The notes below the pieces were generated by a model. It was not told the origin of the DNA, did no database searches, and was given only the letters and a program-made list of their open reading frames with translations. From positions 1,984,001-2,048,000 of the forward strand of contig NZ_SODI01000001.1 in assembly GCF_004365915.1 (NCBI RefSeq): DNA of 64,000 bases. The letters are read 5' to 3'. Below are positions 1 through 64,000 of the stretch, in pieces. Position numbers and translations under genes: made by a program. Within the stretch, counting starts at the first letter, position 1. The number at the start of each line of letters is the position of its first letter. This DNA comes from Cryobacterium psychrophilum. GTDB lineage: Bacteria; Actinomycetota; Actinomycetes; Actinomycetales; Microbacteriaceae.

Positions 1-94
1 CGTGCTGATTCTGCGCAAGCCCGTCGACCGGGACTATATCGTGTCGCTGATCGACGGGGTCATGCTGCCGGCCGTCGGGCTGGGGCCGCACTAG
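1..94 (+). CDS. C-terminal end of a truncated gene, possibly a TetR-type regulator
   Basis: The window opens inside a reading frame (codons from base 2) that gives about 30 residues ending LMLPAVGLGPH-like and stops with TAG at 92-94. The tail (LILRKPVDRDYIVSLIDGV) looks like the last helices of a TetR-family ligand domain, but this is only an impression from 30 residues. Nothing else of the gene is visible. The next gene downstream lies on the opposite strand and converges on it. Confidence 0.35.
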   Translation, partial: VLILRKPVDRDYIVSLIDGVMLPAVGLGPH

Positions 95-160
95 CGATCC
101 GGGCTGGTCGGCGCGAGGGCCGGTCATCACCTTGGGCCCACAGTCGATTCGTGCCCGCTG

Positions 161-667
161 TCAGTCCCAGAAACCGCGATGGGCGGCGGCGGCCTCCGCC
201 TCGAGAAGCGGTCCGACGACACAGATCGCGCGTTGACCGCGCGCGAAAACCTCCCGGCAGGGCAGCGACAGCGTGGGGTTTTCGGGATTGTCCCCAGTGA
301 GGCGCAGCAGCTCCAGCTCTGACAGGGCATAGACCACCCGGCCGATCCCGGTCCAATAGATGGCACCGGCACACATGACGCACGGCTCGGCACTTGAGTA
401 CAGGGTCGCCTGAGCCAGCTCATCCGGCGTCGCGTGCAGTGACGCTTCGGCGGCGGCCTGCAGCTCGGCGTGCTGCGTCGGGTTGCCACCCGGCGGCATC
501 GAATTGTTCTGCCCGACGGCCAGGACGACCTGGTCCCGGCCGACCACGAGGGCGGCAAACGGATGCCGACCGATATTTCGCGCGTCCTCAGCGAGTGCGA
601 TACACCGGTGAAGGTGCTCCAGGTCTGCCGCCGTCGGTACGGATTCATCCACGCCGCGCATCGTCAC
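161..667 (-). CDS. Nucleoside/guanine deaminase family protein (CDA fold)
   Basis: A 168-residue zinc-dependent deaminase. The zinc and catalytic motif HAE (in QHAEL, near residue 87) and the second motif PCVMC (near 115) are both present, so the active site looks intact. The family deaminates guanine, cytosine or nucleosides. In this purine-catabolic setting a guanine-like or modified-purine substrate is the best inference. It follows the IclR regulator by 2 bp on the same strand, so the two are probably cotranscribed. A second start three codons in (ATG at 661) is possible. It is a paralogue of the deaminase at 6096-6584, but the two differ clearly in sequence. Confidence 0.85.
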   Translation of the reverse strand: MTMRGVDESVPTAADLEHLHRCIALAEDARNIGRHPFAALVVGRDQVVLAVGQNNSMPPGGNPTQHAELQAAAEASLHATPDELAQATLYSSAEPCVMCAGAIYWTGIGRVVYALSELELLRLTGDNPENPTLSLPCREVFARGQRAICVVGPLLEAEAAAAHRGFWD

Positions 668-669
668 TC

Positions 670-1452
670 TCAGCTCGGGTTCGTCGAGTCGGTGACCGTG
701 GCTCGGCTCAACCCGCCGCTGATGAGGCCGGCCGCCACCTGCAGCAGCGGGACTGCGCGGCTGCCGAACGACTCGTCGACCCGAGAAACGGGACCGGAGA
801 CGGAAATTGCGGTGGGGGTCGGCGCATCCGGGACGAGCACCGCAAAACAGCGAACGCCGATTTCCTGCTCATTGTCATCGATGGCATAGCCGCGAGCGCG
901 GATCAGCTCAAGATCTGCCAGGAGGTCCTCGATGGTTCCGAGGCTCTTGTCGGTGGGCGTCGGCATGCCCGTACGACCAATGATGCGGCGCACCGCACTG
1001 TCATCCAGTTGAGCCAGGATCGCCTTGCCAACGCCGGAATCATGGGCGTGTACCCGCCGCCCCACCTCGGTGAACATTCGCATCGAGTGCGCCGACGGCA
1101 CCTGGGCAACATAGATGACCATGTCCCCGTCGAGCATGGCCATGTTGGCCGATTCGCCCAGCTCGTCAACCAGCGAGGTGAGCTGAGGGATCGCCAACGA
1201 CCCGAACTGTCGGCTGGCGGCGTCACCGATTCGAATCAACCGGGAACCCAGCACGTAGCGTCGATTGGCCAGCTGCCGTGCGTACCCGAGGGCAATGAGG
1301 GTGCGCAGCAGGCGATGAATCGTGGGGAGGGGAAGGGTCGTGGACGCGGCCAACTCGGAGAGCGTGGCGCCTTCTGCTGCATCAGTGATGAGTTCGAGGA
1401 GCACGAATACTCGCTCGACCGATTGCACTCCGCCAGGCGTTTTCTCGGACAT
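670..1452 (-). CDS. IclR-family transcriptional regulator, probable regulator of the purine cluster
   Basis: 260 residues, the normal IclR length. Residues about 8-70 form the winged helix-turn-helix (SVERVFVLLELI..., LPTIHRLLRTL). The rest is the IclR effector-binding domain (HDSGVGKAILAQL, EIGVRCFAVLVPD, ISVSGPVSRV). It is transcribed away from the aldolase/allE genes and with the deaminase just downstream. IclR-type proteins (for example AllR) commonly control allantoin and purine genes through glyoxylate or allantoin-derived effectors, so control of this cluster is a reasonable inference but is not shown by the sequence. Confidence 0.88.
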   Translation of the reverse strand: MSEKTPGGVQSVERVFVLLELITDAAEGATLSELAASTTLPLPTIHRLLRTLIALGYARQLANRRYVLGSRLIRIGDAASRQFGSLAIPQLTSLVDELGESANMAMLDGDMVIYVAQVPSAHSMRMFTEVGRRVHAHDSGVGKAILAQLDDSAVRRIIGRTGMPTPTDKSLGTIEDLLADLELIRARGYAIDDNEQEIGVRCFAVLVPDAPTPTAISVSGPVSRVDESFGSRAVPLLQVAAGLISGGLSRATVTDSTNPS

Positions 1453-1707
1453 ATTCGAGTTCTCCCGCTGTATCTCAAGCCGCCGCCGGTGAAAACGACA
1501 TTCTCATTCCGAATGGTGACAATCTGTTTTCAATTATATCGCCGGCCACTTGTCCCGACGATAAGACAAGAATCGTCCCTATTTCCATAGGGTAGAGATT
1601 ATTCTCCATAATATGAAATGGTTGACTCAGGTTTGGCCGTCCAACGAGGGACGAATACCTCTCGCGGCACCCCAGCGGCGCCAGCAGCGAAGAAGATAGG
1701 ACCAACC
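1453..1707. promoter_or_regulatory. Divergent promoter region between iclR and the malate synthase remnant/aldolase
   Basis: 255 bp, noticeably AT-richer than the flanks. It carries the near-palindrome CATTCCGAATGG (1505-1516), whose right arm continues as GAATGGTGAC, and a related GAAATGGTTGAC at about 1615-1626. Both resemble sequences in the 5.9-kb intergenic region. These are candidate IclR-type operators; no experiment is implied. AGGA just before 1708 is a plausible ribosome site for the downstream ORF. Confidence 0.45.
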
Positions 1708-1941
1708 ATGACACTCACAGCGACCGACCCGAAGCCCTTCACGCGAGCGGATGAGACCCTCGGCAGCGAGGCGTTGGCCTCCGTCGCGGCACTCCGTCAC
1801 CGCGTCAATCCTGGCCGCCACGATTGCTTCACCGCCCGGTCCGCCCGCATTTCAACGGCGGCCGACTCCGGCGGACTCGACCTTCTGCCGAAGACCGCGC
1901 CGACACGGAGCACGGCCTGCGAACTGGTTGCCCAGCTGTGA
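1708..1941 (+). pseudogene. aceB: Malate synthase A remnant (N-terminal part only)
   Basis: A 77-residue ORF with a good AGGA ribosome site about 8 nt before ATG 1708. Residues about 15-63 follow the start of malate synthase A: ALRHRVNPGRHDC corresponds to the usual L-hRxFxPRRDELL, and GGLDLLPKTA to GxLDFLPETA. The family is about 530 residues, so some 85 percent is missing, including the whole TIM barrel and active site. The ORF ends TGA overlapping the GTG start of the next gene (GTGA at 1938-1941). That looks like an original stop/start overlap kept after an in-frame internal deletion. Identification rests on recalled family sequence, not on an alignment. Confidence 0.55.
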
Positions 1942-3221
1942 CGACCACGGGTTCCCTGAGCGAGGCAGACCTGAACCAGATCGAAGCACAACTCGCCGAG
2001 ACCGACGAGTTGCTGGAGAAGAACTACCCGGGAGACGACGGCAGCAGACAGCCCGTGCACACGGTCTATGTTGCAGCTGACCGGTTCACGCCGGACTTCA
2101 GCGAATGCTGGGGCGACGAAGCCATGGCGGCCGCGACGGCACAGGGCGGCCTGGCCGAGCTCTGTAGCCTGCTCGGGCAGAGCGACTCGCTGGCCGAGGC
2201 GGTGGCGGCTCGCGTGGCGGCAAAGTTGACGACCGAGCCGGTCGAAGACCTCCGGCTCGACTTCGAAGACGGCTACGGCGATCGAGGCGACGAGACCGAG
2301 GATGCCGATGTCGTTGCGGCTGCCCGCCGGGTGGCCACGGCCGTGGCGACCGGAAGCGCGCCGCCCTTTATCGGCATCCGCTTCAAATGTTTCGAGGCGG
2401 CCACCCGTGCGCGGGGCCTGCGTACGCTGGACCTCTTCGTGTCGGGACTCGCGTCGGCCGGCGAGCTGCCGGCCGGGCTGATTCTCACGCTCCCCAAGGT
2501 GACGACGGTCGCTCAGGTGCAGGCGATGGACTTCGCTGTCCATCGGCTGGAGGAGGTCCATGGTCTGGCCCCCGGGCGGCTCCGGTTTGAGGTACAGGTG
2601 GAAACACCCCAGCTGATCCTCGGTGCGGACGGAACGTCACCGGTGGCCCGGCTCCCCCATGTCGTTCCCGGCCGAATTTCGGGGCTGCACTATGGAACCT
2701 ACGATTACAGCGCCTCGCTGCAGATTTCCGCGCAATACCAGTCGATGGAGCACCCCGTCGCGGACTTTGCGAAAGAGGTCATGCAGTTGGCGGTGGCTGG
2801 CACAGGCATCCGCCTCTCCGATGGATCGACCAATATTCTGCCGGTGGGCGACGGGGCGCGCGGGGCCTGGCGCGTGCACAGCCGGCTCGTACGTCGCTCC
2901 CTCGAGCGGGGCTTCTACCAGGGCTGGGATCTGCATCCGGCTCAGCTCCCCAGCCGGTTCGCGGCAACCTATGCCTTCTACCGGCAGGGGCTGTCCGCCG
3001 CAGCGCTCCGACTGCGCAACTACGTCGAACAGTCCACGAGCGCAGTCATGGACGAGCCGGCGACGGCGCGCGCGCTGGCCGGCTTCATGCTGCGCGGGGT
3101 CCAGTGCGGGGCCATCGGCTCCGAGGAGGTGCGCGCCCTGGCCGGAATCGGTCCCGAACGCCTCATTGTCCTTGCGCACCCACGACTGGCGACCGCCCAC
3201 CCCCCGAAACGGAAGAATTGA
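1938..3221 (+). CDS. DUF6986 aldolase-like protein (HpcH/HpaI or citrate-lyase beta fold)
   Basis: 427 residues from GTG 1938, which overlaps the preceding stop and is the natural start; an earlier in-frame ATG at 1824 would add 38 unlikely residues. Motifs RLDFEDGYG (near 110), LTLPKV, FEVQVETPQLI and GTYDYSA are those of a metal-dependent aldolase/lyase of the phosphoenolpyruvate/pyruvate superfamily, with Asp/Glu metal ligands. Its exact reaction is not established. Its position between the malate synthase remnant and allE suggests handling of glyoxylate or a C4 acid in ureide breakdown. It appears complete. Confidence 0.7.
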   Translation: MTTTGSLSEADLNQIEAQLAETDELLEKNYPGDDGSRQPVHTVYVAADRFTPDFSECWGDEAMAAATAQGGLAELCSLLGQSDSLAEAVAARVAAKLTTEPVEDLRLDFEDGYGDRGDETEDADVVAAARRVATAVATGSAPPFIGIRFKCFEAATRARGLRTLDLFVSGLASAGELPAGLILTLPKVTTVAQVQAMDFAVHRLEEVHGLAPGRLRFEVQVETPQLILGADGTSPVARLPHVVPGRISGLHYGTYDYSASLQISAQYQSMEHPVADFAKEVMQLAVAGTGIRLSDGSTNILPVGDGARGAWRVHSRLVRRSLERGFYQGWDLHPAQLPSRFAATYAFYRQGLSAAALRLRNYVEQSTSAVMDEPATARALAGFMLRGVQCGAIGSEEVRALAGIGPERLIVLAHPRLATAHPPKRKN

Positions 3222-3225
3222 CGTC

Positions 3226-4044
3226 ATGGCCAACTATTACTCTCCCGACGGCGGTCTTCCGCCGCAGACCGCGCTGCTGACCGACCGGGCAGTGGTGAAG
3301 GAGGCCTACACGGTCATCCCCAAAGGGGTCCTTCGAGACATCGTCACGAGCAACCTGCCCGGCTGGGACAAGACCAGGTCCTGGATTCTGGCCAAGCCCA
3401 TCCTCGGGTTCGCCACGACCTTCTCCCAGTTGATCGTCGAGGTGTCGCCGGGCGGCGGCAGCAGTCACCCCGAGGCCGAGGCCGGCGTCGAAGGCGTCAT
3501 CTTCGTGACGCGCGGTGCCGTCATGCTCACCCTGGACGGCGAAGACCACGCCATGGAGGCCGGCGGCTACGCCTACCTCGCTGCGGGTTCTGACTGGTCA
3601 CTGAAGAATTCGGCCGCCCACACCGAGGCAGCCACGTTCCAGTGGATACGCAAGGCCTACGAGCCTCTTGCCGGCTACCGGGCGACGTCATTTGTGACCC
3701 GGGACCAGGACGTCACACCGCGGGCCATGCCCGGCACCGACGACACGTGGGCGACGACGCGGTTTGTCGACCCGGATGACCTGGCTCACGACATGCACGT
3801 CAACATCGTCACGTTTCAGCCCGGTGGCACGATCCCCTTCGCTGAGACCCACGTGATGGAGCACGGCCTGTTCGTACTCGAGGGCAAGGCCGTCTACCGC
3901 CTCAACGACGATTGGGTCGAGGTCGAAGCGGGCGACTTCATGTGGTTGCGGGCGTTCTGCCCACAGGCCTGTTACGCGGGCGGCCCCGGTGCGTTCCGCT
4001 ATCTGCTCTACAAGGACGTCAACCGACAGATTCGCCTCACCTGA
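3226..4044 (+). CDS. allE: (S)-ureidoglycine aminohydrolase, bicupin
   Basis: 272 residues from ATG 3226, 4 bp after the aldolase stop. Two cupin domains: the first around residues 60-130 (PGGGSSHPEAEAGVEGVIFV), the second around 190-260 (FQPGGTIPFAETHVMEHGLF), with the His/Glu manganese ligands of the second cupin in place. AllE releases ammonia from (S)-ureidoglycine to give (S)-ureidoglycolate, a late step of allantoin breakdown. Length and motifs fit a complete enzyme. Its substrate comes from allantoate amidohydrolase (allC), which is not in the window. Confidence 0.88.
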   Translation: MANYYSPDGGLPPQTALLTDRAVVKEAYTVIPKGVLRDIVTSNLPGWDKTRSWILAKPILGFATTFSQLIVEVSPGGGSSHPEAEAGVEGVIFVTRGAVMLTLDGEDHAMEAGGYAYLAAGSDWSLKNSAAHTEAATFQWIRKAYEPLAGYRATSFVTRDQDVTPRAMPGTDDTWATTRFVDPDDLAHDMHVNIVTFQPGGTIPFAETHVMEHGLFVLEGKAVYRLNDDWVEVEAGDFMWLRAFCPQACYAGGPGAFRYLLYKDVNRQIRLT

Positions 4045-4138
4045 GACCCGAAACCGCCACAATGATCAGGTCCATATTGTCGGGGTAGTTCACCGAAGCG
4101 AGTGTGCGGATGCCGCTGGTCGCGAACGTGGCGCCGAT
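4037..4138 (-). pseudogene. Fragment of a nucleobase:cation symporter-2 (xanthine/uracil permease)
   Basis: Between the converging allE and uox genes the minus strand encodes ATFATSGIRTLASVNYP followed by DNMDLIIVAVSG, then a stop that overlaps the end of allE. This closely resembles the conserved segment of actinobacterial NCS2 purine permeases (usual form: MFGTVAASGIRTL..KVNYDDNMNLIIVAVSL). There is no start codon, and a full transporter would be about 450 residues, so only about 34 residues remain. The fragment lies directly downstream of urate oxidase, where purine permeases are often found. Recognised by eye; no search was run. Confidence 0.55.
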
Positions 4139-4223
4139 TGACAGCCGTGCATCTTGGACGTGGTTCCGGTGCGTTCGATCACCGGGCGACCCTCGTTGTG
4201 CTCACGTGACACGGTGGTGGTGA

Positions 4224-4244
4224 TCGTCGGCCGGTGGCCGACGA
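4224..4244 (-). terminator. Hairpin after urate oxidase
   Basis: Perfect 8-bp stem CGTCGGCC / GGCCGACG around loop GGT (4225-4243), extended by a T-A pair, starting 15 nt after the uox stop on the minus strand. There is no T-run, as often in high-GC Actinobacteria. Confidence 0.5.
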
Positions 4245-4258
4245 CCGGGAGCTCACTC

Positions 4259-5161
4259 TCAGCAGAAGCCGGCGATGCCTTCCCAGGCGTTGCCGGCATC
4301 CGACGCATTGTCACGGAGCACGGTGGCTTCAATGAGACCGTATGGGCGGTCGGCGGCGAAGAAGACCTCGTTCGGGTTATCGAGTCCGAACGGGGACAGG
4401 TCGACCAGAAAGTGATGTTTGTTCGGCATGGAGAACTTGATCTCGTCAATTTCGGGGTGGGCTTCCAGGACCTTCTCGCCCATCTCGTACAGGGTCTGCT
4501 GCAGGGCCAGCGAATAGTTCTCGCTGAACGCTTCGAGCAGCAGCCTCTGTACGTCGTCGTACATCGCGTTGAAGTCCAGATCCGTCGTGTTGTAGCGCCA
4601 GCGGGCGGCGACATCCGTGGCCAGGATTCTGTCGGTCACCTCAGTAAGAGTCGTATATTCGTCGCGGGGAAAGCCCACGAAGCCGGATTCGGTCGACTTG
4701 AGCACGGTGAGGTTCTTCAACCCGCCGATGACGTGCGCCGTGTCACCATCGCGCACGACAACGGCGGTTCGCACCGCCTGGCCATTACGCACGAAGGAGT
4801 GCGGGTGACCGGTTCCCTCAGCCTGGATCCGGTCCCAGCCAAACGAGTCGGCCGCCCATCGCCCGCCACTGACCCAGTCGAAGCTGGAGGTGAAGTGATC
4901 GGCGAGCCGGAGCAGGAACGCCTCCGGCGACCCGACGCCCTGGCGGGCCAGGGCGTAGACGGTGTTCTTTTGGGTGTCGGTCGCGACCACGTGGGCGGTG
5001 TCGCCGTCCAGGTGCGCGGCCTCGAAGTCACCGCGTAGTTGCGAGGTGACGTTGAGGTCTTCGATCTCGTGCCGGGCGGTGTCGCGGGTGATCTTCACCA
5101 GGCGAACCTCTGCCTTGCCGTACTGATTGGATCCAAGGATGATCCGGCTGTTGCGTGACAT
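4259..5161 (-). CDS. uox: Urate oxidase (uricase)
   Basis: 300 residues from ATG 5161, placed 1 nt after the uraH stop with AAGGGA upstream; the longer frame to 5230 runs into uraH and is rejected. Uricase motifs: YGKAEVRLVKITRD at the N-terminus, the TDTQKN segment that contributes the active-site Thr, and MPNKHHFLVDLSPFGL. The tunnel-fold enzyme oxidises urate with O2 to 5-hydroxyisourate and H2O2 without a cofactor. It appears complete and is the last gene of the minus-strand uraD-uraH-uox operon. Confidence 0.93.
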   Translation of the reverse strand: MSRNSRIILGSNQYGKAEVRLVKITRDTARHEIEDLNVTSQLRGDFEAAHLDGDTAHVVATDTQKNTVYALARQGVGSPEAFLLRLADHFTSSFDWVSGGRWAADSFGWDRIQAEGTGHPHSFVRNGQAVRTAVVVRDGDTAHVIGGLKNLTVLKSTESGFVGFPRDEYTTLTEVTDRILATDVAARWRYNTTDLDFNAMYDDVQRLLLEAFSENYSLALQQTLYEMGEKVLEAHPEIDEIKFSMPNKHHFLVDLSPFGLDNPNEVFFAADRPYGLIEATVLRDNASDAGNAWEGIAGFC

Positions 5162-5162
5162 G

Positions 5163-5501
5163 TCAGCTTCCCTTGTATGTCGAAAAAGTGAAGGGGGCCA
5201 GCAGCAGAGGTACGTGGTAGTGCGCCTCACCCGCTGTGATGCTGAACGTCACGACGACCTCGGGGAAGAAGGTCGTGAGCTGGCGACCGGCGAAGTACTC
5301 ACCGGTGGCGAACTCCAGTCGGTAGCGCCCGGGCGGAAGAATGTCCGGTCCGAGTCCGTTCACGCGGCCGTCGGCATCGGAAACGCCCGAGGCAATCTGT
5401 GACCAGCCGTCGGCGGCGGCGAGGAGCTCGACCGAGACGCCCGCGGCCGGTCGGCCGGACACTGTGTCGAGGATGTGGGTGGTGACAAATGAACGGCTCA
5501 T
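5163..5501 (-). CDS. uraH: 5-hydroxyisourate hydrolase (transthyretin-like)
   Basis: 112 residues, the usual length. The N-terminal THILDT motif and the C-terminal signature (YKGS here, usually YRGS) supply the conserved His, Arg/Lys and Ser of HIU hydrolases. The Lys for Arg change is conservative but sits in the signature tetrapeptide. It hydrolyses 5-hydroxyisourate to OHCU. The start overlaps the uraD frame by 4 bp (ATGA), so the two are translationally coupled, and uox follows 1 bp later. Confidence 0.92.
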   Translation of the reverse strand: MSRSFVTTHILDTVSGRPAAGVSVELLAAADGWSQIASGVSDADGRVNGLGPDILPPGRYRLEFATGEYFAGRQLTTFFPEVVVTFSITAGEAHYHVPLLLAPFTFSTYKGS

Positions 5502-5788
5502 GCCTGCAGTACTCCGTCTAGTCTCAGCCGTGCGATTTCCCGTCCTTGTTCTCGCACGATGGGTTCTTCCTCGTCGGGCGCCTGCCCCAATCGTTGTTGC
5601 AGGGCGGCGTTGCCCTCCCCATCAGCAAAGGGGGATGCGGCGCGTCCCGTGCACGCGAGCACTGCGTGCTTGCTCGGATAGGGCCGCGACGGGATGTTCT
5701 CGTTAATCCAGCGTTGAATATCGAGGCGGGGCCGGAGGGCCGTATCAATCTCCGAGCGCGCGGTTGCGTTGAACCGTTCAAGCAACAT
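5498..5788 (-). pseudogene. uraD: OHCU decarboxylase with an internal deletion that removes the active site
   Basis: A 96-residue frame from ATG 5788 with AAGGA 7 nt upstream. The first ~60 residues (LLERFNATARSEI ... RWINENIPSRPYPS) match the N-terminus of OHCU decarboxylase and the last ~30 (RLGQAPDEEEPIV, EIARLRLDGVL) match its C-terminus. The family is about 165-175 residues. The missing middle holds the HPRIGE segment with the catalytic His and Glu, so the product should be inactive. The join is in frame (around AALQQRLG), and coupling to uraH is kept. A longer frame to 5959 has no similarity and is not the gene. Confidence 0.75.
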
Positions 5789-6095
5789 TGCCTGGTCCTT
5801 ACGATTAATGCTGGCATCCACGGTGTAGGGGCTATACGGCGGCTTGCTTCCGTATCGTGGAACTGTTATTTCAGCACATTTAGAAGTAAAACGCATCGGT
5901 GGAATGGTGTCAACGCCGGACGCCCGCCCTGCCGCTTTTTCATTATTCAGAGTAACCATTCCAGAATCCGTGGTGATTGCTTTCCGCTGCTGTTACTGTC
6001 GGTTTCAGTCCCCGCCGGATCAATGGAAATCACGCGACTCACGTCAATCCAATCGTTGGCGATCCGGCTCCCCACGACAGAGGAAGTCCCCGCTG
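5789..6095. promoter_or_regulatory. Divergent promoter region between uraD-uraH-uox and the guanine deaminase gene
   Basis: 307 bp with no gene. Two inverted copies of an eight-base motif occur: TGGAATGG at 5900-5907 (continuing GTGTC) and CCATTCCA at 5956-5963 (reverse strand TGGAATGGTTAC). The same GAATGGT core lies upstream of iclR. These are candidate operators for the shared regulator. The rest shows nothing recognisable. Confidence 0.45.
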
Positions 6096-6584
6096 ATGGA
6101 TGCAACGAAACAAGACGTGCTCGCCCTCTCCATGGCCATCGACCTGGCCACCGAAAACGTCCGGAACAGCGGTGGCCCCTTCGGCGCGCTGGTTGTGGCC
6201 GCCGACGGCAGGGTCTTTGAGGGCACGAATCGTGTCACCGCGAACCTGGATCCGACCGCACATGCCGAGGTGAGCGCCATTCGAGCCGCTTGCCAGGGCC
6301 TCGGCACCTTCGATCTCAGCGGCGCCACGCTCTACAGCAGCTGCGAACCGTGCCCCATGTGCCGAGCCGCCGCCCTGTGGGCGCGGATCGGCACCGTCTG
6401 CTTCGCCGCCGACCGGCACGACGCGGCGGACGCGGGATTCGACGACGCGGCTTTCTACGAGTACTTCGAGCACCCCGCTGACGAGAACAGCCTCATGCCG
6501 ATCGTTCGAATCGACCTCGAACGCGAGGAGGCGCTCAGGCCCTTCACCATCTGGACCAAAACCGCCACCCGAATCCGATACTGA
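6096..6584 (+). CDS. Guanine deaminase-like nucleoside deaminase
   Basis: 162 residues from ATG 6096, preceded by AGAGGAAG. HAEVSAI (His ligand and catalytic Glu, near residue 56) and EPCPMC (Cys ligands, near 86) form the zinc site, and the C-terminal half (FYEYFEHP, IVRIDLEREEALRPF) resembles Bacillus GuaD. Guanine deaminase converts guanine to xanthine, which feeds the xanthine dehydrogenase encoded immediately downstream. The frame is open upstream to 5844, but that extension lacks similarity. GuaD is the best match; a broader purine deaminase cannot be excluded. Confidence 0.85.
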   Translation: MDATKQDVLALSMAIDLATENVRNSGGPFGALVVAADGRVFEGTNRVTANLDPTAHAEVSAIRAACQGLGTFDLSGATLYSSCEPCPMCRAAALWARIGTVCFAADRHDAADAGFDDAAFYEYFEHPADENSLMPIVRIDLEREEALRPFTIWTKTATRIRY

Positions 6585-6606
6585 CTGCGCGCCAACTGGC
6601 GCATTA

Positions 6607-6622
6607 TGGAATATGAATTCCA
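6607..6622. promoter_or_regulatory. Palindromic operator candidate upstream of xdhA
   Basis: TGGAATATGAATTCCA: perfect 6-bp arms TGGAAT / ATTCCA separated by ATGA, about 90 bp before the xdhA start. The arm matches the TGGAAT core seen in the other purine-cluster intergenic regions. Likely a binding site for the cluster regulator. Confidence 0.5.
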
Positions 6623-6711
6623 CAGCAAATCCAACAGGAACCGGATGCCGTTAGGCTCGCTTCAGACGTAGGTGATTGGTTGTCACAGGCGAGACCAGAG
6701 TAAGGAAAACC

Positions 6712-8210
<1,499 letters not shown>

Positions 8211-8214
<4 letters not shown>

Positions 8215-10586
8215 GCACCCTCTCCTCCCGCCCCGCCGAGTCGGCCGTCGGCCGCAGCGTTGCGCACGAGAGTGCCGCGCAACACGCGACGGGTAAGGCC
8301 CTGTACACCGACGACCTGGCCGCGCACACGGTCGGCGTCCTGACAGCTTGGCCGGTTCAGGCCGGCCACGCGCATGCCAGCATCACCGGCCTGCGCACCG
8401 ACAAGGCGCTGCTGGTGCCCGGTGTGGTTCGGGTGCTCACCGCTGCCGACGTGCCCGGCGTCAACGATGCCGGCATCAAGAGCGACGAACCGCTGTTTCC
8501 CTCCGAGGTAATGTTTTTCGGACACGCCGTGTGCTGGGTGTTGGGGGAATCCACCGAGGCCGCCCGGCTCGGCGCGGCGGCCGTCGAGGTCGACTATGCA
8601 CCCCTGCCCTCGATCGTGACCGTGCAGGAGGCCATCCGGGCCGAATCGTTCCAGGGAATGGCTCGGACCGTGCAACGGGGTGACGCCGGTGCCGCGCTCA
8701 CCACCGCCCCCCGGGTGTTCGAGGGCGTGACCGAGTTCGGCGGACAGGAGCACTTCTACCTTGAGACGCAGGCCTCCCTCGCCCAGATCGACGACGCCGG
8801 GCAGGTCTTCGTGCAGTGCAGCACGCAGCATCCGTCGGAGACCCAGGAGATCGTGGCCCACGTTCTCGGTCTCAGCAGCAACGCCGTCACGGTGCAGAAC
8901 CTGCGCATGGGTGGTGCCTTCGGTGGAAAAGAAATGCAGCCGCACGGATTCGCCGCCGTCGCGGCGCTCGGTGCGCTCCTCACCGGCCGGCCCGTGCGTC
9001 TGCGCCTGAATCGTACCCAGGACATGACCATGACCGGAAAACGCCATCCGTTTCACGCATCCTGGCGCGTCGGTTTCAGCGAGGACGGCCGGGTCCTGGG
9101 CCTGCAAGCGACCCTGACAGCGGATGGCGGATGGAGCCTCGACCTCTCCGAACCGGTCCTCGGGCGGGCCCTGTGCCATATCGACAATGCCTACTGGATC
9201 CCCGACATTGAGGTGCACGGTCGGGTCGCGAAGACGAACAAGACCTCGCAGACGGCATTCCGTGGTTTCGGCGGCCCCCAGGGCATGTTCGTCATCGAAG
9301 ATATACTCGGTCGCTGCGCTCCGGCGCTGGGTCTGGCTGCGGCGCAGCTGCGGCAACAGAATTTTTACACCCCCGGCCAGTCGACCCCCTACGGTCAGCC
9401 GGTTCGCCACGCGGAGCGGCTTGGGACGGTCTGGGACCAGCTGTCCACGACGAGCGAGTTCGAGACGCGTACGAGCCAGATCGCGCTGTTCAACGCCGCG
9501 CACCCACACGTGAAGCGTGCCCTGGCCATGACACCCGTCAAGTTCGGCATCTCCTTCAATTTTGCCGCGTTCAACCAGGCCGGCGCGCTGGTGCACGTCT
9601 ACAAGGACGGGTCGGTGCTCATCAACCACGGTGGCACCGAAATGGGGCAGGGTCTTCACACCAAGATGCTCCAGGTCGCGGCGACCGCGCTCGGTCTCCC
9701 CCTCGACGCGGTGCGCCTGGCGCCCACGCGCACCGATAAGGTTCCCAACACGTCGGCGACTGCCGCCAGCTCCGGGACCGACCTCAATGGTGGGGCGATC
9801 AGGAATGCCTGTGATCAGATTCTTTCGCGCATGGCCGACGTCGCCGCTGGCCTGCTCGGCGTCAATGCCGCAGACGTGCGCTTTGCGCAGGGACAGGTCA
9901 CGGGACTCGGTAAACCGAACGCGGCCATCCTCAGCTTCGGCGAGGTGGCCGGGGCCGCATACCTGCAGCGGGTGCAGCTCTGGGCGGCCGGTTTCTACCG
10001 CACCGCGGGGCTGCACTGGGACCCCGAGCGAATGCAGGGCGAACCGTTCAAGTATTTCGCGTACGGTGCCGCCGCGACCGAGGTGGAAGTGGATGGCTTC
10101 ACCGGGGCGTACACGATTCGTCGCGTCGATATCGTGCACGATGTGGGTGATTCCCTGTCCCCCCTGATCGACATTGGTCAGATCGAAGGGGGTTTCGTGC
10201 AGGGTGCCGGGTGGCTCACCCTGGAAGACCTGCGGTGGGACGAAAGCGACGGTCCGGGGCGTGGGCGGCTGCTCACCCAGTCCGCCAGCACCTACAAACT
10301 GCCCAGCTTCTCGGAGATGCCGCAGATATTCAACGTCACGCTGCTGGAGCGTGCGACCGAAGACGGCGTGATCTACGGTTCAAAAGCGGTCGGCGAACCG
10401 CCATTCATGCTCTCGTTCAGCGTGCGTGAAGCGCTCCGGCAGGCTGCCGCGAGCTTCGGTGCCCCCGGGCACAGCGTCGAGCTCGCGTCACCGGCAACGC
10501 CCGAAGCCGTGTATTGGGCGCTGACGCGGGCCCGGCAGGACGCCGAGCGCGACGTCACGCTCTCCCCTGCCCTCGCGGACGCCTGA
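8211..10586 (+). CDS. xdhB: Xanthine dehydrogenase, molybdenum-binding subunit
   Basis: 791 residues, full length. Molybdopterin-binding motifs GGAFGGKE (near 240), FRGFGGPQG (near 350) and NHGGTEMGQG are present, and the catalytic Glu lies in VGEPPFML near the C-terminus. It hydroxylates hypoxanthine and xanthine to urate. The start overlaps the xdhA stop by 4 bp, giving coupled synthesis. A long antisense open frame is a GC-rich shadow. Confidence 0.94.
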
Positions 10587-10587
10587 C

Positions 10588-11409
10588 ATGGAATGGCTGG
10601 ACGCCCTCACGCGCCTGCGTGCGGCGCGCCAGGCCGGCGTGATCGTCACCGTGGCATCGGTGCGCGGCCACGCTCCGCGCGCCAGCGGGGCGAAGATGGT
10701 GGTGTCGTCGGACGACATGTGGGGTACCGTCGGCGGGGGCAATCTCGAGGTGACGGCCATTGAACACGCCCGCGGCATGATTGCGCGGAATGTGGCCGAA
10801 CCGGACATGCTGACGCTGCAGCTCAGCGACAAGGCGCCGGCGATGCACGGTGTGCAGTGTTGCGGCGGGGAGGTCACGATGTTGCTGGAACCAATCCGGG
10901 TGATCCCCGCGGTCGCCGTGTTCGGTATCGGCCACGTCGGCCTCGAGCTCGCGAGGGTCCTCGTTCGCCACGACATTGAGCTTCACCTCATTGATTCCCG
11001 CGCGAGCATGGTCGCCGAGGCGCGCCTGCGCGTTCTACAGGGCAACGTGGCAACGCTGCGCGTTCACCACACCCCCGCGCCGGAAAGCGTTGTGAACGAG
11101 CTGCCGCCCGGCACACACCTGCTGATCATGACGCATGATCATGCCGAGGATATGGTGCTGTGCGACACCGCCCTCCGCCGCCGGGCATTGGGTTCCATTG
11201 GCCTGATCGGATCGAGCGCGAAATGGTCGCGGTTTCGGGTGCACCTGCTGGCGGAGGGGCACACGGATGCGGAACTGGAACGCATCCAGACCCCCATCGG
11301 AATCCGGCAGATCACGTCGAAGGACCCGGCGGCCATTGCCGTGAGCGTGGCGGCCGAGCTGCTGCGCCTCTTTGAACGAAGCGATAGCCCGGCCACGACG
11401 GCGGAGTGA
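10588..11409 (+). CDS. xdhC: XdhC/CoxI-family molybdenum cofactor maturation protein
   Basis: 273 residues. The N-terminal XdhC domain has the typical VRGHAPRASGAKMVV and GTVGGGNLE motifs and a conserved QCCGGE near residue 90. The C-terminal Rossmann domain begins at VFGIGHVGLELARVL. XdhC inserts sulfurated molybdenum cofactor into XdhB. The gene starts 1 bp after xdhB, closing the xdhABC operon, and converges on allB with a 2-bp gap. Confidence 0.92.
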   Translation: MEWLDALTRLRAARQAGVIVTVASVRGHAPRASGAKMVVSSDDMWGTVGGGNLEVTAIEHARGMIARNVAEPDMLTLQLSDKAPAMHGVQCCGGEVTMLLEPIRVIPAVAVFGIGHVGLELARVLVRHDIELHLIDSRASMVAEARLRVLQGNVATLRVHHTPAPESVVNELPPGTHLLIMTHDHAEDMVLCDTALRRRALGSIGLIGSSAKWSRFRVHLLAEGHTDAELERIQTPIGIRQITSKDPAAIAVSVAAELLRLFERSDSPATTAE

Positions 11410-11411
11410 GG

Positions 11412-12785
11412 CTACGCCTCGCCTCGGCGCAGCAGCGTTCCCCTCGGTTCTCGCCCGTCAATTTCGGTGCCGCGCAAGAAGGTCCTGCGTACCACCCCTG
11501 AAAGCGTCCGGCCCGCGTAGGGGGTGATCGGGTTGCGGTGATGCAGCCTGGCCACGTCAACGACGAAGGTGTCTTCGGGGGCGAAAATGACAAGGTCGGC
11601 GTGGTGACCGACCGCCAGGAGACCCTTACGCGCGAGGCTGGCGATGGCAGCCGGTGCTGCCGACATCCACTGCACAACCTGTTCGAGTGGGATTCCGCGC
11701 CGGTGCGCCTCTGTCCAGATCAACGGCAAGCCCAGCTGCAGTGACGACACCCCGCCCCACGCCACGGCGAAGTCGCCGCGCTCGAGGTCCTTCAAGTCGA
11801 GGGTGCTCGGGGAATGGTCAGAGACGATGCAGTCGATGGTCCCGTCGAGCAGTCCCTGCCAGAGCAGCTCACGGTTCGCGGCTTCGCGAATGGGCGGGCA
11901 ACATTTGAACGCGGTGGCCCCATCCGGGATCTCTTCCGCCGTGAGCGTGAGGTAATGCGGGCAGGTCTCGACGGTGAGCCGCACGCCGTCGCGCTTGGCG
12001 TCCGCAATGATCGGCAGCGCGTCGGACGAGGATACGTGCAGGATGTGCGCTCGCGCCCCGGTCGTGCGCGCGTGCTCGATGACCTCGGCGATGGCCAGGT
12101 TCTCGGCTGCACGGGGCCGCGACGCCAGAAACGTGTCGTAGCGGTTCCCTCCGGCGGGCGGCGCCTGGTTGATCGCGTGCGCATCCTCGGCGTGCACGAT
12201 CAGCACCGAGTCGAAGGACGCCACCTCCCCAAGGGCGGCATCCATCTCATGGACGGACAGGTGTGCGAATTCCTCCACACCGGAGTCCGCCAGAAAGCAC
12301 TTGAAACCGAAGACGCCGGCGTCGTGCAGCGGATGCAGATCGGCCAGGTTTCCCGGCACGGCACCGCCCCAGAAGCCGACGTCGCAGAACACCTGGTCTT
12401 CGGCGACGCTGCGCTTGAGATTCAGGGCGTCGACCGTCACCGTCGGAGGGAGACTGTTGAGGGGCATGTCAATGATGGTCGTCACCCCGCCGGCAACCGC
12501 GGCCCGCGTGGCGGACGCGAAGCCCTCCCACTCGGTGCGCCCCGGTTCGTTGACGTGCACGTGGGTGTCGACGAGCCCCGGGAGCAGGGTCTCGTCGTCC
12601 GCCAGTTCAATGAGTGTCGTTCCGGTCAGGCCGGCACCGAGCGGTTCGACGGCCACGATGATGCCGTCGCGGATGCCGACCTCATGCGGTGCCACTCCGG
12701 CCGCGGTCATGATCCGGTGGCCACGAAGAACGAGGTCGTACTCACCCGCGTTCGGGAGGCCGGGGATGGGCGTGTCAGTGGTCAT
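11412..12785 (-). CDS. allB: Allantoinase
   Basis: 457 residues of the cyclic amidohydrolase superfamily. Zinc ligands: [15 protein letters not shown] (near 75), the carboxylatable Lys in GFKCFLAD (near 155), the His of [16 protein letters not shown], and Asp in SDHSPST. The NEPGR(T/A)EWEGF form is characteristic of allantoinase rather than dihydroorotase or hydantoinase. It opens allantoin to allantoate. It is a single gene facing xdhC, with its own promoter between 12786 and 12901. It appears complete. Confidence 0.93.
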
Positions 12786-12901
12786 GTTCTTACTCTCTCA
12801 GGGTTGCGTCGGCCCGGCGACTATCGGGCGGTCGCTCGCACAACAGCACGGCCGGGAAGCCAATCAGGTTCGGTGCAGGTCTGAGCAGCCATGCTCACAG
12901 G

Positions 12902-13732
12902 ATGACCTCACACAACGACATCATTCGGAACCAGGCCAGCGCCCGCCCGACCGACCGTGCCCGCTCGAACGCAGCGGTTCGGATGCTCAACAAGGTGCCG
13001 GAGGTCACGATCTATTTCTGGATCGTGAAAGTGCTGGCCACCACCGTCGGTGAAACCGGCGCGGACCTCTTGTCGACAACCCTCAACTGGGGTCTCTCGG
13101 TCACGACGTGGTTCATGAGCACTCTGCTCATCGCCTCCCTCGTTCTCCAGTTTCGGGCGCGACGTTACACGCCCTCGCTCTACTGGACCGCCGTCGTGTT
13201 GATCAGCGTCGTCGGCACCCTGTTCACCGACAACCTGGTGGACAATTTCGGTGTGCCGCTCTGGGTAACGACGGCCCTGTTCGCTGTGGCTCTGGCCGGG
13301 ACATTCGCCGTGTGGTTTGCCCGTGAACGCACCCTGTCCATCCACACGATCCTGACGCGCAGGCGCGAGTCGTTCTACTGGCTCACGATTCTGTTCACCT
13401 TCGCCCTCGGGACCGCGGCCGGAGACCTCATTTCTGAGGGGCTCCAGCTGGGCTACGCCCTGGCCGTTGGGGTGTTTGCCGGCCTGATCGCCCTCGTCGC
13501 TGTCGCTCATTACGTGTTCACGTTCAACGTGGTGCTGTCCTTCTGGCTGGCCTACATTCTGACCCGACCGCTCGGCGCATCCGTTGGAAACCTCCTGTCG
13601 CAGGCGCACGGTGACGGCGGCCTGGGCCTCGGCACGATTGGGACCAGCCTGCTGTTCCTGGCCGTGATCGTAGCCGTCGTGATCTCCTTCACGAGGTCCG
13701 AGCGCCGGTCGCGGCTCCTGATGGCCAGGTAG
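12902..13732 (+). CDS. COG4705-type multi-pass membrane protein
   Basis: 276 residues with about eight hydrophobic segments. The repeated motif KVPEVTIYFWIVKVLATTVGE followed by TGADLL, with FYWLTILFTFALGTAAGDL in the second half, marks the COG4705 family, an internally duplicated membrane protein. Function unknown; such genes are often near two-component systems that respond to metals or acid, as here. It ends convergent with a damaged paralogue on the other strand. Confidence 0.75.
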   Translation: MTSHNDIIRNQASARPTDRARSNAAVRMLNKVPEVTIYFWIVKVLATTVGETGADLLSTTLNWGLSVTTWFMSTLLIASLVLQFRARRYTPSLYWTAVVLISVVGTLFTDNLVDNFGVPLWVTTALFAVALAGTFAVWFARERTLSIHTILTRRRESFYWLTILFTFALGTAAGDLISEGLQLGYALAVGVFAGLIALVAVAHYVFTFNVVLSFWLAYILTRPLGASVGNLLSQAHGDGGLGLGTIGTSLLFLAVIVAVVISFTRSERRSRLLMAR

Positions 13733-13734
13733 CC

Positions 13735-14102
13735 GACGAAGACGACAATCGCCCCGGTCAGGGCGAGGGTCCCCCCACGTCGCAGCTTCCAGAAAACCAG
13801 CGCAGGAATCGCGATGATCGTACCGAACACGCTCACGAGCACGACCGCGAGCCAGTAGAGCGCGGGCAGGTAGCGCGTGGCCCGAAATTGCAGCGCGAGC
13901 ACGGCGGCGAACACTCTCTACGACAAGGGCGTGCTCAGCGACGCAGCGGGTCGACGGTGGTGACCAGAAAGTCAGAGGCGGTCTCTCCCATTCCCGTGGT
14001 GAGAACCTTGGTGATCCAGAACGCCACGGTGATCTCGGGGACCTTGCTGAGGGCATCTGTTTGCGAAATGCGCTGTGTGGTTGTGTGGACGGTGTCGGTC
14101 AA
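13735..14102 (-). pseudogene. Broken second COG4705 membrane protein gene
   Basis: Reading from a TTG at 14102 behind a strong GGAGGAG site, the first part gives LSKVPEITVAFWITKVL and GMGETASDFLVTTVD, then a premature TGA at 13935-13937. A different frame resumes at about 13914 with LALQFRATRYLPALYW and VVLVSVFGTI, then jumps to a last-helix-like segment (ALTGAIVVFVGYLAIRSRD). So it carries a frameshift/deletion plus a second internal loss. It runs into the 3' end of the intact paralogue. Family match is by the shared motifs of the neighbour. Confidence 0.7.
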
Positions 14103-14174
14103 TGCGGACTCCTCCGCGAGGCTCTGGTGTGCGGATCTCACAACGCTAGAACCGGCCACCTGCCTCCACCCTGA

Positions 14175-15083
14175 CTACCTCGATCGCGTGGCCACTGGGC
14201 GTGTACTCGGCAGGGTGAGCACAAACGTCGTGCGCGGTTCGCCCGGTCGCACGTCAACGTCTCCCCCGGCGGCGCGAGCGAGGCGCCGGGCCAGCGCCAG
14301 ACCGAGGCCGACGCCGGGGCCGGGGCCATTGGCCGCGCGAATGCCGGGCGAGAAGAGGTCACTCGGATCGATACCGAGACCCGGGCCGTCGTCGACGACA
14401 CGGATCTGGACCAGGTCCCCGCACTCCACGGCGGACACGCTGATGGCGGAGCGACTGAACCGCAGCGCGTTTTCGATCAGCGGCGCGAGCGCCCGCACCG
14501 CGACGGCCTGCGGTACCGCGAGCTCAAGCCCGGTCGACGGTGCGACGGTGACCGTTCGTTCGTCAGAACGGATGCCCGTCGTCGCCGCGGTCAGCACCTG
14601 GTCGGCGGACTCGATGATGCGCTCGAACCGTGCCCGCTGTTCGCGGGGCAGGTGGGGGTCGAGGGTGGCCAGCTCTGACTCGGCGCGCACGACCGTGAGG
14701 GGTGTGCGCAGTTCGTGAGCGAGCTCCGCACTCAGGCGCTGCTCGGCCAGGATGGCGCGGGACACCCGCGCGAGGAGTGCATCGAAAACCTGTCCGAGCT
14801 GGGTCAGCTCGTCACGCGGTTCGCCGAGGTCAAACCGGTGCGAGAGGTCATGTTCGCTCCATTCCGATGCTTTCTGGGCCATGACCGCGACCGGGCGCAG
14901 GGCGCGCCGCACGACCCAGGCCGTGAGTGCGCTGACCCCGGCCACAACCAGGACGCCGAGGCCGAGACCGAGACCCGCGAGCAGGGTGCGGTCCTGGGTG
15001 GCCCGGTAGGGCGTCAGTGAGACGCCGGCGATCACGACGCCGGCCTGCGCGGGTTCACCCTCGAGCACGGGCGGGCGGCTCAT
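14175..15083 (-). CDS. Sensor histidine kinase lacking its N-terminal sensor half
   Basis: 302 residues from ATG 15083, overlapping the regulator stop by ATGA. It opens with what normally is the end of an extracellular loop (VVIAGVSLTPYRATQ), followed by one membrane helix (about 33-55), HAMP, the dimerisation box LSAELAHELRTPL with its phospho-accepting His, and N, G1 and G2 ATPase boxes (ENALRFS, DDGPGLGI, GVGLGLALARRLA). Typical relatives are 430-480 residues with two helices around a periplasmic domain. The first helix and most of the sensor seem deleted while the ATGA junction is kept. The kinase may be constitutive or unable to sense. Confidence 0.85.
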   Translation of the reverse strand: MSRPPVLEGEPAQAGVVIAGVSLTPYRATQDRTLLAGLGLGLGVLVVAGVSALTAWVVRRALRPVAVMAQKASEWSEHDLSHRFDLGEPRDELTQLGQVFDALLARVSRAILAEQRLSAELAHELRTPLTVVRAESELATLDPHLPREQRARFERIIESADQVLTAATTGIRSDERTVTVAPSTGLELAVPQAVAVRALAPLIENALRFSRSAISVSAVECGDLVQIRVVDDGPGLGIDPSDLFSPGIRAANGPGPGVGLGLALARRLARAAGGDVDVRPGEPRTTFVLTLPSTRPVATRSR

Positions 15084-15742
15084 CGAAGTACGTATCCGAC
15101 GCCGCGGACCGTTTCGATGCCGACCGGGGAACCCAACTCGGTGAGTTTGTGGCGCAGGCGCCGCATGTAGGAATCGATCGTGTTCTCCTGAACCATGGCG
15201 CCGTACGGCCAGGCGGATGCCACGACGTCGCGACGACGCACAACCTCGCCCGGACGTGCGGTGAGGGCGGCGAGCATGCGAAATTCGGTGGGGGTGACCG
15301 ACACCTCGGCCGTGCCGCAGCGTACGGAGAATCGTTGCGGGTCGAGGCGGAGAGCCGAGTCCTCTTCGGGTGACGGGCGTCGTCGACGGGACAGTGCCTC
15401 CACCCGCACCAGTATTTCGGTCATCTTGAACGGCTTCGTCACGTAATCGTCTCCCCCGGCATGGAAGCCGGTAACGACATCGTTGAGAGCGCCCAGAGCC
15501 GTGAGGAAGAGCACGGGAGCGAATTGCCCGGCCGCGCGTAGCGCCTGGCACACGTCGCGCCCATCCGAATCCGGCAGGCCGATGTCCAGGATGATCACGT
15601 CAAGGGTCGCCTCATGGGCGAACAGGCCGAAGGCCTCCTGACCGTTGTGCGCCATCACCACGGTGTGGTTGCCCTGCGTCAACGCCTCGCGGAGCAGGCG
15701 GCGGATCTGGGGATCATCCTCGCAAACTCCGACCAGTGCCAT
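15080..15742 (-). CDS. OmpR/PhoB-family response regulator
   Basis: 220 residues. The receiver domain (1-115) has acidic CEDD near residue 8, phospho-acceptor Asp in LDIGLPDSDG, Thr in FLTALG and Lys in VTKPFKM. The C-terminal winged helix (about 130-220) has FRMLAALTARPGEVV and the typical end YMRRLRHKL ... GVGYVLR. It is the first gene of a two-gene operon with the kinase. Target genes are unknown; the adjacent COG4705 genes are candidates. Confidence 0.92.
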   Translation of the reverse strand: MALVGVCEDDPQIRRLLREALTQGNHTVVMAHNGQEAFGLFAHEATLDVIILDIGLPDSDGRDVCQALRAAGQFAPVLFLTALGALNDVVTGFHAGGDDYVTKPFKMTEILVRVEALSRRRRPSPEEDSALRLDPQRFSVRCGTAEVSVTPTEFRMLAALTARPGEVVRRRDVVASAWPYGAMVQENTIDSYMRRLRHKLTELGSPVGIETVRGVGYVLR

Positions 15743-15790
15743 GTCGCCATCGTACGCACCGCGAACTCACATGGACCCCAGCCAGGGTGA

Positions 15791-17164
15791 TTAGCCGCCG
15801 GCGACCATGTCGGCGAAGCGCGAGTAGTGGCCGTGGAAGGCCACGGTGACGGTGCGCGTTGGTCCGTTACGGTGCTTGGCGACGATGAGGTCGGCCTCGC
15901 CGGCGCGCGGGTTGTCTTTCTCGTAGGCGCTCTCGCGGTGCAGCAGGATGACCATGTCGGCGTCCTGCTCGAGCGAACCGGATTCTCGCAGGTCGGAAAT
16001 GGCCGGCATCTTGTCGGCGCGCTGCTCGGGGCCACGGTTCAGTTGGGACAGGGCGATCACGGGAACCTGAAGCTCCTTGGCCATGAGCTTGAGCGCACGC
16101 GAGAACTCACTGACTTCCTGCTGACGCGACTCGACCTTTTTACCGCTCGTCATGAGCTGCAGGTAGTCGATGACCACGAGTTTGAGCCCGATGCGCTGCT
16201 TGAGGCGACGGCACTTGGCTCGAATCTCGACCAGGGTCATGTTGGGGCTGTCATCGATGTAGAGCGGCGCATCGTTGATGCGACCGCGCGTGGAGGCAAT
16301 GGTGGTCCAGTCCCTGGCCTCAACCGTTCCCTTACGCATGCTCTGCAGGGGAACGGATGCCTCGGCGGCGAGCAGACGCATCGCAATTTCGCTGCGTCCC
16401 ATTTCGAGCGAGAAGAAGATGCTGGGCATGTCGTGCTTGATGGACGCAGCACGGGCGAAGTCGAGGGCGAGGGTGGACTTTCCGAGCGCGGGTCGGGCCG
16501 CCACAATGATCAGCTGGCCCGGATGGAAGCCGTTGGTCAGCTCGTCCATGTCGGCGAAGCCGGTGGGCACGCCGCTCATCTGGCCGTCCTTGAGCTTGGC
16601 CGCCTCGATCTCTTCAATCGCGGCCGTGACGGCGTCGGTGAGCGGAACGTAGTCTTCGGTCTGTGTGCCGCCGGTGACGGCATAGATCTCGGCCTGGGCC
16701 GTGTTGACGAGGTCGAGCACCTCGCCCTCTCCGGAATAGCCCATCTGGGCGATGCGCGTGCCTGCTTCGACCAAGCGGCGGAGCAGGGCGCGCTCGGCCA
16801 CGATGGTGGAGTAGAAGCCGGCGTTGGCGGCGGTGGGAACGAGGCTCGTGAGCGTGTGCAGGTAGTCGGCACCACCGGCCCTGGTGAGTTCGCCGAGCTT
16901 GGTGAGCTCGTCGGTGACCGTGATGACGTCGGTGGGTTCACCCTGCGCGTAGAGCGAGAGGATGGCGTCGAAGATGATCTCGTGTTTGGGAACGTAGAAG
17001 TCCCCGCCCCGCACGGTCTCGACGACGTCGGCCACGGCGTCTTTGCTCAGCATCATTCCACCGAGGGCACTCTGCTCCGCAAGGAGGTCATGCGGCAGCA
17101 TTCGTTCGGTCTGGCGTGGCTCCGAAGTCTTCGGCGTGGCCAGGCCCAGCTGTGCAATTGACAC
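15791..17164 (-). CDS. dnaB: Replicative DNA helicase
   Basis: 457 residues from GTG 17164 with GAGAGAGGT upstream; a longer frame to 17242 is open but lacks a site. The N-terminal DnaB helical domain (MLPHDLLAEQSALGGM) is followed by the RecA-like ATPase with Walker A ARPALGKSTLA (near 210), Walker B VVIDYLQLM and the LRESG arginine-finger region. No intein is seen. It unwinds DNA at the fork and would be loaded with help from DciA (40619). Upstream lies an unusual DnaA-box cluster. Confidence 0.95.
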   Translation of the reverse strand: MSIAQLGLATPKTSEPRQTERMLPHDLLAEQSALGGMMLSKDAVADVVETVRGGDFYVPKHEIIFDAILSLYAQGEPTDVITVTDELTKLGELTRAGGADYLHTLTSLVPTAANAGFYSTIVAERALLRRLVEAGTRIAQMGYSGEGEVLDLVNTAQAEIYAVTGGTQTEDYVPLTDAVTAAIEEIEAAKLKDGQMSGVPTGFADMDELTNGFHPGQLIIVAARPALGKSTLALDFARAASIKHDMPSIFFSLEMGRSEIAMRLLAAEASVPLQSMRKGTVEARDWTTIASTRGRINDAPLYIDDSPNMTLVEIRAKCRRLKQRIGLKLVVIDYLQLMTSGKKVESRQQEVSEFSRALKLMAKELQVPVIALSQLNRGPEQRADKMPAISDLRESGSLEQDADMVILLHRESAYEKDNPRAGEADLIVAKHRNGPTRTVTVAFHGHYSRFADMVAGG

Positions 17165-17577
17165 TCGGCACCTCTCTCTTCGCGTATTTTCAGGTGTATC
17201 AGAAGCCACTGACAGCGAGCCCCGACGCACCAACAACGTCAAGCTCGGCGCTCGCCCACACTAAATCTGCGCCGGGCGGCAAACAAACGACCCTGTGGAT
17301 AACTCTGTGAGTAATCTGGGCAAAACGCCGCGTTACGTGTGCACAACCTGTGCACTCACTTGTGGATAAGTCTGGAAAACTCCAAATTAAACCGTGCTTG
17401 ACCAGGGGTTAAGACTTTCCACATGGCTGTGGGAAAAGTAGTCTCAACCTTGGCTTGAATGTTCGTCATAAGGCTGCACACCTGTGCATAAAACAACCCC
17501 TTGCGTGCACATCAGGGCCCTTAATCACCTGTAGCGGAGAACCCCACTGGGGGCGCTCCGCTACCGGGTTTATCGTA
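17165..17577. promoter_or_regulatory. dnaB upstream region with a DnaA-box cluster
   Basis: 413 bp without a gene between rplI and dnaB. Two perfect DnaA boxes TGTGGATAA (17294-17302, 17361-17369) and a one-mismatch box TGTGCATAA (17483-17491) lie here, with looser CTGTGGGAAAA and TTTCCACA sequences. The dnaB promoter must also be here. The arrangement suggests DnaA control of dnaB or DnaA titration. Confidence 0.6.
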
Positions 17578-18027
17578 CTACTTTGCAGCTACCACCACGA
17601 GGGTGAGCGTTGCACTCAGTTCGTCACGAAGGCGAACAGTCGCCTTGTGCTGGCCGGTGAGCTTGATCGAGGAAAGCTCGATCTTGCGCTTGTCGACAGC
17701 ACCAAGACCGGCTGCTGCAACTGCGTTAGCAACATCAGCGGTCTTGACGGAACCGAAGAGACGCCCACCAGCGCCGGCCTTGACGACCAGCGTGATCTTG
17801 GCGGCTTCAAGGGCAACCTTGAGAGCCTGTGCCTCTTCGAGGGTGGCGTGCTCGCGCGCTGCGCGGGCTGCCTTGATCTGCTCGATCTGCTTCTCGCCAC
17901 CGCGGGTCCACGCAATAGCGAAGCCCTTCGGAACGAGGTAGTTGCGAGCAAACCCATTTTTGACGTCTACGACGTCGCCGGGTGCACCGAGGCCAGAAAC
18001 CTCATGCGTCAGAATCAATTTCGACAT
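17578..18027 (-). CDS. rplI: 50S ribosomal protein L9
   Basis: 149 residues, normal length. The N-terminal domain ([35 protein letters not shown]) binds 23S rRNA, a long helix follows, then the C-terminal domain ([14 protein letters not shown]). It is the last gene of the rpsF-ssb-rpsR-rplI operon, 11 bp after rpsR. Confidence 0.96.
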
Positions 18028-18038
18028 GTGTGGGCTCC

Positions 18039-18302
18039 CTACCGGCCTGAGCCAGCGTAAGGCAGCAAAGCCATTTCGCGGGCGTTCTTGACGGCACGCG
18101 CGATGAGGCGCTGTTCCTGGACGGAGACGCCGGTGATACGACGTGCGCGAATCTTTCCACGCTCGGAGATGAACTTACGAAGGGTGGGGACATCCTTGTA
18201 ATCGATGACACCTACCCGGATCGACTTCGCGGGGGCAGCGTTCTTGCCACCCTTAGCACCGCGGAGCGGCTTGCGGCGGTCGCCGCTCGACTTTCCAGCC
18301 AT
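18039..18302 (-). CDS. rpsR: 30S ribosomal protein S18
   Basis: 87 residues. Core [16 protein letters not shown] with [12 protein letters not shown] is diagnostic. It has no zinc-ligand cysteines, so it is the C-minus form. It pairs with S6 in the 30S subunit. Forty-eight bp separate it from ssb upstream. Confidence 0.95.
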
Positions 18303-18350
18303 GATTTCCTTTGCTTTCTTAAGAGTTTTTAGCCAGGCCCAAGGCTCGGC

Positions 18351-18863
18351 TTAGAAGGGTGTCTCGTCGCTGAAGTTGCCCGGGCTGTTCCAGACGTCCC
18401 CACCGGATGCGGCGGGGACGCCGGATGCAGCGGGAGCGGTCGGAGCCCATGGCTCGTCCCTGCCCTGCGCGACGGGAGTGCCGCCGCGAGGACCTGACGA
18501 CTGCGCGCGAGTGAGCGAGGCGGTGGCGTAGCGCAACGAAGGACCAATATCGTCGATCTCGAGCTCCATGCTCGTGCGCTTTTCACCTTCCTTCGTCTCA
18601 TACGAACGCTGCTTGAGACGCCCGGAGGCAATGACACGCGAGCCCTTGGTCAGTGAACCGGCCACGTGTTCGGCGAATTCACGCCAAACGCTCGCGCGCA
18701 GGAACAGCGCGTCGCCATCTTTCCACTCACTCGTTGCGCGATCGAAATTGCGCGGAGTGGATGCGATGGTGAAGTTGGCAACCGCCAGCCCGTTCTGCGT
18801 GTAACGCAGTTCCGGATCGCTGGTGAGGTTGCCCACCACGGTGATTACGGTCTCGCCGGCCAT
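18351..18863 (-). CDS. ssb: Single-stranded DNA-binding protein
   Basis: 170 residues. The OB fold covers about 1-110 ([49 protein letters not shown]). A Gly/Pro/Ala-rich linker follows, and the acidic tip DETPF is the usual docking site for replication and repair partners. It lies between rpsF and rpsR as in most bacteria, 3 bp after rpsF. Confidence 0.95.
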
Positions 18864-18866
18864 GGT

Positions 18867-19529
18867 CTACTTGTCGCTTGCCTTGTCGGTCGCGTCGGCC
18901 GGAGCCTCGGTGACCTTGGCAGCAGGCTTCGCAGAAGCGGCAATCTTGGCGGCCAGTGCGGCAACGTTGGCGGCAACGTTAGCTGCCGTCTTCGTAGCAG
19001 CGGCTTCGGCCTTGACGGCAGCAGCGGCAGCGGCAGCGGCCTCGGTCTCGGCCGGAGCCTCAACCTTGGGGGCAGCCTTCGCGACAGGAGCCTCGACGAC
19101 AACCGGCTTCGCAGCAGCGGCAACCTTGGCAGCCTGTGCGGCTACGACGGCTTCGGCCTTGGCGGCAATTACCTTCGGGTTGGCTGCCTTGCGGGCGGCC
19201 TTCTCGGCGGCAAGCTTGCCTGCAACGATCACCTGGGCGATGCCCTCTTCGGCGCGGAGCACCTTGGTGCGCATGACGGCCTCGGACAGCTTCAGCTGAC
19301 GATCGAGCTCGACCGTTGCGTCGGCGTTCGCGGTGAAGTCGACAATGGCGTAAATGCCTTCGGTCTTCTTGTTGATCTCGTAAGCGAGACGACGGCGACC
19401 CCAGACATCAACCTTGTCAACGGTTCCGCCATCGTTGCGAACAACGTTGAGGAACTTGTCAAGGCTGGGAGCTATGGTGCGCTCATCGAGCTCGGGATCG
19501 AGGATAACCATAAGTTCGTACTGATGCAT
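18867..19529 (-). CDS. rpsF: 30S ribosomal protein S6 with a long Ala-rich tail
   Basis: 220 residues; the normal S6 domain fills the first ~95 ([36 protein letters not shown]). The remaining ~120 residues are low-complexity Ala/Lys/Val/Glu with few other residues, far longer than the usual short acidic tail. The reading frame is continuous and ends TAG next to ssb. An AAGGAGGTG site lies 9 nt before ATG 19529. The 267 bp upstream to pcnA hold the operon promoter; nothing else was recognised there. Confidence 0.93.
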
Positions 19530-19796
19530 GACTAACCCACCTCCTTCGGACTAAACGGCTGCAGACTTTCTGCAACAGGAGGGTTCTGCATGTGTTAAAC
19601 GTGGAGGCCGGGAATCCGGCGCACAGACAACCTGCCCAGACTACCGGATGCCGGCAACTTTCGCCACCACTGGCCCACGTTCACTGTTTCTCACCTGCGC
19701 GACCCTGTCACGACCGAGTGTGGCACCGCCGGTCTCCGCTCGCCGGGCCGTGCGAAGAAGCCGTGCGAAGTATCCATTCGCTGGCCCTGGGGAGGA

Positions 19797-21245
19797 CTAC
19801 GGGGTCGGAGGAACCTCAGCGCGCGCCGCCCACCACGCCAGCAGTCGACGGGTTGCCTCCTCGGCGCCGATGGGACCATCATCGAGGCGTTGTTCGAGCA
19901 GATACCGGTAGGCCTCACCGACCTCGGGGCCTGGTGTCACACCGAGGATGACCATGATCTGTTCGCCGTCAAGATCCGGGCGCACGGCGTCTATTTCTTC
20001 ACGCTCTGCGAGGCCGGCGATGCGCGCCTCGAGGTCGTCATAGGCGAAGCCAAGCGCATCGGCCTTGCGGCGGTTGCGCGTGGTCACGTCGGCGCGAGTG
20101 AGAATGTGCAGGCGTTCGAGCTGGCTGCCCGCGTCGCGCACGTAGCGGCGCACGGCCGAGTCGGTCCAGGCTCCCTCGGTGTAGCCGAAGAAACGCAGGT
20201 GCAGCTCCACCAGGCGGGCGACCGCATTGATGGTGTCGTTGTCGAAGCGCAGGGCGCGCAGGCGCTTCTTTGCCAGCTTGGCGCCGACGACATCGTGGTG
20301 GTAGAAGCTGACGACCCCGCCGGGTTCGAGCTTGCGCGTGGCCGGCTTGCCGATGTCGTGCAGCAAAGCCGCGAGGCGCACGATGAGGTCGCCGGCGGGA
20401 TCGAGCCTGCCGCGGGATTTCTCGTAGCCGATGGCCTGCTCGAGCACCGTGAGCGTGTGCTGGTAGACGTCTTTATGGTGGTGGTGCTCGTCGGTTTCGA
20501 GCTGGAGGCCCGGAATCTCGGGCAGCACGATCTGGGCGAGGCCCGACTGCATGAGCACCTCGATACCCGCCCTGGGGTTGTCGGCGAGCAGCAGCTTGGA
20601 GATCTCCTCCCCCACGCGTTCGGCCGAGATGATGCGGATGCTCTCGCTCATCCCATCCATCGCATTCGCGGTGTCGGAATCGAGCCTGAACCCGAGCTGG
20701 GCAGTGAAGCGCGCCGCCCGGAGCATGCGCAGCGGGTCATCCCCGAACGACACCTCCGGGGTTGAGGGGGTGCGCAACACTCCGGCGAGCAGGTCGTCGA
20801 TACCGCCGGACGGGTCGATGAGCGTGACCGCCGGCAGCCGCAGGGCGAGCGAGTTGACCGTGAAGTCCCGCCGCAGGAGATCGTCCTCAAGGCTCGTGCC
20901 GAAGACCACATCGGGTTTGCGTGTCTCACCGTCGTAACTGTCAGCGCGGTACGTCGTTATCTCCACGGTTTCGCCGTCCATCACCGCACCGATGGTGCCG
21001 AACGCCCGACCAATGTCCCACTGGGCGTCGGAAATCGGTTTAACGAGCCTGAGGATCTGGTCGGGCGTCGCATCCGTGGTGAAGTCGAGATCGTGCGTTG
21101 GCCGATTGAGAAAGGCATCACGAACTGGGCCGCCGACGAGGGCGAGTTCATGGCCGGCACCGGCAAACACGTTCGCCAAACGGGAAATTGTGGGGGACGC
21201 AGCCAGATCACCCAGCCGCTCGAGGGCTGCCGCGACACTCTGCAT
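19797..21245 (-). CDS. pcnA: CCA-adding tRNA nucleotidyltransferase
   Basis: 482 residues. Nucleotidyltransferase head: LVGGPVRDAFL and the metal-binding DLDFTTDA (near 54). Then the RNA-binding NTP-recognition region (FTVNSLALRL, DDPLRMLRAARFTAQLG) and an HD domain (LAALLHDIGKPATR, YHHDVVGAKLAKKRL) as in actinobacterial CCA enzymes. It builds or repairs the 3' CCA of tRNAs. It is divergent from the DUF6049 gene across 92 bp. Confidence 0.93.
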   Translation of the reverse strand: MQSVAAALERLGDLAASPTISRLANVFAGAGHELALVGGPVRDAFLNRPTHDLDFTTDATPDQILRLVKPISDAQWDIGRAFGTIGAVMDGETVEITTYRADSYDGETRKPDVVFGTSLEDDLLRRDFTVNSLALRLPAVTLIDPSGGIDDLLAGVLRTPSTPEVSFGDDPLRMLRAARFTAQLGFRLDSDTANAMDGMSESIRIISAERVGEEISKLLLADNPRAGIEVLMQSGLAQIVLPEIPGLQLETDEHHHHKDVYQHTLTVLEQAIGYEKSRGRLDPAGDLIVRLAALLHDIGKPATRKLEPGGVVSFYHHDVVGAKLAKKRLRALRFDNDTINAVARLVELHLRFFGYTEGAWTDSAVRRYVRDAGSQLERLHILTRADVTTRNRRKADALGFAYDDLEARIAGLAEREEIDAVRPDLDGEQIMVILGVTPGPEVGEAYRYLLEQRLDDGPIGAEEATRRLLAWWAARAEVPPTP

Positions 21246-21337
21246 TCCTACATATTATCGGTTGGGAATGTTTTCCGGGACCGGCTGGCGGCTCCGGCGC
21301 AGCGTGCTCCCGGGGCGCACGTCGTAGAATTCGTTAC

Positions 21338-23548
21338 ATGATGGCCGATTGTGATCCTGCGCGCCGGCCAGTGCCCACGGCGAACCGGAGCCGGTCGACT
21401 CGCCGGCCAGCCCGCTTGCGGCGGGTCGCGGCATCCGTTCTCGTCGCTGCGATGCTCGGTTTTCTCGGTACGCCCGCCCTCGCAACGACCGGCGGGGCGG
21501 CGCGCACCGCAACAACCGAATTCGACGATGTCTCGGTCACCGTCACCCCCGCGGCGTCGGCGTCGCTGCACCCCGGCGAAGATCTCGCCCTGACGGTGAC
21601 GGTCGAAAACGGAACCGGTGCAACGGTGGGCCTCGGCACCGTTGATGTGTCGCTCGCGCAGCGCGCCCTGACCAGCCGGGTGGCGCTGGAGAATTGGTTG
21701 CGACCGGAGAAGGATTCCAACAGCGGTGACCTGCTGCTCGGCACACCGACCACCGAGCCGATCGCGGCCGGCACGACACTGATCATGCCGGTGACGGTGC
21801 CCGCCGCAGACGTTGGACTCAGCGTTCGTAATGCGTGGGGGGCCCGCGGTGTGGCCGCAACATTCACCGTCGATGGCGCGACGGCCGAAGGTCGCGGCAC
21901 CTTCGTATGGGATCTGGGCGACACCGTGACCCCGGTTTCCCTCGCCACGGTGGCCCGAATCACGACCCCGGAGACCACGGACGGCCTGCTATCCACCACC
22001 GACCTGCAAGCGTTTACAGGGTCGTCCGGCCTACTGACAGCGCAGCTCGATGCCGTGTTCGACCGTCCGGTCGCGATCGCGATCGACCCCCGCATCATCG
22101 TCTCGATTCGCCTACTCGGAAATGCGGCGCCCCCGAGCGCCACAACCTGGCTCGACCGGCTTTCCAGGGCCACCAACGATATATTCCCGTTGCGGTATGC
22201 AAATTCAGATGCGTCTCTTGAGGCGCAATCCGGCGCAGAAACGCTTCTGGAGCCCCTCCCCTTCGGAGCACTCATCGATCCCGCGAACTTCGCGACCGTG
22301 CCAGAGGCCACATCGCCCACGACGCCGATGGTGCCGGAGCTCGTCGCCGGCCGGGTGCCCACGACGGCCGAGCTATTGGCCTGGGACTACACGGCAACCG
22401 ACATTGTCTGGCCGCGAGGCAATGCCGTCGCCCGCTCAGACCTCGAGATGTTCACGGCGAACGGCCTCACCACCACCATCCTGTCGAGCGGCAACGCGCG
22501 GCAATCCGATTCCTTCACTCCCAACAGTGTCTTCGCCCACCCCGACGGCCGGGGCCTCGTGGCCGACCGGGCCGTGAGCGACGCCATCAACGAGGCTGCC
22601 CAGGCGCGCACGGCCGCCGCCTGGCGCGAGGCAGTCGCCGAGGCGCAGTCCCTGCTCGCAATCGTCTCGGCCGAGGATGTCCGCAGCCCGCGCACCCTGC
22701 TGGCCACCCTCGACCATGTCGTGCCCTCCGCCGGCAACCGGCTCGGCGAGACCCTCAATGCGCTCGCCGGCGTGCCGTGGGAAACGCCAGCATCGCTCGC
22801 TAACGCTGTCAGCGCGCCCGTCGCGAACACCGTCGAATTTCGCGGCCGGACCGAATCCGACGACCGTGTGGACCTGGTTCGCCAGCTGCTTGCGGCCGAG
22901 AGAGAAATGACCGCGTTCGCGGCATCCGTTGCTGAACCGTTCGCGGTGACCGCGCCACACCGACTCAACCTGCTCACACTGCTCTCCCCAGGCTGGACCC
23001 AGCAGCCCGACCTCTGGGAGGAGAACGTGAGGGCGAGCCTCACGAAATCCTCTGCGGTTATCAATTCGGTGACCGTCACCACGCGCGGCCCCATCAATGT
23101 GGCCGCCGAAGAGGTGGACTTCCCCATCACCCTGCGAAACGAGCTGAACCAGCCCGTAACCGTGCGCGTGCAGGTGGTTCCCTCCAATGGGCGCCTGCTC
23201 GTGGAAAGCGACATCGACGCCACGATCGACGCGAACTCGGCCCAGACGATCACAGTTCCCGTTACCGCCGCGGTGGGAAATGGGGAAGTCGCCCTGCGCG
23301 TCACCATGTACTCGCCGGACGGGGTGGCGATCGGCCAACCGGCTGTTATCGCCGTGAATGTGCATGCCGATTGGGAAGGAATTGGGGCGTGGATCGTCGC
23401 ATCCGTTGCCTTCCTCTTCTTCGGCTTCGGAATCTGGCGCAACATTGTGCGCCGCCGCAAGGAACGTAAGGGAGAGCCAGTGCGCGCCGACACCGATGAG
23501 GCCGAGGCGACGCCCGCCGCGGCTCCCACCGCTCGCGGGGACGAATGA
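21338..23548 (+). CDS. DUF6049 family secreted/membrane-anchored protein
   Basis: 736 residues from ATG 21338 (a second ATG follows at once). A basic N-terminus and hydrophobic stretch (VAASVLVAAMLGFLG, then ALATTGG) form a signal sequence with likely cleavage near residue 47. A very long extracellular region follows, then one membrane helix near the C-terminus (IGAWIVASVAFLFFGFGIW) and a basic cytoplasmic tail. The gene overlaps murJ by ATGA, the usual position of this family (Rv3909-like), implying a role with the lipid II flippase in wall assembly. Biochemical function unknown. Confidence 0.85.
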   Translation: MMADCDPARRPVPTANRSRSTRRPARLRRVAASVLVAAMLGFLGTPALATTGGAARTATTEFDDVSVTVTPAASASLHPGEDLALTVTVENGTGATVGLGTVDVSLAQRALTSRVALENWLRPEKDSNSGDLLLGTPTTEPIAAGTTLIMPVTVPAADVGLSVRNAWGARGVAATFTVDGATAEGRGTFVWDLGDTVTPVSLATVARITTPETTDGLLSTTDLQAFTGSSGLLTAQLDAVFDRPVAIAIDPRIIVSIRLLGNAAPPSATTWLDRLSRATNDIFPLRYANSDASLEAQSGAETLLEPLPFGALIDPANFATVPEATSPTTPMVPELVAGRVPTTAELLAWDYTATDIVWPRGNAVARSDLEMFTANGLTTTILSSGNARQSDSFTPNSVFAHPDGRGLVADRAVSDAINEAAQARTAAAWREAVAEAQSLLAIVSAEDVRSPRTLLATLDHVVPSAGNRLGETLNALAGVPWETPASLANAVSAPVANTVEFRGRTESDDRVDLVRQLLAAEREMTAFAASVAEPFAVTAPHRLNLLTLLSPGWTQQPDLWEENVRASLTKSSAVINSVTVTTRGPINVAAEEVDFPITLRNELNQPVTVRVQVVPSNGRLLVESDIDATIDANSAQTITVPVTAAVGNGEVALRVTMYSPDGVAIGQPAVIAVNVHADWEGIGAWIVASVAFLFFGFGIWRNIVRRRKERKGEPVRADTDEAEATPAAAPTARGDE

Positions 23549-25167
23549 CTGACACGGCAACGTCCGGCGGCATCGGCCGAGCGAGCGCATTCCTCGCCTC
23601 TGGCACGATCGTGTCCCGCATTCTCGGATTCATAAAGCTCATCGTGCTCGCGGGCATCATCGGGCAATTCGGGGCGAGCGCCAACACCTTCGCCATCGCC
23701 AACCAATTGCCGAACACGGTGTACGTGATTGTGGCCGGCGGCATTCTTACCGCGGTACTCGTGCCCCAAATTGTGCGGGCCAGCCTGCATACCGACGGCG
23801 GCACGGGCTACATCAACAAACTCCTCACCCTGGCCCTCCTCGTACTGGCCGTGGCCACGATCGCGGCCACCCTGCTCGTGCCGTTCATCACCGGAATCAT
23901 TGGCGTGAACCTCCCGCCCGACCAGCTGAAACTTGCCATCGCGTTCGCGTACTGGTGCGTGCCACAGATGTTCTTCTACGGCCTCTACACGCTGCTCGGC
24001 GAGGTGCTCAACGCGCGCAGGTCGTTTGGCCCGTTCACCTGGGTTCCCGTGCTCAACAACGTCGTGGCCATCGCGGGTCTGCTCGTTTTCGCTGCGCTGT
24101 ACGGCGCCGATCCGAACGGTTTTCGCTCGGCCGGTGAGTTCACCGCCGCCATGATCGCCGTGCTGGCGGGCAGCGCCACACTTGGTGTGATCGCGCAGGC
24201 CGTGGTGTTGTTCTACTTCTGGCATCGCATCGGGCTGCGCTACCGGCCCGACTTCCGCTTTCGCGGCGTCGGCCTCGGCGCGGCCGGCAAGATGGCCGGC
24301 TGGACCTTCGGGATGCTCCTACTCACCACCACCGCGGGGATCATCGAGACGCAGGTCGTCACTCTCGCCGGCGACAAGGCATCCGTTGCCGTGCTCGCAA
24401 CAGCGTGGCTCATCTTCATGTTGCCGCATTCGGTGATCACCGTGTCAGTGGCCACGGCGTACTTCACGCGCATGAGCGAACATGCCTCACTCGGCAAGCT
24501 CGCACTCGTGAGAACGGATGCATCGAGCGCGATTCGAGGCACGGCCCTGCTCATCATGCTGGCCACCATGGTGATCGCCGTGTGCGCCTACCCGTTCGCC
24601 CGGGTCTTCGTGGCGCCATTCGACCAGGTTCAGGGCATCGGAAACGTGATCATCGCCTTCATCCTCGGTCTCGTGCCCTTCTGCGTGCTCTTCGTTGTGC
24701 AGCGCACGTTCTACGCCCTCGGTGATACGCGCACGCCGTTCTTCTTCACACTGTTCCAGGTCGTTATCCTCATTGCCGGGGTTCTGGGCTGCTCGTTTCT
24801 GCCCGATGAGTGGATCGCGGTCGGTATCGCCCTCGTCATCACAATTTCCGGCGTCCTGCAGGCGGGCCTGGCGGCGATGCTGCTGCGACGGCGACTCGGT
24901 GGAATCGACGGCCGCCGCATCACGCGCAGCCTCGTGACGTACCTGGCGGCGGCCGTGCTCCCGGTGATTCTCGGACTGACCCTGCTGTTCCTGCTGGGCG
25001 GCACTGCGGAAGGCGGGTTCGCCGTTCTCAATCGCGTGACGGCAATCGTGTCGATGATCATCATCGGCACCGTGATGGCCGCGTCCTACCTGGGGATGCT
25101 GCTCGTCATGCGCAGCGCGGAGCTGAGCGCCTTCCTCACGCCTCTCAGGGCCCGTCTGCGCCGCTAG
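23545..25167 (+). CDS. murJ: MurJ lipid II flippase
   Basis: 540 residues, about 14 membrane helices, MVF/MATE fold. Family features include SGTIVSRILGFIKLI at the N-terminus, the AYWCVPQMFFYGLYTLLGEV region, and a conserved VPFCVLFVVQRTFYALGDT segment. It flips peptidoglycan precursor across the membrane. Unlike mycobacterial MurJ (MviN) there is no C-terminal pseudokinase. Coupled by ATGA to the DUF6049 gene. Confidence 0.93.
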   Translation: MTDTATSGGIGRASAFLASGTIVSRILGFIKLIVLAGIIGQFGASANTFAIANQLPNTVYVIVAGGILTAVLVPQIVRASLHTDGGTGYINKLLTLALLVLAVATIAATLLVPFITGIIGVNLPPDQLKLAIAFAYWCVPQMFFYGLYTLLGEVLNARRSFGPFTWVPVLNNVVAIAGLLVFAALYGADPNGFRSAGEFTAAMIAVLAGSATLGVIAQAVVLFYFWHRIGLRYRPDFRFRGVGLGAAGKMAGWTFGMLLLTTTAGIIETQVVTLAGDKASVAVLATAWLIFMLPHSVITVSVATAYFTRMSEHASLGKLALVRTDASSAIRGTALLIMLATMVIAVCAYPFARVFVAPFDQVQGIGNVIIAFILGLVPFCVLFVVQRTFYALGDTRTPFFFTLFQVVILIAGVLGCSFLPDEWIAVGIALVITISGVLQAGLAAMLLRRRLGGIDGRRITRSLVTYLAAAVLPVILGLTLLFLLGGTAEGGFAVLNRVTAIVSMIIIGTVMAASYLGMLLVMRSAELSAFLTPLRARLRR

Positions 25168-25223
25168 AACGTGGCACCGCCCCCGAGGCGGCGCGGTGCA
25201 CGAGCGCCCGCGACACGAGCACT

Positions 25224-25249
25224 GGAATACCTGCCGATTATGATGTGTT
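25224..25249 (+). promoter_or_regulatory. SigR/SigH-type promoter for trxB-trxA
   Basis: GGAAT at 25224-25228 and GTT at 25247-25249 with exactly 18 nt between, which matches the published consensus for the thiol-stress ECF sigma factor SigR/SigH. It lies 70 bp before the trxB start, where Streptomyces trxBA also has such a promoter. Sequence match plus context; not tested. Confidence 0.65.
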
Positions 25250-25319
25250 GTACCGGGCAATGGGCCAATCAGGCCCATACTGCCTCAGATTTTTTCCACC
25301 GACCGCTAGGAGTGTGCGC

Positions 25320-26294
25320 GTGCGCCAAATCATCATCATCGGGTCGGGTCCGGCCGGTTACACGGCCGCCATCTACGCCGCTCGAGCCAACCTCAAGCCG
25401 CTGCTCATCGCGAGTTCGGTCGAAGCGGGCGGCGAGCTGATGAACACGACCGACGTCGAAAACTTCCCCGGTTTCCCCGACGGTGTGCAGGGTCCCGAGC
25501 TCATGACCAAGATGCAGGAGCAGGCAGAGCGGTTCGGAACCGAGGTCGTCTACGACGATGTCGAATCCCTCGACCTGACCGGCGCGATCAAGAAGGTCAC
25601 GCTCGGCTCCGGCGAGACGCAGGAAGCACTGTCCGTGATTTTCGCCACGGGTTCGGCCTACCGCAAGCTCGGACTGCCCGACGAGGAGCGCCTCTCGGGC
25701 CGCGGAGTGTCGTGGTGTGCCACGTGCGATGGGTTCTTCTTCAAGGGCAAGACCATCGCCGTCATCGGCGGAGGCGACTCCGCCATGGAAGAAGCCACGT
25801 TCCTCACTCGTTTTGCCGAGAAGGTTTACGTGATTCACCGCAAGAGCGAACTGCGGGCGTCCAAGATCATGCAGGACCGTGCCTTCGCGAACGAGAAGAT
25901 CGAATTCATTTGGAACTCCGAAGTCGTCGGCATCACCGGTGACGAGGCCGTCAATGGCCTCACTCTCCGCGACACTGTCTCCGGCACGGAGGCGAGCCTG
26001 CCAGTGGGCGGCGTGTTCATCGCGATCGGTAACGACCCGCGCACGCACCTGATCCACGGCCAGTTGGACCTCACCGCGGAAGGCACCATCGCGGTCGCTG
26101 GCCGCTCGTCGAAGACCAGCCAGATCGGCGTCTTCGCCGCCGGCGACGTCATCGACTCGAACTACCGTCAGGCCATCACGGCTGCCGGGTCAGGATGTGC
26201 CGCCTCACTCGACGCGGAACACTACCTGAGCATGATCCCCCAGGACTTGCTGGCTACGGCCGGCGGCACCGAACTCGCAACTGCTACCAACTAA
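25320..26294 (+). CDS. trxB: Thioredoxin reductase
   Basis: 324 residues from GTG 25320, chosen because AGGAG (25308-25312) sits 7 nt before it; the in-frame GTG at 25314 is too close to that site. FAD motif IIGSGPAGYTAAIYAA at the N-terminus, redox motif CATC (near 139), NADPH motif GGGDSAMEEA, and the C-terminal FAD motif VFAAGDV. It reduces the thioredoxin encoded 10 bp downstream. Confidence 0.95.
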   Translation: MRQIIIIGSGPAGYTAAIYAARANLKPLLIASSVEAGGELMNTTDVENFPGFPDGVQGPELMTKMQEQAERFGTEVVYDDVESLDLTGAIKKVTLGSGETQEALSVIFATGSAYRKLGLPDEERLSGRGVSWCATCDGFFFKGKTIAVIGGGDSAMEEATFLTRFAEKVYVIHRKSELRASKIMQDRAFANEKIEFIWNSEVVGITGDEAVNGLTLRDTVSGTEASLPVGGVFIAIGNDPRTHLIHGQLDLTAEGTIAVAGRSSKTSQIGVFAAGDVIDSNYRQAITAAGSGCAASLDAEHYLSMIPQDLLATAGGTELATATN

Positions 26295-26304
26295 GGAGAA
26301 TCAC

Positions 26305-26628
26305 ATGACTGCACGCGCCGTAACCGAGGCCAACTTCGATCAGGAAGTCATCAACAACGAGAAGACCGTTCTGGTGGACTTCTGGGCCGAATGGTGTGGC
26401 CCCTGCCGCGCTGTCAGCCCGATCCTCGACCAGATCGCGTCCGAGCACTCGGACAAGCTCGACATCGTCAAGCTCAACGTGGACGATCACCCGGCACTCG
26501 CTGCCAAGTACCAGATCACGTCGATTCCTGCAATGAAGGTCTTCCAGAAGGGCGAGGTCGTCAAGACCGTTATCGGCGCAAAACCGAAGCCTGCCCTCGA
26601 AGCCGACCTGGCCGCCTACCTCGCGTAG
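26305..26628 (+). CDS. trxA: Thioredoxin
   Basis: 107 residues with the active site WAEWCGPCR near residue 30 and the cis-proline region ITSIPAMKVF. It is cotranscribed with trxB (10-bp gap with AAGGAGA) and followed by a strong terminator. Confidence 0.95.
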   Translation: MTARAVTEANFDQEVINNEKTVLVDFWAEWCGPCRAVSPILDQIASEHSDKLDIVKLNVDDHPALAAKYQITSIPAMKVFQKGEVVKTVIGAKPKPALEADLAAYLA

Positions 26629-26647
26629 TCGCCCCGTCGAATAACTG

Positions 26648-26681
26648 ACCCGCCCGGCTTTCGCCGGGCGGGTTCTTTTTT
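26648..26681 (+). terminator. Intrinsic terminator after trxA
   Basis: Perfect 11-bp GC-rich stem ACCCGCCCGGC / GCCGGGCGGGT with loop TTTC, followed by TCTTTTTT. The clearest Rho-independent terminator in the window. Confidence 0.92.
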
Positions 26682-26752
26682 GTAAGTTCAGGGTGTCCCA
26701 GGGGACCCTCTCGCACCCCATACGATTAAGACTTGACCAGATCGGACGTGAC

Positions 26753-28072
26753 GTGACTAAACAGGGCCCTCTTCAAGCCGGCAATAATCTCGACCCGTGG
26801 TACCACCACTACGCCGAACGAGCCGCGGGGCTCAAAGCCTCCGAGGTGCGCGCGCTCTTCGCGGTGGCCAGTCGTCCCGAGGTTGTCTCCCTCGCCGGCG
26901 GCATGCCCTATGTGGCGGCGTTGCCGAACGATCTCGTCACCGATGCCATGTCGCGAGTCATGACCAAGCAAGGTCCCACTGCCCTGCAATACGGCTCTGG
27001 TCAGGGAGTTCCCATTCTCAGGGAGCAGATCACCGAGGTCATGGCGCTCGAAGGCATCCGCGCGAACGCCGACGATGTTGTCGTGACGACCGGGTCCCAG
27101 CACGCCCTCGAACTCGTCAGCAAGCTCTTCCTGAACCCCGGCGATGTGGTTCTCTCCGAGGGCCCCAGCTACGTGACCGCGATGGTCATTTTTCGCTCGT
27201 ACCAGGCCGATGTCGACCATATTCCCATGGACGCCGACGGTATGATCCCCGAAGCGCTTCGGGAACACATTGCGCGCCTCAAGGCTGCGGGTCGAACGAT
27301 TAAGTTCCTGTACACGATCCCCAGCTTCCACAATCCCGCCGGGGTCACCCTCTCGTGGGCGCGACGCCTCGAAATTCTCGAAATCTGTCGTTCCAACAAC
27401 ATCCTGGTCCTTGAGGACAATCCCTACGGGTTGCTCTATTTCGACCGACCGGCACCGGATGCGATCCGCTCGGTCGAGCGGGAGGGCGTCGTCTACCTGG
27501 GCACATTCTCAAAAACCCTGGCGCCGGGTTTTCGTGTCGGCTGGGCTCTCGCCCCGCACGCCATCCGAGAAAAACTCGTGCTGGCCAACGAGGCCGCCGT
27601 GCTCTCCCCCAGCTCGTTCACACAACTCATCATCTCTGAGTACTTGTCGACCGCCGATTGGAAGGGTCAGATCAACACCTTCCGCGGTGTGTACCACGAG
27701 CGCAAGAACGTCATGCTCGCGGCGCTGCAGGAGTACCTGCCGGAACTAACGTGGACGAACCCCAACGGTGGCTTCTACGTATGGGTCACCCTGCCGGAAC
27801 GACTCGACTCGAAGGCCATGCTCCCCCGTGCGGTGAAGGAGCTCGTGGCCTACACGCCCGGCACGGCGTTCTTCGCCGACGGAGCCGGACGCCAGAACAT
27901 GCGGCTGTCCTTCTGCTACCCGACCCCCGAGAACATTCGAGTCGGCATTCGGCGCCTCGCGACGGTCATCCGCGGTGAGCTGGACCTGCTCGACACCTTC
28001 GCCGGCACCGGTTCACTCAACCCGCCGCCCGACGAGCAGCGCTTCGCCGCGGGACCCCCGAACATCTCGTAG
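26753..28072 (+). CDS. PLP-dependent aminotransferase, class I/II (AadR/LysN-like)
   Basis: 439 residues if started at GTG 26753; a GTG at 26693 is in frame but only 11 bp past the trxA terminator, so the start is uncertain. Motifs: SLAGGMPYV near the N-terminus, LQYGSGQGVPILRE, the Asn/Asp/Tyr of SFHNPAGVTLS and VLEDNPYGLLYF, and the PLP Lys in GTFSKTLAPGFRVGW. This subgroup includes 2-aminoadipate and multi-substrate aminotransferases that resemble MocR C-terminal domains. Substrate cannot be assigned. Its place between trxA and the Ddl-like gene is common in Micrococcales. Confidence 0.85.
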   Translation: MTKQGPLQAGNNLDPWYHHYAERAAGLKASEVRALFAVASRPEVVSLAGGMPYVAALPNDLVTDAMSRVMTKQGPTALQYGSGQGVPILREQITEVMALEGIRANADDVVVTTGSQHALELVSKLFLNPGDVVLSEGPSYVTAMVIFRSYQADVDHIPMDADGMIPEALREHIARLKAAGRTIKFLYTIPSFHNPAGVTLSWARRLEILEICRSNNILVLEDNPYGLLYFDRPAPDAIRSVEREGVVYLGTFSKTLAPGFRVGWALAPHAIREKLVLANEAAVLSPSSFTQLIISEYLSTADWKGQINTFRGVYHERKNVMLAALQEYLPELTWTNPNGGFYVWVTLPERLDSKAMLPRAVKELVAYTPGTAFFADGAGRQNMRLSFCYPTPENIRVGIRRLATVIRGELDLLDTFAGTGSLNPPPDEQRFAAGPPNIS

Positions 28073-28150
28073 TCCAACTTCACCAACCGCTTCCCAATCA
28101 CGATTCCGTGTCGTTAGTGACCATCGTGAGCATCCATCGGAGGAAAAGTC

Positions 28151-29152
28151 TTGATCATGAGCGATAAAATTGCACCAGACGTTACCGGCACCGAGTCAGC
28201 TCCCACGCTGGATATTGTTGTTCTCGCAGGCGGAATATCGCATGAACGCGATGTTTCCATGCGTTCCGGTCGGCGCGTGGCCGATGCGCTCACGGGCATG
28301 GGTCACCGAGTCACGGTACTCGACCCGGGCGCAGGGCTACTGGCGGAACTAGCCGAGCGCCGCCCCGATGTGATTTGGCCAGCGTTGCACGGTGCCACGG
28401 GCGAGGACGGTGCCCTGCGTTCACTGCTCGGCACCACGGGGATTCCCTACGTAGGGTCACGGGGTGAGGCCTCTGCATTGGCGTGGTCGAAGCCCGTCGC
28501 CAAGGAGCTCGTTCGCCGGGCCGGGTTTGACACCCCCTCATCGATCGCCCTGTCCAAAGAGACGTTTCGCGACCTGGGCGCCTCCAGCGTGCTCGAGCAC
28601 CTGCTGGGAGCCCTCAACCCGCCCGTGGTTGTGAAGCCCGCCCAGGGAGGCTCCGCGCAGGGTGTCACCATCGTGGCCAGTGCCGGGGCACTGCCGCGCG
28701 CAATGGTCGATGCCTACACGTACGCCGATGTCGCGCTCGTTGAGTCGCAGGTGGAGGGCACAGAGCTTGCCGTGGCCGTTGTGGACGGCATTGACGGGCC
28801 TGAGGCCCTTCCTGCGGTCGAAATCGTACCGGTCAGTGGCGTTTACAGCTTCGAAGCGCGCTACAACGCCGGCGAGACAGACTTTTACACGCCCGCACGC
28901 ATCCCCGAGGATGTTGCGCAGCGAGTGAACGCTACGGCCGTCGCCATTCACGAGCTACTGGGCCTGCGCCACATCTCTCGCATCGACCTCATCGTCGACG
29001 CCGAGGGAACCCCGTGGTTCCTGGAGGCGAATGTGTGCCCCGGGTTGACGGAGACCTCGCTCGTTCCCCAGGCCATCGAGGCGTCGGGCCAGACACTTGG
29101 CGACGTCTACACGGCCCTCGCGCGCTTGGCGATAGCAGACGCCGCCTCCTAG
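28151..29152 (+). CDS. D-alanine-D-alanine ligase family protein (ATP-grasp)
   Basis: 333 residues from TTG 28151: GGAGG (28139-28143) is 7 nt before TTG but 13 nt before ATG 28157, so the ribosome site favours TTG. ATP-grasp motifs: GGISHERDVSMRSG, LHGATGEDGALRSLL, VVVKPAQGGSAQGVTIV, SRIDLIV and FLEANVCPGLTETS. The ligand-site motif is NVCPG rather than the usual NTLPG. A dedicated wall-synthesis ddl usually lies elsewhere in these genomes, so this may be a second ligase with a different dipeptide or substrate. Confidence 0.78.
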   Translation: MIMSDKIAPDVTGTESAPTLDIVVLAGGISHERDVSMRSGRRVADALTGMGHRVTVLDPGAGLLAELAERRPDVIWPALHGATGEDGALRSLLGTTGIPYVGSRGEASALAWSKPVAKELVRRAGFDTPSSIALSKETFRDLGASSVLEHLLGALNPPVVVKPAQGGSAQGVTIVASAGALPRAMVDAYTYADVALVESQVEGTELAVAVVDGIDGPEALPAVEIVPVSGVYSFEARYNAGETDFYTPARIPEDVAQRVNATAVAIHELLGLRHISRIDLIVDAEGTPWFLEANVCPGLTETSLVPQAIEASGQTLGDVYTALARLAIADAAS

Positions 29153-29181
29153 GCCACCAACTGCTGGGTCCCCCGGGCGAA

Positions 29182-29197
29182 TGTTTCACGTGAAACG
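29182..29197. promoter_or_regulatory. parS site 1
   Basis: TGTTTCACGTGAAACG, 15 of 16 bases of the ParB-binding consensus TGTTTCACGTGAAACA. It lies 30 bp after the Ddl-like gene. Confidence 0.92.
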
Positions 29198-29697
29198 GAT
29201 ACCGGGTCCCCCGCCGCAGTCCCTGGGTCTCGACAGGCTCGACCACCGCAACGACTGTTCCCGCGCGGCAGTCAGCGATACCCCTGGGTCTCGACAAGCT
29301 CGACCAACGCAACAGTCGCACCCCACGCAACACCGCACTGATCGAGCCTGTCGAGATCACCCCCGCACCCAAACACCTCCACCCCTGCGAGATCGCCGAG
29401 CTTATTCAACGCTACGGGCGTCCCCGCGCGACCGTCAGCTAAACCCCTCGGCCTCAACCGGCGACCCCAAACAACGGCCACCCCCGCGCTACACGGCCAG
29501 GCACGCACCCGACGCGCCCCTGCGTATCGCCAGGGTCTCGCCAGGGTCTCGACAGGCTCGACCACCGCAACGGCCGCGTCCCGCGCAGCGCAGCCGTCCA
29601 CTCCACCTCGCTGACCGCGTCAGCACCTGCGTCGACAACGATCCCGATCAACGCCATCCACGCCTCCTCGCCCATCACCTATCGGGTTTCACACGAA

Positions 29698-29713
29698 TGT
29701 TTCACGTGAAACG
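29698..29713. promoter_or_regulatory. parS site 2
   Basis: TGTTTCACGTGAAACG, 15 of 16 consensus bases; the flanks (CGAA before, GGAT after) are the same as at site 1, so the copies share more than the core. Confidence 0.92.
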
Positions 29714-29745
29714 GATGCCCTGGTTCCCCGCCGCGGTCCCGAGGC

Positions 29746-29805
29746 CTCGACGGGCTCGACGGGGTCGACGGGCTCGACGGGCTCGACGGGGTAGACGGGG
29801 TCGAC
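29746..29805. repeat. Short tandem repeat of CTCGACGGG
   Basis: Six to seven imperfect tandem copies of the nonamer CTCGACGGG / GTCGACGGG, ending GTCGACCAACGCAAC. It looks like an expanded form of the nearby TCTCGACAGGCTCGA element and is a candidate for slippage. Confidence 0.75.
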
Positions 29806-29888
29806 CAACGCAACGTGACGGACAACACCCGCACGCCACCGCCATCCACAATTCTCGACGCACCCTGCGCCGATCGAGCCTGTCGAGA

Positions 29889-30194
29889 TCACTTCTCCCG
29901 CCTGCACTCCGTCGACGCCCGACTCAACCACGGGAGATCCTCTGGTCGGCCGTTAATCAGTGCTTCCCGCTTCGTAAATCCCGAGTTCTGCACCTGCTTC
30001 TCACGCCAATAGGATTCCGATATCAACTCGTACTCTTCGTAGTAGACAAGCGTCACCGGGCGCCGTCTCTCCGTCTACGACGCTCCCCCACCGTTGTTGT
30101 GCTGCCAGACTCGTTGCCATAACCGCCATGTGCTTCCCACATAGTACGAACCGTCGGAGCACTTGAGAATGTACATGAAGAGCATGCCGACCAT
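29889..30194 (-). pseudogene. GIY-YIG endonuclease-like gene with an in-frame stop
   Basis: From ATG 30194 (or 30185) the frame reads MLFMYILKCSDGSYYVGST, the GIY-YIG core, then WQHNNGGGAS, a TAG at 30075-30077, then TERRRPVTLVYYEEYE, REKQVQ and KREALINGRPEDLPWLS to TGA 29889-29891. All parts of a small UPF0213/GIY-YIG protein (about 100 residues) are in one frame, interrupted only by the stop, which could come from one substitution of a Tyr codon. The stop codon of the gene directly abuts a copy of the 15-mer repeat. Either dead, or read through. Confidence 0.75.
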
Positions 30195-30221
30195 GGTGCC
30201 CGCGAAGCGGCTGAATGGGAG

Positions 30222-30230
30222 TTATCCACA
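30222..30230. promoter_or_regulatory. DnaA box (perfect)
   Basis: TTATCCACA, exact consensus, 38 bp from parS site 3 and far from oriC. Confidence 0.7.
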
Positions 30231-30267
30231 GACTTGTACCCAGCCTTGAACGCGCAGGCTCTGGGCG

Positions 30268-30283
30268 TGTTTCACGTGAAACA
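30268..30283. promoter_or_regulatory. parS site 3 (perfect)
   Basis: TGTTTCACGTGAAACA, an exact 16-of-16 match to the ParB-binding consensus. Confidence 0.95.
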
Positions 30284-30422
30284 TTCACTGGAGAAAGGGT
30301 GGCAGCTCCAGCAGAAGACCTCCCTTCCCAATGAAACATTGAAGTGTCCCGGGGCCTTGCGAAATCTGGCTGTCAGACTTCCGGCGGAACGCTCCCCAAA
30401 TATCCGCCGTCAAGTACGAAAG

Positions 30423-30431
30423 TTATCCACA
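30423..30431. promoter_or_regulatory. DnaA box (perfect)
   Basis: TTATCCACA, exact consensus, in the same non-coding region, about 200 bp from the box at 30222. Confidence 0.7.
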
Positions 30432-30510
30432 GAGCGCAGACTCATGACCACCGAGCTGCAAAGTCCCAATCACAGCCACTTTGGCCGCACCTATCCAGCG
30501 CTCTCGCCAC

Positions 30511-30674
30511 GATCTCGACAGGCTCGATCAGCGCACGGGAGAGCTTCCGAGGTCGACCGGCGGGGGTCTGCGCGGAGCAACCGCGCGTTAGTCGAGGCAG
30601 TTTCAGACCACGAAATGTGGATCTCGACAGGCTCGATCAGCGCACGGGAGAGCTTCCGAGGGCGACCGGCGGGG
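30511..30674. repeat. 55-bp direct repeat, two near-identical copies
   Basis: 30511-30565 and 30620-30674 differ at one base (T to G at the 43rd base). Each begins with the 15-mer TCTCGACAGGCTCGA and continues through GCGCACGGGAGAGCTTCCGA. A third, degenerate copy starts near 30730. The sequence GACCACGAAATG precedes the second and third copies, giving a unit of about 110 bp. Confidence 0.85.
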
Positions 30675-30882
30675 TCTCCCAGCAGACGTAAACGCGAGTT
30701 AATGCGGTCCCACGAGACCACGAAATGGGAATCTCGACAGGCTCATCAGCGCACAGGAGACGCTGGCGGGGGTGGTCGGGAGAGATATGTGGGGCGCGAG
30801 GAGGCGCTGGTCGAGCCTGTCGAGACCTGGGAACGTGTCTGCTGGGGTACGAAAATGCCCGCCAGCGAGTCGCAGGCGGGCA

Positions 30883-30898
30883 TGTTTCACGTGAAACG
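30883..30898. promoter_or_regulatory. parS site 4
   Basis: TGTTTCACGTGAAACG, 15 of 16 consensus bases, 8 bp past the parB stop codon. Confidence 0.92.
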
Positions 30899-30905
30899 TG
30901 GGGGT

Positions 30906-31865
30906 TTAGCTCACGTTGGGACCGTAGCCAGGCTCCCCCAGAGAGCCCAGAATACGGTTCAGGTCACCGATGGTGGCGAAATCGACGGTAATCTGCCCTT
31001 TTCGAGCGCCCAGATTGATCCTAACGCGCGTATCGAGACGATCGCCGAGGTGTTCTGCGATCTCATCGAGGTGACCCTGCCGTCTTCCGGGCACGGGCTT
31101 GGGCTTTTCTGCCTTCGAACCCGCTGCGGCCGCCGCCTCCGCGGCACGAACCGACAGGTCCTCGTTCACGATCTTGTCGGCCAGACCCAACATACCCTGG
31201 TGATCCCCCACCGACAGGATCGCCCGAGCGTGCCCGGCGCTCAACACGCCGGCCGCAACCCGAAGCTGCACCGGATCGGGCAGCTTGAGCAGCCGGATGG
31301 TGTTGGTGATCTGCGGACGGGACCGGCCAATGCGCGTCGCTAGTTCATCCTGGGTGATGCCGAAATCCGCCAGGAGCTGCTGGTACGCAGACGCCTCTTC
31401 GAGGGGATTGAGCTGTGCCCGGTGCAGGTTCTCCAGCAAAGCATCGCGGAGCATATCGACATCGGCAGTCTCCCGCACGACGGCGGGAATCGTGTCGCGA
31501 CCCGCTTCCTTGCTCGCGCGGAGGCGCCGCTCCCCCATGACCAGCTCATACTTGCCTGGCGATTCCGGCAGAGGACGAACGACGATGGGCTGAAGAACGC
31601 CAACTTCGCGGATGCTGTGTACCAGCTCCGCCAGGTCGCCCTCGTCAAACGTGGTCCGAGGCTGCTGTGCGTTCGGGACAATGTCGATGATATTGAGGTG
31701 TGCGAGATGCGCCCCGGGAACGGCAGCGAGCTCTGCGATCTCCTCGTCCGTCTCCGGGACGGTACGCGGAAAAAATACGTCGACCGGACGATCCGCCGAC
31801 GGGTTCTCCAGAATGGGAATCAGCGCGCCAATTCCACGCCCTAAACCAGTGCGTTTTGCTGCCAT
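30906..31865 (-). CDS. parB: ParB chromosome-partition protein
   Basis: 319 residues. N-terminal GLGRGIGALIP region for ParA contact, the CTPase motif GERRLRAS (near 112), and a helix-turn-helix that reads parS (ELATRIGRSRPQITNTI). The C-terminal dimerisation domain is present. ParB loads at parS and spreads as a CTP-dependent clamp. The start overlaps the parA stop (TAATG). Five parS sites occur within 2 kb. Confidence 0.95.
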   Translation of the reverse strand: MAAKRTGLGRGIGALIPILENPSADRPVDVFFPRTVPETDEEIAELAAVPGAHLAHLNIIDIVPNAQQPRTTFDEGDLAELVHSIREVGVLQPIVVRPLPESPGKYELVMGERRLRASKEAGRDTIPAVVRETADVDMLRDALLENLHRAQLNPLEEASAYQQLLADFGITQDELATRIGRSRPQITNTIRLLKLPDPVQLRVAAGVLSAGHARAILSVGDHQGMLGLADKIVNEDLSVRAAEAAAAAGSKAEKPKPVPGRRQGHLDEIAEHLGDRLDTRVRINLGARKGQITVDFATIGDLNRILGSLGEPGYGPNVS

Positions 31866-32803
31866 TAGTGCTGTTCCCCTGTTTTAGGTGCCCCACGCCG
31901 AGCAATTTCGGCCGCTGCTTCGAGGTAGGAGAGCGATCCTGCTGAGTTCAGGTCATAACTGATGACGCTCTGGCCGTAGCTGGGAGCCTCAGAAACGCGC
32001 ACGGAGCGCGGAATGAGCGTGTCCAGCACCTGTTCCGGGAAATGATCGCGCACATCCTGCGCAACCTGGTTCGCCAGATTGGTGCGACCGTCATACATCG
32101 TTAGCAAAATGGTGGAGACAGTGAGGTCGGGATTCAGGTGCTTCTCAATCAGCTGGATGTTCTTCAGCAGCTGACTCAGCCCCTCGAGAGCGTAATACTC
32201 GCACTGGATCGGGATCAGTACCTCGCGGGCGGCGACAAACGCATTGATGGTCAAAAGCCCCAACGATGGTGGGCAGTCAATGAAAACGTAGTCGAAGGGG
32301 TCGTCAAGGCCCTTGAGATACAGGTCCAACGCTCGGTGCAGACGCTGCTCCCTCGCGACCAGGGAGACGAGTTCAATTTCGGCCCCAGCCAAGTGAATTG
32401 TGGCTGGAACGCAGTAGAGGGCCCCGAATTCGGGGCTCTTCTGCACGACGTCCTCCATAAGCACGTCGCTGACAATCACGTCGTATACGCTCGGCATGTC
32501 GGCGTGATGTTCAACGCCGAGGGCTGTTGAGGCGTTCCCCTGCGGGTCGAGGTCGATCACGAGAACCCGTGCGCGCTGACGTGCCAACGCGGCAGCAAGG
32601 TTGACTGCCGTGGTCGTCTTGCCGACTCCACCCTTCTGGTTGGAGATCGTCAGAACGCGGGTTTTCTCCGGCCTCGGCAGACTATCCGATGCAATGACCT
32701 GGCGTCGACGCGTGAGCTCAGCGATTTCGCGTGCGAGCGGCGGGAGTCCGTCATTTTCCGGTGTTGTACTGCTGACTTGCTGGTCTTCACCAGGATGTTT
32801 CAC
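31865..32803 (-). CDS. parA: ParA chromosome-partition ATPase
   Basis: 312 residues from GTG 32803. Deviant Walker A SNQKGGVGKTTTAVNL (near 55), Walker B VFIDCPPSLG, and the DNA-binding basic C-terminal region. The initiation codon and second codon (GTG AAA) lie inside parS site 5, so ParB binding could block its expression. It drives segregation of ParB-bound origins. Upstream rsmG ends 44 bp away. Confidence 0.95.
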   Translation of the reverse strand: MKHPGEDQQVSSTTPENDGLPPLAREIAELTRRRQVIASDSLPRPEKTRVLTISNQKGGVGKTTTAVNLAAALARQRARVLVIDLDPQGNASTALGVEHHADMPSVYDVIVSDVLMEDVVQKSPEFGALYCVPATIHLAGAEIELVSLVAREQRLHRALDLYLKGLDDPFDYVFIDCPPSLGLLTINAFVAAREVLIPIQCEYYALEGLSQLLKNIQLIEKHLNPDLTVSTILLTMYDGRTNLANQVAQDVRDHFPEQVLDTLIPRSVRVSEAPSYGQSVISYDLNSAGSLSYLEAAAEIARRGAPKTGEQH

Positions 32804-32811
32804 GTGAAACC
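32796..32811. promoter_or_regulatory. parS site 5, overlapping the parA start codon
   Basis: TGTTTCACGTGAAACC, 15 of 16 consensus bases. The parA start GTG (32801-32803 on the minus strand) is part of the palindrome, and the position upstream would be the ribosome site. Confidence 0.92.
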
Positions 32812-32847
32812 TTTACGATTGTGATTCGTGAGAGTGGCCATCGAAGA

Positions 32848-33483
32848 CTACTTCACTGTAGCCCTGATTACCCGGGTAACGTCGGGAAGCACTCCCTGTC
32901 CTAGTGTGAGAATCTCAATATCGTGCACGCGGTATTTCTGGATCGCCTTGCCCGCCCCCGCCACTTCTGCGGACGCACGCTCGCCCTTCATGAGGAGAAG
33001 CTCACCACCGGCACGAAGAAGGGGTGCGGTCAGGGGAATCAATGTGCGGAACGCGCTCACAGCCCTGGCCGTCACCTGGTCGAGCGGATGCTCAAGCTTC
33101 ACATCCTCGGCGCGGGCACGGACGACCGTGACGTTGGTGAGCCCCAGTGCCTTGACCTGATCGCTCAACCACGTCACGCGTCGCTCCATCGGTTCGATCA
33201 GCACGAACGTGACGTCGGGGCGCGCGATGGCGAGCACGAGACCGGGAAGCCCCGCTCCAGAACCCACGTCACCCACCAGTCCGGGACGCAACAAGGGAGC
33301 CATGAGTGCGCAATTCAGTACATGCCGGCTCCACAAGCGAGGCAACTCCAGCGGGCCAATAAGGCCCAATTCTTCGCCCTGATCAGCCAAATTGCGGGTA
33401 AAAGCACGAGCGACTTCTAACTGGTCACCAAAAAGTCCAGCCGCGGCAGCCGGTTCGGTCTCAAGTAATTCCGTCACAGGCAC
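32848..33483 (-). CDS. rsmG: 16S rRNA (guanine527-N7)-methyltransferase
   Basis: 211 residues from GTG 33483 (GTG 33477 is an alternative). The SAM-binding loop GDVGSGAGLPGLVLA is near residue 70, and RHVLNCALMAPLL and ARAVSAFRTL are family motifs. It methylates G527 of 16S rRNA; loss gives low-level streptomycin resistance. It begins 3 bp after khpB in the conserved rpmH-to-parB operon. Confidence 0.93.
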   Translation of the reverse strand: MPVTELLETEPAAAAGLFGDQLEVARAFTRNLADQGEELGLIGPLELPRLWSRHVLNCALMAPLLRPGLVGDVGSGAGLPGLVLAIARPDVTFVLIEPMERRVTWLSDQVKALGLTNVTVVRARAEDVKLEHPLDQVTARAVSAFRTLIPLTAPLLRAGGELLLMKGERASAEVAGAGKAIQKYRVHDIEILTLGQGVLPDVTRVIRATVK

Positions 33484-33486
33484 AGG

Positions 33487-34113
33487 CTAGATCGCAGTAA
33501 TGACCGTGTGACGGTCACGACCCTCACCGTGGGAGGCGGACGTGTATCCGCGAGCAGCCACCAGATCATGCACGAGTTTTCGCTCATACGATGACATGGC
33601 AGGGAGAGCCGCCTCGGCCGCTCCCCCTTCAATTCGTTCCACGGCGCGGGTCACGAGGACCGCCAACTCTGCTTCGCGGGCATCACGTGACCCCCCGATG
33701 TCGAGGATGAGACGAGAGAACGAACCCGTCTTGTTCTGCACGGCCAGACGGGTGAGTTCCTGCAGGGCATTCACCGTATCGGGCTTGCTCAGCACACGAA
33801 GGTTGCCCTCGTCCGATGCATTGACGGAGAGGTACGCGCGGCCATTGCGCGCATCAATGTCGATGTCCCCATCGAGATCGCAGATGTCGAGAAACTCCTC
33901 GATGTAGTCTGCGGCGATGTCGCCTTCCTTCTCCAGCTGGCTCTGCGTTGGAGTGTCGTCCAGCGCCGCCACAGACGCCTCGGTGCCGCTCACGACCGGC
34001 TCCTGAGACGCCTCCGGGACGTCGGGCCCTGCCTGGTCAGAAACACCCGTCGCTTCGCCACTCGACGCCGTCGAGAGTGCATCACCTTTGATCACATCAA
34101 CCTTCTCAGTCAC
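33487..34113 (-). CDS. khpB: KhpB/Jag RNA-binding protein (KH and R3H domains)
   Basis: 208 residues. An acidic, Ser/Thr-rich N-terminal 70 residues (VSDQAGPDVPEASQEPV) is followed by a KH-type domain (YIEEFLDICDLDGDIDID) and a C-terminal R3H domain (MSSYERKLVHDLVA, SHGEGRDRHTVI). RNA-binding partner of KhpA, linked to control of division and wall genes. The acidic tail is longer than in Firmicute Jag and there is no Jag-N domain. It sits between yidC and rsmG as usual. Confidence 0.9.
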   Translation of the reverse strand: MTEKVDVIKGDALSTASSGEATGVSDQAGPDVPEASQEPVVSGTEASVAALDDTPTQSQLEKEGDIAADYIEEFLDICDLDGDIDIDARNGRAYLSVNASDEGNLRVLSKPDTVNALQELTRLAVQNKTGSFSRLILDIGGSRDAREAELAVLVTRAVERIEGGAAEAALPAMSSYERKLVHDLVAARGYTSASHGEGRDRHTVITAI

Positions 34114-34127
34114 GAGGTCTCGTTTCT

Positions 34128-35111
34128 CTACTGTTTGGGGCCGGTTTGCTTCTTGGCGCGGTTCTTGTTGACCGGCTGCTGACGCTGAATCGGCTTCTTG
34201 GGCGCCGTGGGCTCGTCAACAACGATGATGTCACCATCCGTTGCCAACAGTTTTCCCTTGCGGGCCAAGCGCTCCTCGCGCGCCTTCGCGGCCTCACTAC
34301 CGGGCGTGGGCATGTTGCGGATGACCAGGAACTGCTGAATCATGGTCCAGAAGTTTGAGGTCAGCCAGTAGAACATGACGCCGAGCGGGAACGCGACACC
34401 GGAGAAGGCGAAGACGAGCGGCAGCAGGTACAACATGATGCGCTGCTGCTTGAACATCGGGCTCGCCTTGGTCTCCGGCGACATGTTCTTCGACACGATC
34501 TGCAGCTGCGTGATGAACTGCGACGCCGTCATCAGCACGACCATGACGGCCGCAATGATCATGACGGACACGTTGAAGTCGGTGCCGGCGATCATCCGGG
34601 TCCACTGGGATGCAAAGGAATCGTGCAGTGGCGCATCGCCGAAGAGGGTTGCATCCCCAAAGCTCTCGGCCAGGCCCTGGTTGAGCGGGCCGACGCCGGC
34701 GTTCGACTTCTGCGCGGCGTTGAGAACGGAGAACAGCGCGAAGAAGATCGGCATCTGCAACAGCAGCGGCAGGCACGAACTCAGTGGGTTCGTGCCTGTC
34801 TTCTTGTACATCGCCATGGTCTCGCGAGACATGGCCTCACGAGAGAACTGGTCTTTCTTACCCTTGTACTTGTCCTGGATCTTCTTGAGCTGCGGAGCGA
34901 CCTCGAGCATCTTGCGCTGGCTCTTGATCTGCTTGACGAAGATCGGGATGAGCGCGGCTCGAACGACGAGGACCAGGCCCACGATCGACAACACCCACGT
35001 GAGGCCCTCGTTGTAATCCATTCCGAGGACAGAGAACAAGCTATGGAAGGTGACGAGCAGGAGCTCGACGGCCCACTTGAGTGGCCAGAGGATCGTATCT
35101 ATGAAACCCAT
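34128..35111 (-). CDS. yidC: YidC/Oxa1 membrane protein insertase
   Basis: 327 residues from ATG 35111 (MGFIDTILWPLKWAV), preferred to the longer frame to 35147, which overlaps yidD. About five membrane helices. The conserved SSCLPLLLQMPIFFALFSVL segment marks the core. A Lys/Arg-rich C-terminal tail (KPIQRQQPVNKNRAKKQ) likely contacts the ribosome. It inserts membrane proteins with or without SecYEG. Confidence 0.94.
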   Translation of the reverse strand: MGFIDTILWPLKWAVELLLVTFHSLFSVLGMDYNEGLTWVLSIVGLVLVVRAALIPIFVKQIKSQRKMLEVAPQLKKIQDKYKGKKDQFSREAMSRETMAMYKKTGTNPLSSCLPLLLQMPIFFALFSVLNAAQKSNAGVGPLNQGLAESFGDATLFGDAPLHDSFASQWTRMIAGTDFNVSVMIIAAVMVVLMTASQFITQLQIVSKNMSPETKASPMFKQQRIMLYLLPLVFAFSGVAFPLGVMFYWLTSNFWTMIQQFLVIRNMPTPGSEAAKAREERLARKGKLLATDGDIIVVDEPTAPKKPIQRQQPVNKNRAKKQTGPKQ

Positions 35112-35119
35112 ACTTCGGA

Positions 35120-35431
35120 TCAGCCCTTTCCGTGGCTTGGTAAGCAAACAAAACCAAATGACGTCACGGAATAGCGACGTTTACGTTTGAGCGGAACATC
35201 ATCTATTCCACCTTCGGCCCACGGATGGCATCGAGCGAGCCGACGTGCGGCTAAGGCTGAACCAATCGTAAGTCCGTGTTCCTGAACTGCAACCAGTGCA
35301 TACGCCGAACAGGACGGGTAATACCGGCAAACATTGCCGTACAACGGGGAAACCACGGCTCGATACACACGAAGTATGAGAACCCCGATATTCCGGGGTA
35401 TCAACAACACTGTCGCCACGACCGCGTTCAT
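35120..35431 (-). CDS. yidD: YidD membrane protein insertion efficiency factor
   Basis: 103 residues from ATG 35431. The signature YRAVVSPLYG...CRYYPSCSAYALVAVQEHG and the RCHPW motif are complete. The start overlaps the rnpA stop by 4 bp; a frame extending to 35506 would lie inside rnpA. It helps YidC-dependent insertion. Confidence 0.92.
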   Translation of the reverse strand: MNAVVATVLLIPRNIGVLILRVYRAVVSPLYGNVCRYYPSCSAYALVAVQEHGLTIGSALAARRLARCHPWAEGGIDDVPLKRKRRYSVTSFGFVCLPSHGKG

Positions 35432-35805
35432 CGCTTCGACGTCCCCCGACGAACCGTCAACGGTTGATTGACAACCGTGCCCAGTTCGCCCTTCAGGGTC
35501 ATCCAAGTGGCATCGTGGGCTGCCGGAAGCGCCCGCACCACGATGTCCGTGCCCGGTACGACCTGAGACAACAGGTCGTAGCTGGCTGCTTTCAGCCGAC
35601 GCCGAACTCTGTTGCGGCTCACGGCGTTGCCAACGTTTTTGGCAACGATGAAACCAAAACGTGCGGGAACACCCTCCGCGCCGACCGGCACGTCAGGGTT
35701 TTTCCGCACGTAAATGACTGTGTGTGCGCCAACACGGCGCACACCACGCCGAACGACACCCTGATAATCGCTCCCGCGCGTTATGCGATTCACGTGAGCG
35801 AGCAT
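35428..35805 (-). CDS. rnpA: Ribonuclease P protein component
   Basis: 125 residues from ATG 35805, 8 bp after rpmH; there is no obvious Shine-Dalgarno site. FGFIVAKNVGNAVSRNRVRR is the RNR signature that binds the RNase P RNA. Together they mature the 5' ends of tRNAs. Confidence 0.94.
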   Translation of the reverse strand: MLAHVNRITRGSDYQGVVRRGVRRVGAHTVIYVRKNPDVPVGAEGVPARFGFIVAKNVGNAVSRNRVRRRLKAASYDLLSQVVPGTDIVVRALPAAHDATWMTLKGELGTVVNQPLTVRRGTSKR

Positions 35806-35813
35806 CGGGAGGC

Positions 35814-35951
35814 TTAGGCGGAGAGCTCGGTGCGACCCTTGCGACGGCGGGCACCGAGGATTGCGCGACCTGCACGGGTGCGCATGCGCAGACGGAATCC
35901 GTGCACCTTGGCGCGACGGCGGTTGTTCGGCTGGAACGTTCTCTTGCTCAT
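35814..35951 (-). CDS. rpmH: 50S ribosomal protein L34
   Basis: 45 residues ([20 protein letters not shown] at the start, ending RTELSA), the normal length. It is the first gene of the conserved rpmH-rnpA-yidD-yidC-khpB-rsmG-parA-parB run and is divergent from dnaA. Confidence 0.97.
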
Positions 35952-36279
35952 TATTCAATCTCCACGTGATTGGATCTCCGCTGGCCAAAAACAGCGGCTG
36001 CGAAAGAAGTCTGTAGCCCACGGGATGGGGTCAACTGATTAAATCTACGGCCTCGACCAACTTTGGTCAAACTCAAGGCCGCAAACTCGTGAGTTTCCAC
36101 AATAATGTCCACAGGCCGGCCTGAGAAGTCCACGGCTGAATTAGCCTCGATGAGCGGGACTAGCTACCGTGAAGAGAAGTTATCCACAGGTTGTGCACTA
36201 TTCCTGAGAATTACGCCGCCATTACACACAGGCGGTGGATAACTTTGTGAAAAGACGAAATACAGAGATTGAAGGAACC
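35952..36279. promoter_or_regulatory. rpmH-dnaA divergent promoter region
   Basis: 328 bp without a gene. It has one perfect DnaA box TTATCCACA (36180-36188) and a one-mismatch box GGTGGATAA (36234-36242) just before dnaA, consistent with autoregulation of dnaA. GAAGGA (36271-36276) is the dnaA ribosome site. Confidence 0.75.
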
Positions 36280-37698
36280 ATGGCGAACGGCGAACAGCCC
36301 ATTGCCCAGACGTGGCAGTCGGTACTCACCACACTGGAGTCCGACGCGACCATCACGCCCATGCTCTATGGCTTTCTGAGCCTGGTCGAGCCGAAGGGAA
36401 TCGCTGCGGGGACTTTTTACCTCGAGGTCCCCAACGAATTCACGGCCAGCATGCTCAACCAACGGATGCGAGTTCCGCTTCTGACCGCCATGGGCCAGCT
36501 CGATGAACCAGCAGTAGTTTCCACGTTCTATGTTGTGGTGAATCCGGAGCTCGAACAGGAATCTCTGCGTCCGCTGCACCAGGCGTCGACCCCGCCAGAC
36601 ACTATCGCTCCCGCGGCCTCACAGTCGGTCTTCGATGGAACAGCCCCCACTCCCCCGCACGAGACCCGACTGAATCCGAAATACAGTTTCGATAATTTTG
36701 TCATCGGACAGTCGAACCGTTTCGCGCACGCCGCGGCGGTGGCTGTGGCGGAAGCGCCGGCGAAGGCGTACAACCCCCTCTTTGTATATGGCTCCTCCGG
36801 GCTGGGCAAAACCCACCTCCTGCACGCCATCGGTCACTACGCGATGAGCCTCTACCCGGGAATCCGAGTTCGCTACGTCAGCAGCGAGGAGTTCACCAAC
36901 GACTTCATCAACTCGATCGCCAATAACCGCGGGTCCGCGTTCCAGTCCCGGTATCGCAACATCGACATCCTGATGATTGACGACATCCAGTTTCTGCAGG
37001 GCAAGGCAGAAACGCAGGAAGCGTTCTTCCATACTTTCAACACCCTTCACGATCACAACAAGCAGGTCGTCATCACGAGTGACCTGCCGCCCAAGCACCT
37101 CACGGGGTTCGAAGACCGCATGCGCTCCCGTTTTGAGTGGGGCCTCATCACGGATGTCCAGGCTCCAGACCTCGAGACCCGCATCGCCATCCTGCGCAAA
37201 AAAGCGCAAAGCGAAAAGTTGCAGGTTCCCCACGACATCCTCGAGTTCATGGCGTCCAAGGTCTCGTCCAACATCCGTGAGCTCGAAGGGACCCTGATTC
37301 GGGTGACGGCGTTCGCCAGCCTCAACAAGACGCCCGTCGATATGGACCTCGTGCAGACCGTGCTCAAAGACCTGATCACCCTGGACGACGACAACGTCAT
37401 CGCGCCCGTGGACATCATCACGAATACCGCAAACTACTTCAAGCTGTCAGTCGATGACCTGTACGGGTCCTCGCGCAGCCAGGCCATTGCGACCGCGCGA
37501 CAAATCGCGATGTACCTCTGTCGAGAGCTCACGAATCTCTCCCTGCCCAAAATCGGGCAGCTGTTCGGCAACCGCGATCACACCACGGTGATGTACGCCA
37601 ACAAGAAGATCACCGAACTCATGAAAGAACGCCGTTCGATTTACAACCAGGTCACGGAACTGACAAATCGCATCAAACAGGACCACCGCTACAAATAA
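36280..37698 (+). CDS. dnaA: Chromosomal replication initiator DnaA
   Basis: 472 residues from ATG 36280; a GTG frame from 36235 lacks a site and covers the DnaA box. Domain I (1-90), a Pro/Ala linker, and an AAA+ domain with Walker A GSSGLGKTHLLHA (near 170), Walker B LMIDDIQFLQGK and sensor motif SDLPPKHL. Domain IV has the box-reading signature GNRDHTTVMYA near residue 435. It opens oriC directly downstream. Confidence 0.97.
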   Translation: MANGEQPIAQTWQSVLTTLESDATITPMLYGFLSLVEPKGIAAGTFYLEVPNEFTASMLNQRMRVPLLTAMGQLDEPAVVSTFYVVVNPELEQESLRPLHQASTPPDTIAPAASQSVFDGTAPTPPHETRLNPKYSFDNFVIGQSNRFAHAAAVAVAEAPAKAYNPLFVYGSSGLGKTHLLHAIGHYAMSLYPGIRVRYVSSEEFTNDFINSIANNRGSAFQSRYRNIDILMIDDIQFLQGKAETQEAFFHTFNTLHDHNKQVVITSDLPPKHLTGFEDRMRSRFEWGLITDVQAPDLETRIAILRKKAQSEKLQVPHDILEFMASKVSSNIRELEGTLIRVTAFASLNKTPVDMDLVQTVLKDLITLDDDNVIAPVDIITNTANYFKLSVDDLYGSSRSQAIATARQIAMYLCRELTNLSLPKIGQLFGNRDHTTVMYANKKITELMKERRSIYNQVTELTNRIKQDHRYK

Positions 37699-38084
37699 AT
37701 GACGATTTTTCGCACTTTCGTACCTGTGTATAACCCTGTGGAATTTAACTCTTAAACGGGTGAAAGCCTGTTGAAACACGGCGGATGCCTGTGGAAACTC
37801 AAAACCAGTTAACTTTGCTCGTCCGCAGCGACAGTTAACTTCTCCACAGACCGCCAACAAGTTACATGTGTGTAGTTCCCAGTGCTTAACTGAGATTTTC
37901 AAAGTTATCCACAGTTTCCACAGCGGTTAAGAACATTAACGTTTAACTTAAATCTCTCTCGGTCCGACAACCTTTACGACTCAGGGCCCCTATCCGCATC
38001 GGTTCCAGAACCGAGCTAGGGTTGAGGCCCACCCCGCCAAACTGCGTGCCATTCCTCGGCCCTTCATCGAACAGGAGCCCCTTC
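37699..38084. other. Replication origin oriC
   Basis: 386 bp between dnaA and dnaN. One perfect DnaA box TTATCCACA (37905-37913) and several degenerate ones: TGTGTATAA (37725-37733), TTCTCCACA (37840-37848), GTTTCCACA (37914-37922), plus CTGTGGAATTT and CTGTGGAAAC. An AT-rich stretch with three GTTAA/TTAAC motifs (about 37925-37955) is the likely unwinding element. Classic actinobacterial oriC position and build; exact limits are inferred. Confidence 0.88.
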
Positions 38085-39233
38085 GTGAGATTCCAGGCCA
38101 ATCGTGACGTTTTCAGCGAAGCCGTTTCGTTCGCTGTCAAGCTCTTGCCGCAGCGTACGACGCTGCCAATCCTGAGCGGCGTACTCATCGAGGCCACCGA
38201 GACAGGCCTGATTCTCTCGTCGTTCGACTACGAGGTTTCGGCCCAAACCGAAATTGCGGCTGAGGTCGAAGAAACGGGCAAGGTGCTGGTATCGGGACGA
38301 CTGCTCGCGGAAATTGCGAGTCGCCTGCCGAACGCACCCGTTCGATTCAGCACGGAGAACTCGCGTATCAAGGTCAGCTGTGGTCCGGCGAGCTTCACAC
38401 TTTTATCTATGCCTGTTGAGGAATATCCAAGTATTCCCCAGATCAGCGCCGAATCAGGTCTCGTACCGGCCGAAGAATTCGCTGCAGCCGTTGCCCAGGT
38501 TGCCGTCGCCGCATCACGCGATGACGTGACCCCGGTGATCACGGGCGTGCAGCTGGAGGTAACCGAAAATAGTCTCAGCCTTGTTGCCACCGACCGTTAT
38601 CGTGTCGCGGTGCGCAGCATCGACTGGGATCCGGGTAGCAACACCGGGCAGGGAACGATCACGGCCCTCGTACCGGCTCGCACTCTGCAAGAGGTTGGGA
38701 AGACCTTTGGGCACAGCGGAACGATCTCGGTGTCAATCACGAACAGCGACGACCGCGAGCTCATCGCGTTCACGGCCAATAAAAAAACCGTGACCTCGCT
38801 CCTGATCAAGGGAAACTTCCCCCCCGTGCGTCGCTTGTTCCCAACCGCCGTGGATAACTACGCCGTGATGAACACCGCCGAACTGATCGAAGCCACACGT
38901 CGAGTGCAGCTGGTGCTCGAGCGCGAGGCCGCCCTTCGATTCACTTTCACCGACGACGGGCTGACGCTTGAAGCCGTTGGTTCCGAACAGGCCCAGGCCT
39001 CTGAGTCCGTCGACGCCATCCTCTCCGGGAGCGATACCGTCGTGTCGCTCAAGCCGCAGTTCCTGCTCGATGGCCTGGGAGCGGTTCACTCCGAATTCGT
39101 TCGCATCTCGTTCACCAAGACGGAAAACCCGAACAAGCCTGGTCCAGTTCTCATCACGAGCCAGACCTCGCGTGAGCAGTCCGGTGCCGACAGCTACAAG
39201 TACCTGCTGCAGCCCAACCTGCTGTTGCGCTAG
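38085..39233 (+). CDS. dnaN: DNA polymerase III beta sliding clamp
   Basis: 382 residues from GTG 38085 with AGGAG 8 nt upstream; the frame is open to 38022 but that part has no similarity. Three clamp domains: TLPILSGVLIEA, VTPVITGVQLEV and LFPTAVDN ... FLLDGLGAV. It forms a dimeric ring that tethers the polymerase. Confidence 0.96.
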   Translation: MRFQANRDVFSEAVSFAVKLLPQRTTLPILSGVLIEATETGLILSSFDYEVSAQTEIAAEVEETGKVLVSGRLLAEIASRLPNAPVRFSTENSRIKVSCGPASFTLLSMPVEEYPSIPQISAESGLVPAEEFAAAVAQVAVAASRDDVTPVITGVQLEVTENSLSLVATDRYRVAVRSIDWDPGSNTGQGTITALVPARTLQEVGKTFGHSGTISVSITNSDDRELIAFTANKKTVTSLLIKGNFPPVRRLFPTAVDNYAVMNTAELIEATRRVQLVLEREAALRFTFTDDGLTLEAVGSEQAQASESVDAILSGSDTVVSLKPQFLLDGLGAVHSEFVRISFTKTENPNKPGPVLITSQTSREQSGADSYKYLLQPNLLLR

Positions 39234-39256
39234 TCGTCACCGTCACGGAGAAAACG

Positions 39257-39433
39257 ATGCACGTCGGAGAAGGGCGCTCGACGCTCGAGGAAGCGCTGGT
39301 CACTGCTGATCCGGCCGTGAGCGCGGCCATTTTCGCTCGGCCTCTGTCTCGGGAAAGCGACTCCCCCGTGATGAAGGCCGTGGCCGCTCTGCGGAGCCCG
39401 TTCGGCGGCCACGCCGTCAAGAAGGCCGACTGA
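39257..39433 (+). pseudogene. gnd: 6-phosphogluconate dehydrogenase remnant
   Basis: A 58-residue ORF with GGAG before ATG 39257. After MH it reads VGEGRSTLEEAL, IFARPLSRESDSPVMKAVAAL and FGGHAVKKAD, matching the C-terminal end of the short actinobacterial Gnd (usual forms GEGRWTVxEA, FARF.SR..DSPA, RNQFGGHAVK). The NADP domain (MHIGLIGLGKMG...) and most of the helical domain are gone; the family is about 300 residues. gnd normally occupies this slot between dnaN and recF. The fusion of MHVG to the GEGR segment keeps the frame, so an in-frame deletion of about 240 codons is the simplest reading. Confidence 0.7.
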
Positions 39434-39438
39434 TCTGA

Positions 39439-40626
39439 GTGCGCGTCACTCATCTGTCACTGACCGACTTCCGGAATTATAAGGAGGCAGAGGTTCCCCT
39501 GCAGGCGGGAGCCAACCTCTTCGTTGGGCGCAACGGGCAGGGTAAGACCAACCTCGTGGAGGCGTTGGGCTATCTCAGTATCCTCGGCTCCCACCGGGTC
39601 TCCGATGACAAAGCGATGATCCGAGCCGGCGAGGCAGCGGCAATCATCCGTGCCCGACTCGAGTACAACGGTCGGGTAATCCTGGCCGAGGTTCAGCTCA
39701 ACCGCGCCGGACTCAATCGAGCGCAGGTGAACCGCTCGGCTATTCGTATGCGGGACCTTCCCCGGTATTTCTCGAGCGTCGTCTTCGCTCCGGAAGACCT
39801 GGCACTGGTGCGCGGGGATCCGTCCGGTCGCCGCCGCTTTCTCGACCAGCTTCTCGTGCTGCGCTCGCCCCGGCTGTCGGGTGTCATCGCCGACTACGAG
39901 CGCGTACTGAAGCAACGTAACACCCTACTGAAGTCGGTTAGAGGGTCTTCGGTGAAGCAGAGCCAGTTGAGCACGCTCGACATTTGGGATGAGCGGCTGG
40001 TGGAGTTGGGGTCCGAGATCATTGATGAACGCAGTGCACTCGTGTGTTTGCTTGGTGAACCGTTGCGTGCCGCGTATCGTGCGGTCGTCGGCGACGATCA
40101 CGGGCCAAAGCTGGTGGAATCACTGAGTATTTATGGGGCGGATGACGAGGCCGGGTCCTCGGCGCGTGAGGGTGAGGCCGGCCGCGACTCGACAGAGGAG
40201 GATCAGGGCCTGACGAGTACGGGCGGGGGGACGGCGGTAGCTTTTCGCGCCGCTCTGGCGGGGGTTCGTCGGAAGGAGCTTGAGAGGGGGATCACCCTGG
40301 TGGGCCCGCACCGGGACGATCTGGTGTTCATGCTCAATGATTTGCCGGCCAGGGGCTACGCAAGCCACGGCGAATCGTGGTCCTTTGCGCTGTCGCTCAA
40401 GCTCGCATCGGCTGAGTTGCTTCGCCGTGATTCCGCGAGCGGCGACCCCGTACTGATCCTCGATGATGTGTTTGCCGAACTCGATCAGTCGCGTCGTCGC
40501 CGTCTGGCGGAAGCGATCGGCGGATACGAACAGGTTCTCATCACGGCCGCCGTGCTCGACGACGTGCCAGAGGCCCTGACCGCGCACACGATTCACATTC
40601 GGGGCGGTGCCGTCGTCGATGCCTGA
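39439..40626 (+). CDS. recF: DNA repair and recombination protein RecF
   Basis: 395 residues from GTG 39439. Walker A GRNGQGKTNLVEAL (near 35), signature LVGPHRDDL, and Walker B LILDDVFAELD (near 340). Residues about 231-265 are a Gly/Ser/Asp/Glu-rich insertion absent from compact RecF proteins. RecF helps load RecA at gapped DNA. The stop overlaps the dciA start. Confidence 0.94.
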   Translation: MRVTHLSLTDFRNYKEAEVPLQAGANLFVGRNGQGKTNLVEALGYLSILGSHRVSDDKAMIRAGEAAAIIRARLEYNGRVILAEVQLNRAGLNRAQVNRSAIRMRDLPRYFSSVVFAPEDLALVRGDPSGRRRFLDQLLVLRSPRLSGVIADYERVLKQRNTLLKSVRGSSVKQSQLSTLDIWDERLVELGSEIIDERSALVCLLGEPLRAAYRAVVGDDHGPKLVESLSIYGADDEAGSSAREGEAGRDSTEEDQGLTSTGGGTAVAFRAALAGVRRKELERGITLVGPHRDDLVFMLNDLPARGYASHGESWSFALSLKLASAELLRRDSASGDPVLILDDVFAELDQSRRRRLAEAIGGYEQVLITAAVLDDVPEALTAHTIHIRGGAVVDA

Positions 40627-41131
40627 GCCGATCGAACCACCCGAACGTCACCTGAGTGAGGCGGCCCTGGTTTTCTTGCGCCTCAAGAATGTGTTCGGCG
40701 ACCCCAATGCGCGCAGATCCCGCGGCAAGCGGCGTCCGCGTGACGAACAGGGCTCAAGCGTCCCATTTGGAGTGGGCCGCGATCCGCGGGGCATCGGTGA
40801 CACCATTAATTCGCTCACCATGCAGCTCGGGTGGAATTCTCCCCTCGCCCAGTCGGAGCTCCTCGCCTCGTGGGCCGAACTCGCCGGCGACGAGACCGCC
40901 AGGCACTCCAACCCAGCGGGAATCGACGAGGGGGTGCTGACCGTGCACTGCGAGTCGACGGCCTGGGCGACGCAATTGCGGCTGATGCGCAACGAGATCA
41001 TGAATCACATCGCCAACAAGTACCCGGACGCCGGGATCGAGTCGATCCGTTTCCAGGGGCCCAACGCGCCGTCCTGGAAAAAGGGTCCCAGATCAATTCC
41101 AGGGCGCGGTCCACGCGATACCTACGGGTAA
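40619..41131 (+). CDS. dciA: DciA-like DUF721 protein, probable helicase loader
   Basis: 170 residues from ATG 40619, overlapping recF by 8 bp. The N-terminus is basic and disordered (RRSRGKRRPRDEQ). The conserved DUF721 domain follows (QSELLASWAELAGDETARHS, GVLTVHCESTAWATQLRL). In mycobacteria the equivalent gene between recF and gyrB (Rv0004) is DciA, which helps DnaB loading. Function by family and position. Confidence 0.88.
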   Translation: MPEPIEPPERHLSEAALVFLRLKNVFGDPNARRSRGKRRPRDEQGSSVPFGVGRDPRGIGDTINSLTMQLGWNSPLAQSELLASWAELAGDETARHSNPAGIDEGVLTVHCESTAWATQLRLMRNEIMNHIANKYPDAGIESIRFQGPNAPSWKKGPRSIPGRGPRDTYG

Positions 41132-41146
41132 CCTAACAAATTAGGT
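41131..41146. promoter_or_regulatory. Inverted repeat before gyrB
   Basis: ACCTAA CAAA TTAGGT, perfect 6-bp arms starting at the dciA stop codon. It could be a weak terminator hairpin or an operator. A possible -10 TAAACT lies near 41208 before gyrB. Confidence 0.35.
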
Positions 41147-41252
41147 CCCCCGGCCGAAAAAAAGGCGTCAAACGGCGATTATGGCCGGTGACCCGCCCCC
41201 CGTTTGGTAAACTGAATGGTCGCCCGTGCGATGGTCAGGAGCCAAATTTCAG

Positions 41253-43229
41253 ATGACAGTTGAACCGACGCCCATGCCGGAGCACGAATACGGTGCAGAC
41301 GACATCCAGGTTCTCGAAGGACTTGAAGCCGTTCGCAAGCGACCTGGAATGTACATCGGTTCCACTGGTCCCCGTGGTCTACATCACCTCGTGTACGAAA
41401 TTGTTGACAACTCTGTCGACGAAGCTCTCGCGGGCCACTGCGACCTGATCGATATTCGCATCCTGGCGGATGGCGCGGTGCGCGTCGAAGACAACGGTCG
41501 TGGTATTCCCGTTGATATTCACCGCAAAGAGGGTCGCTCGACCGTTGAGGTAGTACTCACGGTTTTGCACGCCGGTGGAAAATTTGGCGGTGGCGGCTAT
41601 TCCGTCTCCGGTGGATTGCACGGCGTCGGTAGCTCCGTGGTGAATGCGCTGTCCTCGCGCCTCGAGGTTGAGGTACGCCGTCAGGGCCACGTCTGGCGCC
41701 AGTCATTTGCTGACGGCGTGCCCGACGCTCCCCTGGCCAAGGGCGAGGAATCCACTGAAACGGGCACCACGATAACGTTCTGGCCGAGCGCCGAGACGTT
41801 CGAGACCGTTGAGTTCGACTATGAGACGCTGCGCGCGCGGTTCCAGCAGATGGCGTTCCTCAATAAGGGTCTGCACCTCAAGATCAGCGACGAGCGTCCG
41901 GACCACGCGGACGACAACGGCGAGGTCGTCACCAACGCGTTCATGTATGAGCAGGGGCTCGTCGACTACGTGCAATACCTCAACCGCTCCAAGAAGGCCG
42001 ACCTCGTCAACGACGAGATCATCTCCTTCGAGTGGGAGGACCACGATAAGAAGATGGCCCTTGAGGTGGCCATGCAGTGGACCACCGCATACACCGAGAG
42101 CGTTCACACGTACGCGAACACCATCAACACCCACGAGGGCGGCACCCACGAAGAGGGTTTCCGCGCCGCTCTGACCACGCTCGTCAACAGGTACGCGCGT
42201 GAAAAGGGCATCCTGAAAGAAAAGGATGACAACCTCACCGGTGATGATGTGCGCGAGGGCCTAACAGCCGTCGTGTCGATCAAACTCGCCGAGCCGCAGT
42301 TCGAAGGCCAGACGAAGACCAAGCTCGGCAACACCGAGGCCAAGACCTTCGTACAGCGCGTCGCCGGCGAACAGCTCTCACACTGGTTCAACATGAACCC
42401 GAATCCCGCCCGCGAAATCATTCGCAAGGCCCTGCAGGCCAGCAACGCCCGCATGGCTGCCCGCAAGGCCCGCGAGACGGCACGCCGCAAGGGCCTGCTT
42501 GAGGGCGGGGGGATGCCGGGCAAGCTCAAGGACTGCCAGAGCAAGGATCCCTCCCTCTCGGAAATCTTCATCGTTGAGGGTGACTCGGCCGGTGGATCCG
42601 CCGTGCAGGGTCGTAACCCCGAGACGCAGGCGATCCTCCCTCTCCGCGGCAAGATCCTCAACGTGGAGAAGGCTCGCCTCGACCGTGCCCTCGGTAACAA
42701 CGAGGTCCAGGCCATGATCACGGCCTTCGGCGCCGGAATCGGCGAAGAGTTCAACCCCGACAAGGTGCGGTACCACAAGATCGTTTTGATGGCCGACGCC
42801 GATGTTGACGGTCAGCACATCACGACCCTGCTCCTCACGCTCCTCTTCCGCTACATGCGCCCGCTGATCGACCTGGGCTACGTGTACCTTGCCCAGCCGC
42901 CCCTGTACCGCCTCAAGTGGTCCAATTCACCCCACGAGTACGTGTACTCGGACCGTGAACGCGATGCACTGCTTGCCGATGGCGCCGCCGCCGGCAAGCG
43001 CATCCCGAAAGACAACGGGATCCAGCGCTACAAGGGCCTCGGCGAGATGGACTACAAGGAGCTGTGGGAGACCACGATGGCCCCCGAGTCCCGCACCCTG
43101 CTGCAGGTCACGCTTGACGACGCTGCCGCCGCTGACGAAATCTTCTCCACCCTGATGGGCGAAGACGTCGAGTCTCGACGGAACTTCATCCAGAAGAATG
43201 CAAAGGACGTGCGTTTCCTTGACATCTGA
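41253..43229 (+). CDS. gyrB: DNA gyrase subunit B
   Basis: 658 residues from ATG 41253 (open upstream to 41226). GHKL ATPase motifs: [43 protein letters not shown] motif [11 protein letters not shown] (near 440) and DADVDGQH. It supplies ATPase to gyrase, which introduces negative supercoils. It overlaps gyrA slightly. Confidence 0.97.
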
Positions 43230-45837
43230 TGACACCGACCTGCCTGAGGCTGCGAACACCGAGACCGGCAACACGGTCGAGGCAGCGGATGCCGCGGCTG
43301 CGGCCGCTCACCTGACTCGCCACGGCAAGATCGACCAGATCGATCTCCAATTGGAGATGCAGCGCTCCTACCTCGACTACGCCATGAGCGTGATCGTGGG
43401 CCGAGCCCTGCCCGACGTGCGTGACGGAATGAAGCCCGTGCACCGTCGCGTGATCTACGCCATGTTCGACGGTGGCTATCGGCCGGACAAGGCCTTCTCC
43501 AAATGCGCTCGCGTCGTCGGCGACGTGATGGGCCAGTTCCACCCGCACGGTGACTCGTCCATCTACGACGCGCTCGTACGCCTCGTACAGCCCTGGAGCC
43601 TGCGCTACCCGCTCGCCCTTGGCCAGGGCAACTTCGGTTCCCCCGGCAACGACGGTGCTGCCGCCCCTCGATACACCGAAACGAAGATGGCGCCGCTCGC
43701 CCTCGAAATGGTTCGCGATATCGACGAGAACACCGTCGATTTTCAGGACAACTACGACGGCCGCACGCTCGAGCCCACGGTTCTTCCCGCCCGCTTCCCG
43801 AACCTGCTGGTCAACGGCTCTGTCGGAATCGCGGTGGGAATGGCCACCAACATCCCTCCGCACAACCTGCGGGAGGTCGCTTCCGGTGCCCAGTGGTACC
43901 TCGATAACCCCGAGGCGACCCGCGAGGAGCTTCTCGAGGCCCTCATTCAGCGCATCAAGGGCCCCGACTTCCCCACCGGTGCACAGATCCTCGGAGTCAA
44001 GGGCGTTCACGACGCCTACCGCACGGGCCGCGGGTCCATCACGATGCGTGCCGTCGTGAGCATCGAGGAACTCCAGGGTCGCAACTGCCTCGTCATCACC
44101 GAGCTGCCGTACCAGGTGAACCCCGACAACCTCGCGATCAAGATCGCTGATCTGGTGAAGGATGCCAAGATCACCGGCATTGCCGACATCCGCGACGAGA
44201 CCAGCGGGCGAACCGGCCAGCGCCTCGTGATCGTGCTCAAGCGCGACGCCGTAGCCAAGGTTGTGCTCAACAACCTCTATAAGCACACGCAATTGCAGGA
44301 GAACTTCGGCGCGAACATGCTCGCCATCGTGGACGGTGTGCCCCGCACGCTGGCCATTGACGGCTTCATCTCCGCCTGGGTTGCGCACCAGATCGAGGTG
44401 ATCGTTCGGCGTACCCAGTTCCGCCTCAACAAGGCGGAGGCCGAGGCGCACATCCTGCGCGGCTACCTCAAGGCGCTTGACGCTCTCGACGAGGTGATCG
44501 CGCTCATCCGTCGGTCAAGCACCGTCGATGATGCCCGTGAAGGCATCATGGCCCTGCTCGAGGTGGACAAGCTCCAGGCTGATGCGATCCTCACCATGCA
44601 GTTGCGTCGCCTCGCCGCGCTGGAACGCCAGAAGATCATCGACCAGGCCGCCGAACTCGAGCTGCAGATCACCGAGTTCAGGGCCATTCTGGCAAGCCCG
44701 GTACGCCAGCGCACGATCATCAAGGAAGAACTCGCGGTGATCACCGACAAGTTCGGTGATGACCGTCGCACCGAGATCATGCTCGGCTTCGATGGCGACA
44801 TGTCCGTCGAAGACCTCATCCCCGAAGAAGAGATGGTGGTCACCGTTACCCGCGGTGGCTACATCAAGCGCACTCGCAGTGACAACTATCGCAACCAGCA
44901 CCGCGGTGGCAAGGGAGTCAAGGGCGCGCAGTTGCGTGCCGACGACGTGGTCGTACACTTCTTCGTGACCACGACGCACCACTGGCTGCTGTTTTTCACG
45001 AACACCGGACGCGTGTACCGCGCCAAGGCCTACGAGGCTCAGGAGTCGGGGCGCGACGCCAAGGGCCAGCACGTCGCCAACCTGCTCGCCCTGCAGCCGG
45101 GCGAGGAAATCGCGCAGATCCTCGACATCCGTGACTACAACGTGGCCCAATACCTCACGCTAGCCACCCGCGATGGTCTGATCAAAAAGACCGCACTGAG
45201 CGAATACGACACCAACCGCACGGGTGGCATCATCGCCATCAAGCTGCGCGAGGGTGACGAGCTCGTCTCCGCTCTTCTGGTCGAAAACGACTCCGATCTG
45301 CTGCTGGTTTCCCGAAAGGGCATGTCCATTCGCTTCACCGCCACCGACGAGGCCTTGCGCCCCATGGGTCGCAGTACCTCTGGCGTGATCGGCATGCACT
45401 TCCGCGGAGAGGATACGCTGCTGGACGCATCCGTTATTGATGACAAGGGATTTGTCTTCGTCGTGACCGAAGGCGGGTACGCGAAACGCACCGCCGCCGA
45501 CCAGTACCGGCTGCAGAATCGTGGGGGTCTTGGCATCAAGGTGGCCAAACTCAACGAGGACCGTGGCGACCTCGTCGGCGCACTGATCGTCAATGCCCAG
45601 GACGAAGTTCTTGTGGTTCTTGCCAGCGGCAAGGTGGTACGCTCGCACGTCGCGGAGGTTCCGGCGAAGGGTCGGGACACCATGGGCGTCGTCTTCGCTA
45701 AGTTTGCGACGCAAGACAGAATCATTTCCATCGCCAAGAATAGCGAGCGCAATCTCGTGGTGGAGGAATCCGAAGTCACAGCTGACACTGCGGCACCGAA
45801 TGCTGATTCGGGGAAAGTAGAATCACCAGATGAGTAG
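43219..45837 (+). CDS. gyrA: DNA gyrase subunit A
   Basis: 872 residues from TTG 43219, which gives the usual short acidic leader before [23 protein letters not shown] 43198 is an in-frame alternative 7 codons upstream. Quinolone pocket [10 protein letters not shown] has the sensitive-type residues. The catalytic Tyr is in PRYTETK (near 152). The C-terminal beta-pinwheel has the GyrA box-like [10 protein letters not shown] motif. No intein. The start overlaps gyrB by 11 bp. Confidence 0.96.
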
Positions 45838-46234
45838 CGTTGCGGAAAAACTGGCAAAAAAGTCTAATCGAGGACCGTCGACGAAGCAGGTTCGCCTGAA
45901 GTTGGTGTACGTCGACTTCTGGTCGGCCGTCAAGCTATCGTTCCTGGTGGCGCTGTGCCTGGCTGTCGTCACCATTGTGGCGTCATTCCTCGTGTACACG
46001 GTGCTCGCGCAGACGCAGATCCTCGACAAAGCCGACACGCTGTACACGGACATTTCGGGAGCCTCTGCTGACCTGCTGAGCATTCTGTCGATCGGTAACG
46101 TCATGGGCTTTGCCATGGTCGTAGCCATCCTCAACACCGTTGTGATCACCGCACTCGGTGCGGTTTTTGCGGTACTGTATAATCTCAGCGTCAAAATCAC
46201 CGGCGGACTTCTCGTCGGTTTCACCAACAACTAG
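45830..46234 (+). CDS. DUF3566 membrane protein
   Basis: 134 residues from ATG 45830, overlapping the gyrA stop by 8 bp. A basic N-terminus ([20 protein letters not shown]) precedes two membrane helices (about 40-65 and 85-115) and a short tail. Conserved in this position after gyrA in Actinobacteria (Rv0007-like). Function unknown. Confidence 0.88.
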
Positions 46235-46296
46235 GCATCAAAAGTTAGTTGTTGGGTTCCTGACACGCGCGGATGTTCCGCTCGATTTCAGGAATC

Positions 46297-46326
46297 GGGC
46301 AGATTCCGATAGTCTCGAATCTGCCC
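46297..46326 (+). other. Inverted repeat just before tRNA-Ile
   Basis: GGGCAGATTC and GAATCTGCCC are a perfect 10-bp inverted repeat with a 10-nt spacer, ending 5 bp before the tRNA. It could be a terminator for the gyrBA-DUF3566 transcript, a processing signal or an operator. The spacer contains GATAGT, which resembles a -10 box. Confidence 0.5.
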
Positions 46327-46331
46327 AACAG

Positions 46332-46405
46332 GGGGATATAGCTCAGTTGGTTAGAGCGCTTCACTGATAATGAAGAGGTCCCAGGTTCAAATCCCGGTAT
46401 CCCCA
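46332..46405 (+). tRNA. tRNA-Ile (GAU)
   Basis: 74 nt. Acceptor GGGGATA / TATCCCC, D-arm with AGCTCAGTTGG, anticodon loop CTGATAA with GAT, T-arm GGTTCAAATCC. CCA is not encoded. Confidence 0.97.
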
Positions 46406-46452
46406 CGCACGTTGCTTTTGATTTTGTCTCCACAAAATTTCCGAGATTTTTC

Positions 46453-46525
46453 GGGGCCATAGCTCAATTGGTAGAGCGCCTGCTTTGCAAGCAGGAGGTC
46501 CGGGGTTCGATTCCCCGTGGCTCCA
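46453..46525 (+). tRNA. tRNA-Ala (UGC)
   Basis: 73 nt. Acceptor GGGGCCA / TGGCTCC with one G-T pair, anticodon loop TTTGCAA with TGC, T-arm GGTTCGATTCC. CCA is not encoded. Confidence 0.97.
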
Positions 46526-46533
46526 CAAATAAA

Positions 46534-46571
46534 AAGGAATGCCTGGCCACGTGAGTGGCCAGGCATTCCTT
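46534..46571. terminator. Bidirectional-type hairpin after tRNA-Ala
   Basis: A perfect 17-bp stem (46534-46550 with 46555-46571) around loop GTGA, one of the longest in the window. There is an A-run before it, which serves as T-run for the minus-strand gene, and no T-run after it. Confidence 0.8.
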
Positions 46572-46670
46572 CGTTAAGGCCCCTGGCCGGCGTGCTTCAA
46601 CCGCCACAGGCGGCGTTCTGAGGCCTTAACGGCGCAAGGCCCCCATCCGGTGGCGAATGTGGGCCTTACG
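46572..46670. other. Two further nested inverted repeats
   Basis: CGTTAAGGCC (46572-46581) pairs with GGCCTTAACG (46622-46631) and encloses a smaller CCGCC/GGCGG hairpin. AAGGCCC and GGGCCTT then flank 46636-46668. The 3' part ends close to the stop of the minus-strand DLW gene. Probably terminator or RNA-stability structure; no known RNA family was recognised. Confidence 0.4.
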
Positions 46671-46686
46671 TGAGCTGGTGGGTCGC

Positions 46687-47214
46687 TCAGTCCTCGCGGG
46701 AGCTGCCCGGCTCGGCGTCCTCGTCGGAAACCCACAGCTCGTCATCGGCGCGGAACGTCTGCCACACGGCGTACGCGACTCCGGCTGCGGCCGCGATGGC
46801 CAACCCGATTGCCACGTAGGTTGCTGCCCCCGTGCTCTTCTGCTCCACCACGACGGGCTTCTGCAGGTGAATACGGCTCAGCGCGGCTCGTACGCGGGCG
46901 TCGCGGGCGACATCTCCGACGGACATGACCGTGCCGATTGCGGTGCCAATTCCCGGAAGTACGTCGTGCATAACGGCACGTCGAACATCCTGGGCCAGGC
47001 TCTGCGTGGCATCCACGCGGGGACGCACGTAGTGGTCGTAACTTTCACGTACGCGCGGAACGACTTCTTCTCGAGTGAGTACACCGGCCTGGTGGCCGGC
47101 CTCTCGTGCGACGGCGTTGGCGCGTTCCAAGACTTCTGCCTGGTGGCTCCATAGTTCGTCTGCGCTTTTGCGCAGCCGAATGAGTTCCTTGCGGCGCTTG
47201 CGTGACAGGCTCAT
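46687..47214 (-). CDS. DLW-motif small membrane protein
   Basis: 175 residues from ATG 47214 with GGAGGG at good spacing. The N-terminal half is basic and helical (RKRRKELIRLRKSADELW, VRESYDHYVRPRVDATQ). One membrane helix (YVAIGLAIAAAAGVAYAVW) is followed by an acidic tail with DDELWVSDED. The helix plus the D-LW tail resembles the DLW-39 family that follows the gyrA tRNAs in Actinobacteria, but with a long N-terminal extension. Function unknown. Confidence 0.65.
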   Translation of the reverse strand: MSLSRKRRKELIRLRKSADELWSHQAEVLERANAVAREAGHQAGVLTREEVVPRVRESYDHYVRPRVDATQSLAQDVRRAVMHDVLPGIGTAIGTVMSVGDVARDARVRAALSRIHLQKPVVVEQKSTGAATYVAIGLAIAAAAGVAYAVWQTFRADDELWVSDEDAEPGSSRED

Positions 47215-47325
47215 CTGGACCCTCCATTGTTGTAGTACGGCGAATATGTCCATCTTGCCACTGAATCGACTGGGAGCGGTCTGGGTATCCGAATCCGTCA
47301 ATACGGCTGTGCAAGAATTGCCATC

Positions 47326-47865
47326 ATGTCTAAGCACACGGCTGTCGCCACCCTAAACACCACCCTCGGACCGATCAAGGTCAACCTGTTCGGTAACCAC
47401 TCGCCGAAAACCGTGAAGAACTTCGTGGGTCTCGCGACCGGCGAGATCGAGTGGAAGCACCCCGCAACGGGCGTGAAGTCCACTACGCCGCTCTACGACG
47501 GCACCATCTTCCACCGCATCATCAAGGACTTCATGATCCAGGCCGGCGACCCGCTGGGCCAGGGCACCGGCGGACCCGGCTACCAGTTCGACGACGAGAT
47601 CAGCCCCGACCTCGACTTCACGCAGCCGTATGTGTTGGCCATGGCCAACGCCGGCATCCAGGGCGGCCATGGAACCAATGGCTCGCAGTTCTTCATCACC
47701 GTGGTCCCCACCACGTGGCTGCAGGGCAAGCACACCATCTTCGGTGCTGTTGAAGACGAGGCCTCACGGGCCATCGTCGCGAAGCTCGCGACCGTCGCAA
47801 CGGATGGCCGTGACCGTCCTCTCGAAGACGTTGTCATCGAGAGCGTCACCGTCGAGTCCGTCTAA
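47326..47865 (+). CDS. ppiA: Peptidyl-prolyl cis-trans isomerase (cyclophilin)
   Basis: 179 residues, single cytoplasmic cyclophilin domain. Active-site motifs FHRIIKDFMIQAGDP, GTNGSQFFIT and TWLQGKHTIFG are intact. There is no signal peptide. It speeds proline isomerisation in protein folding. Conserved between the tRNA pair and the rhomboid gene in Actinobacteria. Confidence 0.95.
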   Translation: MSKHTAVATLNTTLGPIKVNLFGNHSPKTVKNFVGLATGEIEWKHPATGVKSTTPLYDGTIFHRIIKDFMIQAGDPLGQGTGGPGYQFDDEISPDLDFTQPYVLAMANAGIQGGHGTNGSQFFITVVPTTWLQGKHTIFGAVEDEASRAIVAKLATVATDGRDRPLEDVVIESVTVESV

Positions 47866-47885
47866 GCACGAGCAATTCCGCACAG

Positions 47886-48728
47886 ATGAGCGATCTGCCT
47901 GCCTCGGCGGCGAATTTTTGTTACCGCCACCCGGGGCGGCAGAGCCTTATCCTGTGCCAGCGTTGCGGGCGAACGATCTGCCCGGAGTGCCAAACGCAGG
48001 CCGCCGTCGGTGTGGTCTGCCCAGAGTGCATGAAAGAGCAGCGTAAGAACGCACCCCGCACCAAACCGGCCCTGCTCACGCGTCTCACCGGTGAGGGCAG
48101 GCCCACCGTGACCTCGGCGCTCATTGCCGTTACGGCATTCATTTTTGTGCTGCAGTGGGTTCCCGGTCTGGGCATTTACCAGCACTTCGCGTATATGCCG
48201 ACCCTGACCGTGATTGAGCCCTGGCGCATGATCACGAGCGTTTTCCTGCATTCCCAGGGCTTCATCTTCCACATCCTGCTCAACATGTACATTCTGTGGA
48301 TCTTCGGGCAGCTGCTCGAGAGACTGCTCGGCCGTGGCCGATTCCTCGCCCTGTACCTCGTCAGCGGATTTGCCGGCTCCGTCGGTGTTCTCGTCCTGTC
48401 GGCCTCCAACACGGTCGTTGTGGGCGCCTCCGGTGCAATCTTCGGGCTTATGGGCGCCTTCCTGGTGATCCAGCGGCGCCTTGGCGGTAACTCGACCCAG
48501 CTACTGGTGCTGCTCGGCATCAACTTCGTGATCGGCTTCATCCCCGGCCTCAACATTGCCTGGCAGGCGCACCTCGGCGGACTCCTCGCGGGAGCCGCGA
48601 TGGGACTCATCTTCATGCAAACCCGCCGCTTCAAGCACCTGGGCGTGCAGGTGGCCCTGATTGCGGGTCTCACGGTTCTTCTCGCGGTAGTGGCCGGCGT
48701 GAAGGTGTTCAGCTACCTCAACGGTTAG
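47886..48728 (+). CDS. Rhomboid-family intramembrane serine protease with zinc finger
   Basis: 280 residues. The N-terminal ~50 residues carry a B-box-like zinc finger (CYRHPGR, CQRCGRTICPEC, CPECMKEQ). Then six to seven membrane helices with the catalytic Ser in VVGASGAIFG and His in WQAHLGGLLAG, and HILLNMYILW in the second helix. It cleaves membrane substrates; targets unknown. It starts 20 bp after ppiA. Confidence 0.92.
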   Translation: MSDLPASAANFCYRHPGRQSLILCQRCGRTICPECQTQAAVGVVCPECMKEQRKNAPRTKPALLTRLTGEGRPTVTSALIAVTAFIFVLQWVPGLGIYQHFAYMPTLTVIEPWRMITSVFLHSQGFIFHILLNMYILWIFGQLLERLLGRGRFLALYLVSGFAGSVGVLVLSASNTVVVGASGAIFGLMGAFLVIQRRLGGNSTQLLVLLGINFVIGFIPGLNIAWQAHLGGLLAGAAMGLIFMQTRRFKHLGVQVALIAGLTVLLAVVAGVKVFSYLNG

Positions 48729-48748
48729 CCGCTCACCCGACCGCCCAG

Positions 48749-48768
48749 TTATCCACAGGTTATCCACA
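48749..48768. promoter_or_regulatory. Two tandem perfect DnaA boxes
   Basis: TTATCCACA at 48749-48757 and again at 48760-48768, the same orientation, 11 bp apart (one helical turn), between the convergent rhomboid and crgA genes. This is a strong DnaA-binding site more than 10 kb from oriC. Confidence 0.8.
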
Positions 48769-48835
48769 ATGGGGATAATTACATGGTTGTCATTAGCTGT
48801 TCATGTTCCCGTAGGACAAGGGGCAGAATAGGGGA

Positions 48836-49081
48836 CTAGCGCCAGCGCGTCGTCATGAGGAAGCCGATGAAGGCGATGCCGAACCCGACCATGATGTTCC
48901 ATGAGCCGAGGGCCGCGACAGGAAGCTGACTCTGGCTCACGTAGAAAACAATGATCCAGGCGAGGCCGATCAGCATGAAGCCGAACATGACTGGTTTGAA
49001 CCAGACAGGGTTAGGGGCTTCCTCGCCGGAGCGGGCAACCTCGGTACGGGCGGGCTTGGTGCGGGGATTCGTTCGTGCCAT
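48836..49081 (-). CDS. crgA: Cell division protein CrgA
   Basis: 81 residues from ATG 49081. A basic N-terminus and two membrane helices (about 28-48 and 58-76), ending GFLMTTRWR, as in CrgA. In Mycobacterium and Streptomyces CrgA links FtsZ, FtsI and other septal proteins. Divergent from the sortase gene. Confidence 0.92.
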   Translation of the reverse strand: MARTNPRTKPARTEVARSGEEAPNPVWFKPVMFGFMLIGLAWIIVFYVSQSQLPVAALGSWNIMVGFGIAFIGFLMTTRWR

Positions 49082-49199
49082 AGATGCGATCTTACCGTCA
49101 TCACGTGTGATGGGCTCCGGGACCCGCTCGGGCTGGCCGTTCCGTGCGTGTGCGGAGGGCAACGAAAACTCCGCGGGGCAACTTGAATAGACTTGGAGT

Positions 49200-50018
49200 G
49201 TGACCTCCATCGAACCCGACGCCCAGCCCACTCGCGGGCGCCGGGCGCGCCCCAGGGGACGCCACGGCGTGCGTCGCAGCGTGAGGGTCTTCGGCGTCAT
49301 CGGGGAGCTGCTGATCACTGGTGGTGTTCTCGTGATGCTGTTCATCGGTTGGCAGCTCTGGTGGAACGACATGATCGTGGCCCGCGAGCAGTCCAGAGCC
49401 GCCGCGGCGATCAGCACGGGCTGGATTGACGAGGCTCGCCAGCACAGTGAGCAGGATGCCGCGCCGGCCGCGCCAGGCGAACCCGGCTACGGTAACCCGG
49501 TTGTGGCGACCGCCCCTGGCAATGCGCAGCCCTTCGCCGTGCTCTACGTTCCCCGCTTCGGGGCGGACTATCACCGCACCGTCGCTGAAGGTACCGGCCG
49601 TAACGTGCTCAACAGCACCACCCTTGGAATTGGACACTATCCGGACACGCAGATGCCCGGCGAGGTGGGAAACTTCGCTGTGGCCGCGCACCGCAGCGCG
49701 TACGGCGGAGGCATGCACCTGATTAATGAGCTGCAGCTCAACGATGCGATCTATGTTCAGACCGCAGACGGCTACTACACCTATCGATTCCGTGACATGG
49801 AATACGTGGCGCCGTCCAGGATCGAGGTGCTCTCCCCGGTGCCCAACGCCCCCGGTGTGGCTCCCCTTGACCGAATCATCACCCTCACGAGCTGCAACCC
49901 GCTGTACTCCACCGCCGAGCGCATCATTGCGTACGGCGTTCTCGAATCGTGGAAGCCGATATCCGCTGGGGCGCCCGCCGAGCTCGCGCCCATCATCGCC
50001 GCCCAGGCGCAGGGCTAG
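49200..50018 (+). CDS. Class E sortase
   Basis: 272 residues from GTG 49200. A basic cytoplasmic tail is followed by one membrane helix (GELLITGGVLVMLFIGWQLWW), then the sortase barrel with catalytic His in VAAHRSAYGG, Cys in LTSCNP (near 222) and Arg after it in ERIIAYG. Class E enzymes anchor surface proteins with an LAXTG-type signal. No substrate with that motif is seen nearby, so it is probably housekeeping. Confidence 0.9.
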   Translation: MTSIEPDAQPTRGRRARPRGRHGVRRSVRVFGVIGELLITGGVLVMLFIGWQLWWNDMIVAREQSRAAAAISTGWIDEARQHSEQDAAPAAPGEPGYGNPVVATAPGNAQPFAVLYVPRFGADYHRTVAEGTGRNVLNSTTLGIGHYPDTQMPGEVGNFAVAAHRSAYGGGMHLINELQLNDAIYVQTADGYYTYRFRDMEYVAPSRIEVLSPVPNAPGVAPLDRIITLTSCNPLYSTAERIIAYGVLESWKPISAGAPAELAPIIAAQAQG

Positions 50019-50027
50019 GAGGCTCTC

Positions 50028-50189
50028 ATGTACGCAGCACTCTGGCGCATTCTTCCCGGACCGGTGTGGGCTCGCCTGCTCCTGGTTCTGCTTCTTCTCG
50101 CGGCGGTGCTCTTCGCACTCTCAACGTGGGTTTTTCCCTACATCGACCAATTCGTCACCAATCAGGAAGCGACGGTGGGCGGTCCATGA
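50028..50189 (+). CDS. 53-residue single-pass membrane protein
   Basis: ATG 50028 with TAGGAGG just upstream. It runs MYAALWRILPGPVWARLLLV, a strong hydrophobic helix (about 16-38), then VFPYIDQFVTNQE. The stop overlaps the pabA/trpG start by ATGA. Similar tiny membrane proteins are found between the sortase and pabA in other Actinobacteria. Function unknown. Confidence 0.75.
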   Translation: MYAALWRILPGPVWARLLLVLLLLAAVLFALSTWVFPYIDQFVTNQEATVGGP

Positions 50190-50824
50190 CCCGCATCCTT
50201 GTAATCGACAACTACGACAGCTTTGTATACACGCTCAACGGTTACCTGATGGAGCTCGGGGCCGAGACGGTGGTCATGCGTAATGACGCCTTTGCCGCGA
50301 GTGAGGCGGCGGAGCAGCTGGCTGGGTATGACGGCGTACTGCTGTCCCCCGGGCCGGGCAAGCCAGCGGATGCCGGCGTGTCAGTTGCCATGGTGGGCGC
50401 GGCGCTCGAGTCCGGCATACCGCTCTTCGGTGTTTGCCTGGGCCACCAGGCGATCGCCGAGGCCTTCGGGGCCACGGTTACGAACGCCGAGGAACTCATG
50501 CACGGCAAGACGAGCCTCATCACCCACGACGGTAGCGACTTCTACGACGGCGTGCCCCAGCCGTTCACGGCCACGCGGTATCACTCCCTGGCGGTCGTGG
50601 ATTCAACGGTCCCGCGTGAGCTCATCGTGTCGTCACGAACCCAGGGCGGCGTGATTATGGGCCTGCGGCACGAGTCCGCGCCCATCCTGGGTGTGCAGTT
50701 CCACCCCGAATCGGTGTTGACGGAGGGTGGCTACCGTATGGTCGGCAACTGGCTGGCCCTCGCCGGCCTGCCGGAAGCGAGGGAGACCGCCAAGGACCTC
50801 CACCCGCTGCTGCGCCTCGGCTGA
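50186..50824 (+). CDS. Glutamine amidotransferase, anthranilate/para-aminobenzoate synthase component II
   Basis: 212 residues from ATG 50186, overlapping the small gene by 4 bp; longer frames upstream fall inside the sortase. Class I amidotransferase triad: Cys in FGVCLGHQAIAE (near 80), His and Glu in VQFHPES (near 172). N-terminal IDNYDSFVYTLNGYL is typical of TrpG/PabA. In Actinobacteria the copy next to pknB is usually called PabA or TrpG; the synthase partner is not in this window. Confidence 0.92.
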   Translation: MTRILVIDNYDSFVYTLNGYLMELGAETVVMRNDAFAASEAAEQLAGYDGVLLSPGPGKPADAGVSVAMVGAALESGIPLFGVCLGHQAIAEAFGATVTNAEELMHGKTSLITHDGSDFYDGVPQPFTATRYHSLAVVDSTVPRELIVSSRTQGGVIMGLRHESAPILGVQFHPESVLTEGGYRMVGNWLALAGLPEARETAKDLHPLLRLG

Positions 50825-50855
50825 CCCCACGCGACTGGCGCCGCGCTGTCGGCCG

Positions 50856-52553
50856 CTAGCCGGCGCAGTACGTGAGCGTGATCTCTGAGTTCTGCGAAAC
50901 GTCACCCGGGGCGAGTGACTGATTCGTCACGGGGGAGCCGCGCTCTTGTTTGCAGTCGTAATCGGGGTTCGGCTTCGCGACCAATCGCAGGCTTTCGCCG
51001 GCCAGCAGGTCCGATGCCGCGCTGAGGGACTGGCCCGTCATGTCGTTGAGGGTGACGAGGCCGCTCGACACCACGTAGTTCACCGTCACCCCGGCTGTTT
51101 CGGCGCTCTCTGGCGCTGGGTCAGTGCTCATCACGACGTTCGCGGCCACCGTGGGGGAGTTCTCCCTGGTGACCGAACCGGAAACGAGACCTGCGGCCTC
51201 AATCGCGGCCTGAGCATCCGCTATCGACTGGTTGAGCACATTGGGTACGGTCACCGGAACAGCGCCCGTTGAAACGAACACCTTGATGACCTCGGTGGGC
51301 TGAACCACCGTTCCCGCGGGGGGAACGGTGCGAATAACCTCGCCGACGGGCACGGTGGCGCTGCTCTCCTCGGCCCTGGTCGCTGCGAGATCGAGATCCA
51401 ACAGGGTGTTCTGTGCCTGGTCGTAGGTCTGACTGGTCAGAGCCGGAATTCGGCGCGAATTGTCGGGGATGTCTGTGGAGGGCGTGAGGGTGTAGACCCA
51501 GAACATGACGGACACAACTATGACAACCACGGCCACGATGCCGGCCCAGACCCAGATGACCGGGGGACGCCTCTGGGTACGCACCATCGTCTGATCTTCG
51601 GTGAGCTGCTTGATGGCGAGCACGGAACCCGACTCAGGATTGGGCGCGGCGCCGAACAGACCGCCACCGGCCTCCTCGAAGGAACGACCGGTGGGAATGT
51701 GCCCCTGGCCGGCGGTCGACACGTCTGCCCGGAACTCGACCGCGCTCTGATAACGGGCGAAGCGGTCCTTGGCGAGAGCGTGCGCCACGACGTAGTCGAG
51801 GGCGGGAGAGACCTTCGGGTTGAGGGACGACGGCTTGACCGGCTCTTCGCTGACGTGCTGGTACGCCACCGCAACCGGGGTGTCCCCGCGGAACGGCGTG
51901 CGGCCGGTGAGCATCTCAAACAGCACAACGCCAGCGGAATAGAGGTCGGTGCGGGCGTCCACCGACTCACCCTTGGCCTGCTCGGGAGAGAAATAGGACG
52001 CGGTGCCGAGGATCGCGGTGGTCTGCGCCACCGTCGTCGAGGAATCTGAGATGGCCCTGGCGATTCCGAAGTCCATGACCTTGACCTGGCCGGACTTGGT
52101 GATCATGATGTTGCCCGGCTTGATGTCGCGGTGTACGACACCCGCTCGGTGCGAGTACTCGAGTGCCGTGAGAACACCGTCGATGATGCGCACGGCCTCC
52201 ACGGAATCAACCGGTCCCTCGCTGATGATGTCCTTGAGGAGGCGGCCGTCGACGTGCTCCATCACGATGAATGGAATCTGCGAAACCGAACCCCGCTCGT
52301 CGGTGACCGTTTCCTCACCGGCGTCGAAGACGCGCACAATCGTGGGGTGGGCCATGCGAGCGGCGGCCTGCGCCTCCTGACGGAAGCGGGTACGAAAGGC
52401 CGGATCGGCCGCCAGTGACGACTTGAGTAGCTTGATGGCGACCGTGCGACCCAGGCGGGAATCCGTGCCAATGTGCACGTCGGACATGCCACCGCGACCA
52501 AGGAGGGCACCCACGCGATAGCGACCAGCTAGTAAACGACCGTCATCACTCAA
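50856..52553 (-). CDS. pknB: Ser/Thr protein kinase PknB with PASTA domains
   Basis: 565 residues from TTG 52553 with GGGAG 8 nt upstream; an ATG at 52583 is in frame. Kinase domain 10-270: [36 protein letters not shown] and a Thr-rich activation loop (SSTTVAQTTAIL). One membrane helix (VWAGIVAVVVIVVSVMFWVY) near 345 and three extracellular PASTA repeats that sense muropeptides or lipid II. It ends convergent with pabA/trpG. Confidence 0.94.
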   Translation of the reverse strand: MSDDGRLLAGRYRVGALLGRGGMSDVHIGTDSRLGRTVAIKLLKSSLAADPAFRTRFRQEAQAAARMAHPTIVRVFDAGEETVTDERGSVSQIPFIVMEHVDGRLLKDIISEGPVDSVEAVRIIDGVLTALEYSHRAGVVHRDIKPGNIMITKSGQVKVMDFGIARAISDSSTTVAQTTAILGTASYFSPEQAKGESVDARTDLYSAGVVLFEMLTGRTPFRGDTPVAVAYQHVSEEPVKPSSLNPKVSPALDYVVAHALAKDRFARYQSAVEFRADVSTAGQGHIPTGRSFEEAGGGLFGAAPNPESGSVLAIKQLTEDQTMVRTQRRPPVIWVWAGIVAVVVIVVSVMFWVYTLTPSTDIPDNSRRIPALTSQTYDQAQNTLLDLDLAATRAEESSATVPVGEVIRTVPPAGTVVQPTEVIKVFVSTGAVPVTVPNVLNQSIADAQAAIEAAGLVSGSVTRENSPTVAANVVMSTDPAPESAETAGVTVNYVVSSGLVTLNDMTGQSLSAASDLLAGESLRLVAKPNPDYDCKQERGSPVTNQSLAPGDVSQNSEITLTYCAG

Positions 52554-52620
52554 TGCGTAAACTCCCGAGCTATATGGACACAACGATCATTATTTTACCG
52601 GGTATGAAGTTGCCTCGCGG

Positions 52621-54330
52621 CTATCCGCCGGTTGCGCCAGTCACAACGACGGTCGTTGCCGGTGAGGCATCGGACTCAACCTGGCCGCAGAAATACGTGT
52701 ACGAGACGTTGAACTGTGCCGCACCGGTGGCCGGACCGGACATGACCTTGGCGCTCGTGGCGTCGGCCGCTGTGGGATTCGCTCCGGTTACCGTTGCACC
52801 GCCGTCAACGATCACCCGGTAACCGCCCAGGGTCTGCCCGGTAGGGCAGCTCTGCGCGGCCCAGGAGACGGTCACCTCGGTGGCCGGCGCCACAGGGTTG
52901 GGCGCGGCTGTTGGTGCGCTTGAGGGCGTCGTTGGGGCTGCGGGCGCCGCATAGACCTTCACGAGGATCTCGGTGCCCGGCAGCACGGAACCGGTGGGGT
53001 TGACCGAGTACACGGTTCCCACGGCCTGCTCGGGTGACGTGGACGCATTGCCGTCCTGCACGTTCGCGACAAGCTCCATGCCATCGAGCTTCTGGCGGGC
53101 CTCTTCACTCGTGAGCCCCTCGAAGTCGGCAAGATTCACGTTGACCCTGGTGCTCGTGGGTGTGGCGCTGGGTGTTGGCGTGCTGGTTGGCGTGGGTGTT
53201 GGCGTGCTGGTTGGCGTGGGTGTCTCAGACGTTGGTGCTGGTGCCGGGGCGGCGTCGTTCTGGGTCACCAGCGCATAGACCGCTCCGGCCAAGACGAGAG
53301 CGAGAACCACGATCAGTGCGATGAGTGACCAGGACCACGGACTCTTCTTCTTCGTCGGGGAATCTGCCGCCACTGCGTCGGCGCGGGTGCCGGGCAGTGA
53401 AGCGGGAAGCATCGCCGTGGCCTGGTCGTTGCCGCCGGGAATCAGCATCGTGGCGGCGGTGACGGTGGCACCGCCGAGTACACCGGGAACCGCGACGGCT
53501 GCGGCAGCGACGTCCCCGCGACGCAGGGCGGAAGCGGCGCGGGCGAGGTGAGCGGCAGAGGCCGGACGCTCGGCCGGATTCTTGGACAGGCAGGCGAAGA
53601 CAAGGTTACGGATCGGCTCAGAAACGGTGGCCGGCAGGTCGGGCGCGGTCTCATTGATCTGCGCCATCGCGATGGCCACCTGCGACTCACCCGTGAACGG
53701 GCGTCGGCCGGCAAGTGACTCGTAGGCGACAATGCCAATGGAATAGATGTCGGTCGTGGGGGAGGCGGGATGACCACTGGCCTGTTCGGGCGAGAGATAC
53801 TGCACCGTTCCCATGACCTGGCCGGTCGCTGTGAGCGGTACCTGGTCGGCGATGCGGGCAATGCCGAAGTCGGTGATCTTGACGCGGCCCTCAGGCGTGA
53901 TGAGCAGGTTTCCCGGCTTGATGTCACGGTGAACGAGACCGGCTGCATGTGCGGCGTGCAGAGCGAGGGAGGTTTGCGCCACAAAGTCGAGCACCTTGTC
54001 GGCGGGCAGCACGTGCTCGCGCTCGAGGATGGTGGACAGGGCCTCACCGGGCACGAGCTCCATAACGAGGAAGGCGCTGCCGTCTTCTTCGCCATAGTCG
54101 AAGACGTTGGCGATTCCTTCGTGATTGACGAGAGCGGCGTGCCGGGCTTCGGCGCGGAAGCGCTCCAGGAACCCGGGGTCGCCAAGGTACTCGTCCTTCA
54201 AAATCTTGATGGCAACCGTCCGGCCGATGACCAGGTCGGTCGACTTCCAAACCTCGCCCATACCGCCGATGGCGATGCGGGACTGCAGCTCGTACCGACC
54301 ACCGAAGGTGAGCCCTGCTGTGGGTCTCAT
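52621..54330 (-). CDS. pknA: Ser/Thr protein kinase (PknA-like) with long extracellular tail
   Basis: 569 residues. Kinase domain 10-270 ([37 protein letters not shown]), one membrane helix near 335 ([20 protein letters not shown]). A Pro/Thr/Ser repeat linker, a PASTA-like domain ([19 protein letters not shown]) and a C-terminal fibronectin-III-like part with two Cys ([27 protein letters not shown]) follow. Mycobacterial PknA lacks such an ectodomain. It overlaps pbpA by ATGA. Confidence 0.88.
53171..53218. repeat. 24-bp tandem repeat in the kinase linker
   Basis: Two identical copies of a 24-bp unit (53171-53194, 53195-53218) plus a partial third, encoding PTPTSTPT on the minus strand. The unit is a multiple of three, so copy-number change would alter linker length without a frameshift. 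Confidence 0.85.
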
Positions 54331-55778
54331 TTGTTAAGCACCGCCCCTAGAACCTTTTGTGCGATCGGTGCGGCAAGAAGGTTGCCGAATCCTGTTTGAC
54401 CCATACCGCCACCATCCTCAATCAGAACGGTGATGGCATGCTTCGCGTCGTTCGCGGGGGCAAACCCGGTAAACCACAGTGTGTACGGCTCTGTCGAACC
54501 GTTCTCCGCAGTGCCCGTTTTTCCCGCCACTTTGACCCCGTCTATTCTTGCATTGCTCGCGGCGCCATCCTGGACGTTGTTGACCATCATCGCGGTGAGA
54601 CTTGCCGCCGTTTCGGTGCTCATCACGCGTCTGAGCACCTCGGGTTCGAAGCTCTGCAAGGGGCTGAGGTCAGGAGCCAGGATTTCTTCCACCATGTTTG
54701 GTTTCATGGCGACGCCCCCATTGGCGATGGCGGCCGATACCACGGCCATTTGCAGCGGCGTTGCGCGCACGTTGGTCTGTCCGAAGGAGGAGAGCGCGGT
54801 CTGCGCCTTGTCAAGAGTTTGCGGGTAGTTGCTCTTCGTGGCCCGGAGCGGCGTGCTGAACGTGTCGTTGAAGCCGAACTTCTCTGCGGTCTCGCGAATT
54901 GCCTCATCTCCGAGCTGCAAGCCAAGCTCGGCCATCGGGATGTTGCAGGAAAGACGCAGGGCGTTGGCGATGGTGACGGTGTCGCCCTCTCCGCATGTGC
55001 CACCACCGGAGTTGGTCACGATGGAACTCGACCCGGGCAGCTGGAACGTCCCGGGGTTGGGGAACGTGCTCTCCGCGGTGAACTTGCCCGACTCCAAAGC
55101 GGCGGTCACCACGACGAGCTTGAAGACGGATCCGGGAGGGTTCAGGCTGTTGATGGCCCGGTTGATGAGCGGGTTGCCGGCGTCGTTGAGCAGTTCCTGA
55201 TAGCTGTTGGTGACGTCCGCGTTGTTGTGCACACTGAGCAGGTTGGGGTCGAAACTCGGCTTGGATACCATCGCGAGGATTCGGCCGGTCTTCGGCTCAA
55301 GCATGACGACCGAACCAGTTTTGTCGCCCAGGGCATCCCAAGCCGCCTGCTGGGCAATGGGGTCGATCGTTGTCTCCACGGCCGCACCCTTCGGGTCTAC
55401 TCCGGTGACGAGGGCGCTGACCTTATCGAAGAACTGGGCGTTTGAGGTTCCGGTGAGTTCACCGTTGAGGGCGTGCTCGAGGCCGGTCGGGGCGCCATTG
55501 ATGGGGATGAACCCCGTAAGCGGCGCGTAGAGCGGTCCGTTGCTGTACGTGCGCAGGAATTTGAAGGCGTCGTCGACCGGGATCGACTGGGCGACGGGTT
55601 CGCCATTCACCAGAATGGCGCCGCGCTCCACGGAGTAGCTGTCGAGCAGCGTTCGCGTGTTGCGGGCATCCGCTGACAGATTGTCGGCTTGAAAGGCCTG
55701 CACAATCGACGTCGAGGAGAGCAGGGCGACGAACATGAGCAGCACGACGACGCTCACTCGCTTGAGTTCACGATTCAT
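54327..55778 (-). CDS. pbpA: Penicillin-binding protein (PbpA, class B transpeptidase)
   Basis: 483 residues. N-terminal membrane anchor ([16 protein letters not shown]), a dimerisation domain, and a transpeptidase domain with SxxK in NPPGSVFKL (near 215), SxN in LSCNIPMAE and KTGTAEN (near 420). It cross-links peptidoglycan and pairs with RodA, encoded just upstream. Starts and stops overlap neighbours by 1-4 bp. Confidence 0.94.
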
Positions 55779-57175
55779 TAGACCACCAGCCTGGGTTGGT
55801 TGCGCACCGTGTCAGAGAGACGCAGCAGGAGCGCTGCGATGATCCAGTTGGCAACGAGTGACGAACCACCAGCCGCCAGGAACGGCGTGGTGAGACCGGT
55901 GAGCGGAATGACGCGCGTGACGCCACCGATCACGATGAAGCATTGCAGGGCCACAACGAAGGACAGGCCGACGGCGAGGAGCTTGCCGAAGTCGTCCTGA
56001 CCGGCGAAGCCGATGCGGAACCCGCGGGCCACAAAGAGCAGGTAAAGGGCGAGGATGGCGAAGATTCCGGCCAGGCCGAGCTCTTCGCCGAGACTGGCGA
56101 TGATGTAGTCACTCTGCGGAACTGGGGTGATGTCCGGGCGGCCCTGACCGAGGCCGGTACCAAGCAGGCCACCTTTGGCGAGGCCGAACAGGCCCTGTAC
56201 CAGCTGGAAGCTGCCGCCCGGCGCGCTGTACACATCCGGGTTCATGGCGTCGAGCCAGTTGGTGAACCGGCCGTTGACGTAGGTGAGGGTCTGGCTGGCC
56301 AGAATGGCCCCGCCGAGGAAGAGGGCCATTCCGAGCAGAACCCAGCTGAGACGGCCGGTGGCCAGGTAGAGCATCACAAGGAACAGGCCGAAATAGAGCA
56401 GTGCGGTTCCGAGGTCACGCTGGAAGATGATGACCGACATGGACAGCGCCCACACCACGAGGATGGGACCGAGATCGCGCAGGCGGGGGAAATGCATGCC
56501 CATGAAGCGCTTGCCGACCATGGAAAGGCTGTCGCGGTTGCGCACGAGATAGCCGGCGAAGAAGACCGCGAGGGCGATCTTGGCGATTTCACCGGGCTGG
56601 AATGTGGCGAATTGACCAATGCCGATCCAGACCCGAGCACCGCTCACTTCGCGGCCGAGGCCGGGTACGAGGGGCAGGAGCAGCAGTATCACGGCGACAA
56701 AACCGGCTATATACGTGTAACGGAATAGGATCCGGTGATTGCGAATAACCAGGATGACGGTGATCGCGCAGGCGATGGCGAGCCCGCTCCACGCGGTCTG
56801 TCGCACGGCAGCGCTGCTCCAGCCCTCGACGCCGTCGGCGATGTCGATGCGGTAGATCATCGCAATACCGATGCCGTTGAGCAGCGTGGCGATCGGCAGG
56901 ATGAATGGGTCGGCGTCGCGGGCCACGAAGCGCATGACAACGTGCAGGGCGAGAACAAGAACGCTCAGGCTCGCGCCAAGCAGCACGAGCGTCGTGTCAA
57001 TGTGACCGAGAGCGCCGAGCTGCACGAGCACGACGGCACCGGCGTTGATGGCGCACGCGATGACAACGAGGAAGAGCTCGAGATTACGCAACTTCTGCGG
57101 CAGGTGAAGGCGTCGCACCTTGTCGGCCTTCGGCGTTGTGCGCGCCGGGGCTCCTACGCTGTTACTCGCTACCAT
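55778..57175 (-). CDS. rodA: SEDS peptidoglycan glycosyltransferase (RodA/FtsW family)
   Basis: 465 residues, about 12 membrane helices. SEDS motifs: FQRDLGTALLYFGLFLVM, the large loop with FQLVQGLFGLAKGGLLGTG, and SDYIIASLGEELGLAG. It polymerises lipid II with PbpA. The stop overlaps pbpA. The start overlaps pstP by 14 bp. Confidence 0.93.
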   Translation of the reverse strand: MVASNSVGAPARTTPKADKVRRLHLPQKLRNLELFLVVIACAINAGAVVLVQLGALGHIDTTLVLLGASLSVLVLALHVVMRFVARDADPFILPIATLLNGIGIAMIYRIDIADGVEGWSSAAVRQTAWSGLAIACAITVILVIRNHRILFRYTYIAGFVAVILLLLPLVPGLGREVSGARVWIGIGQFATFQPGEIAKIALAVFFAGYLVRNRDSLSMVGKRFMGMHFPRLRDLGPILVVWALSMSVIIFQRDLGTALLYFGLFLVMLYLATGRLSWVLLGMALFLGGAILASQTLTYVNGRFTNWLDAMNPDVYSAPGGSFQLVQGLFGLAKGGLLGTGLGQGRPDITPVPQSDYIIASLGEELGLAGIFAILALYLLFVARGFRIGFAGQDDFGKLLAVGLSFVVALQCFIVIGGVTRVIPLTGLTTPFLAAGGSSLVANWIIAALLLRLSDTVRNQPRLVV

Positions 57176-58388
57176 CGTGTAACCGTTCGACTATGAGTTC
57201 TGCTTCGGCGACGGATGCCGCACTGATGGTTTTCTCGACCTGCTGGCGGTCGTAGACGCGCAGGTTGGAGAGCTCAAGATCCGTGTCTTCGTAGACGCTG
57301 GACAGCTTGATTGGTCCGAGGTCCTGCTGGATACCCTGGTAGATGGCGACGGTGGTGCCCTCGACGCCGACGAAATAGCGGGTCTGGGTCCATTGGTAGC
57401 CGAGCACGGCGGCGCTGGCAATGGCGAGCACGAGCAGGATCACGGCGACCAGCCAGCTGACCTTGCGGCGCCGGGCACGGCGGGCGTCTTCTTCGATGAG
57501 CTCGGACAGGTAGTCCTGCGAGTCCGGTTCGAAGTGCGTCTCGCGCACGGGGTGCAGGCGCAGGGGTGGAATGCGGAGCGGACGCTGGCGCACCGGCTCT
57601 TCGCCGACGGCGAGGCGCGCGGCGGCCGAACCCACGACGGTGGGTGAATCGTCGCGCTCGGCGGCATCGCCCACATCGACAATGACGACGGTCACGTTAT
57701 CGGGCGCCCCGCCGTCGAGACTTTCTTTCACGAGCCGGTCGGCGACATCCTCGGCGCTCAGCCCGCTTGAGAGGGCGGCTGTCATGGCGGCATGCGACAC
57801 GACGCCGGTGAGGCCGTCGGAGCAGAGCAGCCAGCGGTCGCCCGGAAGGGTTGCGAGGATGGACGTGTCAATTTCGGGGGAGGAATCGACGTCCCCGAGC
57901 ACGCGCATGAGCACGGAGCGGCGCGGATGCACCATGGCTTCCTGTTCGGTGATGCGGCCGCTGTCCACGAGGCGCTGCACGAACGTGTGGTCAATGGTGA
58001 TCTGCGAGAGCTCATTGTCACGCAGCAGGTAGATGCGCGAGTCGCCGATGTGGGCGATGGCGACCTCATCGTTGAGCACGACCAGGGCGCTCACGGTGGT
58101 GCCCATGCCCGTGAGTTCGGCGTGCTCGAAGACGGTCTCAGCGAGCTGTGCGTTGGCTCCGATGAGGGCAGCCTGCAGGGCGAATTCGGCGTCGGCGGCC
58201 GAGGCGTAGTCCGTGTCGGCCTCGATGATGCGTTTCACGGCAATGGCGGACGCGACGTCTCCACCGGCATGGCCGCCCATACCGTCGGCGACCACAAACA
58301 GGTTGTGCCCGGCGTAACCCGAATCCTGATTGTTGGAGCGTACCCGGCCAACGTCGGACGCGGCTGCGCTGTGAATCACTGTTGCCAT
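57162..58388 (-). CDS. pstP: PP2C-type Ser/Thr phosphatase PstP
   Basis: 408 residues from ATG 58388 (frame open to 58523 but without similarity). Metal-binding motifs RSNNQDSGY, VADGMGGHAGGD, CSDGLTGV and DNVTVVIVD are all present. One membrane helix near 315 (LVAVILLVLAIASAAVLGYQW) precedes an extracellular tail. It reverses the PknA/PknB phosphorylations encoded in the same operon. Confidence 0.94.
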   Translation of the reverse strand: MATVIHSAAASDVGRVRSNNQDSGYAGHNLFVVADGMGGHAGGDVASAIAVKRIIEADTDYASAADAEFALQAALIGANAQLAETVFEHAELTGMGTTVSALVVLNDEVAIAHIGDSRIYLLRDNELSQITIDHTFVQRLVDSGRITEQEAMVHPRRSVLMRVLGDVDSSPEIDTSILATLPGDRWLLCSDGLTGVVSHAAMTAALSSGLSAEDVADRLVKESLDGGAPDNVTVVIVDVGDAAERDDSPTVVGSAAARLAVGEEPVRQRPLRIPPLRLHPVRETHFEPDSQDYLSELIEEDARRARRRKVSWLVAVILLVLAIASAAVLGYQWTQTRYFVGVEGTTVAIYQGIQQDLGPIKLSSVYEDTDLELSNLRVYDRQQVEKTISAASVAEAELIVERLHDGSE

Positions 58389-58393
58389 GGAAC

Positions 58394-58963
58394 CTACCGC
58401 CGAAGCTCGAAGCTGGTCGCGCCAATTTTCACGGTGGCGCCCAGCGGCACGGGGGTGGGCACCACAACGCGAGTGCCGGCCAGGAATGTGCCGTTGGTCG
58501 AGTCGAGGTCCTGGATCATCCACTCGTCGTTCCAGAGCATCAGACGGGCGTGGTGGGTGGAGGTGTAGTCGTCCCGGATGACGAGGCTCGAGTCGTTCGA
58601 CCGGCCGATGGTGATCGGGTCGGTGCCGAGGGGAAATTCGGTGCCCGACTTCGGGCCGGAGGTGATCACCAGGCGTCCGGTGTTGAGTGCAGTGGCCTTC
58701 CCCGTGGCGGCGGGCCTGGCGGGAGCAGCCGGCCGCGAGAGTTGCTCGGTCGGCGCGGCAGCCGCGGGAACCGACGTGGCGGCGACCGGCGTCTGGAACG
58801 CGGGCGGCGTGGTGGGCGCGGCCGTGGCATCCGTGCTCAGCTTGCGGACCCGCTGGCCGAAGAGGTCGCTACGCAGCGCGTAGACGATGCCGAAGATGAA
58901 CAGCCAGAGCACCAGCAGGAAGCCGATGCGCAGCACGAACAGCGTTAGTTCACTGACGCTCAT
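58394..58963 (-). CDS. fhaB: FHA-domain protein FhaB/FipA
   Basis: 189 residues. An N-terminal membrane helix (LRIGFLLVLWLFIFGIVYAL), an Ala/Pro-rich linker and a C-terminal FHA domain (LVITSGPKSGTEF, IGRSNDSSLVI, STHHARL, DLDSTNGTF). The FHA fold binds phosphothreonine made by PknA/PknB and recruits division proteins. Overlaps fhaA by 4 bp. Confidence 0.93.
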   Translation of the reverse strand: MSVSELTLFVLRIGFLLVLWLFIFGIVYALRSDLFGQRVRKLSTDATAAPTTPPAFQTPVAATSVPAAAAPTEQLSRPAAPARPAATGKATALNTGRLVITSGPKSGTEFPLGTDPITIGRSNDSSLVIRDDYTSTHHARLMLWNDEWMIQDLDSTNGTFLAGTRVVVPTPVPLGATVKIGATSFELRR

Positions 58964-59685
58964 TTTGAGGGCCCCCAGAATCCGCCCATGTCGTGGCGTT
59001 CGTTTGAGTCTCCGGCGGATTTGCCCTGTGCGAGCACGCGGAAGACGATACGAGTGCGGCCGATGGTGACCACCGAGTCCGGCTCAAGGATCGACTGCGT
59101 GACGGGGGAGCCGTCGAGCTGTGAACCATTGGTGGAGCCGAGGTCAGTCACCTGGGCCCGAGCGCCGTCCCAGGTGATCTCAACGTGGCGCCGTGAGGTG
59201 CCGGAATCGTCCACGGTGATATCGGCATCGCTGCCACGGCCGATGACGGTGCGTGATTTGATCAGCGGGTAGCGTTTGCCGGCGATGTCGAGAACCGGGG
59301 TCCAGGCGACGTCGCCCTTGAACGTGCTCGAATCGATCTGAACCATGCCTTCGCTGAGGCTGCGGTCGTCGGAAAGGGTGATCGACACCCCTCCGGTGAA
59401 CTGGTAACGCTGCTCGGCGGCATGCTTCTTGACGAGCTTCGTGAGCTCGTCAATCAGGGTATCGCCGAGGGCGGTCATGCGGGCATGGTCTGCGCGGGAC
59501 ATACGCACGGTGAAGCGATTGGGCGCGAGGATGCGATCACGGGCGACGACTGCCGCTTTCGTGTCCAGTTCGCGACGCAGTGCCGAGGTGATCTCGACGG
59601 GCTGCAGTCCCGACCGAAAGGTCTTGGCGAAGGCGCCGTTTACGGCGCGCTCAAGACCTTTCTCAAAGTTATCCAGAATGCCCAC
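58960..59685 (-). CDS. fhaA: FHA-domain protein FhaA (DUF3662 + FHA)
   Basis: 241 residues. The N-terminal DUF3662 domain (MGILDNFEKGLERAVNGAFA, IADHARM-like region) precedes a C-terminal FHA domain (VIGRGSDADITV, TSRRHVEI, DLGSTNGSQLD). The linker is much shorter than in mycobacterial FhaA. It is the first gene of the fhaA-fhaB-pstP-rodA-pbpA-pknA-pknB operon; its promoter should lie in 59686-59888. Confidence 0.93.
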   Translation of the reverse strand: MGILDNFEKGLERAVNGAFAKTFRSGLQPVEITSALRRELDTKAAVVARDRILAPNRFTVRMSRADHARMTALGDTLIDELTKLVKKHAAEQRYQFTGGVSITLSDDRSLSEGMVQIDSSTFKGDVAWTPVLDIAGKRYPLIKSRTVIGRGSDADITVDDSGTSRRHVEITWDGARAQVTDLGSTNGSQLDGSPVTQSILEPDSVVTIGRTRIVFRVLAQGKSAGDSNERHDMGGFWGPSK

Positions 59686-59888
59686 AGGTCTCCCGATCCG
59701 GTCCGATTGGCTATGAGCATGTTACTTGTCTCGGGCGTAACCCGCCTGAAGGGCGCAGGGGGCACGAAGGATGAGTCTACCCGCGCGACTTGCAGGGCGG
59801 TTAATTCGGGGGACTTTCGAGGGGGCGCGCCGGGTCGAGCGCGTCGAATGGCGTCGGACCCCATTTCAGTGTTAGCATCTGTAAGTTC

Positions 59889-59972
<84 letters not shown>

Positions 59973-59985
59973 CAATGCGAACAGA

Positions 59986-60013
59986 AAGGCCCCCGAGAAA
60001 TCGGGGGCCTTTT
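59986..60013 (+). terminator. Intrinsic terminator after tRNA-Leu
   Basis: 11-bp stem AAGGCCCCCGA / TCGGGGGCCTT with a GAAA tetraloop and TTTTG following. Confidence 0.92.
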
Positions 60014-60146
60014 GTCGTTCATGATTCTGGCAGGGCGAAATGCCCGCTCCGGTCGGCCGTGCGGATGCGGCGGCTCTTCTTGATCTCATCCCTGACGCCC
60101 CGGTCGGTGAGGCCTCAGGGGCGAGCAATATGTCTTGCAATGGATA

Positions 60147-60162
60147 ATACCCCGGGGGGTAT
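60147..60162 (+). promoter_or_regulatory. CsoR-family-type operator
   Basis: ATACCCC GG GGGGTAT, perfect 7-bp arms with a 2-bp centre, 38 bp before the start of the Cys-rich miniprotein. G-tract palindromes of this shape are bound by the CsoR/RcnR/CstR repressors of copper, nickel or sulfide genes. No csoR is in the window. Confidence 0.65.
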
Positions 60163-60199
60163 GCTACTGTCAGTTTTACCAGAAAGAAGGAGGACCACC

Positions 60200-60325
60200 G
60201 TGTGCTACCAGATCACATGTTCAACCTGTAAAAAAGCGACGTGGGACGGTTGCGGCCAGCACATCGAAGACGCGCTCTACGGAGTCGCGGAAGCCGATCG
60301 CTGTACCTGCAATGCCGGCGCCTGA
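60200..60325 (+). CDS. 41-residue cysteine-rich protein
   Basis: GTG 60200 with AAGGAGGA at ideal spacing. The protein starts MCYQITCSTCKKATWDGCG and ends RCTCNAGA; six Cys and one His in 41 residues (Cys 2, 7, 10, 18, 34, 36; His 21). Similar short proteins (TCxxCxKxTWxGCGxH) exist in Actinobacteria but have no assigned function to my knowledge. The Cys spacing suggests a metal-binding knuckle or thiol relay. The CsoR-like palindrome upstream points to control by copper or sulfane sulfur. Confidence 0.75.
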   Translation: MCYQITCSTCKKATWDGCGQHIEDALYGVAEADRCTCNAGA

Positions 60326-60368
60326 CGGACCTGATCTTCTGGCCGTAGCGTGAGCAGGATTTAAGGGT

Positions 60369-60731
60369 GTGAGCCTCGTGGGTGATTCACGTCTCACCAG
60401 GACCGGCGTTCTGCAGGCCCGAGCCCACGCTGCGCAGGAATGGTCGATGTCGCTGGGCGACACGACCTCCTGTGCCTTGGCGAAAGACGGACACTCGCAC
60501 CCGTCGGCCAAGTTTCACGAGGGAAAAGTGGCGGCCCTCGGTGAGTTGGCGCGAAGAATTACCGACGACACCGATGACGGGTCCAGTGCTGCGGCGGCAA
60601 CCGCCGTGAAGATGCGCTGGGCTGACCAGGTGATGCCCGGCGCCCGTCAGGACCGTGACTGGGAGGCCTACCGCGCTGGAGGAATCCAGGCCATGACGGA
60701 GATCGCCGTTACGCACAGAGCGGTCCCATGA
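60369..60731 (+). CDS. Hypothetical protein of unknown family
   Basis: 120 residues from GTG 60369. Soluble, no membrane segment. Middle region KDGHSHPSAKFHEGKVAALGEL then an Ala-rich part. I do not recognise it. Its stop overlaps the next ATG (ATGA at 60728), a hint that it is or was translated. The strong site of the gene 40 bp upstream suggests cotranscription. Confidence 0.45.
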   Translation: MSLVGDSRLTRTGVLQARAHAAQEWSMSLGDTTSCALAKDGHSHPSAKFHEGKVAALGELARRITDDTDDGSSAAAATAVKMRWADQVMPGARQDRDWEAYRAGGIQAMTEIAVTHRAVP

Positions 60732-60821
60732 CGGCCCCGGAACCGCCGGTGATCGGCGAGATGGACGATGGAATCGACTTTCCCATGGTCAACGAACGAG
60801 CGGTTCGGGCATCCGCCGGCG
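60728..60821 (+). pseudogene. Possible N-terminal remnant of a DUF4395-like membrane protein
   Basis: About 31 residues from ATG 60728, ending at IDFPMVNERAVRASAG, resemble the start of DUF4395 proteins, whose N-terminus has a (V/L)NERAVRxxAG motif before the first membrane helix. The helices are missing; the frame runs on in the same phase through the arsD promoter region into arsD without a stop. Similarity is from memory and weakly supported. Confidence 0.3.
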
Positions 60822-60841
60822 CCAGGTACACACCGAGCCCC

Positions 60842-60862
60842 ATCGACAACCGTCGATATAGT
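60842..60862 (+). promoter_or_regulatory. ArsR-type operator and -10 box before arsD
   Basis: ATCGAC AACC GTCGAT (60842-60857), perfect 6-bp arms, followed by TATAGT (60857-60862) as a -10 box. This is the place and shape expected for an ArsR/SmtB-type repressor site, about 60 bp before arsD. Confidence 0.55.
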
Positions 60863-60922
60863 GGGAGAACCGCCAGCACAACATTCTGTCTCGGACAACG
60901 ACGACTAAGGAACGGTTCGCTC

Positions 60923-61360
60923 ATGACCAACATCCAGATCTTCGAACCCGGTCTCTGCTGCGGCACGGGCATTTGCGGTGTGGACGTCGACCAGCAACTC
61001 ATCACGTTCTCGGCCGACATGGACTGGGTGCGCACCGAGGGCGGCGACGTCACGCGTTTCAACCTCGCCCAGGAGCCGCTCGCATTCGCCGAAAACGATA
61101 CCGCCCGCACCTTCCTGAAGACGGCCGGCGAGGAGAGCCTGCCCGTCGTGCTCGTCGACGGCGCTACCGTCCTGACCGGCCGCTATCCGACGCGCGCCGA
61201 ACTGGGCCGGTGGGCCGCACTTGACTCGGCTCCTCTCGCGGAGGTAATGCCGCCCACCCCGGCCGCGGTCCAGCCCGAGGGATCCCGCCAGCTGCTGCCG
61301 ATGGCCGCGGCGACGCAGCAGGGCGACTCGTCCTGCTGCGGCGGAACCTGCTGCGGCTAG
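60923..61360 (+). CDS. arsD: Arsenite metallochaperone ArsD
   Basis: 145 residues from ATG 60923. Cys12, Cys13 and Cys18 (GLCCGTGIC), the arsenite-binding trio of characterised ArsD, are exactly placed. A second pair of vicinal Cys lies at the C-terminus (SSCCGGTCCG). A thioredoxin-like fold; it passes As(III) to ArsA, encoded 1 bp downstream. The frame is open to 60728 without a stop. Confidence 0.92.
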   Translation: MTNIQIFEPGLCCGTGICGVDVDQQLITFSADMDWVRTEGGDVTRFNLAQEPLAFAENDTARTFLKTAGEESLPVVLVDGATVLTGRYPTRAELGRWAALDSAPLAEVMPPTPAAVQPEGSRQLLPMAAATQQGDSSCCGGTCCG

Positions 61361-61361
61361 C

Positions 61362-63152
61362 ATGAGGATGACGGCTCTGAGATTCCTCGACGCGGCTCCG
61401 CGCTTTGTCTTCTTCACCGGCAAGGGCGGGGTCGGCAAGACTTCCATCGCGTGCGCGGCGGCCGTACGGCTGGCCGATGCTGGGGCATCCGTTCTACTCG
61501 TCAGTACCGACCCTGCCTCCAACGTGGGCCAGGTCTTCGGCGTGACCATCGGCAACACTCTCACTCCCATCGACTCGGTGCCGGGCCTGTCTGCCCTGGA
61601 AATCGATCCGGAGCAGGCCGCCGAACAGTACCGGGAACGTATCGTCGGGCCGGTACGCGCCGTGCTCCCGGCTGCAGCGGTCGCCTCGATCGAGGAACAG
61701 CTCTCTGGTGCCTGCACGACCGAGATCGCCTCGTTCAACGAGTTCACCGATCTCCTCACCGATGCCGCGTGGACGGCAGCCTACGACCACATCATCTTCG
61801 ACACCGCGCCCACCGGCCACACCATCCGGTTGCTCCAACTGCCCGGTTCCTGGACCGACTTCCTCACCGAAGGCAAGGGCGATCCCTCCTGCCTCGGTCC
61901 GCTGTCCGGACTCGAAAAGCAGCGGGCGATCTACACGGAAGCTGTCGGCACCCTGGCCGATCCCGCCCGCACCCGGCTGGTCCTGGTCGCCCGAGCGCAG
62001 CAGTCCACACTGCAGGAAGCCGAGCGCACCCACACCGAACTGGCCGCAATCGGCATGGAACGCCAGTACCTGGTGGTGAATGGAATCCTCCCCGATGACG
62101 TCGTGGGTGCCGACCCCCTGACCGTGTCCATCCACGACAGTGAAAGCCGTGCCGTGGCGGAGCGATCCGAGGCGTTGAAGGCGCTGCCGACGGACTACAT
62201 CGAACTCAAGAACGACAACATGGTGGGCCTGCCCGCGCTGAGAAGCCTGCTTCAGGCCGGAAACTCTCCGACTGAGGCAGTGCATTCCTCACTGGGCACG
62301 ACAATCGCGCCGCTATCGGCGCTGGTGGACGAGATCGCGGCCGGAGGCCACGGACTCATCATGCTCATGGGAAAGGGCGGCGTCGGCAAGACCACCATGG
62401 CGGCGGCCATCGCCGTGGCCTTGGCCGAACGCGGACTGCCTGTGCACCTGACGACGACGGATCCCGCCGCACACCTGGCGGACACCCTGCGCGGCGCCGT
62501 GGAGAACCTTGCGGTCTCCCGCATCGATCCCGCTGTTGAAATCCAGCGGTATGCCGCCGACGTCATGCGCAGCAAAGGCGCCCACCTCGACGAACAGGGG
62601 CGGGCGATGCTGAAGGAGGACCTCCGTTCACCCTGTACCGAGGAAATCGCAGTCTTCCAGGCGTTCTCACGCGTCATCCGGGAAGCGAAGACCAAGTTCG
62701 TGGTGATGGACACGGCCCCAACCGGCCATACCCTGCTCCTCCTGGACGCGACCGGCTCATACGACCGTGAAGTCAAGCGTCAGGTCGGGAGCACGATGCA
62801 TGTCACCACGCCGATGATGAAGCTGCAGGACCCTGAGCAAACGAAGGTGCTGCTCGTGACCCTGGCCGAAACCACACCGGTGCTCGAGGCCGCCGAGCTG
62901 CAGGAGGACCTCCGCCGTGCCGGCATCAAGCCGTGGGCCTGGATCGTCAACAACTCGATCGCGGCCGCGGCGCCCACGTCCGCCTTCCTCCGGGCACGGT
63001 CAGCCAATGAGGTGGCCGAAATCACGCAGGTCACGGAGAACTACGCGGACCGGCTGGCACTTGTTCCCTTGCTTCCCGTCGAACCCGTCGGCATTCCCGC
63101 CCTGCGCGCATTGGGGCACTCCCGCTTCGTCCGGATAGCAGCAGACGCATAG
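61362..63152 (+). CDS. arsA: Arsenite-stimulated ATPase ArsA
   Basis: 596 residues made of two homologous halves. Walker motifs TGKGGVGKTS (near 20) and MGKGGVGKTTMA (near 334), and two DTAPTGHT signal motifs. The three metal-site Cys (SGACTTEIA, GDPSCLGPL, RSPCTEEIA) correspond to Cys113, 172 and 422 of the plasmid R773 enzyme. It powers an As(III) efflux permease (ArsB/Acr3), which is not in the window. Confidence 0.95.
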   Translation: MRMTALRFLDAAPRFVFFTGKGGVGKTSIACAAAVRLADAGASVLLVSTDPASNVGQVFGVTIGNTLTPIDSVPGLSALEIDPEQAAEQYRERIVGPVRAVLPAAAVASIEEQLSGACTTEIASFNEFTDLLTDAAWTAAYDHIIFDTAPTGHTIRLLQLPGSWTDFLTEGKGDPSCLGPLSGLEKQRAIYTEAVGTLADPARTRLVLVARAQQSTLQEAERTHTELAAIGMERQYLVVNGILPDDVVGADPLTVSIHDSESRAVAERSEALKALPTDYIELKNDNMVGLPALRSLLQAGNSPTEAVHSSLGTTIAPLSALVDEIAAGGHGLIMLMGKGGVGKTTMAAAIAVALAERGLPVHLTTTDPAAHLADTLRGAVENLAVSRIDPAVEIQRYAADVMRSKGAHLDEQGRAMLKEDLRSPCTEEIAVFQAFSRVIREAKTKFVVMDTAPTGHTLLLLDATGSYDREVKRQVGSTMHVTTPMMKLQDPEQTKVLLVTLAETTPVLEAAELQEDLRRAGIKPWAWIVNNSIAAAAPTSAFLRARSANEVAEITQVTENYADRLALVPLLPVEPVGIPALRALGHSRFVRIAADA

Positions 63153-63372
63153 GCTGCACCCGCGGCCGCGGGTCTCGGTAGTGAAACTTTCGATCTCCAT
63201 TTTCGTGAGTCGCGCTACCATGCGAGCACGTTCCGGGAAACGCACAACAACATGATCCTCGGCGCCGTGCGGCTCAGCAAGGCAAGGGGCTTGGCCGCAC
63301 AACCGGGCCGGCAGAAAAGGGGAGTGGCGTAGGAGTGAGGCGAGCGATGCGGCGGGCCCTCACGAGTACCGG
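63153..63372. other. Non-coding gap after arsA
   Basis: 220 bp. Short open frames on both strands show no recognisable similarity. The stretch just before 63373 reads in frame as HEYR- and earlier residues that fit the next gene but has no start codon after the TGA at 63253. Confidence 0.4.
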
Positions 63373-63959
63373 GTGCGCGAGATTATCACGGTGTTCGTGC
63401 TGTCGGTGACGGCGGTGCTGACGGCGTGGTGCGGGTGTGAATCCTCCAAATGGGGCGGCGAGATGTCGATCGATTTCAGTCAGGCATCCTCCGCCCGTAT
63501 CCAGGCCACCGACTACGACGGGCAAGCCCGTGATGCCCGGCAAATCGACGTCGCCAGCTACCTCCAATGGATCGAAGCGACCGCTGACGAGCTCCCCCAG
63601 CGCGCCCAATATTACGAGGACCGGTTCACTCCGACATTCGCCGTTGCCTTCGACGCGTGGGAAGCCGGCGATAGGGAGGAAGCCTTCCCATTCGTCCTCG
63701 ACGAATACGTGCCAGAAGGAACCGCGGAAGCGGCGGAGATGAATGCGACCCCGGATGCCCGTTTCGCGGACGCGCTCAAGAGTAACCAGCGCGGCGACAA
63801 CTATTCCCTGCTCACGGTCCTGTTCGCGCTCGTGCTGTTCCTGACCGCGATGTCGCAAAGGAACAACAGCGAGTGGGCGCCCGGGCCCTCCTCGGTCTCG
63901 GCGCCGCCGTCAGTATCAGGGGAGTGGTCCTCATGCTCACGTTCCCGATCAAGATCTGA
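63373..63959 (+). pseudogene. Two-helix membrane protein with a frameshift near its end
   Basis: From GTG 63373 the frame gives REIITVFVLSVTAVLTAW (helix 1), a ~120-residue soluble part (QASSARIQATDYDGQ, QIDVASYLQWIEA, RFADALKSNQRGDNYS), and helix 2 (LLTVLFALVLFLTAM). Near 63881-63890 the frame must shift by -1, after which ALLGLGAAVSI and VVLMLTFPIKI lead to TGA 63957-63959, a third helix ending as such proteins usually do. Without the shift the frame runs off the window. A one-base loss or sequencing error. Function unknown. Confidence 0.65.
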
Positions 63960-64000
63960 CCAGGAACCCCGGGATTCCTTTACGCGCGAGGGCGGAAGTC

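Follow-up and report, generated by a model that had tools for sequence, protein, structure and literature searches.

The in-frame internal deletions observed in a 64,000-nt stretch of the chromosome of the cold-adapted Cryobacterium psychrophilum (hereafter the window, G000:C1:1984001-2048000, from a genome of 3.68 Mb in two contigs) are probably products of ordinary decay of accessory or redundant genes, in which deletions between short repeats come out mostly in frame through the codon phase of the repeats themselves. Five internal deletions in four genes (gnd, a DUF4395 gene, uraD and, twice, a histidine kinase gene) are well supported by comparison with homologues, and the reading frame is kept in all of them. 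Each of the four genes has an intact homologue in relatives and retains both of its own flanks.

Chromosomal setting of the damaged genes

The window contains the origin region, with genes taken to be dnaA, dnaN, recF, gyrB and gyrA, named in part after an earlier sequence-only reading. Among the loci compared, its RecF is closest to those of Cryobacterium sp. MLB-32 (79%) and of other Cryobacterium. Synteny with five genomes of the same genus (G016, G020, G023, G005 and G002) extends from 15792-15810 to a point between 59760 and 60020, as delimited by matches longer than 80 bp for G016 and longer than 300 bp for the other four. G016 is the closest relative, with long blocks aligning at 78-83%, and in the 44 kb core only three large interruptions separate it from the window: gnd, a repeat-rich gap at 29.2-30.9 kb and an insertion in the recF of G016. 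The left 15.8 kb, a non-syntenic arm, carries a purine-degradation cluster, and long matches to its xdh genes were found in at least 4 of 56 other genomes of the genus (G060, G056, G015 and G021, among the matches listed). The right end carries arsD and arsA. A tRNA-Leu at 59889-59973 sits where synteny with the five relatives stops, which would fit an integration site.

The sequence-only reading described nine damaged genes scattered among housekeeping genes. The damage is real, the scatter is not: five of the nine lie in the left arm, two to the right of the tRNA-Leu and only two in the conserved core, so that seven of nine fall in the two non-syntenic arms (Table 1). The idea that the nine represent one phenomenon was rejected; the causes are mixed and include, beyond internal deletions, a stop codon (GIY-YIG), frame changes (the second COG4705 gene and, apparently, the last gene) and a relic (the NCS2 permease). 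All five genes that the same reading had listed as broken (these four and the DUF4395 gene) do show damage, and the DUF4395 gene, listed as merely broken, in fact carries an in-frame deletion as well.

Table 1. Damaged genes of the window and the intact genes associated with them (positions are those of the window).
Feature	Position	Strand	Remarks
aceB (malate synthase) remnant	1708..1941	+	About 68 N-terminal codons, a short stretch, then a stop overlapping the next gene (GTGA)
DUF6986 aldolase-like gene, intact	1938..3221	+	PF22484, 591 bits; immediately follows the aceB remnant
NCS2 purine permease relic, about 34 codons	4050..4150	-	tblastx match (62%, 34 residues) to a 504-aa frame in the purine cluster of G015
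uraD (OHCU decarboxylase) remnant, 96 aa	5498..5788	-	69 codons lost net, in frame; stop and HIUase start overlap (ATGA)
COG4705/DUF347 gene, intact	12902..13732	+	PF03988, 193 bits, 4 stretches
Second COG4705/DUF347 gene	13720..14159	-	Frame changed, with stops; homologous stretches in two frames; PF03988 match over 23 positions
Histidine kinase, 302 aa	14175..15083	-	Two in-frame losses; HAMP, HisKA and HATPase kept
Partner response regulator, intact	15080..15742	-	Stop overlaps the kinase start (ATGA); 81% amino acid identity to G042
GIY-YIG gene	29890..30190	-	One in-frame stop codon; G016 orthologue open at the same place
gnd remnant (short 6-phosphogluconate dehydrogenase type)	39257..39433	+	Between dnaN and recF; in-frame losses of 705 bp and 6 bp
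DUF4395 remnant	60728..60845	+	First 31 codons, exact in-frame deletion of 120 bp, rest lost; frame open into arsD
Last gene	63352..63959	+	Frame open to about 63860; likely C-terminus in another frame (six-frame reading)

The homologue of the NCS2 relic in the G015 purine cluster matches Xan_ur_permease at 300 bits. The last gene has no Pfam match and no close homologue among the loci compared, and a frameshift near 63860 would account for its present form. As for the recF insertion, the G016 gene (L114, G016:C1:195001-215000) has 508 codons and that of the window 395; the insertion is in frame and holds two copies, 198 bp apart, of a unit containing GTCTCGACAAGCTCGACC, a motif that occurs eight times (with up to 3 mismatches) in the 29.2-30.9 kb zone of the window. 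The recF frame of Cryobacterium sp. MLB-32 (L032) has a different expansion at the same place. Positions 29200-30900 form a repeat-rich stretch with near-palindromic GTCTCGACAGGCTCGACC copies, adjoined by genes taken to be parB and parA. ATGTTTCACGTGAAAC, a presumably parS-like sequence, is present in 5 copies within 464 kb of the same genome.

Internal deletions and their remnants

Between the same flanks, G016 carries 705 bp more of gnd than the window, a multiple of three; the difference from G020 is likewise 705 bp, and the window gene has lost a further 6 bp in frame. As judged by spacing, sequence of gnd length lies between dnaN and recF in 15 of 24 genomes of the genus and is absent from the other 9 (G003, G005, G009, G010, G013, G014, G015, G017 and G019), in which dnaN and recF are 0-9 bp apart. 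The window remnant, which ends 5 bp upstream of recF, has the appearance of an intermediate stage of a gene loss found repeatedly in the genus. Its amino-acid-changing divergence (pN) is 0.150, 0.166 and 0.186 against G016, G020 and G023; the intact G016-G020 and G016-G023 pairs give 0.067 and 0.061. At the join stands CGGA. G016 has this sequence at its 3′ copy and G020 at its 5′ copy, in both positions as the final base of one codon followed by a GGA codon. No proxy genome has both copies exact (the 5′ copy of G016 is TGGA and the 3′ copy of G020 is CGGT), so that the 4 bp repeat is inferred across two proxy genomes and not from the ancestral sequence. As a control, 20000 random deletions per gene were drawn, none differing from the real length by more than 90 bp. 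For the gnd proxy, which ran slightly past its stop, 2.0% of them had an exact run of 4 at the join and 5.9% one of 3.

In the DUF4395 remnant, bases 1-93 and 87-118 match bases 1-93 and 207-238 of the homologues in both G046 and G008. The G008 homologue is recognised as DUF4395 (PF14340, 79 bits), while the remnant itself has no Pfam match. The 120 bp were lost between CGCCGGC and CGTCGGC, which stand in the same codon phase (CG[C/T]CGGC); 1.1-1.2% of random deletions had a run of 7 with no more than one mismatch. A single open frame of 210 codons (60728-61360) spans the remnant and arsD, and within it arsD has its own ATG at 60923. Unless translation of arsD starts at that ATG, the decay product may thus extend ArsD at its N-terminus.

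The sequence-only reading had proposed to look for short direct repeats at the junctions. They are supported at the two of the five deletions whose junctions could be placed, from blastn overlaps (gnd and DUF4395), and relatives were too diverged for the junctions of uraD, the kinase and aceB to be placed. A mobile-element insertion as the cause was rejected at the two placed junctions, which hold no extra bases.

The uraD gene has 97 codons including the stop, compared with 166 in each of G056, G015 and G021, and the net loss of 207 bp is in frame. The start assigned earlier (5959) was corrected to an ATG at position 5788, since nothing in the three homologues corresponds to the 57 codons that begin the listed open reading frame. 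Automatic placement of breakpoints gave steps of 136, 208 and 205 bp, which are not multiples of three and are offset by small gaps; only the net frame is certain, and the loss may have been one deletion or two. The Pfam match covers only the last 31 of 155 positions. The N-terminal part has a pN of 0.464, 0.458 and 0.410 against G056, G015 and G021, compared with 0.201 and 0.228 between intact pairs, and the intact neighbours have 0.19-0.20 (uricase) and 0.27 (HIUase). The C-terminal part has a pN of 0.31 compared with 0.19 for intact copies, and its dN/dS is not raised where computable (0.27 vs 0.28).

The kinase is 302 aa long, compared with 455 in G042, and its net frame is kept. The first loss leaves 4 residues before the common PVLEG/PIILD stretch, compared with 128 in G042 (124 fewer), and the second is a gap of 26 codons relative to G042, by which the spacing of HisKA and HATPase departs from that of the orthologue. 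Against G005, automatic breakpoint steps are 397 and 88 bp, not multiples of three, and small gaps compensate. Five orthologues were examined; four have an open frame, all of them longer, and the fifth (L276, G045:C1:2326001-2334000) appears split over two frames in a genome listed as 83% complete, which may be a sequencing error. The start of the kinase, which had been cited as preserved, is indeed present at 15083, but it coincides with the ATGA overlap that the stop of the intact regulator requires anyway.

For aceB, too, an in-frame internal deletion is probable. Residues 1-75 of the intact AceB of G056 align with the remnant at 43% identity, and the similarity of its last 8 or so codons to the end of AceB is too slight to establish that the join is in frame. 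No consistent junction was obtained from automatic breakpoint placement, and the contrast in pN (0.36-0.43 compared with 0.12-0.30 for intact copies) is weak, one intact pair being itself diverged (pN 0.30). Of the four clean in-frame deletions claimed earlier, those in gnd, uraD and the kinase hold as regards the frame, and that in aceB only as probable. Relatives with the same short forms, which the sequence-only reading would have taken as a refutation, were seen neither among the 24 genomes compared by gnd spacing nor among the five kinase orthologues.

For five of the damaged genes, members of the same family over the cut-off (intact for gnd, uraD and aceB) occur elsewhere in the genome: one 6PGD match (a 499-aa frame, C1:2648385) for gnd, one UraD match (a 178-aa frame, C1:282083), two MS_C matches (542-aa and 569-aa frames, C1:1063494 and 2258277) for aceB, two PF00860 matches for the NCS2 permease and three PF14340 matches for the DUF4395 gene. 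These family members may serve the functions of the broken copies.

Codon phase of short repeats inside genes

Within genes, maximal exact direct repeats separated by 60-2000 bp were counted, and a pair was taken as in phase when its distance was a multiple of three. In 36 hand-picked CDS of the window, the in-phase share rises with repeat length, from 0.478 at 4 bp to 0.541 (5 bp), 0.590 (6), 0.642 (7), 0.706 (8), 0.727 (9) and 0.773 (10). Codon-shuffled versions of the window genes retain 0.478 (4 bp), 0.572 (6), 0.669 (8) and 0.708 (10), and base-shuffled versions give 0.335, 0.333, 0.326 and 0.376 at the same lengths, with a range of 0.326-0.338 at 4-9 bp. Hence codon usage alone causes most of the bias. 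Similar shares were obtained for 172 CDS-like ORFs (244 kb) from the adjoining 400 kb (0.479, 0.582, 0.688 and 0.806 at 4, 6, 8 and 10 bp), for E. coli K-12 (32 CDS; 0.445, 0.562, 0.691 and 0.851) and for phage T4 (25 CDS, 36% GC; 0.457, 0.535, 0.622 and 0.725). The last two indicate that the bias is no peculiarity of high-GC genomes.

Because repeats inside genes mostly share codon phase, repeat-mediated deletions should usually be in frame. This expectation runs contrary to the earlier premise that random decay would usually shift the frame; the in-phase share of the repeats runs from 48% at 4 bp to 81% at 10 bp. With all five well-supported deletions in frame, P is 0.004 at a random expectation of one third and 0.026, 0.072 and 0.17 when the in-phase share is set to 0.48, 0.59 and 0.70. 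The sample is small, with five events in four genes, the kinase gene contributing two.

Decay of spare genes would then probably proceed as follows. Deletions between short direct repeats inside genes would remove accessory or redundant genes, the ends being joined by replication slippage or by single-strand or microhomology joining. With most intragenic repeats in the same codon register through codon usage, the usual product would be an in-frame internal deletion, whose remnant would retain its start, its stop and the overlap with the next gene and later decay by substitution. Low polarity on the downstream gene would presumably help such deletions to persist. The earlier suggestion that short-homology deletions are frequent and that in-frame ones are kept comes near to this for gnd and DUF4395; its special filter for in-frame products is not needed, since most intragenic repeats share codon phase from the outset.

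Whether codon usage phases repeats in any bacterium, such that between about half and four fifths of repeat-mediated intragenic deletions are in frame, with the fraction rising with repeat length, is a proposition to which we give even chances. If it is true, the natural outcome of gene decay would be mini-proteins and fused domains that are still in frame, not frameshifted fragments. Decay would then continually supply short new ORFs, fusions like that of the DUF4395 remnant running in frame into arsD, and regulators without a sensor, of which the kinase would be an example. The codon phase of repeats also removes an apparent anomaly: clean in-frame deletions look engineered or artefactual only under the one-third expectation, which does not fit repeat-mediated deletions within coding sequence. 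Furthermore, it supplies a quantitative, testable expectation for deletion spectra and for the recognition of mini-proteins that arise through gene decay. A narrow literature search, limited to titles and the openings of abstracts, returned no codon-phase explanation of in-frame deletions, which does not in itself establish novelty.

Competing explanations and related systems

The pattern could instead reflect selection and not mutation bias, frame-shifting deletions being purged as polar on coupled downstream genes (DUF6986, HIUase and recF). The aceB, uraD and gnd remnants do lie directly upstream of intact genes, two with a stop/start overlap and gnd 5 bp before recF. In addition, in a comparison with G016 over 400 kb on one side of the window (44 clean indels of at least 45 bp, 19 of them inside a long frame, gnd included), 14 of the 19 are multiples of three, although this also reflects selection on working genes, in which most of these indels lie, so that they do not test mutation bias. 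The complete absence of gnd from 9 of the 24 relatives, with dnaN and recF nearly abutting, indicates that an open frame through gnd is not needed for recF, and codon-phase bias alone predicts mostly in-frame products. Selection against polarity was therefore rejected as the sole cause; it may add to that bias without being required, and as an explanation in its own right it is regarded as rather doubtful. The other option raised earlier, that segments were dropped in assembly, is very improbable. It would agree with a kinase that shows no decay after its supposed deletions, but the excess of amino-acid-changing divergence in the gnd and uraD leftovers (about 1.6 to 3 times that of intact copies) means that these have changed like relaxed DNA, which makes drop-out unlikely for both. 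The loss of gnd in 9 of 24 relatives speaks against it as well, as does the core alignment with G016, where the only large interruption besides gnd and the 29.2-30.9 kb gap is the insertion in the G016 recF itself.

For the kinase the alternatives are specific. Its pN is 0.219 to G042 and 0.249 to G005, resembling the 0.238-0.239 between intact orthologues, so that the surviving codons are under normal constraint with no sign of decay; the gene may be functional, recently deleted or, least likely, misassembled. A working variant that has lost its first membrane helix and its sensor part, and that serves the intact regulator in a constitutive or retuned manner, would account for this constraint, for the three retained domains and for a frame preserved across two losses. 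Against such a variant, the removal of 26 codons between HisKA and HATPase should disturb the fold, and a recent loss would give the same picture; we consider it unlikely.

Decay of spare genes through codon-phased repeats, which we favour for the window, has parallels. Deletions between short direct repeats are familiar in bacteria from lacI-type deletion hot spots. The Cryobacterium cases resemble pseudogenes of this origin in their internal loss, the repeats at the two placed joins, the lack of extra bases and the intact flanks; they differ in being fixed, partly decayed remnants, and in that frame preservation is here traced to the codon phase of the repeats. Similarly, they resemble paralogue loss in variable chromosomal arms, since gnd, uraD, aceB, the NCS2 permease and DUF4395 have family members elsewhere. 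In this respect little is special about them, apart from the loss of gnd beside the replication origin in an otherwise conserved gene order.
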